Assembly: GCA_027603945.1 (NCBI GenBank)
Contig: JADIIU010000052.1
Span: 1-64,000 of the forward strand
Source: Terramyces sp. JEL0728
Lineage: Eukaryota > Chytridiomycota > Chytridiomycetes > Rhizophydiales > Terramycetaceae
Direction of reading: 5' to 3'
Length of the DNA stretch: 64,000 nucleotides
This document shows, piece after piece, positions 1 through 64,000 of this stretch; positions within the stretch are counted from its first letter, which is position 1; every line of letters begins with the position of its first letter. Under the pieces are notes generated by a model that was not told the origin of the DNA, did no database searches, and was given only the letters and a program-made list of their open reading frames with translations. The translations under genes and the position numbers were made by a program.

Positions 1-1
1 T

Positions 2-430
2 TTTGGCAGTAATTACGACCCGGCGGATTTAAAGCTATTTTTGGATATGCACACTCCAGAAAAAGGTCTTGAATGGATAGAACGAGATTACGTTCTTTTA
101 GCTGTTGATGCTAATCAAAATATTGGAGGATTTGTATCTGTTGGGAAATGCGCAGTACCATTTGGCCAAGTTACAACCAGGGATGGTGAAATCAAGAAAA
201 TGTATGTGGACCAAAAGTATTTTGGGACTGGACTGGCTCATATCCTGTTCAAAAAGGGATTTGAATGGGTCAATCAAACATTTCCTGGTAATATTTATAT
301 CAGCTCATTCTCTGGAAACGACAGGGCATTTAAATTCTACCAAAAGCAGGGCTTTGAGCTGGTAGGAACCTGTAAATATCCAGTTGGCAATACAGAAGAT
401 CTGGACTATGTATTGCGCTACGTTAAATAA
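2..430 (+). CDS. GNAT N-acetyltransferase, 5' end outside window
   Basis: This is the 3' part of a GNAT-family acetyltransferase. The frame is open from base 2, so the start codon lies upstream of the window. The visible protein closely resembles the gene at 2525-3043: both have the GEIKKMYV strand, the acetyl-CoA loop YFGTGLAH, and the closing FYQKQGFE/VGTCKYPVGN segment. Family knowledge: such enzymes transfer an acetyl group from acetyl-CoA to an amine; the substrate cannot be told from sequence. It is the first of four tandem paralogs on the same strand. The TAA stop sits inside an AATAAA signal (426-431). No intron is seen in the visible part. Confidence 0.85.
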   Translation, partial: FGSNYDPADLKLFLDMHTPEKGLEWIERDYVLLAVDANQNIGGFVSVGKCAVPFGQVTTRDGEIKKMYVDQKYFGTGLAHILFKKGFEWVNQTFPGNIYISSFSGNDRAFKFYQKQGFELVGTCKYPVGNTEDLDYVLRYVK

Positions 431-657
431 ACACCTTACGCACAAGGAACTTTTATTAATTTTAACTGTCATTGCTCTGAGTATTGCTACCAAGATTAGT
501 TCCGCAAACTAGACATTGCATCTAGCCTACTACTGTCAATAATTTCGTGGATTTAGCAATACCTTCCCGTGATAAATTACAATCACAGCCATCCATATCC
601 ATGAAAATCAACATGGATTCCAAACAAATACAAAAATATCCATGGCGGATCAATTTG

Positions 658-663
658 TATAAA
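658..663 (+). promoter_or_regulatory. TATA-like box of the small peptide gene
   Basis: TATAAA lies 28 bases before the ATG of the peptide gene at 691. The neighbouring peptide gene at 954 has TATAAA at nearly the same distance (919-924). If these act as TATA boxes, both transcripts would have almost no 5' leader. This is inference from sequence and spacing only. Confidence 0.4.
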
Positions 664-690
664 TCCAGGGTAGTGCTGGTCATTTCAACT

Positions 691-801
691 ATGAAATTTA
701 TCGTCTTACTAGCTGCTACTATCACTGCGCTACCACTTGTCAAAAGAGCGCCAATGTGGTGCATCCCTCGTTGCGGAGTTGTCAAACCAATAACCGACTA
801 A
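691..801 (+). CDS. Small secreted peptide precursor, pheromone-like
   Basis: A 36-residue open frame not otherwise explained. It starts with a hydrophobic signal-like segment (MKFIVLLAATITALP) followed by LVKR, a Kex2-type dibasic site, and a 17-residue C-terminal peptide that begins APMWCIPRCG. Two cysteines follow an aromatic residue. The peptide after KR begins with the dipeptide Ala-Pro, the kind removed by Ste13-type dipeptidyl aminopeptidases in yeast alpha-factor maturation. The larger precursor at 954-1241 has the same leader pattern (ALPPLIRR) and related Cys peptides, so the two are probably paralogs. An AATAAA lies at 814-819. A secreted signalling peptide is the favoured reading; an antimicrobial or effector peptide is possible. 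Confidence 0.6.
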   Translation: MKFIVLLAATITALPLVKRAPMWCIPRCGVVKPITD

Positions 802-918
802 TACTGTATCTATAATAAATCTGTATCTGTCTCAATTTTCTACACTCAATTTCCAGATGGCGTCTATTCAATGACGGGAACAATCGAATTCAATGAAACA
901 TGAACCCAGAACCACTAT

Positions 919-924
919 TATAAA
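919..924 (+). promoter_or_regulatory. TATA-like box of the multi-peptide precursor
   Basis: TATAAA 30 bases before the ATG at 954, matching the arrangement of the peptide gene at 691. Confidence 0.4.
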
Positions 925-953
925 TCAATCAGTTTTCCAGTATGCCAAACTGA

Positions 954-1241
954 ATGCGTTTCTGGATCTTGGCCACTGTTTTTGCGCTACCTCCGCTGAT
1001 TAGGAGGGAACCAGCTTATACTGGGGATATCATACAAAAGAGGGAAGCGGCATACCCTGGGCAAATTATCAACAAAAGACGTCCTGCTTATACTGGGGAT
1101 ATCATGAACAAGAGAGATCCTGGACAGATTGTCAACAAGCGAGCTCCAGCTTATTGTGCCATTCCACCTTGTGATGGATTCTATGAAAAGCGATCTGCTG
1201 CATTCTGCCCATTCCCGCCATGTCCGGCAGATGACAACTAG
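954..1241 (+). CDS. Kex2-processed multi-peptide precursor, alpha-factor-like
   Basis: A 95-residue secreted precursor. After a hydrophobic leader ending in RR (residues 17-18), the protein is cut into six segments by Lys-Arg pairs at 29-30, 41-42, 53-54, 62-63 and 79-80. The first three segments repeat the pattern xxAY-x-G-x-I-x-x; the fourth is a shortened copy (DPGQIVN). The last two are cysteine peptides with AYCAIPPC and AFCPFPPC cores. Every segment begins with an X-Pro or X-Ala dipeptide (EP, EA, RP, DP, AP, SA), the substrate type of Ste13-like dipeptidyl aminopeptidases. Leader, KR cuts and X-Ala/X-Pro spacers together reproduce the architecture of fungal alpha-pheromone precursors. 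The function is inferred; other Kex2-processed repeat proteins, including cyclic-peptide precursors, share part of this layout. Confidence 0.65.
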   Translation: MRFWILATVFALPPLIRREPAYTGDIIQKREAAYPGQIINKRRPAYTGDIMNKRDPGQIVNKRAPAYCAIPPCDGFYEKRSAAFCPFPPCPADDN

Positions 1242-1279
1242 CCATTTATACCTTAAATAAACTTTTGAAAAAAGTTCTA

Positions 1280-1783
1280 ATGAACGGTGATTTGCACTAC
1301 AGAGAAGCAGTGGAAGGGGACGCAAATGATTTGGTAGAGTTCCTGAAAGTAAATACAGTAAATACATTTATCAATCATTTTAAAATGGACGAGCTCTTGA
1401 AATTCATTGACGCTTTTACTCCTGAATTAGGAAGATATTGGATTGCCACCGGGTTTGTATATTTGGCTCTGTGCGGAGATAAAATTGTTGGGTTAGTAGC
1501 GGCTTGCAAGTGTACACTTGAATATTCAGAAACAAGCAAGCTGGATGGTGAAATCAAGAAACTTTACATTGCGAGAGAGTTTCACGGAAAAGGAGTTGCT
1601 GGGACGCTTTTCAAGAAAGGAATGGACTGGCTGAATATCAGTTTTCCAAGCCGTCCAGTATCCATTGAGGTGTACAATAAAAACCATCGCGCCATTGCCT
1701 TCTACAAGAAACAAGGATTTGAAATAGTATGCAAAGTGCCTTGCGCAATTGAAAACGAAATATGCGTTATTATGCGTAAATAA
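1280..1783 (+). CDS. GNAT N-acetyltransferase, divergent paralog
   Basis: A 167-residue GNAT-family protein. The start is the first ATG, 38 bases after the stop of the peptide precursor. Visible GNAT landmarks are the DGEIKKLYI strand, the acetyl-CoA loop FHGKGVAGTLF and the NHRAIAFYKKQGFE block near the C-terminus. It is the most divergent of the four tandem copies and has no VGTCKYPVGN-type ending. The stop TAA is embedded in AATAAA (1779-1784). The substrate is unknown. Confidence 0.85.
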   Translation: MNGDLHYREAVEGDANDLVEFLKVNTVNTFINHFKMDELLKFIDAFTPELGRYWIATGFVYLALCGDKIVGLVAACKCTLEYSETSKLDGEIKKLYIAREFHGKGVAGTLFKKGMDWLNISFPSRPVSIEVYNKNHRAIAFYKKQGFEIVCKVPCAIENEICVIMRK

Positions 1784-1934
1784 AGCTTAATTTTGCGAAT
1801 TTTAACCGATCAGCTGGAATTAGGTTGGGGTTAGTGCTCGCTCAAAGAAATAATACTGTCCTTTGCAACTTTAAAATGCGGATGCGGAAAATGCTGCCCT
1901 GTTAAGATTTTTCCAGAAACTTGATAATTTTTTG

Positions 1935-2450
1935 ATGGTGCAAAACATAGTCTATCGATATGCCCAAGAAGCTGACGCAGAAATGCTGATTGCCTTCTCT
2001 GCAAAAACATTTACAGATACATTTGGACATATTTATCAGCCAATAGATTTGGAAGCTTTTTTGGAAGGTTACTCTCCAGCAACTGCGATTGAATGGATGA
2101 AGAATAGTTTCGTTTACTTGGCGCTTGATGGAGATGAAATTGCTGGATATGTTACTGCAGGTACTTGCGGGCTTCCATATAAAGATGTTACCAGAGAGAA
2201 TGGAGAGATAAAGAAATTGTATGTAGACAAGCCGTATTTTGGAACTGGGATTGCCAAAGTGTTATTCAACAAGGCAATGGAATGGGTAAGGGAGACCTTT
2301 CCAGGCGATGTCTACCTTGGGGTCTTCTCTGAAAATACCAGAGCTCAAAATTTCTACAAAAAACATGGCTTCGAACAAGTAGGGACCTACTTGTATCCAG
2401 TCGGAAATCACAATGATTTGGAATTCATTTACAGGGCCCCAAATGTTTAA
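1935..2450 (+). CDS. GNAT N-acetyltransferase
   Basis: A 171-residue single-exon GNAT acetyltransferase, third of the tandem array. The acetyl-CoA binding loop is YFGTGIAKVLF, preceded by NGEIKKLYVD and followed by NTRAQNFYKKHGFEQVGT. The ATG at 1935 is chosen because the frame upstream lacks a better start and the length fits a one-domain GNAT. The stop overlaps AATAAA at 2449-2454. A role in acetylating a small amine is likely from the family; no substrate is visible. Confidence 0.87.
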   Translation: MVQNIVYRYAQEADAEMLIAFSAKTFTDTFGHIYQPIDLEAFLEGYSPATAIEWMKNSFVYLALDGDEIAGYVTAGTCGLPYKDVTRENGEIKKLYVDKPYFGTGIAKVLFNKAMEWVRETFPGDVYLGVFSENTRAQNFYKKHGFEQVGTYLYPVGNHNDLEFIYRAPNV

Positions 2451-2524
2451 TAAAGCTTATTGTTCCCAAATTTGCAAATCCTGGTCACCAATCGATCCAT
2501 CTTGGACTTACCAATTAATACATC

Positions 2525-3043
2525 ATGAAGATTGACTCTATTACTTATCGGAAAGCAAATGAAAGCGATGCGGAACAACTCATTGATTTTTTTATCAAAG
2601 GTTTCCTAAAGACATTTGGCAAGAATTACGACTTGCAGGATATTAGGCTATACTTGGAAAACTACAATCCAGAAACAGCCCTCCAATGGATCGAGGAAGA
2701 CTACGTACTTGTAGCCGTGGACGGTGACCAGAATATCGGGGGATTTGTCTCGGTTGGGAAATGTACTGTCCCATTCGATCAAGTCACGCCAGATGATGGC
2801 GAAATCAAGAAAATGTACGTGGACCAAAAGTACTTTGGAACTGGCCTTGCTCACAGCTTGTTTGAAAAAGGGCTTGAGCGGGTAAAGGAGGAAGTCGATG
2901 GGAATATTTACATTGATTCATACTCGGAAAACGGCAGAGCTTTGAAGTTTTACCAAAAGAAAGGCTTTGAACCAGTAGGAACTTGCAAATATGCGGTTGG
3001 AAATCATGAAGATCTGGATTATGTACTGCGATACGCTCAATAA
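2525..3043 (+). CDS. GNAT N-acetyltransferase
   Basis: A 172-residue GNAT acetyltransferase, nearly a duplicate of the gene that enters the window at its left end: both share GGFVSVGKC, GEIKKMYVDQKYFGTGLAH and the VGTCKYxVGN ending. It is the fourth gene of the tandem family. Only 74 bases separate its ATG from the previous stop. The stop codon lies within AATAAA at 3039-3044. No introns are needed. Confidence 0.87.
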   Translation: MKIDSITYRKANESDAEQLIDFFIKGFLKTFGKNYDLQDIRLYLENYNPETALQWIEEDYVLVAVDGDQNIGGFVSVGKCTVPFDQVTPDDGEIKKMYVDQKYFGTGLAHSLFEKGLERVKEEVDGNIYIDSYSENGRALKFYQKKGFEPVGTCKYAVGNHEDLDYVLRYAQ

Positions 3044-3224
3044 ACTTTTCAAATATTTGATTTTTTGTCTTTTGAATGCGCTGTAAATGGAGCTGCAATC
3101 CTAACTGGGAATGGTCGCTGCGATTAGGATGGTAGATCCCTACTTTGTTCAACCCCACAATATTCAACGATTTTGAAATTCCAAAACAAAAAAGAAATGT
3201 TATGAGGTCGAGTTTATTATCCTT

Positions 3225-3824
3225 TTAATGAGGAGCAGTACCGATGTATTCGGTGATTTTAGCTTCAAAGGTTGAAGCTTGAGTTTTGATGGTTGGTCTG
3301 ACAGAGGGAACAAAGTGATAGACCAAGAAACCAGTCCAGATAAGCGGGAGCGAGAACAAGACTGGAATCCAGAGGAAAAATAGCGCAGTCAAAGTAGCTG
3401 GGACATACAAGGTTGGTTTTTCCAAAACAATTTTCTTGAAAGATTCAGCTACCTTTCCAAAATGAGAAATCAATCCCTTGTATTCTGAAAAGTCGAGTAA
3501 ATATTGGTATTGAACGGTTGAAGCCATTGGGTTTTCAGTTTGATGGGAAACTTTTTCATTCAGTTTATCATCGTGAATTTCAGTCTTATCGGAACGTGCC
3601 AATATTTCTGAATCAACATCGGATGCACTGACATTTTCAGATTCAGTGATCGAGGATAAAGTCTCGTATTGATCTTCAAATTCTGGATTATTAGAATGAA
3701 CCACTTGAATTGCTACCGGAACGTTTGGCTGCGGATCTTCTGGTATCTTGTTCTTGGCTGCTAGTTGATGTTTGAGATCTTTGATGCTTCGTTTCTTTTT
3801 TTGTTTTGCGAGGTTCTTTGCCAT
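3225..3824 (-). CDS. Unknown protein with C-terminal membrane segment
   Basis: A 199-residue protein I do not recognise. It begins with a Lys/Arg-rich stretch (MAKNLAKQKKKRSIKDLKHQ), continues through an acidic, Ser/Thr-rich and probably disordered region (about residues 30-100), and ends in a hydrophobic region around 140-175 (ALFFLWIPVLFSLPLIWTGF) that could form one long or two short membrane passes, followed by about 25 hydrophilic residues. The basic start could be nuclear or ribosome-associated; the C-terminal hydrophobic part suggests ER or another internal membrane. An AATAAA follows the stop within about 12 bases on the minus strand. Confidence 0.7.
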   Translation of the reverse strand: MAKNLAKQKKKRSIKDLKHQLAAKNKIPEDPQPNVPVAIQVVHSNNPEFEDQYETLSSITESENVSASDVDSEILARSDKTEIHDDKLNEKVSHQTENPMASTVQYQYLLDFSEYKGLISHFGKVAESFKKIVLEKPTLYVPATLTALFFLWIPVLFSLPLIWTGFLVYHFVPSVRPTIKTQASTFEAKITEYIGTAPH

Positions 3825-4086
3825 TTTTGTGAGGATTTTTTCACATGAGATGAAAACGTTGTGATCAATTGTGCCAAGTTCGCAATATAGATACGATGCA
3901 AGCTTTGAAGAGCGCGCAGCTCATAGATCAGCTAATCGCCAATACAATCTTATGGTATTTCCAACTACCGATGCTCTAGTACGAGGGCTAGTTTGGGTTT
4001 CCAGTATATGAATCTTCCAAATCTTAGCACCGAGTTCTGTCTTGTGAACGAGTTCAGCAGAAAGATAATGCACTCCTAGATGGAGA

Positions 4087-4906
4087 ATGTATCATGGATT
4101 GGCGCGTGTTGGGGGTGGACATTTCAGACAAAGGCAAACCCCAATAAATTGCGCAAGACGCACAATCTTCTTCATGTCATTGCAGCCAACTCAAAGAACG
4201 ACTTCATCTCAAGTGTACGAACCAGCCCATTCACTCTCAGAAAGTTTTTCGCGAAGATTAATTACACAAGGAACGATGCCAGCAACTCTTGGAATTTCAC
4301 ATTCATTAACCAGCAGTGCAGAAATGGGCTGGGATTTCCAAAGCCCACAGCACTACTTTGTATCTAGAGCGAGAGGTGCACAGCGACATGACGAAATACC
4401 ACGATTAAACCAAACTCAATCCAGACCGCAGTTCAGAAGTAAAGTAGTATGTGTATTAGACTGTAAACATTGTCAATTAGAAGTTTGTAAACGCGGAATG
4501 AAAGCGATCCTGCTGGCTGATATGAATGCAAGTTTATTTTTAATTTCAGGTAGAATTATTCTCCACAGACTCTCCGCCTTATGGCGTGCAATTGGTAAAC
4601 GACGATTACAGGACCCGCAACTGCTTCTGCAGGATCAGAGATGTAGCCTGTTTGGGATGGTAAACCGTTTTTTATCCAGTGGGAACGTAATTGGATACCA
4701 CGTAACACAACCGTGTGAGCCTTGTATGGATGCCTGCAACAACGGCCATTTTTGGATGTTCCACTGCACAGAAGTTACTTCAAAAGACAGACTGAACGAC
4801 GCTGGTAATTTTCACTCATGTAGGCACCGTATTGGCGTGGTCGCAGATACCTAGGGCTGATAGCGATACATTGAGCACATTGAAAAAGAATTCCATCCTC
4901 CGCTAG
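4087..4906 (+). CDS. FAM72 family protein
   Basis: Exons 4087-4531, 4554-4669, 4690-4804 and 4824-4906 join to 252 codons; introns are 22, 20 and 19 nt. The second half matches the FAM72 family: CKHCQLEVCKRGMKAILLAD, then LFSTDSPPYGV, VACLGCGNVIGYHV, a CEPCMDACNNGHFWMFH block and an AWSQIP ending. Conserved Cys pairs suggest zinc binding. Family knowledge: human FAM72A binds the uracil glycosylase UNG2 and lowers its level; the fungal role is unknown. The roughly 120 residues before the domain are Ser/Gln-rich and their start codon is uncertain. The frame runs through the conserved segments only when the three ultrashort introns are removed. Confidence 0.8.
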
Positions 4907-4947
4907 ATCAAAAAGAAAAAATTCAGACGCTAAATAAATTATTACTA

Positions 4948-7900
4948 CTATTTATTACGCTGCAAACCGAAAATGTCTTCTACATACTCTGGCCATTGAA
5001 CGGTGTTGTTAGACACACCTTCCCTAGTCTTCCAATATTCGTCAGAGAATCTCCAATGGCCTTCATTGGTGTCCTTGTCAATTTCTCTGATAAACCATCT
5101 AGGCGACCACCAAGACTCACCAGTTTCAATTCCACGCGGGGAAGGACCATTAGGAACTCCAGTTTTTTCAAAAGTAGCGACGATTTCCTTCCTTCTGGCT
5201 CTTTGATGCTGTTCACAAAACTCTTTTTTTGCATCTGCATCGTCCCACAATCCAAGCTCCATTGCCCTTTGGTCTGGCCTCTTTCTAGAATCGGTAGCTG
5301 GCAAAATTTCTTGCAGTTCGTCACTGGTTTGATTAAGGTATAAGGAAAAGTCTGTAAAGTTAAAGTTAACTTTGGATGCATCCGGTTTCTTGTTAACTTT
5401 CCACAAACAAAATGGTTTTGCAGGATACGCCTTTCCGACTGGGTATGCGGTAATTCGCTCATCCCACTTGCCTTTGATTTCATACCTGCAAACTCCTTTT
5501 GCATCTTTGACCGTGCCAACGATCGTTTCTGTGCTCAAGTTATTGTTTGAGCCAAACCAACCGCCAGAATCTTTCAGTTTGAAGGTAATAACACACTCTT
5601 CGCCAGTTCTCCAATTTTTGACAGTCATGTCACCATAATGCTCGATCGTTAGAGTCCCCAGAATCAAATTATTAACACAAGTAGTAACTTTTTTCCAGCT
5701 ATAATGTTCTGACTGACACTCTCCTTTATCATTGTATACTGGAAGCGAAACATGGCAATTTCCTAGAGGATGCAACTCTAGGGATTTCCCCCAAAACTTT
5801 GACTTTACATTTACTTCGGTCCAGAATGAATAATCTGGCGATTCGCAATAGCAGGCGCTGATAGGTGGGTGGTGGCACACTTGTTCAGAAAGGTATCTAA
5901 ATTCTTTTTCCGGCTGGATCAATTCAAAAGTTTCGCCCTAACGTTAGCAAATCGTATACCAAAAGGGGGTTGAATGGTTTACTGGTTCTTCCCACAGTAC
6001 TAGAGTAATTGCTCATGGCGAAAGCACCAACAAGCATTAGTCTGAATAAACTGGCTTCGTCTCCTTGCAAGTTTACTAAGCTGTCATAATCCAATTCCAA
6101 CTTGCTTGCTGCTAAGTGTCCAGGATGAACTTGCAATTTGGATTGAGGTGCAAATCCTTTACTACCAACTCTTCCTGCAAGTGATAGCAACTCGATGAAT
6201 TCAATATCTTCGCACATTCTTTGTAGCATGCTGAGAGGCTCATTAAATAGCACTGGCAGTGTAATTTTACTTAGATCTTTTCCGATAGCCGATTTTAAAA
6301 ACGACCACACCGCCAATGAAGGCATTGGGACTGACGGGTCTAGTGGTAATTGTTTTCTGCGGGGAATTAGCGTCTCGTACCCCTTAGAGCTTGATTCCAG
6401 ATCTGCTATTGGCAAAAATCCATTACTTAATAGCGAGAATATCTTTTGATTTTCCGGTAGTTTCGAGACGTCAGTACCATCTGCCTGCATATCAGGGAAT
6501 CCAAAAGCATTTTCAAAGAAGCTTTGCGACATGTCTTGCGCATCGTAGAATTCATCATCCATCGAATCACGAGAATGTTCAGATTCGTCGGCTGGTTTCA
6601 ATTCTACTGGAGATGTGCCATCTGTTGCTGAAGATACTTTGCGGCTAGCGGAATTGCTTGGTACCGACAAACTTGGATTCTCGGTAAAGGAGTTTGGACT
6701 CAGACCAAGACCTGGCCGTTGCCCTGGCATAGACTCTACAGTCGCCAGTCTATGCACAATTTCCTCCAATCTTTTGTGTGCTTCATTTGCCGATTTGAGT
6801 TTCTGTTCCCACATGTATTCTCTGCTATGGCAATGATGAATAATATTATTAATCAAGCCTTCAATGTGTTTAGAGGATTCTGATAGTAGTTTGGGTAATG
6901 GTTTCATAGTGCTGGCGGACTTTGAATCTTGCGCGCTGAATACCGTTTGATTAAGTATTCCAACAGCTGTTTGGACAGTTTCCTGCTGCACTTGCATTTC
7001 TGTCTTTACCAATATAATCAATCTGCGGAGCTCGGGAGACACTATTTCAGGAGATGCGTCTCCCAAATAGTTTGGAGCATCATGTTCCTCCAATTTCATT
7101 GGATAAGAAGACGGTGATCCCCCGATGTGGGATGAGCGACCTTCAACACCGTCTGACTCTGTACTAATCAGCAGTCCAATCTGAGGACTGCTGTTGTTGG
7201 GCAGATCAACGCTTGACGCTTTTGGAGAAGTTGTACCAGAATGCGGGTGTTTGTTTGCGTCAGACATCCAAACTCTACTTTCCATCAGAGACCACACCCA
7301 TTTCTTTGCGTCTGCCGGACTCCGAGCTTTCAAAGAGTACTTTACATTTCCTGAACCTGTAACGTCAAATCTACTTGGATCATTTTTCGAGTCAGGAAAG
7401 TATGCATTCACTGATAATGTAGAAATCGACCCCCTGCAAGCAGAAGGGTAGTCGTGTACATCATGAAAGTAGGAAAATACACCACCTTCCAATACGAAAT
7501 ATCTTGACTGATATCCATCCTTGTAATTTGTCCACTGACATAAAATTGCGTTTACCTTTAATAAATTTCCTTTTAGCACCGGCGCTTCTTTGATTCCAAC
7601 TTTTCCTGCTGCAGCTTGTGCCAAACTTGCAGATGTGATTGGAGCTTGTGACTTGGAATGCTTTAAAATATCACGAACTTTATCGGACTTTGCCAAATCG
7701 TGAGGTTTCTTTCCTTTCTTATCCATAACATTGGGGTCAGCACCAAATTTTAGTGCCCAAACAACCATTTCCAAATTATCTGATTTAGCTGCAACATGCA
7801 GCAATGACCTTTCGGTTGACGGTTCAATAGAAGCATTAATATCAATCCAGCCGAGTTTCAAATACGCTTTTGCTCTTTCACTTGTTGCAAACAATGCCTC

Positions 7901-8445
7901 AATGCCTTGGTGGTCATTGCATGCTGCAGCGTTATGTATCGCACTCGTCATTGCTTCGATATATTCTGTTCGGTATTCTGGATTAGTGGAATATTACTTG
8001 CAAACGTGACTGCTACTTTTCCGTTTGCAGCAATTTCTTCTGCTGTCCTTCCTAATGCCTGCCGAATCGTGTCGTTCAAGTTGGGTATTTGGAATAATAT
8101 TTCAATAATATCAATCCTGCCTAATTTCGACGCAATGTGTAGCGGTGTCTCTCGGTCTGGGGAGTTTTGTACATTAATCCAGTCCAAGGATTTCCCGTTT
8201 ATTGCTGCAGCACTTTCTGATGAACAAAATACTGAGACGACATTTTCTACAATATTTTTAGGACATAGAGACACTACCAAATGCAAGGGGCTTCCATAGG
8301 TTGGAGTCGCTCCTTGAAAAGGATGTGCGTTTATTCGAAATATTGCGTTCAATACTGCGTCTGTGTCATTTGTCGTCAGAGAATTTACTAGCTGCAAATG
8401 TTTTACATTCTCGTCTAAATTTTGTGTGTGTTGCGCTTTTTCCAT
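4948..8445 (-). CDS. Oxysterol-binding protein, ankyrin-PH-ORD (Osh1-like)
   Basis: Exons, in transcript order, are 8445-7998, 7977-5960 and 5937-4948 (minus strand), giving 1151 residues; introns are 20 nt (7978-7997) and 22 nt (5938-5959). Ankyrin-type repeats fill the N-terminus (DRETPLHIASKLGRIDI, ERSLLHVAAKSDNLEM). A PH domain follows (KVNAILCQWTNYKDGYQSRY), then a FFAT-like motif DDEFYDAQD for binding ER VAP proteins, and a C-terminal lipid-binding domain with PFNPLLGETFEL and the signature EQVCHHPPISA. The order equals yeast Osh1/Swh1. Family knowledge: these proteins carry sterols and PI4P between the ER and other membranes at contact sites. Confidence 0.92.
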
Positions 8446-8713
8446 CCAAGATTTTTGCCCCAATTTTCGTCTTGGAAGGTGAGTCTCAAATAGGGATTTG
8501 GCGGTGGAATACTTTTAGATTATCAAGCTCTCAAATACCAGTGCTTTCTCTCCTGACACGCCAGTAAGCAACTTGTAATACATGAAAACACAACTAGTTG
8601 TAACTGGGCTCAATTCAGGCAACTCTGGCAAATATTAATCCTCCTGCAAAAAACATCCAAATTCATCCAATATTAATTTGAAAATCCGATATGTTTATGT
8701 AATAACAAAAATC

Positions 8714-9169
8714 TTAAGCTTTGAAGGTCTTCTTGACTTTTGCGAAACCTTTACCAACAGTAACAGATTTCTTTTTGCGAGCAATCATGATCTTGAAGCG
8801 GTCAAAGTCGGAAGTATTAGCGCGGAGGTCTCTCTTTGCAACCTTCTTGGCCCATGAGGTTTTAGCCCATAATCCATTCAAGTCTTGCTTTTCAATAGCT
8901 GCTAAAAGAGCTTTGCTTCCAATAGCTCTTGGAATCTTTTCCAATTTGATTGCAGTGAGAGTTGCACGTTTGAATGAAATAGCTTGACGTTTGACTTCTG
9001 GCCCTTCAACCAAAACTCTTCCGTGGTCAATAATTTCTACAATGACAGCAAGTTTGCCATAGTCTGGTCCGTAAGTGATCATTACAACTCTTCCAACTTC
9101 CACGAATCTTTCGAGAGCCTAACTGTTAATTTTGTTCTATTGATATTTGATTCTATCCTGTCTTACCAT
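8714..9169 (-). CDS. RPL14: 60S ribosomal protein L14 (eL14)
   Basis: The coding sequence is an ATG at 9169-9167, a 48-nt intron (9119-9166), then 9118-8714, for 135 residues. The mature start reads [12 protein letters not shown], matching eL14, followed by [20 protein letters not shown] and the basic [20 protein letters not shown]-type tail. The intron directly after the start codon is typical of ribosomal protein genes and is longer than the 20-nt norm of this genome. It shares a 147-base divergent promoter with RPL5. Role: large-subunit ribosome structure. Confidence 0.95.
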
Positions 9170-9264
9170 TGTTTTAAAAAGCAAACTCCAACTGCTAAAC
9201 TTTTTTTTGAAAATCCTATCGGAGATTTTGCTTTTGGGACAAACGATTGGTCGAATGGAATAAT

Positions 9265-9270
9265 CACGTG
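9265..9270. promoter_or_regulatory. CACGTG E-box in the shared RPL14/RPL5 promoter
   Basis: The palindrome TCACGTGA (core 9265-9270) sits between the divergent ribosomal protein genes, about 47 bases before the RPL5 ATG and 95 before the RPL14 ATG. The same core lies about 50 bases before the TPS gene and 43 before DBP2. In other eukaryotes this core is bound by bHLH factors such as Cbf1 or Myc/Max; the factor here is not known. Confidence 0.5.
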
Positions 9271-9316
9271 AGGAGTAAATTTCAAAGAAAAAAAATGTCA
9301 AATTCCTACCTTTAAA

Positions 9317-10373
9317 ATGGTAGATGATAACTAATAGTAGCCATTCGTCAAAGTCGTCAAGAACAAGGCTTACTACAAGCGTTACCAAACCAAGTACCGT
9401 CGTCGTCGTGGTAAGTAATTAAAGCAAGCAAAAGATGATAGTAAACACATATCCGAGAACTAGATAATGTGGAACAATTTGTTCTTTCGCTCCTATCTGA
9501 TGCTTTGAGATGGAATATCAGTACCATCTGGAGCTCGCTGTGAACAGAACTAATCTTTTAGAAGGAAAAACCGACTACTACGCACGTAAGCGTTTGGTAG
9601 TTCAAGCCAAGAACAAGTACAACACTCCAAAGTACCGCATGGTTGTCAGATTCACCAACAAGGACATTATCTGCCAAATTGTCTACTCCAAGATTGTTGG
9701 TGATATTGTTTTGTGTGCTGCCTATGCTCACGAACTTCCAAGATACGGTATCTCCCACGGCTTGACCAACTGGTCTGCTGCCTATGCCACCGGTCTCTTG
9801 CTCGCTCGTCGTGTTCTCCAAAAGCTTGGATTAGATGAAAAATACGAAGGCTGCACTGAACCAGATGGTGAATACTTTGAAGTCGAACCAATTGAAGATG
9901 GACCAAAGCCATTCCGTTGTTATTTGGACACTGGTCTCAGACGTACCACCACCGGTTCCCGTATCTTTGGTGCTTTGAAAGGTGCCATCGATGGAGGTCT
10001 TGCTATTCCATACGGCGAAAAGCGTTTCCCTGGCTATGACACTACTGATAAGAAGGCTGATGCTGAACTCTTGGCTTCATACATCTACGGTGGACATGTT
10101 TCTGAATACATGGAATACTTGATCGAAGAAGATGACGAAGCCTACAAGAGACAATTCGCTTCCTACATTGCTGACGGCATCGAACCAGATGGTGTCGAAG
10201 ACTACTACAAGGATGCCCACGCAAAGATCCGCGAAGAACCTGCTGCTCAAAAGAAGGAACGCGCTCCATTGTCTGCCGCAGAAAAACAAAAGCTCAAAAA
10301 GTTCAAGATTGCCAGACTTACTTATGCCCAAAGAAAACAAAGAGTCCAAGAAAAGATTGCCACTTTTGCTTAA
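9317..10373 (+). CDS. RPL5: 60S ribosomal protein L5 (uL18)
   Basis: Exons 9317-9319 (ATG only), 9341-9410 and 9562-10373 give 294 residues. The protein begins [17 protein letters not shown], then [15 protein letters not shown] and the whole uL18 body through [23 protein letters not shown]. The first intron is 21 nt directly after the start codon; the second is 151 nt, one of the two longest in the window. The apparent longer frame starting near 9510 is intron sequence. Family knowledge: uL18 binds 5S rRNA in the 60S central protuberance. Divergent neighbour: RPL14. Confidence 0.96.
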
Positions 10374-10538
10374 GCGTAATAAAGGATGTTTTTATAATCA
10401 CCATTAAGTTTGGCTTTTTCTTGGATATCGTGGTAAATGAAGAGGGCAGCACAGCGGCCATTGTTTTGATCGCGGACTGGCAATCCGCCTTAATTTCCAT
10501 AGTTTTTGATCTCACAATGCATAAGTTAAGCATAAGAT

Positions 10539-10544
10539 CACGTG
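10539..10544. promoter_or_regulatory. CACGTG E-box upstream of TPS
   Basis: CACGTG lies 50 bases before the ATG of the trehalose-6-phosphate synthase gene, at nearly the same distance as in RPL5 and DBP2. Confidence 0.4.
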
Positions 10545-10593
10545 GTTCTATCCCACCAGTATTATTTCTTCCACCTTTTTCCCAAATTAAAAA

Positions 10594-13069
10594 ATGGCAC
10601 GGTTGCTTGTAGTTTCGAATCGCCTACCAGTCACGGTAACTAATAAAGACGGAAAATGGAGCTATGCAATGTCCTCCGGAGGGCTTGTAACAGCATTATC
10701 AGGATTGAAAAAGGAAACCTCATTCACCTGGATTGGATGGCCGGGTTTGGAAGTTTCCAAGGAAGATTCCGAGATAATCAAGAACGATTTGATTTCCAAA
10801 TACTCTTGCGTCCCAGTGTTTATCAAAGATGAACTAGCCGATAAACATTACAATGGATTTTCCAATTCTATTTTATGGCCGCTATTTCACTACCATCCAG
10901 TACATATAATTAACATTAGGGAGAGATTCACTTTGATGAGGAACATTGGGATGCATATCAGCAGGTAAATACTGCATTTGCGGACGCTTTGGTGCAAGTG
11001 ATTGAAAACGGCGATTTAATTTGGGTGCAGTAAGAGGACATTTTAAATTGAGGGACTACCATTTCATGTTACTACCACAGCTACTACGAGAAAAATTGGA
11101 AGGATCTGGCAAGGACGTCAAAATCGGATTCTTTTTGCATACCCCGTTCCCTTCCAGTGAAGTGTACAGGTATGGATTGTAATTGACTGTAGAATATTAC
11201 CGGTAAGGAAAGAAGTGCTGTTGGGTGTACTATCTTCCGATTTAATTGGATTCCACACCTACGATTACGCACGCCATTTCCTCAGTTCTTGCACTAGAAT
11301 TCTCGGTCTACATACTATGCCTAACGGAGTTGAATTTGAAGGCCGTCAGGTTCACGTTGGGACTTTCCCGATTGGTATCGATCCTGATAAATTCATAAAT
11401 GGGCTGGAGCTTCCAAATGTCAAGGACCGCATTGCACGTTTGAAAAGCAAATTTAAAGGGGTAAAAGTGTTGGTTGGTGTGGACCGATTGGACTATATCA
11501 AAGGTGTTCCTCAAAAATTACACGCGTTTGACTTGTTTCTTAATCATCACCCAGAATGGAATGAAAAAGTCGTACTGATTCAAATCGCTGTTCCTTCAAG
11601 ACAGGATGTTGAAGAATACCAACACTTGCAGCAGGTTGTGAATGAATTGGTGGGAAATATCAATGGAAAATATGGTAATTATTCTTAACCAAGGAACCAT
11701 TGAATTCACCCCTATTCACTACATTCACAAGTCAATCAACTTTGAAGAGTTGGTTTCACTATATGCGATTGCAGATTCCTGTATCATTACCTCCACCAGA
11801 GATGGGATGAATCTGGTAACTCGGCTTCTAACCACAGGTATCGTACGAGTATATTGCGTCCCAAAAAGATAGCCACGGCGTACTAATTTTGTCTGAATTT
11901 GCTGGTGCTGCCCAATCTTTGAATGGTAGCAATCTTTTAAGTTAGGCGCGCTAATTGTCAATCCATGGAACACTGAAGAGTTGGCAAATGCTATCCATAG
12001 TGCCGTAACCATGAACAACAGTGCTAGACAAGCAAATCACCAAAAGCTGTTTAGATATATTTCAAAGTACACTGCTGGATTCTGGGGTAATTCTTTTGTC
12101 GCCGAAATTCAAAGAATTACCGAAGAAAATGTAGCGAAAAAGACTCCGAAACTTCGTGCGCAAATGGTTCTATCTAAGTTTAAACTGTCAAAGAAGCGTA
12201 AGGTATTCTTCCTCGATTATGACGGCACACTTACTTCTCTGCACAAGCTGCCTGAATTTGCAAAGCCTACCCCGGCACTTTTGGCTTTGCTAAAGAGATT
12301 AGTTGCTTTGCCCAACGTATTGGTTTATATTTTGTCTGGAAGATCCCGAGAACACTTGGATAGATGGTTTGGGCATTTAGACATTGGGTTGTCCTCAGAG
12401 CACGGCTGCTTTTTCAGACATCCATCCAAGTGGAAGCGACACAGCGAAGAACTGGCTGTAAACGACAACCTTGACTTGAAGCCGACCTCTTCCAGCTCTA
12501 GCTCGTCTCAAGATTTGCTAGTTCAAAAAAGAGCATCAACTGATGGATGGTTCGCACTTGTAGATCAAGTTGATTCATCTTGGAGACCAACCATCCAGCC
12601 ACTATTCCAACATTACACTGAAAGAACCCCTGGATCCTTTATCGAAGAAAAAGAAATTAATTTGACCTGGCATTATCGCAATGCAGATCCAGAATTTGGC
12701 ATTTGGCAAGCGACTGAATTGCAAGCCAATCTTGAAAAGATCCTCAACCATTTAGCCGTGTCTATTATTTTAGGAAACAAGACCTTGGAGCTCCGTCCGT
12801 CTAGTATTGATAAGGCGACTGTCGGTAAAGCTATTTTGGAAGACATCAATTCCGAAGACGAATGCGATTTCTTGCTCTGCATTGGAGATGGTAAGACTGA
12901 CGAAGTGTTATTCTCATCGCTAGCCGAAACCTCTTGGCAATATACCGTAACAGTTGGCAAGAAGACTACTGAAGCCCACTATTATCTTGATATGGTAAAG
13001 GAAGTCGAAGCGTTACTCATGAATATTGTCGTGGATAACGAGTTGGCCCAACAATCCCCTTCTGTTTAA
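10594..13069 (+). CDS. Bifunctional trehalose-6-phosphate synthase/phosphatase
   Basis: Seven exons (10594-10899, 10920-11029, 11053-11169, 11193-11674, 11694-11815, 11838-11925, 11946-13069) join to 782 residues. Introns are 20, 23, 23, 19, 22 and 20 nt. The N-terminal glycosyltransferase part has RLLVVSNRLPV, SSGGLVTAL, WVQDYHFMLLP, GVDRLDYIKG and STRDGMNLV, so the UDP-glucose and glucose-6-phosphate sites look intact. The C-terminal part is a HAD phosphatase with the DYDGTL nucleophile motif and GDGKTDE. The protein would make trehalose-6-phosphate and dephosphorylate it to trehalose, a storage and stress sugar. One substitution to note is Gln where many relatives have His before DYH. The stop overlaps AATAAA (13068-13073). 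Confidence 0.93.
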
Positions 13070-13318
13070 TAAACCTGCGTTCGCTTGCTTGATAACCCTT
13101 TATTATCGCGTAACCAGGCTTCAAACCAAGACCAGGATCGCGACCAAACGATACGCATCTCGCTACACGGTACGGATTACTCACGCAAACGCAGCGCAGT
13201 CTGTAGGGATTGACTGGCGTTTTCTCTGTCAATCATTACGCCTCATTCTGTTTTTCGAAAAAAGTAACACGCAAGCTCTTTCGTCATCTTCACAAAGTAT
13301 AGGAAGCGCTAACAATAG

Positions 13319-13966
<648 letters not shown>

Positions 13967-14117
13967 ATTTTTGGATTCAGTTTTGATGCAATAAGAATGT
14001 AAGCCGGTAATTAATCTTAGAAAATTCGTTAAATTTACTTTTTCCCTTTGTTTTTGTTTGTGAGTGTCATTGTCGACGAGATATAAATAATCAAAACATT
14101 TCCATTTTTGCATACCA

Positions 14118-14722
14118 ATGCTCTCTTTACTCTTTGCTTCCGCATACGCACAATCGCTGGTTTATGGTCCTTGCGACCCTGCAAAGTATCCTTACTCGGG
14201 CAAGCAAATCTCGGTTGCAATCAAACCAACTCTCACTCAAACCCCAATTGTTATTAGCGGAAACATTGCGGTGTTAGATGGCTGCACCGTAACTGATTGC
14301 TAATCTAGTTTGCTGTTGAAAACTTTATCTTTTACAACGCGGGCGAAAGTTACTGGATTGGCGGTATTGACAACCAAACAGTCGGCGCAATGCTATCTGA
14401 CCAATTTGTTTATCCAGCTGCCAACCCATCAACCTACAACTTTACTATGACTAAAAAAGCTGGTGCCGCGACCAACTTTTACATGTTCAATCAGTTCAGA
14501 TTGTTTGAGATCAACTCACAGACCATCATCGCCACTGCTAACCTCCCGTATCCTGTTGGAGCTTCCAGCACTACCGCTTCTGGTTCTACTGCTACTTCAG
14601 CTGGTGCCTCATCTGGCTCCTCCAGCACGGCAGCTTCTGCCAAGAGCGATGCAAACTCAAGAGGAACAGCAAGTGTGGTAGCATTGGCCCTTGCTTTTGG
14701 ATTCATCCAACTCCTTGTCTGA
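14118..14722 (+). CDS. Secreted, probably GPI-anchored surface protein A
   Basis: Exons 14118-14288 and 14309-14722 give 194 residues with one 20-nt intron. The protein starts with a short signal peptide (MLSLLFASAYAQ), has a compact domain with two Cys (GPCDPAKYPY and LDGCTF), a NFYMFNQFRLFEI motif, then a Ser/Thr/Ala-rich stalk and a hydrophobic C-terminus (VVALALAFGFIQLLV) as in GPI-anchor signals. It is a tandem paralog of 15082-15655, with the intron at the same codon boundary. I do not recognise the family. A cell-wall or zoospore surface role is plausible but unproven. AATAAA overlaps the TGA stop. Confidence 0.78.
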
Positions 14723-15081
14723 ATAAATATGATGTTGCATGATAAGTTTGTTTGAATGGCAATGTGGAGATGTCCATTGTCCACGGACACCTGTAGTTTT
14801 GGACAACAAACCAAGTGATGTGACACTTAATCAGCCTACCTTCCACTTTGGCATGTAATTAGACTTCAGGTCGCTTTTGTATGCCGCTCAGTCCAAGATA
14901 GTCAATTTAAAAAACTATAGCCGCATGGAGGCAAAGCGATAGCACAATCAATTTCCCCCTGTAGCTCTCCACTGAGGGCATTCGCTAAATTGAAACTGTT
15001 TCACGTTGCACTTTTTTCAAAAAACCAAGTCGGGGCCCGATTATTTATGGTGCAAAGGAGTTAATTTTTTTTACCATTACA

Positions 15082-15655
15082 ATGATCGTTGCCTCCATTC
15101 TGACTGCATTCGTTGCCGCCGCCAACACCACGTATGTCTACCAGTTGTGCGATTCAAACAACTACCCATACAAAGGTGTGAATGTCAGTGTACCACTTGT
15201 CCAAACCGGCGATTCTCCAAATGTTTCTGGAAACTTTGTCATCCTCGACGGCTGCACTGTAAGTTTCACCATAACCTTAGTTTGCCGTTACCAACTTTAC
15301 ATACTTTGGTGCATCCACATCTTACTTTGTCGGTGCAATGAAGGACGCAACTGACGGTGTTAAAATGTCCACCCAAACAATTACACAAAGCGCATTCCCA
15401 ACCAACGCTACTTTTACATTAGTCAAAGCCGCTGGTGTCCAAGTCAACTTTAAGATGTTTAATCAAGTCAGAATCTTTGACGTCGAAGCAAAGAACGTTG
15501 TCGCAACTGCTGATTTACCAGCTTTGCCATCCTCAAATACTGGATCATCTAATGGAGTACAAGGATCCGGACCTAATACTACCACCACGTCCAACAACGA
15601 TTTAAAGTCGGTTTTCGCTCCTGCTCTACTTTTCCTCTCAGTCTTGTTCCTCTAA
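15082..15655 (+). CDS. Secreted, probably GPI-anchored surface protein B
   Basis: Exons 15082-15258 and 15281-15655 give 183 residues, with a 22-nt intron after LDGCT at the same place as in paralog A. Features are a signal peptide (MIVASILTAFVAAANT), QLCDSNNYPYKG, the shared NFKMFNQVRIFDVE motif, N-glycosylation sequons, a Ser/Asn/Thr-rich stalk and a hydrophobic tail (FAPALLFLSVLFL). The conserved cores and divergent stalks suggest an old tandem duplication. The function is unknown. Confidence 0.78.
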
Positions 15656-15747
15656 AAATAAATTATGTGTTATCACATTTTTGTGCTACATAACAATTCT
15701 CCGCTCAACACCAAATCCCAGGCTATGCAATCGATAAAAGACATGTA

Positions 15748-17772
15748 TTAAAAAGTAACATTGCCACCAATGCTAGCAACCCACCTCAAGAAAGATTCCA
15801 GTTCGCCATTAATTAATTTCAATTCATCCGCATTCTTTCTGACAGAACACAGGAATGTATTCGGATCCACTTTGCAGCGTGCGCTAAATAGAATAGTTTT
15901 AATTTTCTCCATTTTCTCTTTTTCTGGCCCTGTTGTTGAATTTAATTGAATGGCTACTTTGTGGAACTTTTCCATTCTAGAGTGAAGGTCGATTTGGCGA
16001 TTCTTTAACCAGCTTACATACAGCTCCAGTTCCTTTTTGTCCATTTTGATCCAATCCTGAGTGGCTATTGTTAAATCTGGCTTACCGTATGGAGCGCGTG
16101 CAGTTGATGGTCCAGTTCTCTTTTTCTTGGAGTATCTCCCACCGATAGCAGATGGCGATAATTGATTCGGAGATACATTTGGAGATGGAATGTTTGATTT
16201 AACAACAGACGATGGTTTATAGACCTTTGTCTTTGCTCTTGCAATATCATCAGAAGAAGGAGGACTGATTTCTTTCTTTTTGATCCTTGCATCTTCTGCT
16301 TTTCTGGAAATGTCTGAATGTCCTTCCGATTTGGATTTTTTCAAGATTTCGGATTCCCTCGGTTTTTTGGCTATATGATCGTCTTCTGCGGAAGTTTTTC
16401 TCTTGTACGATTTCACCGAGTCGTCCTTCTTTTTGGTATCTTCTGCTTTTCCCTTTTCCTCTCGTTTTAGCTTTTCAGGTTCTGCACTCTCTTTCTTTTC
16501 TGGACTTGGCTTTTTTTCTTTTTTCAACTCCTTTTTAACTTCAGCCAGTGTTACTTTCTTGGCTGCTGGCAAGTCAGAGTTTAGTTTTTCCAAAGATCTC
16601 GCTAATGGACTATTTACACTATCAGTAGCAATAGGTGAAATTTTCTTTCCCACTGGGGACGGCACAAGGGATGCACTCTTTCGGATTTCTTTATCCAGTT
16701 TTTCTGAATTTTTCACTAAAACATCTTCGCTGGACCTTGTTCGTTTTAATGAAGGCGACGACCCAGGCTGAAGCAAATGAATCTGCTCGTGCTTAGGAAT
16801 ATACATTGCAGCATTTCTAATTGCGATGCTCCTTTCTTTGTCAGTGTAGCCTTGATACTCCCAAGGACGCAATTCCTTGTAGCAATCCGTTTTTAATTGG
16901 AAGCTGCGTTTGTCTGATGCCTGGGGTTTCCCAATCTAATATAAGACACAGAATACATCATTCAGAACATTCAAAATTTCACTCTCGCTACTTTTCATTT
17001 TCTCAACGCAATCAGATATTAATCTTGGCTTTGCTGCCAAGTAATGAAGCAGTTCTTTTCTTAATGCAGGATCAGGTGTGGTTTGTTTGGCAGATGGTAT
17101 TTTAGTTACAGGGGATGCTTTTGGAGTATTATTTGCGGGGGAATTTAAATTTGATGTAATTGCAGGTGATTGTACAGTAGGAGTGGGTTTCTTTTCCAAT
17201 GGCTTTGGTATATTATCCTTTGGGATGATTTTTTTCACTTCGGTTCGTTCTGTTTCAACAGGGATTTTTGGAAGTGGATTACTTCTGTTGATTCTCACAG
17301 AAGTCTTTTTTTGAACTGGCTTTGAAACTCCTTTCTTTGTTACTGGAACATCGTCTAGTAAAACGACCCTGATATCAATTTCCAGCCTACCTCTTTTCCT
17401 GCTTTTCTTTGTCTTGCTCTATTCTCATTTGCTTCTGCTTGACTTTGGTATTTCCGATCGACGGCTTTACTGCATATTTGCTTGATATTGTTCCAACGAG
17501 CGAAAGCGTCTTCTCTTCCTCGTTGAGTAAATAACACTCGTTGCGGTCTTTTTCGCTGAGGACTGTGATCCCAAATGTATCGTTTCCCACTTGCAGCGAC
17601 TACGTTAAGGATATATTACTGTCGACTGCAGTCCACCAACAGTGATAGACATTTCAGGAGCTTTTCCCGACTCTATCAGCTGCAAAATTTCCTTGTTGAT
17701 TCTAATTGGAATTGCTATTGGCGGGTCTGGTGTTGGCTGTGTATAGTAAATCGAATTCTCGTTTAATTTCAT
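15748..17772 (-). CDS. ELL-like RNA polymerase II elongation factor
   Basis: Exons 17772-17620, 17599-17391, 17368-16957 and 16935-15748 (minus strand) make 653 residues; introns are 20, 22 and 21 nt. Conserved ELL features are the N-terminal DTFGITVL region, the helical LRKELLHYLAAKPRLISDCVEK winged-helix-like part, and FQLKTDCYKELRPWEYQGYTDKER. A long Lys/Ser/Pro-rich linker follows. The last 110 residues (LDLHSRMEKFH-like helices) resemble the occludin/ELL domain. Family knowledge: ELL stimulates Pol II elongation within super and little elongation complexes and is absent from many yeasts. The family call rests on the N-terminal blocks; the C-terminal match is weaker. Confidence 0.65.
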
Positions 17773-18344
17773 TTTTGAAAAAGCAAAACAATTGTGTTGA
17801 TGTGACTGGGACCTGCCTCGCGTTTAGAACTCACTAGGGAATTGGCTATTAACTACAGATAAAATGAATATCAAAATATCGGCAATAAACCCGGAAATGC
17901 TTGTAAATGGTGTTATACATTACAGGAGCTCTGTAATCTGATTGCGATTTGCAGCACCGCCTTAATTAGGCAATTTTAACTGCCATTTGAACACCAAACG
18001 AATCCAGAATTATCTGCTCTGAATTGCAAATAGAACGCTGCACACTTACGATCCAGGCAAACGCAAGAAAAATGGTACCAAAATTGTTGCATATACTTAA
18101 GCGCAGCTATCCCGTAAGCACAGTTATCCCTTAATCGCAGTACACAAGCCAAGCATCTACTGGAATTTAGATGAAAGTTGAAAAAAAATAATAATTTGCT
18201 AGCATATGATTGGTTGAAAAATTTGCAAGCCACATTCCTATATAAACCCAAACATTCAAGCTGACTCTATCGACCAACTCTTCAGGATCATATGTAGAGT
18301 CAGTTGTACCGTACTTTGTTTTCTAACAAAGCTACACCTATCAA
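17773..18344. other. Intergenic region with a TATA-like sequence
   Basis: This stretch separates the ELL start (minus) from the next gene. Apart from a TATATAAA-type sequence near 18238-18246 I see no gene, tRNA or repeat in it. The TATA-like sequence may serve the short open frame at 18345. Confidence 0.3.
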
Positions 18345-18422
18345 CATGGATGATGAAATGAAGGACGCCCACTCATGCGGGAAGTGCAATTTAGATGGTC
18401 CTCGGACTGTTTACTTTGGTTG
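18345..18422 (+). CDS. Possible short Cys-pair peptide gene
   Basis: An ATG opens a 25-residue frame, MDDEMKDAHSCGKCNLDGPR and five more residues, with a CGKC pair. About 100 bases upstream lies a TATATAAA-type sequence. Skipping a 17-base GT...AAG stretch just before the stop would extend the frame to a second pair, CFQC, giving a zinc-ribbon-like protein of 37 residues. That intron would be shorter than any secure one in the window, so both the gene and its extension are weakly supported. Confidence 0.2.
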
Positions 18423-18628
18423 AAGACTGCTCCCTTGTGTTTTCAATGCTCGGGAAGGGTGGGCGACCCCGTTTGACATGTTACAATTCTGCAGTCTACT
18501 TTTGAGTACACTCCACAATTGTAGAATAGAGGTGTGATGAAAATTATTTTCAGTTCTGCTTCAGAAAAATAATGACGACAGTCTGATACCAAAAAGCATT
18601 TTCTGATCTCTATTTACAAGATTTTTAT

Positions 18629-20000
18629 TTATCCTTTCTGAAGAAATCTTTTGATTTGAGTCCTGACATATTGTAGCCCCTTGTTTGTTGCTGGTGGTTT
18701 TGGTTCTATGTATGCGTCCAACGTCAAATCTCCGTCCCGCGGAATATCTACTGAAGTCTTGGTTAGTGATATCGGAACCTTTCTATTCTCGGTTGATTGC
18801 TATTGTTAACTACACAGTACCTTCTTTTCAGATGCAAGCATATCCACTTCAACTGAGGTTCGAGACTGAAGATCCTCTATTCTGCTTCCTTCAACAGTTG
18901 ACTCTGATATATCCCAATCATATCCGACATCTTCGCGAACCCCGCTCTGCACAAGCAGTTCCTGATAAATGGAATGGATATACTCGTAATCTGGAGTATC
19001 GTTAAAATCTAGCTGCTTTAAATACATGAAAAAATGAACTAGCGAAGGGGAGATTCCCTCGACGAGCTCGATTTTGGTATAAAGCTGCTTGAGCTCCCCG
19101 ATAACTTCTTTTTGTCGACCTACAATCAGTTGCTGGCTACCTTTCCAAGGTAGATTGCCTGTAAGAAACTCCACAGTCATGTAAAACAAGGACCAAAGAT
19201 CGTCCACTCTTCCTAGATCCTGATATGAATAGCATTTACCTTTCCCTGATGTGCTGCAATGGAAGCATACCTCGCGGTTCCTCTAAATCCAGCATTATCT
19301 CTAGGTGGCCGCAACTCTCCAGACGTGGTGACATATCTCCGAGATAGCCCAAAATCAATCAATAAACACGGAGGCCGAGTACTATCGTTTGTAATTCCAA
19401 GACAAAAGTTTCCTGGCTTGACATCTCTATGCAAAATCCCGCAATTATGTACTGCCTCGATAGCTCTCACCATTTGCTTTCCTAGTATGGCGGTTGTATG
19501 CATTGAAAATTTGCTTCCAGGTCTCTTTTTTCGTATCTCAGATAAACTGCTTTAAATATTCTTTACTTTGGTCCTAGTAACGACATTACCATATATGTAT
19601 ATGTTCCATCTGCAGAATATCTGTTGCCGTTTGGTTTAGGAAACTCAAACTTTCCTGCTCCCAAGTATCCGCAAGTAAAGAGACAGTCGTCCAACTTTCT
19701 CAAAACCGCAATTTCAAGTTTGAGTACCGGTTTCTTGCAATCCGGTGATTCTACTTTGATTGCTACTAGCTGGTTTGTTTGGTGATCTAGGGCTTGATAA
19801 ACTTGTCCAAAAGCGCCTTTTCCCAAGATGCGTATCTTATTATCAGAAACAATATTACTATTTGCCATCTTTCTCTTATTACTGTATTTTCTAAGTGGTT
19901 TTGTTTCAAGGCCATTATTTGATATTGCTGAAAAGTTAATTTGCGTAGCGCGATGTGATCTGTCCGTGCTTGTGAGTCCCCTCGCAACAAACCCAGCCAT
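18629..20000 (-). CDS. Tau-tubulin-kinase-like (CK1 family) protein kinase
   Basis: Exons 20000-19567, 19546-19240, 19219-18821 and 18799-18629 (minus strand) give 436 residues; introns are 20, 20 and 21 nt. The kinase domain (about residues 50-330) has GKGAFGQVYQAL, the VAIKVE lysine, LGPNLSEIRKKRPG, the catalytic HRDVKPGNF, the DFG loop LIDFGLSRRY and GFRGTARYAS. The VDDLWSLFYMTVEFLTGNLPW segment is closest to tau-tubulin kinases. Family knowledge: TTBK2 starts ciliogenesis in animals, so a flagellar role is possible here. The TAA stop runs into AATAAA (18624-18629 on the plus strand as TTTATT). Confidence 0.85.
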
Positions 20001-20053
20001 TTCATGATCGACGCAGCAAATTATCCACTGATACTTATTAATATCTAATTTAT

Positions 20054-22272
20054 TTAGTTATATTTCTGGATATAATTTAGAGGGACCCAGCCCTCTCTAT
20101 CGTCGATATTTGCATAGACCCACTCATCACTACCATCTCTACTTGCTTCTGTGTACTGCAACATTTCTCCTTCGCGCATCGTCATTTCATCGGGAGTTTC
20201 GGCATCAAAATCGTACAATGCTTGACCTTGGAAATAGTCTTCTGTTGTATCGCTATTCTCCACAATGGTAGGTTTAATAGGAGCTTGTAGATTTAGGTGA
20301 GATATGTCGTCAATCATGTCAATTTCTCTTGCATCTACTTTTAGGACGGAATTTACCCCAGATATCACCTCTCCATTCATGCAGTAGGCTCATACTTCTT
20401 GACATAATTTCCACCAAACTGCCGGCTTGTACCTGCGATTCGTACTCTTTCTGGATATTCATTTCACCACCGACAATTTCAAAAAGCGGATACATTATTG
20501 AATAAGCTGCTTCATAATAAGATGCCTGTATTGTAACGATTTCCAATAGTATAACATTCACATATTCAAAACACAACTTGATGAACTTTGGCAATTCTTC
20601 AAATAGTTGATCATTAATCGATTGGAAGGCATCAGCGGATTCCTGCAACGGCTTCTCAATCTATATAAACTATTCATTACCTTTTCTCCTTTCTGTTTTA
20701 GAGACTGGACTCTTTCGTAATCCAATTGTTTTGACTGCCTCTTTTTCATAATCACACTCGGCTCTTTAAATAAGTCCACCAGCACTTGAATTAAGGGTAC
20801 AATAACTCCTTTGATTTTTTGTTGCTTTGTCAATAATAAAATACTGTCTGATGGTACGGCACAGAGAGAATATTGTCAATTGAAATCTTGTACTGCTCCA
20901 AGAGCTTGGCAGTATGCTGGTCCGGTTGCTGCAGACTATAAGCTTGTTCTAGCGAATTACAAAATGATAATTCCGACTGCAAAACAGTTTTTAACGCAGC
21001 AGTCCAGTTTAAAAGCTGTTTATCCAGTTTGCTAACATCGGCATACAGGATATCAAACTGGACAGATAAATATGAATATTGCTCGTCAGGCTACGTTACG
21101 CTTTGTATACCTGTGCCTCGTCAGACAGACCAGTTGCTTGCTTCAACAGCTGTGCTCCTCTGGTAATTTTCTTGCTGATTCCGTGAATTACATTCAATGA
21201 CCCTTTTCCCTGTACATACTTGTCCACAATATCCTTTCTCTTTTTAACTTGATTGATTTTGTCGGCAACAATCTCTGAATCAACCGTAACTTCATTCATT
21301 GTAAAGTAGTCTGGATGATCCTTGTCAAAACATCCAAACAACCGTTTCAGCAGCAACGGATATTTCAGTACTCTCTGTACTGGCTTGACTATCAAACTCG
21401 CAATATCCCAAGCATTAGTTTTCCCCTGCATTTCAACTCTGCCTTTCTAAAATTAAGTAAACTTACTTCAAGATAAGTCTTGATATTTGTGGGGCAATTA
21501 GGCTGAGAGTAATCATTTAGTTTTGCTAAACTGGCTTCATTGTTCTTGCAGTAGTTGGAATAGTCAAACTCGATCCTTGGGAGCTGAATTACATATGGTT
21601 TACCATCTTATGGAAAGCATCAAACGTTGTTAGCGACTGGTCTTCAAGTAATGCAATCAAATCCGCAGATGTTGACAAAATTGGTTCCAAATGTCCAAAA
21701 AGCAACTTTATGTCTTGGACAGGGAGAATATGTGTTGCCGGTACGACATACACTTCATTCAACACATGCATATCCTGCAAGAAAGACTTTTCTGTATCTA
21801 GTATTTCTTGAATAATTCTTCCTTTTTTCACATCCAGTGTCTCCATTTCGTCTACATTCGTTTCGATGATTGGTTCAGAAACTGCATTTGAAAGCGTGGG
21901 TCTTCTGCGAATAGTTTCGGTTTCACACCCGTCCTGTTCAGCAGACTGCACAGTAATTTGAGGAACAGGTTCGGATTGAGTTTCCACTTGGTTAATATTT
22001 ACATTGATATCTGGATTATATATGGAAGTAAAAGTACTTTGAATATTTGCCCTCACAGGCGAAGTATGCGCTCTGCTTCGTAAATGGGCTGGTTTTGTCG
22101 GTTTTGTCGGTTTTGTAGGCGGTGCTTTTGAATAGGTTGATGAACGATTGGAAAATGTAAAAGTTCGGTCTGCAGCAAAAGTTGAAGTAGAATTTCTGTA
22201 TCGAATTGGCTGCTGTTGCTGTGCCTGAGCTTGAGCTTCAAATTGTGCAGCCAAGTCTTTTATTTTCCCCAT
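20054..22272 (-). CDS. Rho guanine nucleotide exchange factor, DH-BAR-SH3
   Basis: Seven exons (22272-21604, 21583-21467, 21446-21111, 21090-20845, 20824-20681, 20660-20357, 20337-20054) give 699 residues. Five introns are exactly 20 nt and the last is 19. A disordered N-terminus is followed by a DH domain (RIIQEILDTEKSFLQDMHVL ... LIVKPVQRVLKYPLLLKRL), a BAR-like helical region from about residue 380, and a C-terminal SH3 domain (ALYDFDAETPDEMTMREGE ... GWVPLNYIQKY). This layout resembles animal Tuba/DNMBP and DH-BAR proteins such as fission yeast Gef1, which activate Cdc42. Its partner is likely the CDC42 encoded at 13.3 kb. Confidence 0.88.
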
Positions 22273-22322
22273 TCCAGATTAAGTTTGCAGAAATCTTTAC
22301 AATAAAAATTTGCACAAAGGTA

Positions 22323-23762
22323 ATGAAATACTATCCAACCGATTTAAATGGGCTCTTGGCACTCGCAATGATATTAGTTGCAATTTTCATAATTCCCGGG
22401 GAAGGAGTAACTTTAGGATTTCAAGGACAAATTGCACTCGGAAATCCAGTTCAATTATCAACTTTACTGGCAGTTACGGAAACTATCCAAGCAATATCAC
22501 TCACTACTATAGCCTATGCTTCGTTGGGCCATGCAGCTTGGACAGAACTTGCGTACACTGGATCGTCGATAATGATATTGGATTCTGCAGCACTCCGAGT
22601 TTGGGAAAGTCTTAAATTACTAACTATCCAAATCAAGAACGGACGAGCCACAATTGGGCAAATATTTATTCCATTGATAGCACTATATTGTCTTTTCGTA
22701 CTGGCTATTCAAAATACATTAATTCAGGCGACTACATTTAAAGGGTCTGCGATTTATCAGGGAGATTCGGAAATAATGATCAGGAATGCAAGCAGATTAG
22801 ACTACAGTAGAGTAGTGAATGGAAGTGCTTTAACTTCATATGGATCTGCCCTGGCATTGAAAGGTCTAGCGGACGTTGCTTTGATCGACTCTGCTTCTAA
22901 CCCGACGCTGTCGCTTTTAGATTGCTATGATATTGATTGTATATTTGAATTAGATTTCCCCAATGATTATTATATTACTTGCAATAGTCAAACACTCAAT
23001 ACTCCTTCAGAAAATAATTTAAAATCAGAAATATCGTGGGAAACAGCGTCGTTTAACTGGACAATATCCAAAGCAAGTGGTGCAGGCACTTTTGTCACTT
23101 CTTGCTCCGCTAAATCTGCACTGACGAAAAGAGTAGAAACCATGGGAAACGGGACAAGATTAAAGCAATTTATTTCAATGGATGTCACTCCTAGCGGAGA
23201 AAGCGCATTCCTATTCTATTCTTTGGCTATTCAAAATCTGTTTAATGGAACTTGCGACGACAGGGATGTAAACGGTTGTGATACACCAACGCTAGTTGCG
23301 TTGAACGGTATCAATTCCAGTGATACAATCCAAAGTATGGAATATACAATTGAGCGGCTTTTTAGGAGGCTATCTTATATTCAGCAACCAGAAACAGAGC
23401 TGTGCTTTGCGTGCGCAGTAAAGATTTTCACCTGGACTGACAAGCCAAAACTGCTAATGATATACTTTATAGTTAACGGCCTGACACTGTTTTTGGTGAC
23501 AGGCTCTATTGTATTGCGATATAAAGGACTGCCTTTCCGAGATAACTTGTTTGGGCTACTGTTTGTTGTAGGAAGTGACAAGAAGGCAACTAGGAAGCTC
23601 TTAAACAAAATAGATATCGACAATGAAGATCACTTGCGGTACATTGAACATCAGGTACACGTAAAATTGGAGCAGGAGTTTAACTGCCCAAAGAAACTTA
23701 GTATTTGCGAGAACAAGAAGGACTATTACGAAGAGCTTGTATCGATTCATTCTGATTATTAA
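22323..23762 (+). CDS. Multi-pass membrane protein, unknown
   Basis: A single-exon 479-residue protein that I cannot assign. Hydrophobic segments lie near residues 8-30, 40-65, 110-135 and 385-405. The large part between the third and fourth segments has several Asn-glycosylation sequons and Cys residues, suggesting an extracellular or lumenal domain, and the last 70 residues are hydrophilic and probably cytosolic. It lacks a seven-helix pattern, so it is not a standard GPCR. The ATG lies only 50 bases from the start of the divergent exchange-factor gene. Confidence 0.75.
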   Translation: MKYYPTDLNGLLALAMILVAIFIIPGEGVTLGFQGQIALGNPVQLSTLLAVTETIQAISLTTIAYASLGHAAWTELAYTGSSIMILDSAALRVWESLKLLTIQIKNGRATIGQIFIPLIALYCLFVLAIQNTLIQATTFKGSAIYQGDSEIMIRNASRLDYSRVVNGSALTSYGSALALKGLADVALIDSASNPTLSLLDCYDIDCIFELDFPNDYYITCNSQTLNTPSENNLKSEISWETASFNWTISKASGAGTFVTSCSAKSALTKRVETMGNGTRLKQFISMDVTPSGESAFLFYSLAIQNLFNGTCDDRDVNGCDTPTLVALNGINSSDTIQSMEYTIERLFRRLSYIQQPETELCFACAVKIFTWTDKPKLLMIYFIVNGLTLFLVTGSIVLRYKGLPFRDNLFGLLFVVGSDKKATRKLLNKIDIDNEDHLRYIEHQVHVKLEQEFNCPKKLSICENKKDYYEELVSIHSDY

Positions 23763-23875
23763 TATTTTACATAAATTGCGCTTTCTTTGCTATTCCATTC
23801 ACTTTTCTACTGTAATTCGCTACGCCCCACAATTCGCGAAAGTTATATAACTTGCACACACGTATTGGTATTGAA

Positions 23876-24279
23876 ATGACAAGGGCTAAATCTACGAGAA
23901 CTAACAAGGCGGTTTGCAAGCACTGCAATATGGAGCTAGAAGGACGAAGCAAGCTCGGAAAGCACTTGCAAGAATATCACAAAAAGTAAGATTTGTCTAA
24001 ACTATTAACAGTGTCGCTCACAAATGTAAAGATTGTTCCGAACCGTTCGCACACAAAGGCGACTTGGCCAGGCATCAGCGCTACCATTGTGAATATAGAC
24101 AGAACACGGATACCAAATTTGTATGTATCGGATGCGGAAATCCTTTTGAAAGAAAGGATGGGCTGGTAAAGCACCAGAAACGCAAGCTAGAGCTGTCCGA
24201 CGGGTCTTACGGGACTAACAGCTGCTTGTTATATTTCCAGATCTTGACCATGTTAAATCATCCAATAGTCCCAACTTAA
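23876..24279 (+). CDS. C2H2 zinc-finger protein, tandem copy 1
   Basis: Exons 23876-23985 and 24012-24279 give 125 residues. Three finger-like units are visible: CKHCNMELEGRSKLGKHLQE-YH, CKDCSEPFAHKGDLARHQ-YHC and CIGCGNPFERKDGLVKHQ. The intron falls between fingers one and two and is 26 nt, the longest of the otherwise ultrashort class. The next gene is a paralog with the same layout. A nucleic-acid-binding role is likely; targets are unknown. The C-terminal 30 residues are less certain. Confidence 0.7.
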
Positions 24280-24443
24280 CAGCAGTAGGATTTCATTATA
24301 ATAAATCATTATTTAAAGCTCAAAGGTCATTGCCCTTCAGGCAGATTGATTAGCAGCATCCATTTGTTATTTTGTGAAAATTAGTTGCACAACATCGCCC
24401 CTTTTTTTGTCAGAATTTTAAAAGGATTTGATAAACCGATTTA

Positions 24444-24865
24444 ATGGGAAAGCAGAAATCTACCGCAGAGAAGGCTTCTCCAAAGAAAATCAAATGCAGA
24501 TATTGCAACAACGAACTGAACGGGAAATCAAAGCTTGGCCAGCATTTGTTGGAATTTCACAAAGAGTAATGAATTGCTAACCCAGTAAAGTATACACTTG
24601 CGACGGCTGTGGTAAAGCAATAGCCCACAAAGGAGATTTGATTCGACACAAGCAATTTCACTGTTCGCAAAGAGAAGAGAAACCGGCGAAATACGACTGT
24701 GCAGCGTGCAAGAAAGGATTCGATCGAAAAGACGGACTGAGCAAGCATCTAACACGCATATCGCTAAATGATACAAACAGCTGCCGCCAAATTATCCAAA
24801 TTTTAAAAATATTGAAGGATCCAATTAAAGCTCCTTATCAAGAAGGTTATGAATTTAGTCTATAG
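24444..24865 (+). CDS. C2H2 zinc-finger protein, tandem copy 2
   Basis: Exons 24444-24565 and 24586-24865 give 133 residues with a 20-nt intron. The fingers are CRYCNNELNGKSKLGQHLLE-FH, CDGCGKAIAHKGDLIRHKQ-HC and CAACKKGFDRKDGLSKHL. Intron position and finger order match copy 1, so this is a tandem duplicate, now rather diverged. A basic N-terminus (STAEKASPKKIK) could serve as a nuclear signal. Confidence 0.72.
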
Positions 24866-24919
24866 TTGATAAATTACATTGTAATACCCTAATATATCAT
24901 TAATACCGGTAATTTTTCA

Positions 24920-25516
24920 ATGAGTTTTCTTTTCAAAAGAATGCTGAAAAATCCACTCGTATGGATTGATCTGGAAATGACAGGATTGGATCTGAAAAAA
25001 GACCGGATTATAGAACTAGCATGCATTATTACTGATGGCGAACTATCGCAGGTGATTAAAGGGCCGGAAATCATCATCAACCAACCTGAATCCCTCATGA
25101 ACTCTATGGACGAGTGGTGTACAGAGCATCATGGAAAAGTACATGGTTTTAACATAGTCTGGGTTAACCAAAGCCGTTTTGGAGTCTAAAACTAGCACGC
25201 GGGAAGCCGAGGATCGACTATTGGCATTCATCAAAGAGCACATACCAAAGGCTAAAGAGGGAGTGTTAGGTGCATATTATTAATTCAAGCTGGAAATAGC
25301 ATCCACGTGGACAGACAATTTTTGTATCAAGAAATGCCTCGAGTGACTGATTATTTGCATTATAGGATAGTAGATGTCAGCACCGTTAAAGAACTGTCTA
25401 AACGTTGGTATCCGGACTTGCCACCTTTAAAGAAAGCGTTGTCCCATCGCGCACTGGAGGATATTCTCGAATCTATAAAAGAATTGGAATATTACCGCAA
25501 AACAGTCTTTAAATAA
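24920..25516 (+). CDS. Oligoribonuclease (REX2/REXO2 family)
   Basis: Exons 24920-25138, 25158-25269 and 25290-25516 give 185 residues; introns are 19 and 20 nt. The DEDDh exonuclease motifs are intact: [10 protein letters not shown] (Asp, Glu), [11 protein letters not shown] (Asp) and HRALEDI (His, Asp). Family knowledge: oligoribonuclease degrades very short RNAs, mainly dinucleotides, in mitochondria and cytosol. The N-terminus [11 protein letters not shown] could be a short mitochondrial presequence. The TAA stop is inside AATAAA (25512-25517), and only 32 bases separate its end from the stop of the convergent CFAP57. Confidence 0.94.
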
Positions 25517-25548
25517 AGTTATTATCATTATATTATATGAAACATTGA

Positions 25549-28500
25549 TTAAACAGTAGATATTCTTGGAAGCATAGGGATTTGAGTAGATGCTGGGTTA
25601 GTCTCTTCTGGCTGCTGTTTCTTTTGTTTCAAAACTTTCCTGGTGATATTAAATTTAGACATTTGCCGCATTTGGTTGATTTCCCTATCATTAACTCTAC
25701 GCTACCTTATCAGCAATTGGTTATTTGCCATCGCATGTGCCGTTTCCGCACGATATGTCATTAGTTTTTCTTCGGAGCCTTGTCTTAATTCAGCAACTGT
25801 TCCTTTAAGTTTTTCGTGGTGGGATAGATACTCATTCTTGACTTCATTTTCAACATCCGGCTCAAACGCAGTGCTTCCTCTTGAGTATTTGTTGTAGAAA
25901 TTTTCCATACTTTTCTAAATATTAAATTTCAGCTACCATCAGCATATCCGAGTCCTGGAAGTAGCGAACCACGTCCTCCAAATCCCTTCTAAAAGAGTTG
26001 GCATATCTGACAATATTTTGAACTTTGCGGTGCCCTTTCACTACCAAAAGTTTTGATTCGGCCAATGCCTTCTTGTGTGCAACAATCTGCTCTTCATATC
26101 GAGTTTGTTCCTTATTCAGCAATTTCAAATCATCATTGATATTTTCAATGACGCTGTTCATTTCGTTAATATGATTCTCTCTTGGTTCTACTTGTTCTTT
26201 CAACTCTTTAATTCTGTAGTCCAACACAAATTTATACTTTTCAAGCTCTTGGTTTCGTTTCTTTAAATCGTAGACTTTTCTCTCCTTGTCTTGGATCAAT
26301 TCATCACGATCTGCCATCTAGAATCAAGACTGTTTACCTCTTTACGTAATTGCAGAATATCTTTTTCCAGTAATGCGATTACAGCTTCCAACTTTTTAGC
26401 ATTTTCTTTCATTCTCTGGATTTCAGACCGGTTATCTTCTATATCTTTGTTTAGCGTATTAAATTTCTTTCGCATGATACCATTTTCACCCTTCAATCGG
26501 GCACCTTCTTCCCTTTCAATACGGAGCCGTTTTTCATACCGGGAAGTAGCCAGCAATATTTCAGTATCTATATCCTGCTGATTTTGATTATTCATTTCTT
26601 CAAATTCCTTTTCCTGCTCCTTCAATTCGTCGTACAGTCTTTGAATATCCACCGATTTGGCGTTCAATCTCGACTCAGCTATCGACTGGAGTTCGGATAA
26701 TGCCTTTTGGGTAGCATTTTCAAAGTCTCTCATTTGTTTTTGCCATTTTTCTTGCAGAACAGCAGCTTTTCCTTGTTGGAGATGATATTTTTCATACTCG
26801 GACATCAATTCGCCGTTGTATTTAATATCCAGTTCCTATGGTTACTTTTAAACTACGTGAAGTTCGCCAACATGTCTCGATCGGAGGTTTTGTGTTTGCT
26901 CTTGGTGCTTGACATCTTCTTTTTCCTTCTCTGTTCTAAGAACAGTTGTGGATACTTTAAGGACTTCAATTTCTTGGGAGAATGTTTCCGTGATTTCCTT
27001 TAGTTTTTCATTAAAGTTCATGTCTTTTAGTCGAAGCTGGTATTCATGTTCAAGCTTGAGCTCATCCAGCTGTCTTTGGATTTCTGCAGTCAGCACAGTC
27101 TTCTCTTCTAAATCGGATTTGGTTATGAGAATCTACAGGTAAATTTGCATTTACCTCGTCTGCGAATACTGTTCCTTTATCTTTCTTTAGCGTTCTATCA
27201 TCCTTATCGGTTAATCGAAACATGTAAATACATCCATCTTCGCCAACCGAAAAGAGATATTGGTCATCGCATGACACTTTGATCTTGGTTACTGGTGCTG
27301 AATGAGCCTGGTGCTCTTGGAAATCATGTTGGTCGCCAAATGGAAAACGCAATGCGCGGATAGTCCCTGCCTGGGTACCAACAAAGATCATTTTCCCTGA
27401 ATTTGACAGAGCAATTTGGGTCATGACTTGATTTGATTCAAACTCCTTTGTTACAGTTGATTCCGTGATTTCCTTGACCATTCTATCAGTGCCTACAGCA
27501 TACATAGTTCTACCGCTTGGAGAACAAACCGCATCAAAGTAGCCGCACGTTTTAAGGATATGTTCGTGCTCTCTTTTCATAGTTCTCATGTTCCAAGTAT
27601 ACACCGCTCCATCAGAACCGGAAGATACCAAGCAACCGTCATCCGGAGTCCAATATAACGACTTTACTTTTCCATTATGGCCCTTCAAATTTTCAATATT
27701 TTCAAATGTCCATGTAGAAAATATTTGGACGATATTTCCATGAGCCGCGGCAAATATATGTCCACCATTAGAAAAACGGCACTAGTATTAAAAATCAATC
27801 ACCTCTTTGCAACTTCTAATGTTAAATTCGCGGACAGGACGCAAATCGTCCATCAAAATATTCATTAGTTTTAGTTTATCATGGAATCCAATCAAAATAT
27901 ACAGTCCAGACGGATGTAACGAGATCGACTGAGGCTCGTCTACAAAGAATTTGACTATTTCACAATTACCAGTCAAATAATTCCAAAATCGAATTGATTT
28001 ATCCGATGATATAGTTACGATTATAGGTTTACGCACACACAGATCCAAACTTGTAATTGCGCCGTAGTGGAATGCCTCCAAAAACACCTCAAATTTAGCC
28101 TCTTCCACTGTTTGCGCTTTGGTTGGATTGTGAGCACTTATAATGACTTTGTACACCATGTTTGTGTTTACTTCCACCAATAGCGTGTCCTCCCCAGTTG
28201 TAGATGCAAGCCCAGTAACGACCAATTGGTTATCTGGCAGCGTCATTGTTTGATGTAGGGTAAACCCGCCCTGTTCCAAGACCAAGAAATTATAAATTGA
28301 AACTTGTCCTCCAGTACCTCCAATCGCAAACCCCCTCTTTGTCGGTTGGATGCTAGCAATTGTATTGTTTGAACCAGCCCCGCCAAACTGCTCTTTTTGT
28401 ATAACTTGGCCATTGTCAATCAAAAACATCTCTCCGGTTCTAGCTCCGATAATCAAGCGATCAATTGTAACCCAGCAATGCCTGATGTAGTCGAGTGGAG

Positions 28501-29144
28501 GAAGTTCGATAGTAATTGGCTTCAATACACCTTCAATGAATCGGAAAATTGTTGCAAATCCTTTTCCAGTAACACACAGTTCCATATTGTCAAATGGATT
28601 AATCGATATTTGATATACTGGTTGATCGGGCGACGGGGTAGACACGACTGTTGCTAATGGTTTACCCTTTTCCCAAGGATAATAATGCAGGATCCAGTCC
28701 GGCTTCCCCATCTGAGCTGCAAGGTATTTAGAGTCTACAGAGAAAGCCATTGAGATAAATTCCTAGTCTTAAATAATCTCGTACCCCTTGCTGCTGAGGA
28801 ACTGAGGCGGTGAGTTTCCTTCTTTTTCGATATGTGTGCAGATCATATACATGAATGGATGGCTCTCCAGGCGACTTTTGGGCTACTGCAAACACATGTT
28901 TATCTGGCGCAACTGTCAAACAAGTAATGAAATTCAATATGTCTGAAACCGGGACAAACCTTTGTGATTTTTGTTCTACATTTGATACTAGCGTAAATAT
29001 ATTTTACTGATAACATTGCTACCTGCAGGGTAGAGGACGGTATTTTCTTCAATGTAAAACAAATTGTCATTCACAGTCGAAGATAATCCAAATACAAAGC
29101 TCTATTAGTGAATATTACCCATGCGATACCGATGCAATCGACAT
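25549..29144 (-). CDS. CFAP57: Cilia- and flagella-associated protein 57 (WDR65)
   Basis: Ten exons on the minus strand (29144-29119, 29099-29008, 28987-28785, 28762-27803, 27781-27155, 27132-26857, 26835-26338, 26317-25937, 25914-25706, 25684-25549) give 1135 residues. The nine introns are 19-22 nt. The N-terminal 630 residues are WD repeats (SISLHPSGLYILIGFHDKL, SSGSDGAVYTWN, SVGEDGCIYMF). The rest is coiled coil with family-typical stretches such as YQLRLKDMNF, LRTEKEKEDV, LKGENGIMRKKF and ELEKYKFVLDYRIKELKEQ. Family knowledge: CFAP57 helps assemble inner-arm dynein/regulatory structures of motile axonemes. Its presence implies a motile flagellum in the life cycle. Confidence 0.95.
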
Positions 29145-29425
29145 TTAATTGAGAGTTAAACTACGCGTATCTGGTGATGTCATCCCAATGTGGTGCTACT
29201 ACTATTTGAAACCCTCTACTTTCATTTTCATTCTGTTAGTACCAAGGTCGATTACTAGTATGCTCCAACTGCAAATATCCTTCATTGGACACCGGCTTGT
29301 TTTGCCATCAGCGGTTGCATTCAGACAATTAACGCAATGTAGCCCTTGTGCAACAACTAATTAAAAACTGAAACAACATGATCATCCGTTAAATTGCGGC
29401 AAGCTTACTTTTTTTACTCTGAAAA

Positions 29426-29852
29426 ATGCATATTAAAAAAAAGGAACCAAAGCCAAAGCCAATAAAGAAGCCAATGAACTGGTAAATCCAACTTGATCCC
29501 AGCTTCTTTAGGTACAAGCAGGATATGCGCAAAAAAGTAATTGAAGAATACGGAGTTACGCAAAACAATGAAATTTCTCGTATAATTGCTGAACTATGGA
29601 GCAAGGAATCACCGGAAATCAAACTTCGCTATTCAAAGGAGAGCGAGAAAGCATACCTTGAACATAGGGAGAAATACCCGTAACTATTGTTAATTTAGTG
29701 ACTTTGTTTGGCCATCAAAGCTATCCACCAAATTGAAAAGAGAAAAGAAGGAAAAAGGCAGGATGGAAGTACGGTTCAACGACTTTCGAACTGGATTTAC
29801 ACCTGAACTAGAGGACTGCGAACCCATTCAAAGATACTTGGCAAGTCTGTAA
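29426..29852 (+). CDS. HMG-box protein 1 (MATA_HMG/SOX-like)
   Basis: Exons 29426-29481, 29503-29679 and 29699-29852 give 128 residues; introns are 21 and 19 nt. The HMG box runs from KKPMNCFFRYK through NEISRIIAELWSKESPE to EHREKYPDFVWPS. A conserved tail FNDFRTGFTPELEDCEP follows. HMG boxes of this type bind and bend DNA, and related proteins act as mating-type regulators in fungi. This is the first of four related HMG genes in 8 kb. The first intron lies two codons earlier than the matching intron in copies 2 and 3. Confidence 0.85.
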
Positions 29853-30014
29853 TTAAAAACCCATTTTTCATTTATTTATAATGTCTGGATTTGCAATGCG
29901 AAAGTGCCGAGAAGGTGTTAAAGTGTCGAAAGGACTGGTGAGGAATTTTACAGTGAAAATAAGCAATTCCGAGCTTATTTTGTCCAGTAGCAACATTTTA
30001 AAGACAATCTCACG

Positions 30015-31061
30015 TCACTTCCAGACTCCACAGGTCTTTCCATTGACCAGTAAAAGATTTTCATTCCACTGTAAAAGACTGCTGGAGCCAGGTTCATCAA
30101 ATTTCTTTTTAAATACCAGTCGGTAATTGAGTGTATTCCAGCAGTATAGAAACCCGTCATCCGAACCAGCGAATAAGTATCCGGCGTGCAATTGGATAGG
30201 CATGGTTTTGACTTGGTTATTAGCTTTGAATGTATTGATTATCTTGAAATTTCTCTGATCCCATTCTTGAATTTCTCCATTAATCAGCGACGTGAAAACA
30301 GACTTGTTGTGGACCATTAGATCAGAGATTGGCGATCCGCAATTCACAGTGTACTTTGGTTTATATCCAGAATCTAAAATATATAGGTTTCCGTTCCTGC
30401 ATCCGGTGTATACCAATCCATTCTTGTTTTTAATCGACAGCACGTCAGTCTTTTTGGGTATTTTAAAATCAATAATTACCCCACGGTTCCAGTCAATTAT
30501 GCTGTACTTTCCTGTTGATCCCAATACGCTCTCCATCTTTTTATTCAAATGGCTACACCAAATTGGGCTGGAATTTCTACACTCGATTTCATTTAGAAAC
30601 TCCAATTCGTTATTCTTGATGTACAACCTCGTCTTGCCTGATTCTACGCCTGTTCCCAACGAAGATATAGATATATACGGCGAGTGCGATTTTAAGGACT
30701 GAATTGAAGTTATTTGAGAATCAAAATTGTAAATTCTAGAATCTTGTTTTGCTGTATCGTAAAGCAAACACGACTTGTAGGTTCCAACTATAAAATGTGA
30801 GTCTATGGAATGGAATGCAGTGACATTGCTTACAATTGGGAATTCAATTGTATTCTTTATCGATAGTTTTGAATAAATGGAATCCATAATCTTGCAGTGG
30901 GAGACGCCAAGTGTTTCTCTGTTAAAAATCTGAATTGGAACTGCATCTTTTTTCTTTTTCTTCTCTTCTACTTTGCTCTCCTCTCTCTTCCTTTTCAATT
31001 CTGGTGTATCTTTAAAATATTTCTTTTTAATTGAGCAATAATAAAATCCAGGAATCTCCAT
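30015..31061 (-). CDS. WD-repeat protein, DCAF4-like
   Basis: A single-exon 348-residue WD-repeat protein. It begins MEIPGFYYCSIKKKYFKDTP, which resembles the PGFYYD..NRYFK start of DCAF4 (WDR21), then has a Lys-rich segment and about five WD-like blades (NGLVYTGCRNGNLYILD, GEIQEWDQRNFK, YLFAGSDDGFLYCWN). Family knowledge: DCAF4 is a substrate receptor of CUL4-DDB1 ubiquitin ligases; WDxR-type motifs are not obvious beyond EWDQR. Its promoter region (154 bases) is shared with the divergent oxidoreductase gene. The family assignment is moderate, the WD architecture firm. Confidence 0.62.
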   Translation of the reverse strand: MEIPGFYYCSIKKKYFKDTPELKRKREESKVEEKKKKKDAVPIQIFNRETLGVSHCKIMDSIYSKLSIKNTIEFPIVSNVTAFHSIDSHFIVGTYKSCLLYDTAKQDSRIYNFDSQITSIQSLKSHSPYISISSLGTGVESGKTRLYIKNNELEFLNEIECRNSSPIWCSHLNKKMESVLGSTGKYSIIDWNRGVIIDFKIPKKTDVLSIKNKNGLVYTGCRNGNLYILDSGYKPKYTVNCGSPISDLMVHNKSVFTSLINGEIQEWDQRNFKIINTFKANNQVKTMPIQLHAGYLFAGSDDGFLYCWNTLNYRLVFKKKFDEPGSSSLLQWNENLLLVNGKTCGVWK

Positions 31062-31215
31062 TCTATCTGTTAAAAAGAAAAAAAATATAGACCTCAAATC
31101 TATGCTGATATTTGCCCTCTATATTCCTATTGTTATTACTTGCAAAAGCTGGATAAATCCTTTCTTCTCGGCCGATAGTTTAAATTGCATACTGGAAAAT
31201 TCAATTTTTTCAAAA

Positions 31216-32237
31216 ATGAAGGCAGTAATTGTTGAACAGCCAGGTATGAAATCCTAATATAGGAAGCGCATCGTACCTGAAACTTGGACAAGTACCGGAT
31301 GCAGTTCCTAAAAGCGACGAACTGCTCGTCAAAGTAAAGTACTTTGGACTGAACCGGATGGATATTTTGCAGCGGGATGGAAGATATCCAGTGCCCCCAA
31401 ACGCTTCACCGATTCTAGGAGTTGAATTCGCTGGAGATGTAGTAACAGTCCCTGCAAATTCTAAATTCAAAGTTGGTGATCGTGTATTTGGATTAGTTTA
31501 TGGTGGTGCTTATGCCGAGTATGTTGCAATCAACGAACGTATGGCAATGCAAATCCCTGCAAGTTTATCCTACAAAGAAGCTGCTGCACTTCCAGAAGTA
31601 TGGTTCACTGCTACTCAAGCTTTAATTCATATCGGCAAAGTTAAAGCAGGCGAAAATGTGTTGCTTCATGCCGGCGCTTCTGGAGTTGGAACCGCAGCAA
31701 TTCAAATTGCAAAGCATCTCAAAGCGTAATTATCTTTAATTTAGCGCAAATATTATTGTTACCGCTGGATCTGATGAAAAGATTGCTTACTGTAAATCGC
31801 TAGGTGCAACCAGTGGTATCAATTACAAGACAGCTCCAGAGTTTGGCCAACAGGTATTAAAAGAAACTGGAAGAGGAGCGGATTTTATTTTGGATTTCAT
31901 TGGGGCTTCGTACTGGAACAACAACATGGAAGCGCTTGCTATGGATGGAAGAATGGTTATTCTCGGATTGATGGGAGGATTCAAACTGCCAGAAGCAGAC
32001 ATTTCTCCGTTTTTGAGAAAGAGAATCCAAGTAACTGGATCAACTCTAAGATCACGCACAATCGACTTTCAAGTGCAATTAAAAGATATTTTTACAAATG
32101 AATTGCTGCCAAGAATAGTATCTGGAGAATTGAAGCCGGTTATTGATCGCGAATATAGCTGGGAAAACATTGTGGAAGCTCATTTGCACATGGAAGCCAA
32201 TGCGAACGTTGGTAAAATTCTTGTTTCAACTGATTAA
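31216..32237 (+). CDS. Quinone oxidoreductase, zinc-free MDR (TP53I3-like)
   Basis: Exons 31216-31243, 31263-31725 and 31745-32237 give 327 residues; both introns are 19 nt. The protein has the NADPH-binding AGASGVGTAAIQIAK loop, GLNRMDILQRDGRYPVPP, and VTAGSDEKIAYCKSLGA. It lacks the zinc ligands of alcohol dehydrogenases. The closest known family is the NADPH:quinone reductase group containing TP53I3/PIG3. Likely role: cytosolic NADPH-dependent quinone reduction. The stop overlaps AATAAA (32236-32241). Confidence 0.92.
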
Positions 32238-32609
32238 TAAACAATCGTCCATATTACAGTGAAACCAGTCCGCAATATTTGAAACATTCAAAAGAAGGCT
32301 AGTCTCCAAGATCTGTCACGAAGCAACGAGCTGCCTTCATCGCTATTTCCTTGCTGATTGGTTGTCACAGGTCTTGGTCAGCAATCAAATCATTGAATTG
32401 GTTTGGTAGTGCTGCTAGCCACTTTGAAACATTTCGCGTTGTGTCATTGGCAAGGGATCCAAGGGGGTGAATGCAATTTTGGGCTCTTTCGAATCCGACA
32501 ATATCATTGGATAAGCACACTTGGATGTTCAAGCTTATTCAGCCTTTTCATTCATTGGCTCAGTTTTATTATTTGTTATAAATCAAATCAAAAAGTTTGC
32601 ACTGTGGAA
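32238..32609. other. Intergenic, nothing recognised
   Basis: This is the promoter region of HMG-box gene 2. I see no conserved coding segment, tRNA or repeat. Confidence 0.5.
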
Positions 32610-33137
32610 ATGTCAAAAACTAGTACAGAAGTAAAAAAGCCAATGAATTCATTCTTCAGGTATTCCGCAGCTAACGGTAGATATAAAGCTCATGTGCGGG
32701 AAAGAATCGTTCAACAAACAGGAACAAACAAGAACAGCGTAATCAGTCGAATTGCTGCGCAAATGTGGGCAGAAGAATCACCAGAAGTCAGAGCGCACTT
32801 TAACAAACTAACCGAGGAAGCATTTTTGGAACACCGCAAACTCTACCCAGATTTTCTTTGGCCATCAAAATCAGAAAAGTTTAAAATTGCAAAGCAAAAA
32901 GCAAAAGCAAAGCAAGCACTTTCCCTCAATACCAAAAGCAACGTTACCCGTCAATTTGTTCAACCACTGACTCCTAAAGACGAAAACAAACTTGATTTTG
33001 AATTCACAGCCCCAATGTCTGCTAGATTAAATAAGCAATTTGATTTTGATTCGTTCAAGACTGGATGGACTCCAGCCAGAAATGATATCAGTTTCCAAGC
33101 GTATATTAACCAGAGCCTCCTGGCTGCCAATCAATAA
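32610..33137 (+). CDS. HMG-box protein 2
   Basis: Exons 32610-32659 and 32681-33137 give 168 residues. The 21-nt intron (32660-32680) has no stop and is a multiple of three, so the unspliced frame stays open and would insert seven residues (YSAANGR) into the box. Removing it restores KKPMNSFFRYKAHVRERI, matching copies 3 and 4. The box continues SRIAAQMWAEESPEVRAHF to YPDFLWPSKS. The tail has the shared motif FDSFKTGWTPARND. This copy lacks the second box intron present in copies 1 and 3. AATAAA spans the stop (33133-33138). Confidence 0.85.
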   Translation: MSKTSTEVKKPMNSFFRYSAANGRYKAHVRERIVQQTGTNKNSVISRIAAQMWAEESPEVRAHFNKLTEEAFLEHRKLYPDFLWPSKSEKFKIAKQKAKAKQALSLNTKSNVTRQFVQPLTPKDENKLDFEFTAPMSARLNKQFDFDSFKTGWTPARNDISFQAYINQSLLAANQ

Positions 33138-33988
33138 ACTTAATTTATTTCTTTAATTTTCTGGTATTTACGCTATAGAATTACATTGCTAATAATGTGA
33201 TATTACAGTATTGGAATTTGATCCACATTAGTATTACATTCACAAAAGACGGACGGTATTGATCTCTGCTAGTTTTGGCATCCGCATAATCGTTTGATGG
33301 TGATTGTTTAGCATAATTGGCCGCAAATATTGGCTTGGCCGTTTAATCAAGCAGACCTTGGATTTCAGCAAATTTCTTATTTGTCACCTCTTGATATTTG
33401 TGTACACGCTATCTCAAAGACCTGGAACACACTCAACATTAGCAGCAATCCCCCCAATTGAAAACTAAAAGAAAGGCTCTGCTAAAAAAGCGCTTTTTGA
33501 AGCGGGCACCGCAGCCAATCAGATACTCGTATTTTACGGCCTAGAGGACAAATTGGGTTGGTGAAATCAAAAGTGAAACGCTTCTTACACTGCCTGGGAA
33601 GAAAAACGGTCAGAGGGTTTCAGATTTCATACAAGCCAAAATGAAAAATTGGAGGTTCCTTGTATCTCTAACTCCTACATCCCAGAAACTAATCATAAAA
33701 AGTCTACTTGTCTGTGTGAGATCATAAAACATTCCTAATAGGGAAACACAACGAATTCGGATTTCTTTCATCAAGGCGATATAAGCCACACCAGATAAAA
33801 TTATGTTCATCAGGTTACACAAATCAAGTGATTGAGCAATGATGTGCAGTAAATCGAATCTTTTCCCCTCTGTCCAAGGGCTAGATCTCGGAGAGCAGCC
33901 AGATATGTTTTCTAGTTTTTTTTCTTGATTTCCCAGCGGCCTTGCGGTCACATTATATTAAACATACCATTTTGAGTGAGTTTGAAAC
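33138..33988. other. Intergenic, nothing recognised
   Basis: About 850 bases between two HMG-box genes, one of the largest gaps in the window. A 113-codon minus-strand open frame (33610-33951) shows no family features and no ultrashort introns linking it to other exons, so I do not call it. No tRNA, repeat or mobile element is seen. Confidence 0.5.
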
Positions 33989-34819
33989 ATGGATGAATTC
34001 AGGCTAAACCACATCCCCTTGAACAATATAAAAGCACAAACAAAGCGTGACCAACTAATGGAAAATTACTCTCCGCCGCCAAGGTATAATAGCAAAGCAC
34101 ACCAAGTAAAGAAACCTATGAATGCCTTCTTTAGGTACTAGCCGTCTAATATAAGGTATAAAGCAGCAATGAAGGATGAGATTATTCGCCAAGCGGGAAC
34201 AACAAAAGGAACAATAGTTAGCAAAGTTGCTGGAGAGATGTGGAAGAACGAACCGAAAGAAATCAGAGACTACTTTAACAAACAAAGCGCAGACGCAGTG
34301 AATGAACATAGACGCAAATACCCAGACGTAGCTGTTTGCTAACAATAGTTTATTTGGCCAAGCAAGAATTCAAGAGCAAGAAAAGAAAAGCTCAAACGAC
34401 ACGACGGCCAGGTCATGGAACCATTTGGAATCATTTCTGCAGAAGAGCTAGCAGCAGTAGAACGGATGAATAATACTAACGATTCTGATGAAGCTAGTAC
34501 TGCCGATACCAATGTGCTGCCACCACTGTATCAAAATGATCGTCGTTCTTCTTCACACTCTGGAGGCTCACCAATACAAGGAAATCTACACAGCTTGCCA
34601 CCAATGAATAGACCAAATATACAGCGGTTGCCGTCAATGACTCAGCATACATCGCCAATGATTTCAAATGCCCATCCCAGAGAAAACAGTTTGCCACCAA
34701 TGCAAAGGGGGTATTCTGTGGATTCTATACCTCTAATGCATCCGCCTGTTCTACCAAGAGTGAATGCCAACCCTCCTCCTGGCTACGGCTATCCCAGTCA
34801 GGAGCCTTGGCATATGTGA
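33989..34819 (+). CDS. HMG-box protein 3, Pro-rich tail
   Basis: Exons 33989-34134, 34156-34327 and 34349-34819 give 262 residues; both introns are 21 nt. The HMG box is VKKPMNAFFRYKAAMKDEII ... SKVAGEMWKNEPKEIRDYFN ... EHRRKYPDFIWPSKNS. In place of the FKTGFTP tail of the other copies, this one has a long Ser/Pro/Met-rich region with repeated LPPM/LPSM elements, which may be an activation domain. The second intron lies next to the YPD codons, as in copy 1 but shifted by about a codon. The start could also be a later in-frame ATG. Confidence 0.82.
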
Positions 34820-34917
34820 ATAATACGTTAATATCACTAATTTATTTAAGACTAATAAATGATTTTTAATTTCAAGACATTGTTCAAAGCATTTCTAAAG
34901 TAACAGTTTATTTATTC

Positions 34918-36744
34918 TCATCTTCTCCAATTCGAATCATTTGCATCTGGGATTGAGGTATTATCTGAAAAGTAGGAGTCTGTGCTTGGTTTAGGAGTTA
35001 CATGTCTTCCACTCCTTGGCCCGTCAAATGATTCTGAAATCTGTCTTGTCTGTGGAGGTCTTGGTCTATCATAAGGATCAGAAGGTTGGCGACCAGCTGG
35101 TGGTCTTTTTGATTTTTCATCTGGTTTTTGGCGAGAAGCGACAGAACGATTTCCATCCCGGTCAACGGGCGGACGGCTGTTGTTTCTGGCTTGGTCATTG
35201 CGATTAGAGTCATATGGCTCTGATGGTCGACGTGCAGCATTGCGCGCCAGATCACTCTTTGGAGGGGCACTAGGGCTGTATGGGTCTGAATTTTCCCTGG
35301 AATATTTATCTTTTTGATTAGGATTGGCATAGTTTATATTTGGATTGGTTTTTCCGGATATTGGTGTTTTTGGAGATCCGGAATATTGAGATTTGCCATG
35401 TTCACTTCCATTATCATATCTGGACCGCTGATTGTATCTTTTACTATCTTGTGATGATTGGTAACTTGAAGCATCATCGTCAGCGTAAGCACGGCGAGGC
35501 TCACTGTATCCTGCTTGTGGGCCGCGCTGATTTGCGTATTGATATTGTTGGTCATGTTGAGAATAGCCATATTGTGATCCTGGCACAGAATATTGATCAG
35601 CAGGCGGCGGATATTGGGGATTTGCATATCCATACTGTGATTGTCCATATTGTGAAGGAGGGCCATAACGTGAGGCAGAATATGCTTCACTGTGGACGGA
35701 AGGAGCATAATGTTCATCTTCAAAATCGATTGCTGGCAGTGTTGGTTGATTCTCAGAAGAATATTCAGAACCATTTTGAATTCTTTCTCGCTCCTGTCTT
35801 CTAATATCCTGAAGTCTCCTTTTTGACTTTTTCTTTAAAATTTCCCCAATTCTTAGTTAGTTGTACGCACCTTTTATCAATTTTATGGACACAGTATTCT
35901 TTCAGATTTCCTTGGATAAAGCACAACAGGATCAAGTACATACATCCAGCCATTACCAAAGTGATAAAACTGATGGACCAAATAATAACAGTTGTAAGCT
36001 GTAGAGAAACATAAAACACAAGTGAAACAGTCTGGCCTGTACCGTAAGGATTAAACATTTCCTGAATGGCATTTACGAAATTTCCTTTTTGATTGTGAAA
36101 ATGAAACAGCCATACTGAATACAAAATTCCAGCAGATAAAAACTGACGGGGAAATTCCGCAAAGAGCAATCGCATCCATCCTCGTAGTTTGAAGAAAACC
36201 CAAAACGCCATAATATCAACAGTTTTTCTAGAATTTTGAATTTGGTTAAAAAAGCAGTAGTGAGGGTATGATCTAATACAGTAATAACGGTATGCAATGG
36301 TTGAGGTGAACGCATAAGAGATATCCCTCGATTTGATAACTTTCCAAGATTTGTTCCATTCCAATGCTACTAGTACAAACGATACCAAAAACGAAAGGAG
36401 GATAATAAAGAAAGTCGGTGCGGTGCCAAGAGTACTAATCACTGGGTTTGTTGAACTTTCATTCAGAGTGGAATTGCTTCCTCCAAAGTTAGTTACCACA
36501 AAGTCCTGCTTCTGTCCTTGGAAGAAAGCTTTTATTGCTGAAGAGTTGATGGAAAATAAAAGCATAATGGAGACAAATTCAAAGCCGTACACCATGAAAT
36601 CTTTGTTAGCCCAAGGATACCTTTTAGTGTTCCAAAGAATACTGTTACATAGGATAGTTTGCGGCCAAATGCATTGTCAATGAAATCATCTACGTCTATA
36701 TAATCAAAGTTGTGGTCTGGAATCTCTTTCCGCTTCCAGGACAT
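34918..36744 (-). CDS. KCH-family K+ channel/importer protein
   Basis: Exons 36744-36621, 36600-35871 and 35851-34918 give 595 residues; introns are 20 nt and 19 nt (GTGCGTACAACTAACTAAG, antisense of 35852-35870). The N-terminus has the YIDVDDF element, then four to five membrane segments and family signatures RSYPHYCFFNQIQNSRK, LRGWMRLLFAEFPRQ and CFIQGNLKEYCVHKIDKR. The last 290 residues are a Tyr/Gln/Gly-rich then Pro/Arg-rich, probably disordered cytosolic tail. Family knowledge: yeast Kch1 and Prm6/Kch2 are low-affinity K+ uptake proteins of the plasma membrane; Prm6 is induced by mating pheromone and both act in the Ca2+ response to pheromone. The tail is much longer than in yeast. Confidence 0.88.
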
Positions 36745-37069
36745 TTTGAAAGTTTTGCAAGTGCTTTTCAAACCGCTTTGGCTTAAATCGGGACCTCTAA
36801 AAGAACACTTGAATGACTGCAACCTTTGTAAGCACCGGCAGTCATCATAGAACAAGTTCGGCCCTGTAGCAGGAGCTGCCTTGTAACCCAGAAGCAGCCA
36901 TTTCTCTTCCAAGTGTCTTGTTTCACCAGACTGACTAATTGTTAGACCTCATCCTTAGCCAGTCTAGCTAAAGCTGCCAGCTAGATTTAGTGTGACTGAG
37001 AGCGACTATTGAGGAGTAAAATAATTGAATCGCAGTTGGTGCAATAAAGATTAAAATTTACATGATATA

Positions 37070-37507
37070 TTACGATATCAACGAGTAATCAATGTACTCT
37101 AATATAGGCGGACATTCTTCTATTTCTGGAGTAAACCCAGTTTTAAATTCATAAAAATCAAACGGAACAGCGTTCTTATCTTCTGATGAAGGGGTTTGAG
37201 ATTCAAATTTAAGCTTGAGGATGGCTTTCTTGAACTTTGAGGACCGGCTTGGCCAAACGTATCCTGGAAATTTCTGTCTATGTTCATTGAATGCTTGCTG
37301 GGTTAGCCTGTTAAAGTGGTCCTTTACATGCTGTGGTTCTTCTTTCCACATCTGAGCCGCTATTCTGGACAAGTCGCTGTTCTTGTGTGTACCTGCTCTT
37401 TGAATGATTTTTTCACGCATAGCAGCCTTGTATCGAAAGAAAGCGTTCAAAGGCTTCTTTATGTTGAGAGCAGCGTGTCGCAGATTGATAGTGTCGAAAT
37501 TGGACAT
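37070..37507 (-). CDS. HMG-box protein 4, intronless box
   Basis: A 145-residue single-exon HMG-box protein. The box reads KKPLNAFFRYKAAMREKII ... SDLSRIAAQMWKEEPQHVKDHFN ... EHRQKFPGYVWPSRS and needs no intron, unlike copies 1-3. The tail has the shared motif FYEFKTGFTPEIEECPP. It lies on the opposite strand from the other three and directly upstream of KCH on the same strand. The lack of introns fits intron loss or retrocopying. Confidence 0.85.
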   Translation of the reverse strand: MSNFDTINLRHAALNIKKPLNAFFRYKAAMREKIIQRAGTHKNSDLSRIAAQMWKEEPQHVKDHFNRLTQQAFNEHRQKFPGYVWPSRSSKFKKAILKLKFESQTPSSEDKNAVPFDFYEFKTGFTPEIEECPPILEYIDYSLIS

Positions 37508-38384
37508 GGACTGGGGAAAGGTCTCGAGTTGATCTTTTTTATAGCCCAACAGCTGTGTTATGAGGGGATCGAGTTGAGATCAGAGCCCAGACTATTTTGC
37601 AAATATAATGAAACAAAGAGTATTCCGGTAGCGCAGTGTCTTGGTCTGTTGCGCTCTGGAGATGCAGTATTATAGTCTAGTTTTACCCGTGGATAGTTTT
37701 TGCGACTTGTTTGCCAGTAGAGGATAGAAAACCCAGATTTTAGTGCTTCTGTTTCTCATTTACAAATTTGGGTATGGTGTTTCGGATTGGGAAAACTCGA
37801 CAATTGCGCTTTGACAGGTGGCGAACCAAACAATAAAAGCTTGGATTTATTTCGTAATTGCTAAGAGTCGCTGTTTCCCGGCAGAACTTGCTCTTAGCCT
37901 AATAACTTGGAAGGTGTAGATAGTGGGATCTCACCCGCTGCTATGCCAGTTGGGCTTCCAAAGCTTGGGGGCGTAATGTTGGGAGGGTTGGTTGGGAAAA
38001 AGGCAACAACCACTATGCAATCCGCATATATTAAAAATTCAATAAGGATTACATGTGATCCTACGGCCATCTAGTCTACTTGTAAACTTTTTTTCTTGAA
38101 ATTCCCTTAGATCCCACCTGCATAAACGTTAGCACTTTTCTGATTTCAAACGTGAGCCTTGCAGGTACCGTAACTATCTCCACCACATACAGCTATTACA
38201 GCCAAATTGAAGCAACTTGGGCTGCATCCCTCATAGGAGGGACTAAACGGCAATTTAGGTACAGCAGTTTCAGCGACAACCTAATACGTAATTCATACTT
38301 CATTTCATGCTGGTTATCTGATTGTTTCCGAGCTGCCAGTCAATACCAAACCCACGTAATTAAAACGATTGAATTGAAATATAT
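37508..38384. other. Intergenic, nothing recognised
   Basis: A gap of about 880 bases between the divergently placed HMG-box gene 4 start and the Get1 stop. Scattered short open frames have no family features. No tRNA or repeat is found. Confidence 0.5.
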
Positions 38385-38977
38385 TTAATCTTGCTTGACT
38401 TTTCTTTTAGCCTCGACATAGGTTAAAGCAGCAGTGGATCTGTCCAGCACGCTCTTTAACGCAGACCACCAGTAAAATACACCGACAGAACCTGCATCAA
38501 TAACAATTACCTTCAGGTGCAAATGGGAATTTCAACCAGTTGGTAATTGGACCAAACCATTGTTCAGGAATATAAAATACAGCCTCTGCTCTCCAGATAA
38601 CCAACAGCAGTATCTGAAATGCCCACAAAATGCCAGGCAATCCCCAAGAAACAAACGTCTCGGTAACTGCTCTTTTACTGGCAATCAGTTTCGCACATTC
38701 ATCATACTCGATAGTCAATTTATCAAACTTTCTCTTTAACTTTGCCCATTTCGCAAAGTTATCTTGAGCGCTGGTTAGCAATAACTCCTGTCTTGTTGCT
38801 AACAGCTCTGACTTTAATTTTTGGATTTGGATTGTGGAAGCGCTGTTGAAAAGATGTTGCTGTAATTTAAACACCTGGATTAAGGATCCTTACTTTTTGC
38901 CCAATCTTGTTGAATCCGTATATCGCACATATATGATGTATTATTACTATGAACAGGGTCGTTAGCAGTGGAACCAT
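38385..38977 (-). CDS. GET1: Get1/WRB, tail-anchored protein insertion
   Basis: Exons 38977-38894, 38874-38511 and 38491-38385 give 184 residues; both introns are 19 nt. There is an N-terminal membrane segment (LLTTLFIVIIHHICAIYGF), a coiled coil (KLKSELLATRQELLLTSAQDNFAKWAKLKRK), then two more membrane segments ending in FYWWSALKSVL. The NFAKWAKLKRK motif is the family hallmark. Family knowledge: Get1 with Get2 forms the ER receptor that inserts tail-anchored proteins delivered by Get3. Its length fits the family. Confidence 0.92.
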
Positions 38978-39257
38978 TATGAGATTCTTTTGGAGGAAAA
39001 TTTCAAGCAGGAAACCTCGGCATATGAAATAGACTCAGTCGGTTTACAAAGTAAAGACACATCCCTATCATCGCATTGAGGTATATTCCGGAAAATAATT
39101 TATAATTTGCTCAAATTACTATTCCGATGATGGTATCAATCTCGTTATCCATAAAATTTACCGCTTGAATTTCCTCTCCATTATCCGCTTATCATCATCT
39201 GACTTGCATTTTTTGAAACCTTGTTTTCGCCTGGTGACCAGCAAACGTTTATCTTTT

Positions 39258-40366
39258 ATGACTCTATACTCTGCCTGCAGCTATTATGCTCTGTCGATAA
39301 CCGGAATGGGATTGAAAACTGCATTGGAAATATCAGACAAAGTTATTACGTATTTCGAAGGACCAGCAGTCCAGCTGTTTAATTCACTGCCAATTGACGC
39401 AATGAAATTATACTTGCAGCCAGTAAATGACCCTCGTTTACGGATTTTACCTCAAGCTCAGGTACATCGCCGTCCAAAGAATATATACCAAGTGCGAAAC
39501 GAAATATTGGGATTGCTGCAAATGTCACTCAATTCCATCCCGATAGCTTCAAACATGCTCAACAGCTATATTCACCATACGCATGATAAAGTAGGTGTGG
39601 ATATGGACTTGTTGAAGCAGTATCATATCTACCCTTCTGGATTTCAAACAGACACCATTTCATTCTCGTTTTGTGACACTAATTGGCTGTTCTTTTATCA
39701 ATTAGGAGTTGCGGAGTGTCTCATGGACTGTATGAATCCCAATATTTTACATTCAAGCGTGTTTGTTGGTACAGGGACTGGAGCAGTTGTCGCAACTGTC
39801 CTCGCACTTGGACTAAATATTCAAGAAATACAGCTAATACTAATGGATTTTGTATCTGAATTATCAAAAAAACCATTTGGATATCTGTAATTTCAGAACA
39901 ATGGAAAAATAAATTGGAGGAAATTATACCGGATAATATACAGACTGATAGGATATACGTCTCACTGACTGGTTTTGACGCCTTGGAAAATCATATCATC
40001 AAGCAATTCAAATCAAGAGAGGATTTAATCGATGCAATTCTGGCCTCTTGTTACACGCCAATCTTATTTGAATCACCAATCAAAATCAACAATGCATTTT
40101 ACATAAACGGATCGTATTCCAAGTATATGCCCACGGTTGACGGGCTCACGATTACAGTTTCCCCACATAAAGATGAAGCAGATATCTGCCCACAAATTAC
40201 CAGATATACACCGTTTCAAACCCACTTTCCTTCTCACGATTTGAAAGCCCTGGAAATACAAATAGTCGATGGTTACAAAGATACAAAACGCTGGCTCAAG
40301 AAAATGTCAAAAACAAAGACTATATGCGACAGGTTTTTCAAAGAAGGATTTCCAAATAAATTATAA
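39258..40366 (+). CDS. Patatin-like lipase homolog, frameshifted and catalytically degenerate
   Basis: Two frames together resemble the PNPLA/ATGL family and the paralog at 61-62 kb. The first runs from the ATG at 39258 to about 39880; the second continues to 40366. No GT-AG intron reconciles the two frames, so a one-base change near 39870-39885 (close to a run of seven A) is likely, either real or a sequence error. The active site is also lost: GxSxG reads GTGTG, the DG(G/A) motif reads INGSY, and the Gly-rich oxyanion loop reads FCDTNW. The rest is well kept (FSREDL-like and TITVSPHKDEADICPQ blocks). It is either a pseudogene or an inactive family member. Confidence 0.6.
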
Positions 40367-40370
40367 TTTA

Positions 40371-41823
40371 TCAAACTTGATTTAGTTTCTTCCAGTTAAC
40401 AATACTCTTGAACACATGATCCAAAACATGACGCGCATCTTGTTTTTCTGGCTCCAACTTCTCCATTAGTCCTAGAATCTGTCCACATTCTCTCATATAA
40501 TATTCTAAATCGTCGTCTGTGCATTTGTTTGTCAGCTGAGCTAGCTTTGCCTTTTCACTGGCAAAGTGTTCGTCCAAGTCAAACAAGTCCAGTGCTGGAG
40601 GCGGTATTTCTTGTAGAATCGGTGGGAATACAGCTGGTTCTAGCGGTGGCAGCGGAGTCTCAAATTGCGGCTGGATCAGAGTCAAAGGCTCGTGCTTCAG
40701 TCCGAGATGCTATATAAGTAAAGTAATACTCCATATAAATGCACAGCTTGAGGAATGAGGGAAGTATCAAACTTGAACAGCTTTGTATCAAATAGTGTCG
40801 TAAAGTCTTTTGGCAAATCTTCGCTCTCTTGCAAGCAAGATCTCAGAGTCTCCGACAAGCTGGCTGTTTCCGGCAAATAGTGGTAGTCTGAAATCTATAA
40901 TTAAATATAAATACATCTGGCTCATTTGCATCAATTGAATTCAATACAAGTGTATCAAAAGTTAGCAAAATATACCTTTTGTAAGGAACTGTATAATAAC
41001 ATCAAACAGTTTCCCGTTTTCTTCCTTGTCAATATATGCATCTGAAAACATCTGAGCAGAGCCAAGCGCAAATAGCTTTCCGCCTTTGTTTGAAATCTCA
41101 TACACACCAGCCAACGGTCTATTGAGCGGATAAGAAACTGTTCCAGAAGACAGAATCGGAACTGCTGGTTTTTGGACATTTAATGAAGCCCCAAATGGAT
41201 ACAAGAACGTCAAAGCACTACATCAGCATTATATACGTTGGGTCAAAATGATGGTGTTCTGATAGTATTGGATCTCCTGGTGCTGACCCGACTTTCTTTC
41301 CTGCAGCTCTATTAAATTCTCTATTCAACACTCCATGCGTGACATAAACTTCTTTTGGGTGAAAGTATTTATAATATACAGTTCTAGCAAGTGCGTCTTT
41401 GATTAGCTAAAAGTACCTGGATTGACAGTCATCCCGTATTCCTCGAGTAAATAATTGAAATTTGTGTTGAATGCCGATTCACCACCTTCTCCCGCCATGT
41501 ACAATATCGATCCACCGCGCTCCAAGAAGCCTTTAAGGGCAGTAAACTGCTGTTAGTAACAAGTACTTCTGCAGTTGAAAACTTTTCTCTTGGTGCTCCA
41601 AATACAATCAAATTCACGTCTACTAGTTTGGGAAGACTCATATCCTCCTTAAATCTATCGTTAGGACGGTTTACAATGTGACTTTGCAATGACCCCTTAA
41701 ACGGCGTTGAAGAGTTTTAAATCCATTGGTTGGCGTATATTGCTCTTTTTTAGAGATATTGAAGGCGATTGTTGGAAGATTTGACTGGTCTTTGTCTGCT
41801 GCCTGGTCTCTCACTGAAAGCAT
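40371..41823 (-). CDS. IFT52: Intraflagellar transport protein 52
   Basis: Eight exons (41823-41675, 41654-41567, 41546-41417, 41396-41237, 41217-40976, 40955-40915, 40894-40730, 40709-40371) give 437 residues, a length typical of the family. Conserved blocks are FGAPREKFSTAE, AGEGGESAFNTNFNYLLEEYG, VYYKYFHPKE, FLYPFGASLNV, SYPLNRPLAGVYE, MFSDAYIDKEENGKL and LIQPQFETPLPPLEPAVFPP. Introns are 19-20 nt. The intron at 40956-40975 has a normal GT start and CTAAC branch but ends in TG instead of AG. Family knowledge: IFT52 is a core IFT-B subunit needed to build flagella. Confidence 0.96.
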
Positions 41824-41932
41824 TTTATTTACAAAAGTTGAAGCGCGTTATTCAGAAATTTGGCCTTCACGAACAAATAGCAGATTATAATAGATGGATA
41901 ATCTTGTGTAACCGCAACCTAATTTGTATTTC

Positions 41933-43000
41933 ATGCTGAAAAAAGTTATGACCCACGACCAACAGCCTCACACAATCATCACTTGCAAGGACAAACTTAC
42001 TTTTGATGAATTGTTCCAATGGATTACCGAACATCCTCAACTCTCCTTCAGAGTCAGTGTAATCTTTCCTGCGGATTCTCCAACGACAGCCGTAGTGGTG
42101 GGACATGGATTAGCTTTGAAGCTTGCAATTGGAAAGAAAAACACCAGCATTACAGTGGAATTGTTTGGAGTAGAAGATGATGTCTTGATCAGCCCTTCAG
42201 AAATCCTTACATTTAACCAGAGTTCAAAACCATACCACCCCATATTCACTCCACCTCCAACGAATTCAGAGTATGTTTACACTAAATTCTCAAACGAAAC
42301 AAATGCTGGAAGAGCCGGAATGATCTACCGAGATTTAATCCCGTCCAGATTGGGAGGTTCCGTAATTGCCTCTCATATCACTATTCCAAACAGAGGGCCT
42401 GTTCCAGATTATACACACTTTCATGATATTCGGTTCCAACTGATATATTGCTACAAAGGAAGCGTAGAATTGGTTTACGAAGATCAAGGGGAACCATTTA
42501 TCATGAAAGAAGGCGACTGTGTATTACAACCGCCATTGATTAGACATCAAGTGCTGCATGTTGGCGATGAAGGCTTGCAGGTTATTGAAGTTGGCGGACC
42601 TGCTTGCCATGCTACGTTTGGCGATTTAGCCATGACACTGCCAAACGGACTAAATCGAAATAGAGTGTTTGGAAAGCAGAAGTTTATCCATCACAAAGAC
42701 GCTGAAGTTGAGTGGAAGGAGGTTGGTGGTGTTTTGGTTAAAGAATCTGGCTTATTTGATGCTTCAAAAGAAGTTGGATTACGCAAATTGAAAATCAACT
42801 CAAAAATCAATTGCTACCACGGTGGAGAAATGCTTTTCTTGTATGTGATGGAAGGCCAGATGGAAGTTCAATCCAAAGAATTTAATCAAACTCTCCAGGT
42901 CAACGACAGCTGCGTCCTACCCCGCAATGTCGAGTTCACCTTGCAAGGCAATGTCTATTTACTAGAAGTAACACTTCCAGGAAATATGAATTGGTTCTAA
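41933..43000 (+). CDS. Cupin-domain protein
   Basis: A 355-residue single-exon protein with two cupin-like beta-barrel regions. The clearest is around residues 160-240: THFHDIRFQLIYCYKGSVEL, then EGDCVLQPPLIRHQV and GDEGLQVIEVGG. A weaker one follows near residues 300-350 (FLYVMEGQMEVQSKE ... LPRNVEFTLQG). The His residues in THFH and RHQV could bind a metal. I cannot name a substrate. It is divergent from IFT52 with a 109-base gap. The stop overlaps AATAAA (42999-43004). A later ATG (MTHDQQ) is a possible alternative start. Confidence 0.75.
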   Translation: MLKKVMTHDQQPHTIITCKDKLTFDELFQWITEHPQLSFRVSVIFPADSPTTAVVVGHGLALKLAIGKKNTSITVELFGVEDDVLISPSEILTFNQSSKPYHPIFTPPPTNSEYVYTKFSNETNAGRAGMIYRDLIPSRLGGSVIASHITIPNRGPVPDYTHFHDIRFQLIYCYKGSVELVYEDQGEPFIMKEGDCVLQPPLIRHQVLHVGDEGLQVIEVGGPACHATFGDLAMTLPNGLNRNRVFGKQKFIHHKDAEVEWKEVGGVLVKESGLFDASKEVGLRKLKINSKINCYHGGEMLFLYVMEGQMEVQSKEFNQTLQVNDSCVLPRNVEFTLQGNVYLLEVTLPGNMNWF

Positions 43001-43102
43001 TAAAGACTGAATTTCCAAGTATGCCAACCCAATTCTTTGATGGCAAATTGTTACTTGTAATGCTATTTATTTTATTTACCTAGAATATACAGTACAGCAC
43101 CA

Positions 43103-44091
43103 TTAACGAGGTGCTGGTACTGGAGGAGGTTTCCTTACGCTGTTTCTACTTGGCGGTGGAGGAGGAGGTCTTGCTTTTCCTTGTGTGCCAATATTAACTG
43201 GGGGATCTCCAGAAGGAAACTGTCTTGGCAGTGGAATATCTAGCTGGAAAGTCCATCTTCCGTCTGTTATTGTTTTCGATGAATTGCTTGTTACAGAAAT
43301 GCTTGGTTTCGAAATTTCCTGAATGGATGATCGTGGTGAGTGATTTGGAGAGATTGGCATTGGAGGTTTTACTGGCGGTTGCAACGTGCTTCGCGCAGCT
43401 ACAGAAGGCGGGTCTCGTGCAGCTATTGGAGGAGGGTCTCTCGATGGCACAGGAGGAAAGTTTCTAGATGCCACAAGAGGAGGGTCTCTCGCAGCTACCG
43501 GAGGAAAGTCCCTAGTCGCTACTGGAGGGGGCGGCCCTTTAGCTTGAGGAGGCGATAGTGTTGTTTTAAAAGCTGGAGTAGGGGCTGGCGGATTTGGACG
43601 GCCAACAGGTACAGGAGGGTTAGGTCTCGCATTAAATGCAGGCACTGGATTTGCAGGCTGATTAAACGAAGGCGCTCTATTCCTTGTTGCTGGTGCAGGA
43701 GCATCTCTGTTTGAATTATCTGCTGTTACAACAATAGTACCATTTGAATTTGCTGTAGATTTCAATTTTGGCATCCCGCCTGCAAATAAACCACCTAATT
43801 GTGGTGCTGAAGGTGCATCGTTCCTACTAGTTTGTGAAGTCCTGTTTGGCAGCCCCATTGGCGCAGGTGTTGGTCGGGAATTGTTTCCTTTTCCAGCTAA
43901 TTGTCAGATATCACATACCTAATGTTAGAATAAATCTTACCGTCCATAACTGGAGAACTTCTGTCATTCGTTTCCACTTTCTTTAACCTTGCACCTTTCT
44001 GTATAGATTTTAATAATGCGTTTGGTTGCGCAGCTGGAGGACCTGACGATACCATCGGAGCTGGAGGAGGCGCTGGAGGTGGAGGAGGCAT
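43103..44091 (-). CDS. Verprolin/WIP-like actin regulator
   Basis: Exons 44091-43941 and 43896-43103 give 314 residues. The protein starts with a poly-Pro run (MPPPPPAPPPAP), then a WH2 actin-binding motif (ALLKSIQKGARLKKVE), a second WH2-like element (GGLFAGGMPKLK), Pro-rich repeats of the type RDFPPVAARDPP, and near the C-terminus a WASP-binding-type motif (GRWTFQLDIPLPRQF). This order is that of verprolin/WIP, the chaperone of WASP in Arp2/3-driven actin assembly. The 44-nt intron (43897-43940) looks like two 22-nt introns back to back. Confidence 0.88.
43897..43940 (-). other. Composite intron: two 22-nt intron modules in tandem
   Basis: In transcript direction, the first module (43940-43919) starts GTAAGA and ends CTAACATTAG. 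The second (43918-43897) starts GTATGT immediately after and ends CTGACAATTAG. Each alone has donor, branch-like sequence and acceptor at the usual spacing for this genome. Removing all 44 bases keeps the verprolin frame; removing only one does not. Confidence 0.7.
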
Positions 44092-44435
44092 ATTTGCTTT
44101 CTATTCTGTTATCTTGTGGATTACTTTGTCGGATTGCTTCCTTTATGACAACTTTTTTCGAGGTTTGTTTTTGTGGCTTGACAACCAAAGATACCAAGAA
44201 AATAACTGCAATGGCGTTACAGATTGCTCTTGGCAGGATAAGGACCTGCCGCAGGCTACCAATGTGCCAGACAGTGAGGTTCACGCGAAAAAGAATTTCA
44301 TCCTCAATATCAATTTGGGAATCTGCAACAGCTGGGCACATCTAATAATCTCAATTTCATAACTGCATTCGCTATACCATGCTAGCTGTAAAGATTTAGC
44401 TTGCTTTGACGTCACTGCGAAAATTTCACGTTCGA
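44092..44435. promoter_or_regulatory. Divergent promoter region, verprolin and CFAP47
   Basis: These 344 bases separate the starts of verprolin (minus) and CFAP47 (plus). Open frames within it show no family features. A further 5' exon of CFAP47 cannot be excluded. Confidence 0.35.
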
Positions 44436-47400
44436 ATGCTGAATTCATTGCAGATACAAAACACAAAGGCAAAAGTTGTAGGAACTAGCAATGAAACAAT
44501 ACACAATAGCAGAGTTCCCCGTGCATTGAAAAAGGACCCGACGACAGCTCTGGAAGGAACACGTCCCACTTTCTTTACAAGATTATCTACGACCAGCTAT
44601 CAATCGGTGAAAGCACTGGCTAGACGACCACTGTTAGAAAAATATATGAATATAAAATTGAGCCCTTCGAAAATTATAATCGAGAATTATATCCCTGGAC
44701 AAACCCATGAAGCATCATTCATTATTCAAAACTTTTCCAAGCAAGCGAAATATATATCTCTATCATCCACTTCAACCAAGTTTTTTGAATTGGCAAAAGA
44801 TACTGAATTGGATGAATTCATGATTTCACCAGGTTTGGAAAAGAGAATCAAAGTTCTATTTAGAGCACCAATGCCAAAAGCAAAAGGAGCAGCCGGACCT
44901 AAATTGTACAGTGACAAACTGGATTTAATAATTAAAGGGTCTCCAAACATGACCATCGGAATGGAAGCGTACCCAGTCAGCAGCAAACTCGAATATGAAG
45001 AAGCTTTAGATTTTGGGACTGTCATTTTCAACCCAATATCTTTCCAACAGTTAAATTCAGTTGAAGATACTCTGAAAGAATCGATTTTTTATGGATCCAG
45101 TGACCTTTTAAAAAACCAAAATGTTTATCATGGAGTGAAAGATGGCTGGATCAGCAAAACTTTAAAAATAAGAAACACAGGGTTTAGGACTGCCCAGATA
45201 AGTTGTGAATCAGACCAGCATATTCCCATTAGAATTTTTACCCCTACATTTAAACTTGAAGCGGAAACCGTGGACCACAAGAAATCTTTTATTGATTTAC
45301 AAGTAGAATTTCTTCCAGTAAAGTTGGGGAAAATTGACACAAATATTAAAATCCGAATTGAAAATCAACTATTACCTCCAAAGCACAATGGAAAGCCAAA
45401 ATCGAAGCATGATTTACAATTCTTTACCTTGAAAGCAAATGTTATCGACAATAAAGTCAGACTGGCTGATTTGAATGGAGAAAATATCTTTGGGCAACCG
45501 CTAGACTTTGGCTCGGTATTCTTTGAACAAATAGCTTACTTGCCAGTCAAAATAGAAAACCAAAGTGATTGCAATCAAAGGTGGGCAATCACTCAGAGCG
45601 AGCAAAGTATTGCAAATGTTCCAAACTTTATCAAGTTCAGGAATAATGGCAACAATGAATCTGCACTTAATCAGGTTAGAAAATCACCTATTTCAGTAAG
45701 CCCAAATGAAGGCATCTTGGAACCAAACCAGTCGATAATTGTTAGATTTGCCTTTTACCCAAGGCTGGAACCCAAACTGACTGGATTCAAAAGCGAGATG
45801 AAGATGCCTAATCCAAAAGCCTTTGATTTGCAAATGCAATTGCAAATAATAGAAGACAGAAAGATTGATACCTTGGAAAACCAAGGAAAGCCGATTGAAA
45901 TCAATCTAAAAGGTTTTGCTTTACCGTTCCAGGTTGCACTCTCCAAAAACATGATTGCATTTCGCAAATGCCATCACAAAGAAGTGCAAACAAAAACAGT
46001 TGTAATAAGTAATACAAATCCACTGATTGGTGTTTCTTATGCCTTTGATAATGTGGCACAGTTTGAAATGAACCCTGGATCTGGTGAATTAGGTCCTGGG
46101 GAGAGCCATGAAATAGAAGCTATCTTTAGCCCAAACCAGTTTGGCCACTTTCAGACTAAAATCAACTGCATTATCACACCAGATGAAGAAAAAGCCGGAT
46201 TACTGCGCAAACTAGACAAAAGCGTGTTATCAAAGCTGCCAATCGTTTTGATTGGATCTTGTTTACCAGCTCCTGTCCCCCCCATGATGAACGCACATCT
46301 TGAAAACGAATCCCATAGAAGTAATATATAGTAACATTAGGCTCGTTCCATTGTATCAATAAACAAGAAAACCGAGAATGGAATGAAAAAAAGAAGCATT
46401 ATCAAAAGTATATTGATTACATAAGAGGGGTAGGTACAGAAAAAGAACGCAACCAATCTCAAATACATTCGCTGAAAACAGTAATTAATCCTGGAGACCA
46501 TTTGGATGACGAGTTATTAAGGGCAAACGTGGAAGACGATCAGAATGGATTAATTCCTCCTGAGCCGGTTGATCTTCTAAACCAAACCCCGGAACAGGAT
46601 GTACTTCCCACCAAACCAGGCAAGTCGAAAAGAACTCAAAGAGCATTATTACCATTATATGAAATTCTGGACAGCCCAAATGCTGTGAAGCCCCAGGTGA
46701 TTAATGAACTGCACCTGCCACCAAACTGGGTTGAAAATATTCTAACACCAAATGATCTGGAATACATTTATGCTTCAACAGACGGAATAGATTTTGGAGA
46801 AGTAACTGTACATTCAATCAACAAGTTACCGTTGAATTTTCTAAATGGGACACCGTCTAGAGTTCCAATACACATTTCCCTTTTGATTATTTCTGATAAT
46901 GTGAATGAGGAAACCCTGGTAAAATCCTCTTTGCGCTTCACACCGTCATACATAAATCTGGGGGCAATGACTGTTGGGGGATTTGAATTGAAGCTCAGCT
47001 CTAATGTACCTTTAAATTTCAAAGGCACTCTCAACTACGTCATCAACAAAAGATACATACATCAAATCCCAGTTAAAGCTAGGATAACTCCAGTAAATTT
47101 AGCCAGTAGTGTGCAAAAGGTGAATGTTTCAATTACCAGCTCAAACTATCAAAAGAACTTTGATTCAAAAGATGGAACTGTCACCGACAACTATGTTGTT
47201 AGAGAGCTACAAGGCAAAACATACAAGGTTCCTACAAGTAGCACTACTTTTACAATCACTAATAATGGAAATTTTGACGGGTTCTTTTCATTAAGTCCTC
47301 GAGAAACCTCTGGTATGGATTTGAGTGACCGGACTGCTCAAAACGAAGGAGTGTTTGAAATATCACCACTATCAGCGGTAGTGCCGGCAAAGAGTTCGCA

Positions 47401-50400
47401 AACTGTTCATGTTAAATACATAACTGGAAATAGGTCTGTGACAGAAAAGCAATATGTTCTTCAAGTATACGACAACTTTGGAAACAAAATGGAATTGGTT
47501 TCTCAGGATGTGGTTGTATTCCATGGCGAATGTAGTCCGTCAGAATGCCAAATGATGATCAATACAAAACAGGGGCCATTAGAATTTGGTCTGTTGCCTG
47601 TGTCATCAAAGGATGACCTTGAAATCTTATACGATCCTGCCCTAACGTACTATTCGCGAAACTACTCGGGCAAGTACCCGATTACCGGTTCTCGGTTTGT
47701 TAAATTCAAAAACAATGGATCGAATCCTTTCGTATTTTGCGCGTATCCGGTTGAAAGAGCTGCTGAAATCGAAATTAGACCACATACTGGGCTAGTAAAA
47801 GAGGGGCAAGCATCCGAAATTCAAATAATTGTCACACCGCAAACCCAAGGTGTTTTTGAGGACGTTATCATATTCCAGGTGATAGGAGGAGGCAGATCAT
47901 TCAAAATACCAATTAAATTTGAAGGAAGAAAACCTTCAATTGAAATCACCCAAATGGGAAGTCAAATTGCTAAAGATGTAATAATTGGATCCAGCAGCGT
48001 CTCTTCTTTACAGATTCATAACAGAGGGAGTGTCTTTGGCAGATTGATAGTTGACCTTTCAAATTTCAAGGAGTTTTCTGTTGTGTGTCGAGATGAAAGG
48101 CCGCGTACAGGATCTTCAAATTATAACGGACGTCTTGCTTCTGCAGGGTCGAGCGATTCTAGATTACGATTATCCGTTGCAGCGTTGAGTGAGAAGAGCC
48201 TAGGTAGGATAGCATTGGTCGATAATAGCAGATTTAAACTTTGCAAAAGAGAAATCTCTGATGACAGTAAATGATTTTTGATGTAGCTCGAATTTATGTG
48301 CTAGATTCTAATCCTGGAGACAGGTATATTGTTGACATTGTGTACACCCCATCGTTCAACATCAGATACATTGATCCTATATCCGGATACTTGCTTGGAT
48401 CGAACACAAGCACAGAGGTAGCAAATATTTCGTCCGAGATGGCACTTATAACTGGCCAATTTAGTATTCCAATTGATAGCAAGGGGATACACTCTCCTAT
48501 TGATATTTCAACTAAATCGATTGTGTTTAAAGATAAAATAATGCACGCCAGCCAACCCAAAATGCCGCACGACACCCCTTCAACTTCCCAGTTCACAATT
48601 CAAAATGTTTCAAATGAACCTGTTGATTATGTTTGCCAAATATCCATGAATGACGGCGGGATTTTTTCAGTAGAGCCAACAAAAGGAGTGTTACAGATTG
48701 GAAAAGCTCAAACATTAACTGTAAGCTTCAGCCCAATCAAAACGGGAAGCTTTGAGGCTAGGCTAAATGTTGGCATCAAATATATGAACGTGGACTCTTC
48801 AATACCAGTAAAATTAAACGGGACAGCAGCCAATCCAACAGTGAACTTTTCACCTCCTGAAATTTACTTGCCAATAGTTCCACACGGAGTGGAAAGCTCA
48901 GTGATTTTCTCAATCATCAATATGGGTTGCGAGAGGGGAGAGATTTTACCTCAATTTCCACCAGAACTTACAAAGCAAGGAATATCATTTGATATTTTCT
49001 TTCCTGAGGGTAAAATATTAAAATCAGACGGAGAAAAACTAACCTGCAAGGTAAAATTTACAAACATCACCTGCCCTGCCAAGCCAATCAGTTTTACTGT
49101 GCGGATCCCATTTTTGGACTCTGAAGGAAATAGATTCTCCTTGCCAATACATGGAACGTCGTGTACCTCCTTCTTGACCAATTTACCTTATATGTGGATG
49201 CATCAGCCAGAAATTAAATTTTTGCAAGTGAACAATAACTGGTGTTACCGAATAGAGGCATTTGAATCAGACGCAGGATTGAACGAGCAGCAAAAGAGAG
49301 CAAAAATTCTAAATGCAGGATTGAATGTGAGAACTCCTACTGGAATTCCTATCTCTGGATCTGCAAAGGTTTTGGAAGCAGAGCAATTCTGGACAGTAAC
49401 GGCGAGCACCATATTATTTTGGTTACAGGATCATATTTCCCTCCCACTGGTAAATTTGATTTAAATCCAGGAAGACAAGGCGTTCCCTGAAAACCTGATT
49501 GCCACAAGCTGCAAAGCAATAGATAACTTACTTCAATCTCTCACTGGAAAGAAGATGCATGGATTAGCTCCTGTGTTAAAGATAAGTGCGTACCTACTTA
49601 CCATAGGCAACACTCCAGACGAAATCATTAAAAGCACATATCGTCATTTCCAGGAAATAATCTTATTTTTAATATCCCATGGGGCAATGCTAAGCGGATT
49701 AAAGGCTGAGTATCTTTTGTCTCATTCCGATTACCAAAGATTCATTGTTCTCTCTAGTCAGAATACCGTAACTAACATTTAATTTAGCGTTTATTCAAAA
49801 AGAGTGAAACAGTTATTTATTCTGCTCCAGAAAGTGCAACAAATTATCGTTTATTGTCAAAGGAAGCCTGGGGCACATTACTGTTACAAATTGCAAAGGT
49901 GTTTTTAATCCAAACGGTAAGACCGGAACAAACAAAGGCTCTCCCGGCTGAATTCGAGTTAGCAGAGGAAGAACTTTATAAAAACAGTAATTTTTATGGG
50001 TATTCAGAAATAGGACTTTTGCAATGGGCGTCAAATCATTTGGAAAAGGTGTCTGTTTCTAACCAGCAGAGATTATCCATTAAAAGATATTTCACAAATT
50101 TCTCCAGTGATTTCCAAGATTCCGTCGCAATTGCAATTTTAATCCAAGCGCATGTCAGCACCGTTCAAGAAATTTTCGCCAACTTTTCCATAAATCCAAC
50201 CACAAAAGAACAGAAAATTGAAAACGCAAAGCAAGTTGTAGCCTCTTTAAAAGAAATCTATGGCTCAAGCCATGTGTCAAATTTATTGCCATCACAAATC
50301 TATAATGGTACAGAGCTGGAGATTCTACTGTTGCTAACGTTCTTGCACCAAACACTACCGGGCTTTATTCCTAAAAATTCAATTGAATTTGTTGGTACAC

Positions 50401-53400
50401 TTCACGAAAATGTGAGCAGGACAATTGAAATTGCAAATACTAGTGCAAAGTCACTAACATACATTGCCCAAATTACCGGTGCTCAAGAATACACTGTAAG
50501 AGAGTCGACATTGACTCTCCCTTCAAAGTCCTCGGTGCAATTCACAGTTGACTTTGTCAGTAGATTTTCACACAAAGTCGACGGGATTTTAACAATCAAG
50601 ACTAAAAAGATGGGTTTAAATCATTCTTCCGTTATGGTGTTCAACTTGGCGTGTTCGGTTGAATCAATCAATCCAACAGAGGTTTTGAAAGTTGGCGCTG
50701 CATTATATGGATGTCCAGCAGCTCAGATTAAATTTGAGGTGAAGAATCGGTTCAACATTGATGGAAAATTTAATATCCAAATCAGACAGAAAAAGGTAAT
50801 AGGTTATAATTTAGAAATTAAACAAGGATTCAAATGAATATTCAATAAGACACGACTCGCATAATCCTCCGGCGTACTGCACGAATATTGAAACGATTAG
50901 CATTAGAGCATTAGAAACAGCGACAATGGAAGTCAGCTACTTGCCTTTTGATGTGACCGTTTACTAAAAATAGGAAGGAGTACACGAATGCACTATTCTT
51001 TTTAACGATCCGGAGGTTGGCGAGTTTCTGTACAAAATAGAAGGACAGTCATATACTCCGTGTCCTGTAGAAATTTGCAATTGGAGTTGCAAATCAAACA
51101 CATCGTTTGAAAAGCTGTTAAGAATAATCCCGACCAACTCAATTCGAGACAAGGCTTTGAATGCTTATATGGCAGCAAACTATGCATTTAGAAACTTGCT
51201 GAACAAGAGCCGATCAGTAAAAGACAGAATCAAATCAAATGGAGGGGTTGACCGGGATGCTTACCAGCTTCCCAAGACACCGCTAAGATATAAAATTGAA
51301 TATTCGTCACCCTATTTCAAGGGGCCATCGGAAATTGCCATCAAACCTTCCCCAGATGCAAAGGAGAAAACATCAATTGAGCAAGTCTTTACTGAATTGC
51401 CGATAACATTCCTTCCAAAGGTATAGTTAGATATAACGTAGGCGCCGGGGAAATACGTATGCAAAATTATATTGAGCTGCCTAGAGTTTTCTGATGTTCG
51501 CGTTTACGTGGTGAATGGAATGGCTAGATCTGAAGGCTCAACTGCAGAATTAGAATTCAATACAAAAGCCAAGCAACATTTAGTGCAAGATATCCCTATA
51601 GTCAACATGTCAAATGAAGATTGGTCTATTAAGGCATCGCTGCAGGGTACATTCTTCACGTGCCCATTTTCAATCAATGCAAAAGCTGGGGTTATTACAA
51701 ATTTCCCAATCGCATTCCAGCCTTCTAAGCAATGCGAAGTTTTGGGACAGCTACTACTTACCAATATGCACACTACCCAGAAATATTCGTACGTGTTGAA
51801 AGGAATCGCATCCGACCCAGATCCAGAAGACACATTAGAGTTCAAATGTGAAGCAAGAGTTCCCGTAAACCTAATTAACTTTAGTTTGAACATCCATTGA
51901 ATTTGAGTAATTCCACAGAAGAAGAGCTCCTGTATGAAGTAGTTACCGACCTACCTCTTTCAAATGCCAAGAAAACCGTGAAAATCCCTCCAGGAAAGTC
52001 TTTAAAGTATCAGCTCAAAGCACTGCCTCTAGTGTCTGGGAAATTTACCAAATTTATAAAATTCTTGAACAAAGCAGACGAATCTTATTTATGGTATGCT
52101 GTTAATATATCTGTGGCCGCTCCACCACCAGAATGCAATATCAAACTGGGCACAGAAGTAAGAAAATCCGCAACTATCGACATTAAATTGGTCAATCCTC
52201 TCGCGAATCTCCCCATTGCTTACGATGTGTACTATTCTGGGTCTTCATTGCGCGGCCCTATTGTAGTCACTATCCCGCCAAAACAAGAGTATATTTACAA
52301 ACTAGAATATTCACCAAGTAAATTCAATTAACAGCAGTGATCCCTGCCTCCGAAACCGGAAGCATTAAATTCTTTAATCCAGTATATGGCGAGTTCTGGT
52401 ATTTGCTGGAATTGAGTGCTGGGGAGGCACCACCTATACAGCTATCCCCAGTAAGCTGTCCATTAGGGAAACATTGCGTAATTTTGTACTAACTTCCAGA
52501 GCACTGTAGTCAATTTGGAGAACCCACTAAATGAAGAATTACAAATAACCATCTCCAATTCTCACCCCCAAAATTTCCAATTATTTGTTCCGCCGCTAGA
52601 TTCTTATGGCCCGATCACTAGAAAACCAGAAAACAATCTCAAGTTCTTGTTGGAAGCAAAAGAATCTTGTAAACTTCAAATTATATTCTGGCCGAGCTCA
52701 ATTGAACAGAATGTGGAAGGGAAGTTTGAAATTTTCAACTCCAAGCTTGGAAAAATTGTATATTTATTAACCGTAAGTTTGAATAACAAGTAGGGATCCG
52801 GGTTGCATCCTCCAGTGATGGATAATATTGAAATCGACTGTTCAATGGGCGAGGCAAGAAATGCCGTTGTAAATTTTGAAAATCCACTCTTGAATCCTAT
52901 TTCAATCTCCATCAAGATAGATGAAGAAAACAGCACCGATTTTACCCTGGTAACCAACTCAAAAACCAAATTTTTGCAGGGTTTGGAGGCTTTGCCAATT
53001 CAAGTTATATACAAGCCAACGCAAATGGTTCGACAGTCGGCTACCATTAGAGTTGAATCTGCAGATAACCTGGTTTGGACCTATCCAATTGTAGGCACGC
53101 CAATTGTGAATTTACTTTCGGTCCCCTTAATAATACGATGCAGAGCGAGAGAGGTGCAAGAAATAACCACTGAAGTTCAATTATCCGGAATGGGCGAGGA
53201 TTTTCCAAAAGAAGAGATCAACAAATCGCTACCAGTTCCATTTGAAAACGTGGTAACATATAAAGTGCTAGGCGATCCAGAAACCAAAAAAATATTCAAA
53301 GTCCGTATCTTGGAATCGTATGTTACTGAAAGAGGATCGCTGAACTTGAAGATTTCGGTAATTAGATCTAATCCCAGAATGAGTTTGTAGCTTACAAACC

Positions 53401-53828
53401 TGCAGATTTACAACTAGAAGTGGTTTTTACGCATTTGGAGCACGGCGGTAAATGGAAGTACCCTGTAAGGCTCTCTGCAAGTCCACAGGCTGTAGATGAT
53501 ACTATTATTATTCAAGGCGTGGCCGGAAAGACAAATACGATTGCATTTGCACTAAAGAATCCATACAAAATGCAACTAAAGTATACAGCTTCGTTTTATA
53601 GAAGCGCTAGCAGTGAAATATCCATTGGATCTAGTGAGGGTATACTAGTTCCAGAGAGTGAACAACAAGAAGGCGATAATCTGATTATGTTGTCGTACAA
53701 ACCAACAATGCAAGGAAAATCTTGTGTAGCTCTTTTATTGATAGAAGTAATTGTTTTTAATGTAGACTGAAGAGTTTTCATTGTTTTATGAAATTAGAGG
53801 AGTAACTCCACTTTCTAAAAAGAAATAA
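44436..53828 (+). CDS. CFAP47: Cilia- and flagella-associated protein 47
   Basis: Fourteen exons (44436-46320, 46341-48266, 48287-49449, 49471-49767, 49788-50795, 50815-50952, 50974-51420, 51442-51864, 51885-52317, 52338-52477, 52500-52772, 52794-53357, 53378-53746, 53766-53828) give 3042 residues. All thirteen introns are 19-22 nt. The protein is a chain of ASH/MSP-like immunoglobulin folds (repeated patterns such as VxPTKGVLQIGKAQTLTVSFSP and KIRNTGFR) with a calponin-homology-like region around residues 1800-1900. This layout and length fit CFAP47. Family knowledge: CFAP47 is a central-apparatus protein of motile axonemes. The last 19-nt intron adds the TEEFSLFYEIRGV end; the stop overlaps AATAAA (53824-53829). 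Confidence 0.92.
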
Positions 53829-53854
53829 AATAGTTGCAACGATTGTAAAATTTA

Positions 53855-55779
<1,925 letters not shown>

Positions 55780-56247
55780 CTATACCAAGTTTATTGTGTT
55801 CAAATCCCTCAGTAGAGTAGGAGTGTCCTTGTACACTAGCACATTCTCACCAACGGGCTCTTCAAAATCGCCAAGTTGTGAATCCAGCAACTCTTTTTTA
55901 AAAAAGTGGTTTCTGGTTTCCAATCTATGGGTCAGCGTCTGCTTGTCTACTTTTAAATATACAAAAATTGCATCGGAAAACATTTCCCTGTATTTTTTCT
56001 TCAAGCAAGAGCAAGCCAAGATAACGGTTCCATCCAGGGTTTTCAGGTGTTTGATAATCGCCTGTAACCAAGGATATCTATCTTTATCCTCTAATGGTAT
56101 ATTATTCGTCATCTTTTGTTTGTTTTCTATAGGGTGGAAATCATCGGCATCGATGAATACACTCGGGATTGTTTTGGATAGTTCTAATCCTAGGTATGTT
56201 TTTCCACAGCCAGATACTCCAAATAGTATGATTAATTTACTGTACAT
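55780..56247 (-). CDS. Gluconokinase
   Basis: A single-exon 155-residue P-loop kinase. It has GVSGCGKTYLG (Walker A), DADDFHPIENKQKMTNNIPL and DKDRYPWL, and ACSCLKKKYRE, all hallmarks of the GntK family. The length is a little short of the usual 170-190. Reaction: ATP-dependent phosphorylation of gluconate to 6-phosphogluconate, feeding the pentose phosphate pathway. Its start is 122 bases from the divergent gene at 56370. It ends only about 50 bases from the DBP2 start, on the same strand. Confidence 0.92.
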   Translation of the reverse strand: MYSKLIILFGVSGCGKTYLGLELSKTIPSVFIDADDFHPIENKQKMTNNIPLEDKDRYPWLQAIIKHLKTLDGTVILACSCLKKKYREMFSDAIFVYLKVDKQTLTHRLETRNHFFKKELLDSQLGDFEEPVGENVLVYKDTPTLLRDLNTINLV

Positions 56248-56369
56248 TTTGCGTTGAATTTACGAGATTGGCAATTTTTGTTGAAAAATTGCAGAGTTCA
56301 AAGGAATAAATTCAGAGGCAATTGTAAATTACTTAGTAACTAGTATAATGGACGGTAGATTACTGAACA

Positions 56370-57071
56370 ATGGGCTCCATAACAGCCACTTTTTATTATC
56401 GCTTTTTTGCTCGAAAAGAAAAACGAGAAAAAATGGTAACAGTTACTAGTCAAGCAGTAAGCGCTGAATCGCAATCGCTGACCCCTCGATTAAGAGCTGA
56501 ATGGGACTACAAGTGCTCCTACTTTGATGAACGGCCAGACACTGAAGTATGGAAAGAATTCAAGAGCACTTGGCTCAAATCACCTATAATCCATGAAATA
56601 CTTGAATGCTCTGACCAAGTGAACAATGAATGGAAGTACTGGCGGACCAATAATAGGGTCTACGACCATATTGAAAGCTTGGAAGGTATTTGGAATCAGT
56701 TTAAAGAATTCTGGGATTTAAGTAAAACGCAGCATGTTTTTGACGAGATGCGGTATTTATCTGATGGTATGCTATGGGAATGGCGCTACATGTACAACGA
56801 TCGGTACCCAAATGTATATGGGTTCGACATACAACCAAAAGCTATACTTTGGCAAAATTTTAAGACAATTTGGAAAATCGATGTTTCCAATTACAATGAA
56901 GATGAATACAACAAGATGGTGAATGATATGGACCTTAAGGAACATTTTGTCGGCTGGGAACCATTCAAGAATGCCAATTATGCTGCCTTTGATGCACTGT
57001 CAGTTAGGGAGCAGTATGAGATTTGGAAAGAGTTTGCTCGCCATCAATGCATCAAAGTCGAACCAAATTAA
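56370..57071 (+). CDS. Unknown protein with repeated W-x-x-F-K-x-x-W motif
   Basis: A 233-residue single-exon protein I do not recognise. A motif of the form [VIL]-W-x-x-F-K-x-x-W occurs at residues 60-68 (VWKEFKSTW), 107-115 (IWNQFKEFW) and 160-168 (LWQNFKTIW), with a partial fourth at 218-224 (IWKEFAR). The spacing is 47, 53 and 58 residues, and each unit is followed by a Trp/Tyr-rich stretch such as NNEWKYW and LWEWRYM. This suggests three to four degenerate helical repeats. The first 22 residues (MGSITATFYYRFFARKEKRE) are aromatic then basic; a start at the Met at residue 22 is possible. Confidence 0.65.
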   Translation: MGSITATFYYRFFARKEKREKMVTVTSQAVSAESQSLTPRLRAEWDYKCSYFDERPDTEVWKEFKSTWLKSPIIHEILECSDQVNNEWKYWRTNNRVYDHIESLEGIWNQFKEFWDLSKTQHVFDEMRYLSDGMLWEWRYMYNDRYPNVYGFDIQPKAILWQNFKTIWKIDVSNYNEDEYNKMVNDMDLKEHFVGWEPFKNANYAAFDALSVREQYEIWKEFARHQCIKVEPN

Positions 57072-57311
57072 AAAGCTGCTTGGTTTTGAATTTACTTTTG
57101 TATTTTCCTATTGAGCACACGAGTGATTTACCTATGCTAAGATGTTTTGCAATCAGTTTGCATATAAAAATGCACATACTGCAAAAGTATCCAACAAATT
57201 AAAGAATTACTAGACTATTATACGCTTCAGATCACTTATCTACTTGCATGATTTGACTGGGCTGGAGGTAACCAACTTTGCCAAATCAGATTAGTTTGAA
57301 AAATAAAAAAA

Positions 57312-57791
57312 ATGTTTAGGACAATAATAAAGAGAAGCATGTCGACTCTAGACACTGGTACCTGACTATCTAATCCAGAATTGAAACAGAAACTAAAAGA
57401 TGAATTAAAAACCCAAATGAAATTGAAAAACAAGCAGCAAGTAACAGTAATAAAATCGGTCCTCGCTGATATCTTGAACAACGAGAAATCCGGACAGAAA
57501 CCAATTCCAATTGCCCAATTAATCCAAAGGGGAATCAAAAAGAGACAGGATTCAATGTCGATTTATGAACAGAATGACCGATTGGATTTAAAACAAGTTG
57601 AAGAGGAAGAAACAAAGATTCTACAAGGATTTTTACCGCAACAAATGTCTAGGGAAGAGATTAAAGTTTATTTGAAGGAAAAAGTAAAGGGAGAGAAAGA
57701 TTTTGGTAAAGTTATGAAGAGTGTGGATTTGGATGTTTCTGTTGCTCCTAGAAAGTTGGTCTCTGAAATCCTTAAAGAATTATTGAAATAA
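57312..57791 (+). CDS. YqeY-domain protein (Aim41-like)
   Basis: Exons 57312-57357 and 57379-57791 give 152 residues with a 21-nt intron. The body is a YqeY-like domain: ELKQKLKDELKTQMKLKNKQ, VTVIKSVLADI, RGIKKRQDSMSIYEQ, EEEETKILQGFLPQQMS and the end GKVMKSVDLD. It resembles the tail domain of GatB and yeast Aim41. The N-terminus MFRTIIKRSMSTLD is a probable mitochondrial presequence. The precise function is unknown; a link to mitochondrial tRNA amidation is suggested by the family. The stop overlaps AATAAA (57787-57792). Confidence 0.87.
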
Positions 57792-57910
57792 AATTGCGTT
57801 ATTAGGGTGAATTGTTTGGTCAGATTTGATCCCGGGGAGACTCATTCCATATTCTGATTGCATCTCATGTGCAAAGACAGTCTCAAAATGCAGTGACGTG
57901 TTCTTTACAA

Positions 57911-58757
57911 ATGCAAATCAAAGTGTTACAATTCAATAGCATAGCACAGCAACCACCAGTCCAAAAACAACAAAAATTGGACTCATGGTTACTAATCGGC
58001 AATCTAAAATCACCTCAATTCCATCAGTGCCTCGATTTACTTTACTCTGGAAAAGAAAAGAATTTGCTGGATTTCAAAGTAGAAAAACTCAACCCGTTTG
58101 ATTTTATTGTTTGGAAGCAAAAGAATGTTATTCAGGGTAGTTGTCAAGTAATACTGCAATTGAATGGAAAGAATCTTGATTTTGACAGGTTTTGTGGTTT
58201 CTGCAAGTCGAATTACGCGATTAATTTGAAAGAAGGAAACTATGAAAATAGAGGTAAGCATTACTAACGAGGTATTCAAGCAATGAATGAATCTATCAAA
58301 GACAAAAGGATTGTCGAATTGGAAATTAGTATCGATAAATTGCAAGCAGGCACGCTTCGTGTACAAGTACTATCGATTAATATAGCTGTATGATGATGTG
58401 GTGCCTGTCTCTGTCAACCATTTCTTGCAGCAAACCTATGCGAAAACCAAATGCACGCAAATTGTGAAAAACGGGTGGATTCAATTCGGGGGAAAACCAA
58501 CCACAACTTTTCCCGATGAGAATTTCATCAAGAAACATACAAAGAGAGGAATAGTATCCCTCGTCAATAGCGGACCAAATAGCAACAGCTACAACTTTAT
58601 GATCTTGCTGAAACCAATGCCTTATTTTGACAAGAAATTTGTTGTTATTGGGGAATTGGTAGATGGAGATAAAACTCTGGATTTGATTGAGCAAGTCTCG
58701 ACTAATTTTGAGAAGCCTGATTTTGATATAACTATTGAGCAGTTTAAATTAACCTGA
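57911..58757 (+). CDS. PPIL6-like divergent cyclophilin
   Basis: Exons 57911-58253, 58272-58366 and 58386-58757 give 269 residues; the second intron is 19 nt. The first is 18 nt, or 27 nt if the next AG is used, with the same frame. The C-terminal half is cyclophilin-like: LYDDVVPVSVNHFL, IVKNGWIQFGG, KRGIVSLVNSGPNSNS and FVVIGELVDGDKTLDLIEQV. The N-terminal domain (QIKVLQF...) and the NGWIQ phrase match PPIL6. Several catalytic cyclophilin residues are replaced, so prolyl isomerase activity is doubtful. PPIL6 is associated with motile cilia in animals. Confidence 0.75.
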
Positions 58758-58808
58758 ATAAAATATTTAAATTGCAATACGATTTAATCAAAAGAATATT
58801 AACACAGT

Positions 58809-59479
58809 TTATTGTTTTTTCTTGGAGACTCTATTCTTATCTTTGATATAATTAAGGCTCGTTCTATGTTGCTCCTGCGGCTGGATATCTTGCATTGGAT
58901 TCATAGCTTCAGGTTTTTCATTCTTTATCGCGCTTGCCAGCATATTGCTGGTCTGCAAAGGATTAAGCAAATGGTTGGTGCTAAAGAGAAAATTTCCCCA
59001 CCCGTTATTCAGAGTAGATGGGTTCATTCTAGCCAGTGATGTGTACATTGTGGATATAGACTTTTTCTGCGTTTGTTTAGTTACTCTAACATTTGGTATT
59101 GCTGATCCTCGCTCTGCCTTTTCACTCTTTACTCTCCAACGTACATAGCATGCATTGCAATAAGACTAATATTAGCAGTGGTTACTCTGGTTCCGTCTGG
59201 TCCTTTACGCTTTAAAGGCGTATCCTTTTCCAGTGTCCCGCACTTTACACATTTCCAGGTATAATTCAAATCCAAATGGTCCATCAAATTGTCATTTGCG
59301 TTGATTGGTGTCTTGCTTGAGACTGGTGTTATATTAGAGCCACTGCTCGGAGTATTGATATGGAATTTCGCCATTTCTATTTGTTCGTTGCCACTATATG
59401 TCTGCGGTGTTAGAATCTGACTATTTTTTACTGCAATCTCTGTCTTTATTGGAGATATTTTCTGTTCCTTCTTGTACAT
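58809..59479 (-). CDS. GATA-type zinc-finger protein
   Basis: Exons 59479-59186 and 59165-58809 give 216 residues with a 20-nt intron inside the finger. After splicing, the finger reads CVKCGTLEKDTPLKRKGPDG then TRSYCNACYVRWRVK: a C-x2-C-x18-C-x2-C GATA finger with the basic tail. Flanks are Ser/Thr/Asn-rich. It is a likely DNA-binding transcription regulator; the target is unknown. Its start is only 40 bases from the divergent RING ligase start. Confidence 0.85.
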
Positions 59480-59519
59480 GGGTAAAAAATTTATTCGCTG
59501 TTTCACGTCACCTTCAAAA

Positions 59520-60850
59520 ATGGGCTCTAATATCTCGTTATTTCAACGCACTCAGCAATTCAATGATAACAGCTTGACATCCAGATCTACTTATTACGGA
59601 CCTCATTTCGTAATGGATGATGAAAATATTAGCACCACGTCCAGCAGAGCATTCGTGGAAGACATACTAAACGTTCTGTCGTTGGGAATACTGGGAAATT
59701 TGCATGAGGTTGCGGCACTAGGGAATCTGTATAATGAATTACCTCCTCCCCCATTAAGAAAAGCTAAAACTCTTCAGTCAAAAATCAATTTATCCAAAAG
59801 CTCCATCCAAGTTCTTCATAGAAACAAGAGTACGGAAATTCAATTCAAATACGATTCACTAGTGCCCTGCTATATATCCATTTATTACAATGCCAGAGTC
59901 ACGTACGAATCGAATACTGATGCGAGTTTGAAATTCAAGTAACGCTGCATTAATATAGTATGCTGACTGAAAACGAAAAGCCTGCTGCTTGTACCAGATA
60001 TGGTCCATTTCCTGGAGGTTTAAACCAAATATTTACCACAACCGAAGATTTCCAACATGTATTTCATAGCCATGAAACAGTTGCTAATGTGCCAGTCAAC
60101 ATCCAACCTCAAACAGTTGCCCCTGTCACACCCGGTAGTGCGAACGAAACAAATCCGTTATTGAACCGCCCTGATAACAACATCCCACCGCCAATTTCGA
60201 TAACTTTGCCTACCACTGCCCAGCCAGAGATTGTATCCCCATCAAGCATAAACCCAAGTGCATTGTACGATATAATAATCGTATTAGAGGAACAGGACCC
60301 GTCAGTATCCCATGGTAAGTCAAATTCACTCTAGATTTCCAAAACCCATACATGAATGCACAAGCGACAAGTCTGATGCTAAAACGCAGCGACATTTATG
60401 AAATAGTCTATTCCAAGCAGTCTCTGCTTGTTGATGGTATCCCATACACGCTTCAGGAAGTGTACGGGTTTAGCGAATCTGAAACTGATAATAGGAACGA
60501 TCAGGGTAAGTCTGGTTAACGCAGTTAGCATGAAGGAATGTGTTGTCTGTATGTCTGATGCTAAGGATACGCTGGTTCTACCCTGTCGGCATTTGTGCCT
60601 TTGTACTGCTTGTGCAGAGGTACTCCGGAATTCTCAGAATGCGTCAACTAGCCCTCAAACACCCACATCCAGAGGGCCACCAAAGTGTCCCATTTGCAGA
60701 CAAGGTATTTACTTTTAACAAGTTTTCCACTCTCTTGTGCAAATCAAGTTGCCGCCTCCGTATGATATCAAAAGCACTCGGTCGTCAAGAGCCAATATTG
60801 CTGAAACTAGAGGATTTGGATCGGCCTTGTATAGATCTCAGGATGTATAG
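59520..60850 (+). CDS. MGRN1/RNF157-type RING E3 ubiquitin ligase
   Basis: Exons 59520-59938, 59959-60314, 60335-60505, 60525-60704 and 60723-60850 give 417 residues; introns are 20, 20, 19 and 18 nt. The protein begins MGSNIS, a myristoylation-type start shared with MGRN1. It has the DUF-like domain of that family ([30 protein letters not shown]) and a RING finger [20 protein letters not shown] ... [15 protein letters not shown]. Family knowledge: these ligases ubiquitinate membrane-trafficking and receptor substrates. The 18-nt intron (60705-60722) separates CRQ from VFHSLVQIK and is the shortest secure intron here. Confidence 0.93.
60705..60722 (+). other. 18-nt spliceosomal intron
   Basis: GTATTTACTTTTAACAAG. 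Removal joins the RING finger end CPICRQ to VFHSLVQIK, which aligns with LPFRALLQIR of MGRN1. No other GT-AG choice keeps the frame. Confidence 0.85.
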
Positions 60851-61007
60851 TTGTTTTCTATAGTTGATAGTAAAAAAGTTCTTTAGAATTGCGTTTCAGC
60901 TATCCAATGCTGCTTCAGTGCGATTGTTTGCAGTTGCTATGACATTTAATTCTCCGATTCATCTCTAAACGTCACGCGATACCCACGGCACTTTGCTATT
61001 TTTCGCA

Positions 61008-62317
61008 ATGCTTCTATCAACTACACTAGGTTCGGATATCCTCTCTGAAGACAAAACCAGCTTCACTATACCTACAACAGGCTCGTTCTATCGCCTTCCA
61101 TCATACCTGTTTTCAAGCGCAAAGAAACTTGTGGGACTAAAAACAAACCCAAATCTAAACCAGCCCATCTTTCTCAACAGCTTGAATACACCGATAGCCA
61201 GACCTGAAGGTAGGCTTTGTTTAATTGTAGGATACAATAAGCTGTCGCACAAATTTGCTACATCTGCATTGAGAAATACATGCAACGTTTCTGGGAGTTT
61301 GTTTACCAGCTCACTGACTGTTGCTAGTGGGTTTGCTAACTGCGCTGCAATTGCTGCTGTGCCAATCATCAACCATACTCCTTATTTGGCAACGATAACT
61401 CGGACCAATAGCGGAAAGATAAGGGACGTGTCGGACTTACGTGATACAATTATAAGCACAACCGGAAAGCTGCTCAATGCTTTGCCATTCTCTGGAAAAT
61501 TCGTCAATGGCCAGACCAGTTATAATCCACACGAAAAGAAAGCCGCTGAAGACTCTTATTTGAATGGCTTCCATGTATACTCTAGCGGAGCATTGTCTGA
61601 AGATATTTCCTTTTCTTTCTCTGGATGTGGTTGGCTTATTTTTTACGAATTGGGTGTTGCTCAATGTCTTAAAGATACAATCAAGCCAGAAGTTCTCCGA
61701 AAAGCCAAATTCTTGGGCTCTTCTACTGGATCAATAATCGCACTAAGCTTGGCTCTTGATTTGGATCTAGAACTAATTAGAGAAAGTTTGATGGAGCTCG
61801 TACAAGAATCATCGGGCAACTTGCTCTCTCCGTTTGTTGCTATTTCCAATATTATAAGACCGCTACTGGAAAAAGTAGTGCGCTCCAGCATTGACCTGTG
61901 CCAAGAAAGATTGTTTGTCTCGCTGACAGAGCTGCCATCTGGCAAGAATGTTCTTGTTTCTGAATTTTCATCAAGAACAGTAATACTAGTTAACAATAGG
62001 ATTTGATCAACAATATCATAATATCGTGCTCGCTGCCAGTATTCAGCAACAACATTTCCCTTAAAGATCAACTTTACATTAGTGGTGATCTGTCTGGCAG
62101 AATACCAATATTGGATGAAATGACAATCACCGCAAGCCCATACCATGATTCGGCAAATATCTCTCCTTCAAATCAAAATTATACCAAGACTGATGAATGC
62201 TGTCCGCGTTCAAACATGCAGATTTACAATTCCATGTTTGAGGGCGGCTGGAAAGATACCTACGGATGGCTAACAGAAAAGAAATCCTCTGGGGTTTTGA
62301 CTGGATTAATCTTTTGA
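61008..62317 (+). CDS. Patatin-like phospholipase/lipase homolog (PNPLA family)
   Basis: Exons 61008-61979 and 62000-62317 give 429 residues with a 20-nt intron. The core starts near residue 200: ISFSFSGCGWLIFYELGVAQCL (oxyanion loop), LGSSTGSIIAL (nucleophile Ser in GSSTG), LFVSLTELPSGKNVLVSEFSS and MTITASPYHDSANISP. The fold matches ATGL-like lipases. The second catalytic residue is doubtful: the usual DG(G/A) reads ISGDLS. The N-terminal 190 residues are not conserved. It is a paralog of the degenerate gene at 39-40 kb and may be inactive or use a shifted Asp. Confidence 0.82.
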
Positions 62318-62528
62318 ATAGTTGTTTTTAATGTTTTTGAATAAAAGTTGTATTTTTGTGCCATTGATAATACAGCATGAATAGTGTGCCTCCTACAAGC
62401 CATCGGCCTGTGACTATCATTATGGCCGACATTTTAATGGGTTTGCGCTTTGCAATCACTTTTGTATTGGCTGCTGCTAAAGTGGCCGAATCACGTATAA
62501 TGGCCGAAGTCACAGGGAAAAGTTACCA

Positions 62529-63630
62529 ATGAATTCGGAACTGGTCTTGAAAAAGGATTTCGTTGATCAAGTAAGGATCGAAAACAAAGCGCTTGTACCA
62601 CTACCTGCCGATCACGTACTGATCCGAATTGAAATTTTTGGACTAACAGCAAACAACATTACTTATATCGCACTAGGGAAATCATTGCAGTACTTTGATT
62701 TCTTCCCCGCTGGTTCTGCAGATGAAGCTAAAGCGCCAGTATGGGGAATTGGTACACTTCATTAATCTAGGTGTCATTGAACAGTCAAACAATCCTCTGT
62801 TGAAAAAAGGAGAGCGCATCTACGGCTACTATCCAATTGCAAAGTATATTAGCTTCAAACCAGTCTCAATCAAAAACAACTTTTTCTACGTAATTAGAGA
62901 TCAGCTCCCAAGAGATCGAGCAGTTTATAACCAATATTTCAGGAGAAATGGCGACCCAGAGTACATTAAAAACAATGAAGAATTGATGCTGTTGTTTAGA
63001 CCTTTGTGGACTACATCGTTCTTTCTCCATGACTTCCTTGTTGCTAATGCATTCTTTGGTGCCAAGAAAGTACTAATTTCAAGCGCATCATCCAAGACTG
63101 GGTATTCATTTGCATTGCTGTTGAAGGAAAACAATTTCCAAGTTATTGGATTGACGTCGAAATCAAACGTTGATTTTGTAACAAGCTTAAACTTTTATGA
63201 CAGGGTAGTCCGCTATGACGATATTCCTGAAATCTCTACCGACGAGCCAGTAGTCTATTGCGATTTTGCAGGAAGCGATTCGTTGAACAACACAATTCAC
63301 AACCATTTTGGATCCAAACTCCAAAAACAAGTCATTGCTGGCATGTCCCACGTCTCAGAGGCAAATTCAACATATGGCGATGACAAATCAGTCACATTCT
63401 TTGCTCCCGAATGGATCAAAGTACGCAAACCTAAAGTTGGGGATAATATCGTTGAACGAAGGGAAAAAGCATGGAATTACTTTATTGAAACGATTGTGCC
63501 TCATGTAAATCTAAAACATGTTCATGGCTCAAAGGATGTTGTGAGAGTCTATCACAAAATGCTCAAGGGAAAGTCCACCCCAGACGAAGGGTACATATTG
63601 TCAATGTTTGACAGTTCCGCAAAGTTGTAA
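62529..63630 (+). CDS. DUF2855-family, MDR-like protein
   Basis: Exons 62529-62751 and 62771-63630 give 360 residues with a 19-nt intron. Typical DUF2855 features are HVLIRIEIFGLTANNITYIALG, VWGIGVIEQSNNPLLKKGERIYGYYPI and a Rossmann-like half with VLISSASSKTGYSFALLL and VVYCDFAGSDSL. The protein resembles the medium-chain dehydrogenase/reductase fold without zinc ligands. Enzyme activity is unknown. AATAAA follows the stop by about 5 bases. Confidence 0.85.
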
Positions 63631-63751
63631 CGCAATAAATCGCAATTCAAACATCTCAAAACTGCATTATTAATAGAGACATACAGTCAGGATACAGCTC
63701 AAATTCTGACATGATGTCATAAGTTCAAGTTACACGCGAATCCGCATTCAA

Positions 63752-64000
63752 ATGGGGAGAAAAGTGTATCCAGATGAAGACAATGAAGAAATCAAAGTGC
63801 CTTCATTCATGCAGCAGACGCGATACTGCCGCGATGTCCCGTTTCTGATTTTGTTTATGGTTTTTTGGTTTGGTATGATTCTAGTAGCTACAAGCGCTGT
63901 GAAAGAAGGAGATCCTAAAAGATTAATGTAATGTATAACTAACTCGGTGTCCCACAAGATTATTTAGGGAATTACTGTGGATATGTCACTTACGATTCGA
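63752..64000 (+). CDS. Choline-transporter-like protein (SLC44/PNS1), N-terminal part
   Basis: The first 58 residues (CRDVPFLILFMVFWFGMILV, then AVKEGDPKRLM) match the N-terminus and first membrane segment of the SLC44 family. The continuation QDYLGNYCGYVTYD appears near 63957-64000 in another frame, as expected after an intron starting at 63928 (GTAATGTATAACTAACT). However, no AG acceptor gives the right frame, so the junction is unresolved (unusual acceptor, indel or error). The gene runs off the window. Confidence 0.7.

What the first reader, a model, noticed from the sequence alone, without database searches (positions are those of the whole stretch)
4532..62770. Nuclear introns with a mode of 20 nt across about 30 genes
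Seen: about 87 introns can be placed by protein conservation and frame; by hand count 2 are 18 nt, 17 are 19, 35 are 20, 16 are 21, 9 are 22 and 2 are 23. Only six are longer. The donor is GTA in nearly all, a TAAC/TAAT/TGAT-like branch sequence lies about 3-8 bases from the end, and there is no room for a pyrimidine tract. In all multi-exon genes the exon sum is a multiple of three and gives lengths typical of the family (IFT52 437, Cdc42 190). Knowledge: comparable sizes are known from Stentor nuclei (15-16 nt) and the Bigelowiella nucleomorph (18-21 nt); I do not know of a flagellated fungus with this as the norm.
Basis: partly seen in the sequence, partly recalled or inferred. Interest (0 to 1): 0.95.

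Follow-up and report, generated by a model that had tools for sequence, protein, structure and literature searches.

The report
Twenty-nucleotide nuclear introns in a chytrid
The genes of a soil chytrid fungus are interrupted by introns of almost uniformly 19 to 22 nucleotides, close to the smallest known anywhere, which raises the question of how its splicing machinery can work on pieces of RNA this small.

Summary
Confirmed. The window comes from the chytrid Terramyces sp. JEL0728 (its IFT52 protein is identical to that record). Three lines show introns of 18-23 nt, mode about 20. (1) A gene finder with flat intron length GT-AG introns of 18-23 nt in 264 kb, against 12-23 with eight control dinucleotide pairs. 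(2) Protein-guided spliced alignment of four genes (10-200 nt allowed) gives 21 GT-AG introns: 19 nt (2), 20 (7), 21 (7), 22 (4), 51 (1). (3) Two near-identical contigs differ by two 1-nt indels in 185 intron sites and none in 5,769 coding sites. In the window I place 80 introns (78 of 18-23 nt) in 26 of 40 gene models. The putative branch A lies 14-16 nt from the 5' end and 4-7 nt before the 3' end. U2 snRNA and genes for Prp8, U2AF65, SF1, Prp18 and Slu7 are present; U1 and U6 were not found. The deposited IFT52 skips coding sequence between two such introns, and a Boothiomyces Prp8 record seems to retain one. No RNA was available. The length class is known from nucleomorphs, mikrocytids and heterotrich ciliates; I found no report for a fungus in the library searched.

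The parts
40371..41823 (-). IFT52 gene, 437 aa, seven introns of 19-20 nt
   Evidence: P0001 [Terramyces sp. JEL0728] is 100% identical to the 415-aa version that skips one coding stretch; 437-aa model and homolog alignments
41655..41674 (-). IFT52 intron 1, 20 nt
   Evidence: protein-guided placement with the Globomyces protein; junction gap-free in 17 of 18 homologs; with the Bd protein the aligner chose a 35-nt cut here instead
41547..41566 (-). IFT52 intron 2, 20 nt
   Evidence: both guides; 18 of 18
41397..41416 (-). IFT52 intron 3, 20 nt
   Evidence: both guides; 18 of 18
41218..41236 (-). IFT52 intron 4, 19 nt
   Evidence: both guides; gap-free in only 9 of 18 homologs, in a less conserved stretch
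40956..40975 (-). IFT52 intron 5, 20 nt, begins GT, has a CTAAC branch, ends TG instead of AG (real non-canonical site or a base error)
   Evidence: best solution when any 3' dinucleotide is allowed; junction gap-free in 16 of 17 homologs; with GT-AG alone the aligner is forced into a 14-nt cut
40895..40914 (-). IFT52 intron 6, 20 nt
   Evidence: both guides; 17 of 18
40710..40729 (-). IFT52 intron 7, 20 nt
   Evidence: both guides; 17 of 18
13460..13510 (+). Cdc42 intron 1, 51 nt, the only longer intron supported by homology
   Evidence: (guide: human Cdc42)
13673..13693 (+). Cdc42 intron 2, 21 nt
28763..28784 (-). CFAP57 intron, 22 nt
   Evidence: two guides
27782..27802 (-). CFAP57 intron, 21 nt
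   Evidence: two guides
27133..27154 (-). CFAP57 intron, 22 nt
   Evidence: two guides
26836..26856 (-). CFAP57 intron, 21 nt
   Evidence: two guides
26318..26337 (-). CFAP57 intron, 20 nt
   Evidence: two guides
25915..25936 (-). CFAP57 intron, 22 nt
   Evidence: two guides
25685..25705 (-). CFAP57 intron, 21 nt
   Evidence: two guides
25549..29144 (-). CFAP57 gene, 1135 aa, nine introns: the seven above plus 28988-29007 (20) and 29100-29118 (19), which the protein-guided alignments do not cover
10669..13069 (+). trehalose-6-phosphate synthase/phosphatase, 757 aa, six introns: 10900-10919 (20), 11030-11052 (23), 11170-11192 (23), 11675-11693 (19), 11816-11837 (22), 11926-11945 (20)
   Evidence: gene model; spliced protein matches PF00982 over profile positions 29-472/473 and PF02358 over 1-232/235
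20054..22272 (-). RhoGEF-BAR-SH3 protein, 698 aa, six introns: 20335-20356 (22), 20661-20680, 20825-20844, 21091-21110, 21447-21466, 21584-21603 (20 each)
44436..53828 (+). 3042-aa protein (CFAP47-like by eye), 13 introns of 19-22 nt starting at 46321, 48267, 49450, 49768, 50796, 50953, 51421, 51865, 52318, 52478, 52773, 53358, 53747
   Evidence: gene model; no homolog test made
4948..8445 (-). 1144-aa protein (ankyrin-PH-oxysterol-binding type by eye): introns 5938-5959 (22), 7535-7555 (21), 7978-7997 (20)
14118..14722 (+). 194-aa protein: intron 14289-14308 (20)
15082..15655 (+). 183-aa protein: intron 15259-15280 (22)
15748..17772 (-). 646-aa protein: introns 16065-16085 (21), 16936-16956 (21), 17369-17390 (22), 17600-17619 (20)
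   Evidence: no Pfam family above its curated cut-off
18629..20000 (-). protein kinase, 429 aa: introns 18800-18820 (21), 19120-19140 (21), 19220-19239 (20), 19547-19566 (20)
24941..25516 (+). RNase_T exonuclease, 178 aa: introns 25139-25157 (19), 25270-25289 (20)
29426..29852 (+). HMG-box-like protein (by eye): introns 29482-29502 (21), 29680-29698 (19)
31216..32237 (+). zinc-binding dehydrogenase, 327 aa: introns 31244-31262 and 31726-31744 (19 each)
32610..33137 (+). HMG-box-like protein (by eye): intron 32660-32680 (21)
33989..34819 (+). HMG-box-like protein (by eye): introns 34135-34155 and 34328-34348 (21 each)
34918..36744 (-). 595-aa protein, hydrophobic N-terminal half by eye: introns 35852-35870 (19), 36601-36620 (20)
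38385..38977 (-). CHD5-like protein, 184 aa: introns 38492-38510 and 38875-38893 (19 each)
43897..43940 (-). 44-nt candidate intron in a proline-rich gene model; low confidence
54596..54616 (-). 21-nt candidate intron in a DEAD-box-like helicase model (by eye)
57358..57378 (+). 21-nt intron, Yqey-like protein
57911..58757 (+). cyclophilin-domain protein, 269 aa: introns 58254-58271 (18), 58367-58385 (19)
59166..59185 (-). 20-nt intron, GATA-type zinc finger (by eye)
59613..60519 (+). 288-aa protein: introns 59939-59958 and 60315-60334 (20 each)
61008..62317 (+). patatin-domain protein, 422 aa: introns 61210-61230 (21), 61980-61999 (20)
62752..62770 (+). 19-nt intron, 360-aa protein

Best explanation
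These are genuine U2-type spliceosomal introns that have shrunk, genome-wide, to near the limit the spliceosome tolerates in this chytrid. Shown from sequence: GTA donor, a YTRAY motif whose A sits at position 14-16 from the 5' end, a tail of 4-7 nt ending in (T/C)AG, and conserved protein sequence on both sides. Inferred: the first 6-7 nt pair with U6 and the last 6-7 nt up to the branch pair with U2, so the two helices nearly abut. The 3' splice site is then the first usable AG past the branch, with no pyrimidine tract behind the branch. Because the 13-15 nt between donor and branch are far below the roughly 52 nt estimated for the human B complex, the two sites probably cannot be held in the known B-complex geometry. 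I expect either shorter helices and a compact B complex, or one-after-the-other engagement of the two sites with direct passage to the activated state. The length distribution would then be the sum of two near-fixed spacings.
For: Length peak with flat length and control boundaries. Training-free protein-guided introns in four genes. Prp8 lay outside the training sequence: its six junctions are gap-free in 18-20 of 20 homologs chosen from 120 listed, and residues 6-2311 of the spliced protein align to human Prp8. Loci outside the training set (54.6 kb, 15 of 21 loci, overlapping ones left out): 64 of 65 calls are 19-22 nt; flat run 24 vs a control mean of 3.0 at 18-23 nt. Near-identical contigs: indels 2 in 185 intron sites, 0 in 5,769 coding sites, 7 in 4,028 other sites. 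Branch: in the flat run 85 of 113 introns of 17-24 nt hold YTRAY, 81 of them with the A 4-7 nt before the end. U2 snRNA with an intact GUAGUA at 140 bits; Prp8, Prp18, U2AF65, Slu7 and SF1 found. Geometry: PMC6692369, passages. Specificity: at a score that keeps 95% of 225 non-3n introns, 204 kb of coding sequence holds 5 decoys of 19, 20, 22 or 23 nt and 8 of 18 or 21 nt.
Against: No transcript was seen. U1 and U6 genes were not found, so pairing with them is untested. 28 of 113 flat-run introns lack a YTRAY match. Depletion of decoys in exons is weak (5 vs 11.0 +/- 3.0 in synonymous shuffles, 4 of 60 shuffles as low), absent at the two highest thresholds, and reversed for 18 and 21 nt (8 vs 4.75). 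Introns show few substitutions between the near-identical contigs (1 in 185 sites, vs 43 in 1,923 third codon positions), so only indels, not substitutions, speak for relaxed constraint. One intron ends in TG. Prp18 and Slu7 are present although a short branch-to-AG distance makes them dispensable in yeast. Stopless 21-nt introns are probably under-called by the gene finder, so the exact mode (20 vs 21) is not settled.
Confidence: 0.92

Rival explanations
1. The segments are real introns, but the narrow 18-23 nt distribution is made by the caller, and ordinary 50-150 nt introns are as common but missed.
For: The informed model penalises long introns and missed the 51-nt Cdc42 intron until the penalty was eased. 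The iterated coding model was itself trained on called genes.
Against: With a flat 12-150 nt prior the long bins lie below the control pairs (30-59 nt: 38 vs 58-90; 60-150 nt: 64 vs 95-123) while 18-23 nt lies far above. Protein-guided alignment allowing 10-200 nt gives 20 of 21 introns at 19-22 nt.
Confidence: 0.04
2. The segments are not spliced: sequencing or assembly artefacts, pseudogene disruptions, or frame-preserving inserts that are translated or bypassed.
For: No RNA evidence. Some 3n segments without a stop could be translated (10 of 65 phased 3n calls). A Boothiomyces record does translate what looks like such a segment.
Against: Reading frames that resume in conserved proteins, Pfam domains intact across several junctions, shared GT/branch/AG anatomy also in the flat run, indels between near-identical contigs in the segments and not in coding sequence.
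Confidence: 0.02
3. They are excised at the DNA level or by a non-spliceosomal route, like ciliate IESs.
For: Size range similar to the shortest ciliate IESs (recalled).
Against: GT-AG preferred over eight other dinucleotide pairs, branch motif near the 3' end, matching U2 snRNA; the ends GTA and (T/C)AG are not inverted repeats of each other.
Confidence: 0.01

Closest known systems
Chlorarachniophyte (Bigelowiella) nucleomorph introns, 18-21 bp
   Same: Nearly the same length range and narrowness (PMC10245619, passages)
   Different: A relict endosymbiont nucleus with more than 800 introns in about 300 genes (same passages); here the main nucleus of a chytrid fungus (free-living by recalled knowledge of the genus), 15 Mb assembly, naive extrapolation about 17,000 introns
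Mikrocytid (Mikrocytos, Paramikrocytos) introns, 16-17 nt
   Same: Numerous, uniform, conserved ultrashort nuclear introns (PMC10245619, passages)
   Different: 224 introns, 3-4 nt shorter, reduced parasite with 17-19 spliceosomal proteins identified; here five of five spliceosomal proteins looked for were found
Heterotrich ciliate (Stentor) introns, 15-16 nt
   Same: Fixed branch position and a tail of about 5 nt; canonical U2 snRNA (PMC9505925, sections 2.1-2.3 and 2.5 and the start of 2.4)
   Different: Branch A at position 10-11 there and 14-16 here; weak branch consensus there, clear YTRAY here
Ordinary fungal introns (about 50-100 nt, recalled)
   Same: Same splice-site and branch motifs, same order of parts
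   Different: Two to five times longer; not measured in a related chytrid here

Membership tests
U2-type spliceosomal introns | GT-AG termini | tested here: met
   Unforced test: GT-AG gives 107 calls of 18-23 nt vs 12-23 for 8 control pairs. In the final set GT-AG is by construction; donor GTA in 267 and acceptor TAG or CAG in 258 of 292. One homology-supported exception, GT-TG
U2-type spliceosomal introns | branch motif complementary to U2 GUAGUA, close to the 3' end | tested here: met
   Flat run, no motif used: YTRAY in 85 of 113 introns of 17-24 nt, 81 of these with the A 4-7 nt from the end; U2 GUAGUA intact
U2-type spliceosomal introns | interrupts conserved coding sequence at exact codon positions | tested here: met
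U2-type spliceosomal introns | removed from the transcript | not testable with these tools
   no RNA data
U2-type spliceosomal introns | U1 and U6 snRNA present | tested here: inconclusive
   not found; the searches have no positive control and the model searches score only some candidates
ultrashort-intron genomes (nucleomorph, mikrocytid, heterotrich) | narrow length distribution under about 25 nt with a near-fixed branch position | tested here: met
ultrashort-intron genomes (nucleomorph, mikrocytid, heterotrich) | lengths of 15-17 nt (heterotrich, mikrocytid) | tested here: not met
   15-17 nt: 8 GT-AG calls vs 4-10 in controls
ultrashort-intron genomes (nucleomorph, mikrocytid, heterotrich) | reduced genome or reduced spliceosome (nucleomorph, mikrocytid) | tested here: inconclusive
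   15-Mb assembly; five of five proteins looked for (Prp8, Prp18, U2AF65, Slu7, SF1) and U2 snRNA found, U1 and U6 not found; the rest of the spliceosome was not surveyed

The most novel reading that the evidence does not exclude
A lineage of free-living fungi (Terramyces and probably Boothiomyces) has converted its whole complement of nuclear introns to 18-23 nt with only 13-15 nt between donor and branch, while keeping an ordinary-looking spliceosome. The canonical B-complex geometry would then be unnecessary, and these fungi would splice through a compact or stepwise assembly route not yet described.
Probability: 0.45. Interest if true: 0.85.

Novelty: new variant of a known kind. Interest (0 to 1): 0.72.

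Why it matters
Introns near the physical limit were known from ciliates, a nucleomorph and rhizarian parasites, not (in the literature I could search) from fungi. A culturable fungus would allow biochemistry and genetics on spliceosomes that must place U2 and U6 almost side by side, which human data say needs about 52 nt between the two sites. It also matters practically: in the few public records seen here, gene models of these chytrids skip coding sequence (IFT52 of Terramyces JEL0728, probably IFT52 of Boothiomyces JEL0866) or seem to retain an intron (Prp8 of JEL0866), so other proteins in these sets may carry similar errors.

Tried and rejected
U6: the Rfam hits (27 bits) lie in a coding gene with four tiny introns (VMP1-like by eye), so they are not U6; patterns and a consensus search found nothing usable (the locus of the one hit showed no Rfam match). 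U1: none. Hypothesis that short branch-to-AG distance led to loss of Prp18 and Slu7: rejected, both present. Hypothesis of selection for in-frame stops in 3n introns: observed 55 of 65, about 47 expected (my sum from the null fractions), and the caller is probably biased against stopless 3n introns, so no claim. Exonic avoidance of decoy introns: weak and not consistent. The first SF1 model seemed to lack zinc knuckles; they lie downstream in the same frame behind an unexplained stretch with two stops. 18S search failed, but the organism was named by protein identity instead. Relatives' genomic DNA was not reached, so the spread of the trait rests on protein records only.


Full report
Source. 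The window is contig C52 (bases 1-64000) of a 15.0-Mb assembly in 231 contigs. The spliced IFT52 protein matches 'Intraflagellar transport protein 52 [Terramyces sp. JEL0728]' at 100% identity over 100% of its 415 aa; the next hits are Boothiomyces (91%), Globomyces (80%) and other chytrids. NCBI places it in Chytridiomycota, Rhizophydiales, Terramycetaceae.

Is the length peak real? Three tests without a length preference. (a) Counting GTA...branch...AG spacings on both strands: a clear excess over Markov controls sits around 20 nt (window; 264 kb made of the window and 10 kb from each of 20 other contigs: 18 nt 18 vs 20.0, 19 nt 60 vs 14.3, 20 nt 71 vs 15.0, 21 nt 36 vs 16.7, 22 nt 27 vs 17.7, 23 nt 29 vs 17.0, 40-130 nt together 1734 vs 1679). 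A few other single lengths are mildly high (14 and 34 nt in both calls). (b) A hexamer-based gene finder with a flat 12-150 nt intron length: 107 GT-AG introns of 18-23 nt against 13, 23, 14, 21, 17, 12, 14 and 18 for eight control dinucleotide pairs; 15-17 nt is at control level (8 vs 4-10) and the bins above 23 nt lie below it. Its coding model had been refined on GT-AG predictions, which helps GT-AG but no particular length. (c) Protein-guided spliced alignment, any length of 10-200 nt, no training: IFT52, Cdc42, CFAP57 and Prp8 give 21 GT-AG introns of 19 (2), 20 (7), 21 (7), 22 (4) and 51 (1) nt, with higher scores than three control pairs in each of seven runs; the control pairs also place short cuts, at scattered lengths and lower score. 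Against it: with the Batrachochytrium IFT52 as guide, intron 1 came out as 35 nt instead of 20, and both IFT52 guides forced a 14-nt cut where the true intron seems to end in TG; I left that cut out of the 21.

Informed annotation. With motif and length learned, 298 introns are called in 264 kb, 292 of them of 16-25 nt: 18 nt 2, 19 nt 79, 20 nt 118, 21 nt 64, 22 nt 25, 23 nt 3, 24 nt 1. In 15 of the 21 loci outside the training set (54.6 kb; six overlapping loci left out, two near-identical ones kept) there are 65 calls: 19 nt 22, 20 nt 26, 21 nt 11, 22 nt 5, 28 nt 1; the flat run gives 24 at 18-23 nt vs a mean of 3.0 for four control pairs. In the window a run with a milder penalty on long introns gives 80 introns in 26 of 40 models. 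The caller probably under--nt introns without an in-frame stop, so the share of 21 nt is likely a lower bound. Scaling 298 per 264 kb to 15.0 Mb gives about 17,000 introns; this is naive and inflated if some contigs are haplotypes of each other.

Individual junctions. Prp8 (L040) lay outside the training sequence. Its six predicted junctions are gap-free within 10 residues on each side in 19, 20, 18, 20, 20 and 19 of 20 homologs, which I chose from 120 listed to span fungi, animals, plants and Acanthamoeba; residues 6-2311 of the spliced protein align to human Prp8. IFT52 junctions (18 homologs chosen from 120) are gap-free in 17, 18, 18, 9, 16 (of 17), 17 and 17; the 9 is in a less conserved stretch. 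Ten further window proteins were scanned against Pfam; nine carry families above the curated cut-off, several spanning junctions (trehalose-phosphate synthase: profile 29-472 of 473); one has none above cut-off.

Natural variation. Contigs C199 and C111 carry the same 10 kb at 98.5% identity. With introns predicted on one copy only, indels number 0 in 5,769 coding sites, 2 in 185 intron sites and 7 in 4,028 other sites, two of these at the ends of the stretch. Both intron indels change 21 to 20 nt between donor and branch. Of 58 coding substitutions 43 are at third codon positions; introns have 1 substitution in 185 sites, other sites 44 in 4,028. The indels are what excised segments should show; the low substitution count is not evidence for it, and the numbers are small.

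Anatomy. In the flat run, 85 of 113 introns of 17-24 nt hold YTRAY, and in 81 of these the A lies 4-7 nt before the end. In the final set the donor is GTA in 267 of 292, often GTAAT; the acceptor is TAG 189, CAG 69, AAG 29, GAG 5. Taking the best-fitting site 4-8 nt from the end, the putative branch A is at position 14 (136), 15 (124), 16 (28), 17 (3) or 18 (1) from the 5' end. In 15 of 292 another AG lies in the tail. T is enriched between donor and branch (0.30-0.81 at positions 5-12 of 118 20-nt introns), so any pyrimidine signal lies before the branch. The motif plus length is specific: keeping 95% of 225 non-3n introns, 204 kb of coding sequence in 156 models contains 5 non-3n and 8 3n decoys.

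Machinery. U2 snRNA is canonical (140 bits, GUAGUA intact). Prp8, Prp18, U2AF65, Slu7 and SF1 genes are present. The U2AF65 match (252 bits) is below the NCBIfam cut-off of 310, probably because it was scored without splicing; the spliced model has RRM domains. Predicted tiny introns also interrupt these genes. U1 and U6 were not found; two of these answers say themselves that they do not show absence.

Mechanism. In the human B complex the U6/5'SS helix (17 nt) and the U2/branch helix (14 nt) are 15 nm apart, so about 52 nt are needed between the sites (PMC6692369, passages read). Here 13-15 nt are available, enough only for two short helices side by side. Either the helices are short and the B complex compact, or the sites are engaged one after the other. 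In yeast, Prp18 and Slu7 are dispensable when the branch lies close to the 3' splice site (PMC10711555, passages); here both are kept, so they may serve another role or the few longer introns. Prp18 also guards against non-YAG 3' sites (same passages), which bears on the single GT-TG intron. The pairing and assembly steps are inference.

Spread. Boothiomyces sp. JEL0866 Prp8 (P0121) carries seven extra residues, RLSFTNC, exactly at Terramyces Prp8 intron 1 (20 nt), and shows no other gap against the Terramyces protein. The Terramyces intron ends in TTTTACTAACTGTAG; with one base more upstream, TTT ACT AAC TGT would be read as FTNC. So that record most likely retains an orthologous 21-nt intron (inference; its DNA was not seen). 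The deposited Terramyces IFT52 omits 22 residues (66 nt) split around one 20-nt intron and ending at another, and the 339-aa IFT52 record of Boothiomyces JEL0866 breaks off at the residue where Terramyces intron 3 lies. So such introns are in public gene models, but imperfectly.

What is known. Nucleomorph introns of 18-21 bp, mikrocytid introns of 16-17 nt (PMC10245619, passages) and Stentor introns of 15-16 nt with the branch at position 10-11 (PMC9505925, sections 2.1-2.3 and 2.5 and the start of 2.4) form the known class. In an open-access library I found no paper on ultrashort introns in a chytrid or any other fungus (searches: listings seen; passages of PMC5364385, PMC13391722 and PMC11649378 read). 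What I take (from memory) to be the genome's own paper is not held, so an unseen mention is possible.

Verdict. Real, found beyond this window and strongly supported by sequence alone; a new occurrence and a distinct size variant of a known extreme, in a kingdom where I know of no precedent. Splicing awaits RNA.

Noticed in passing
window 40895-41000 (minus): Deposited Terramyces IFT52 (415 aa) equals a model that treats this as one 106-nt intron; homologs show two 20-nt introns and 66 nt of coding sequence, one intron ending in TG.
   Followed up: yes
P0121 vs L040:778-797: Boothiomyces JEL0866 Prp8 record has seven extra residues at the site of Terramyces Prp8 intron 1, most likely a retained 21-nt intron.
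   Followed up: partly
L038, around 1198 (minus): The SF1 frame continues past two stops in the same frame, flanked by an 8-nt direct repeat; no GT-AG cut of 18-24 nt that I could see restores the frame. The second zinc knuckle looks split by a 20-nt intron.
   Followed up: partly
L042 and L043 (contigs C199 and C111): 10 kb at 98.5% identity in two contigs: perhaps two haplotypes in the assembly, useful for polymorphism tests.
   Followed up: yes
window 18269-18609: U3 snoRNA and snR61-like C/D box snoRNA side by side (Rfam).
   Followed up: no
window 29426-37507: Four paralogous HMG-box-like genes in one cluster (by eye from translations).
   Followed up: no
window 1-3043: Four intronless, mutually similar proteins of about 140-170 aa that look like acetyltransferases (by eye).
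   Followed up: no
   Followed up: partly
coding sequence of 156 gene models in 264 kb: Slight excess of 18/21-nt intron-like strings inside predicted exons (8 vs 4.75 in shuffles), possibly uncalled 3n introns.
   Followed up: no
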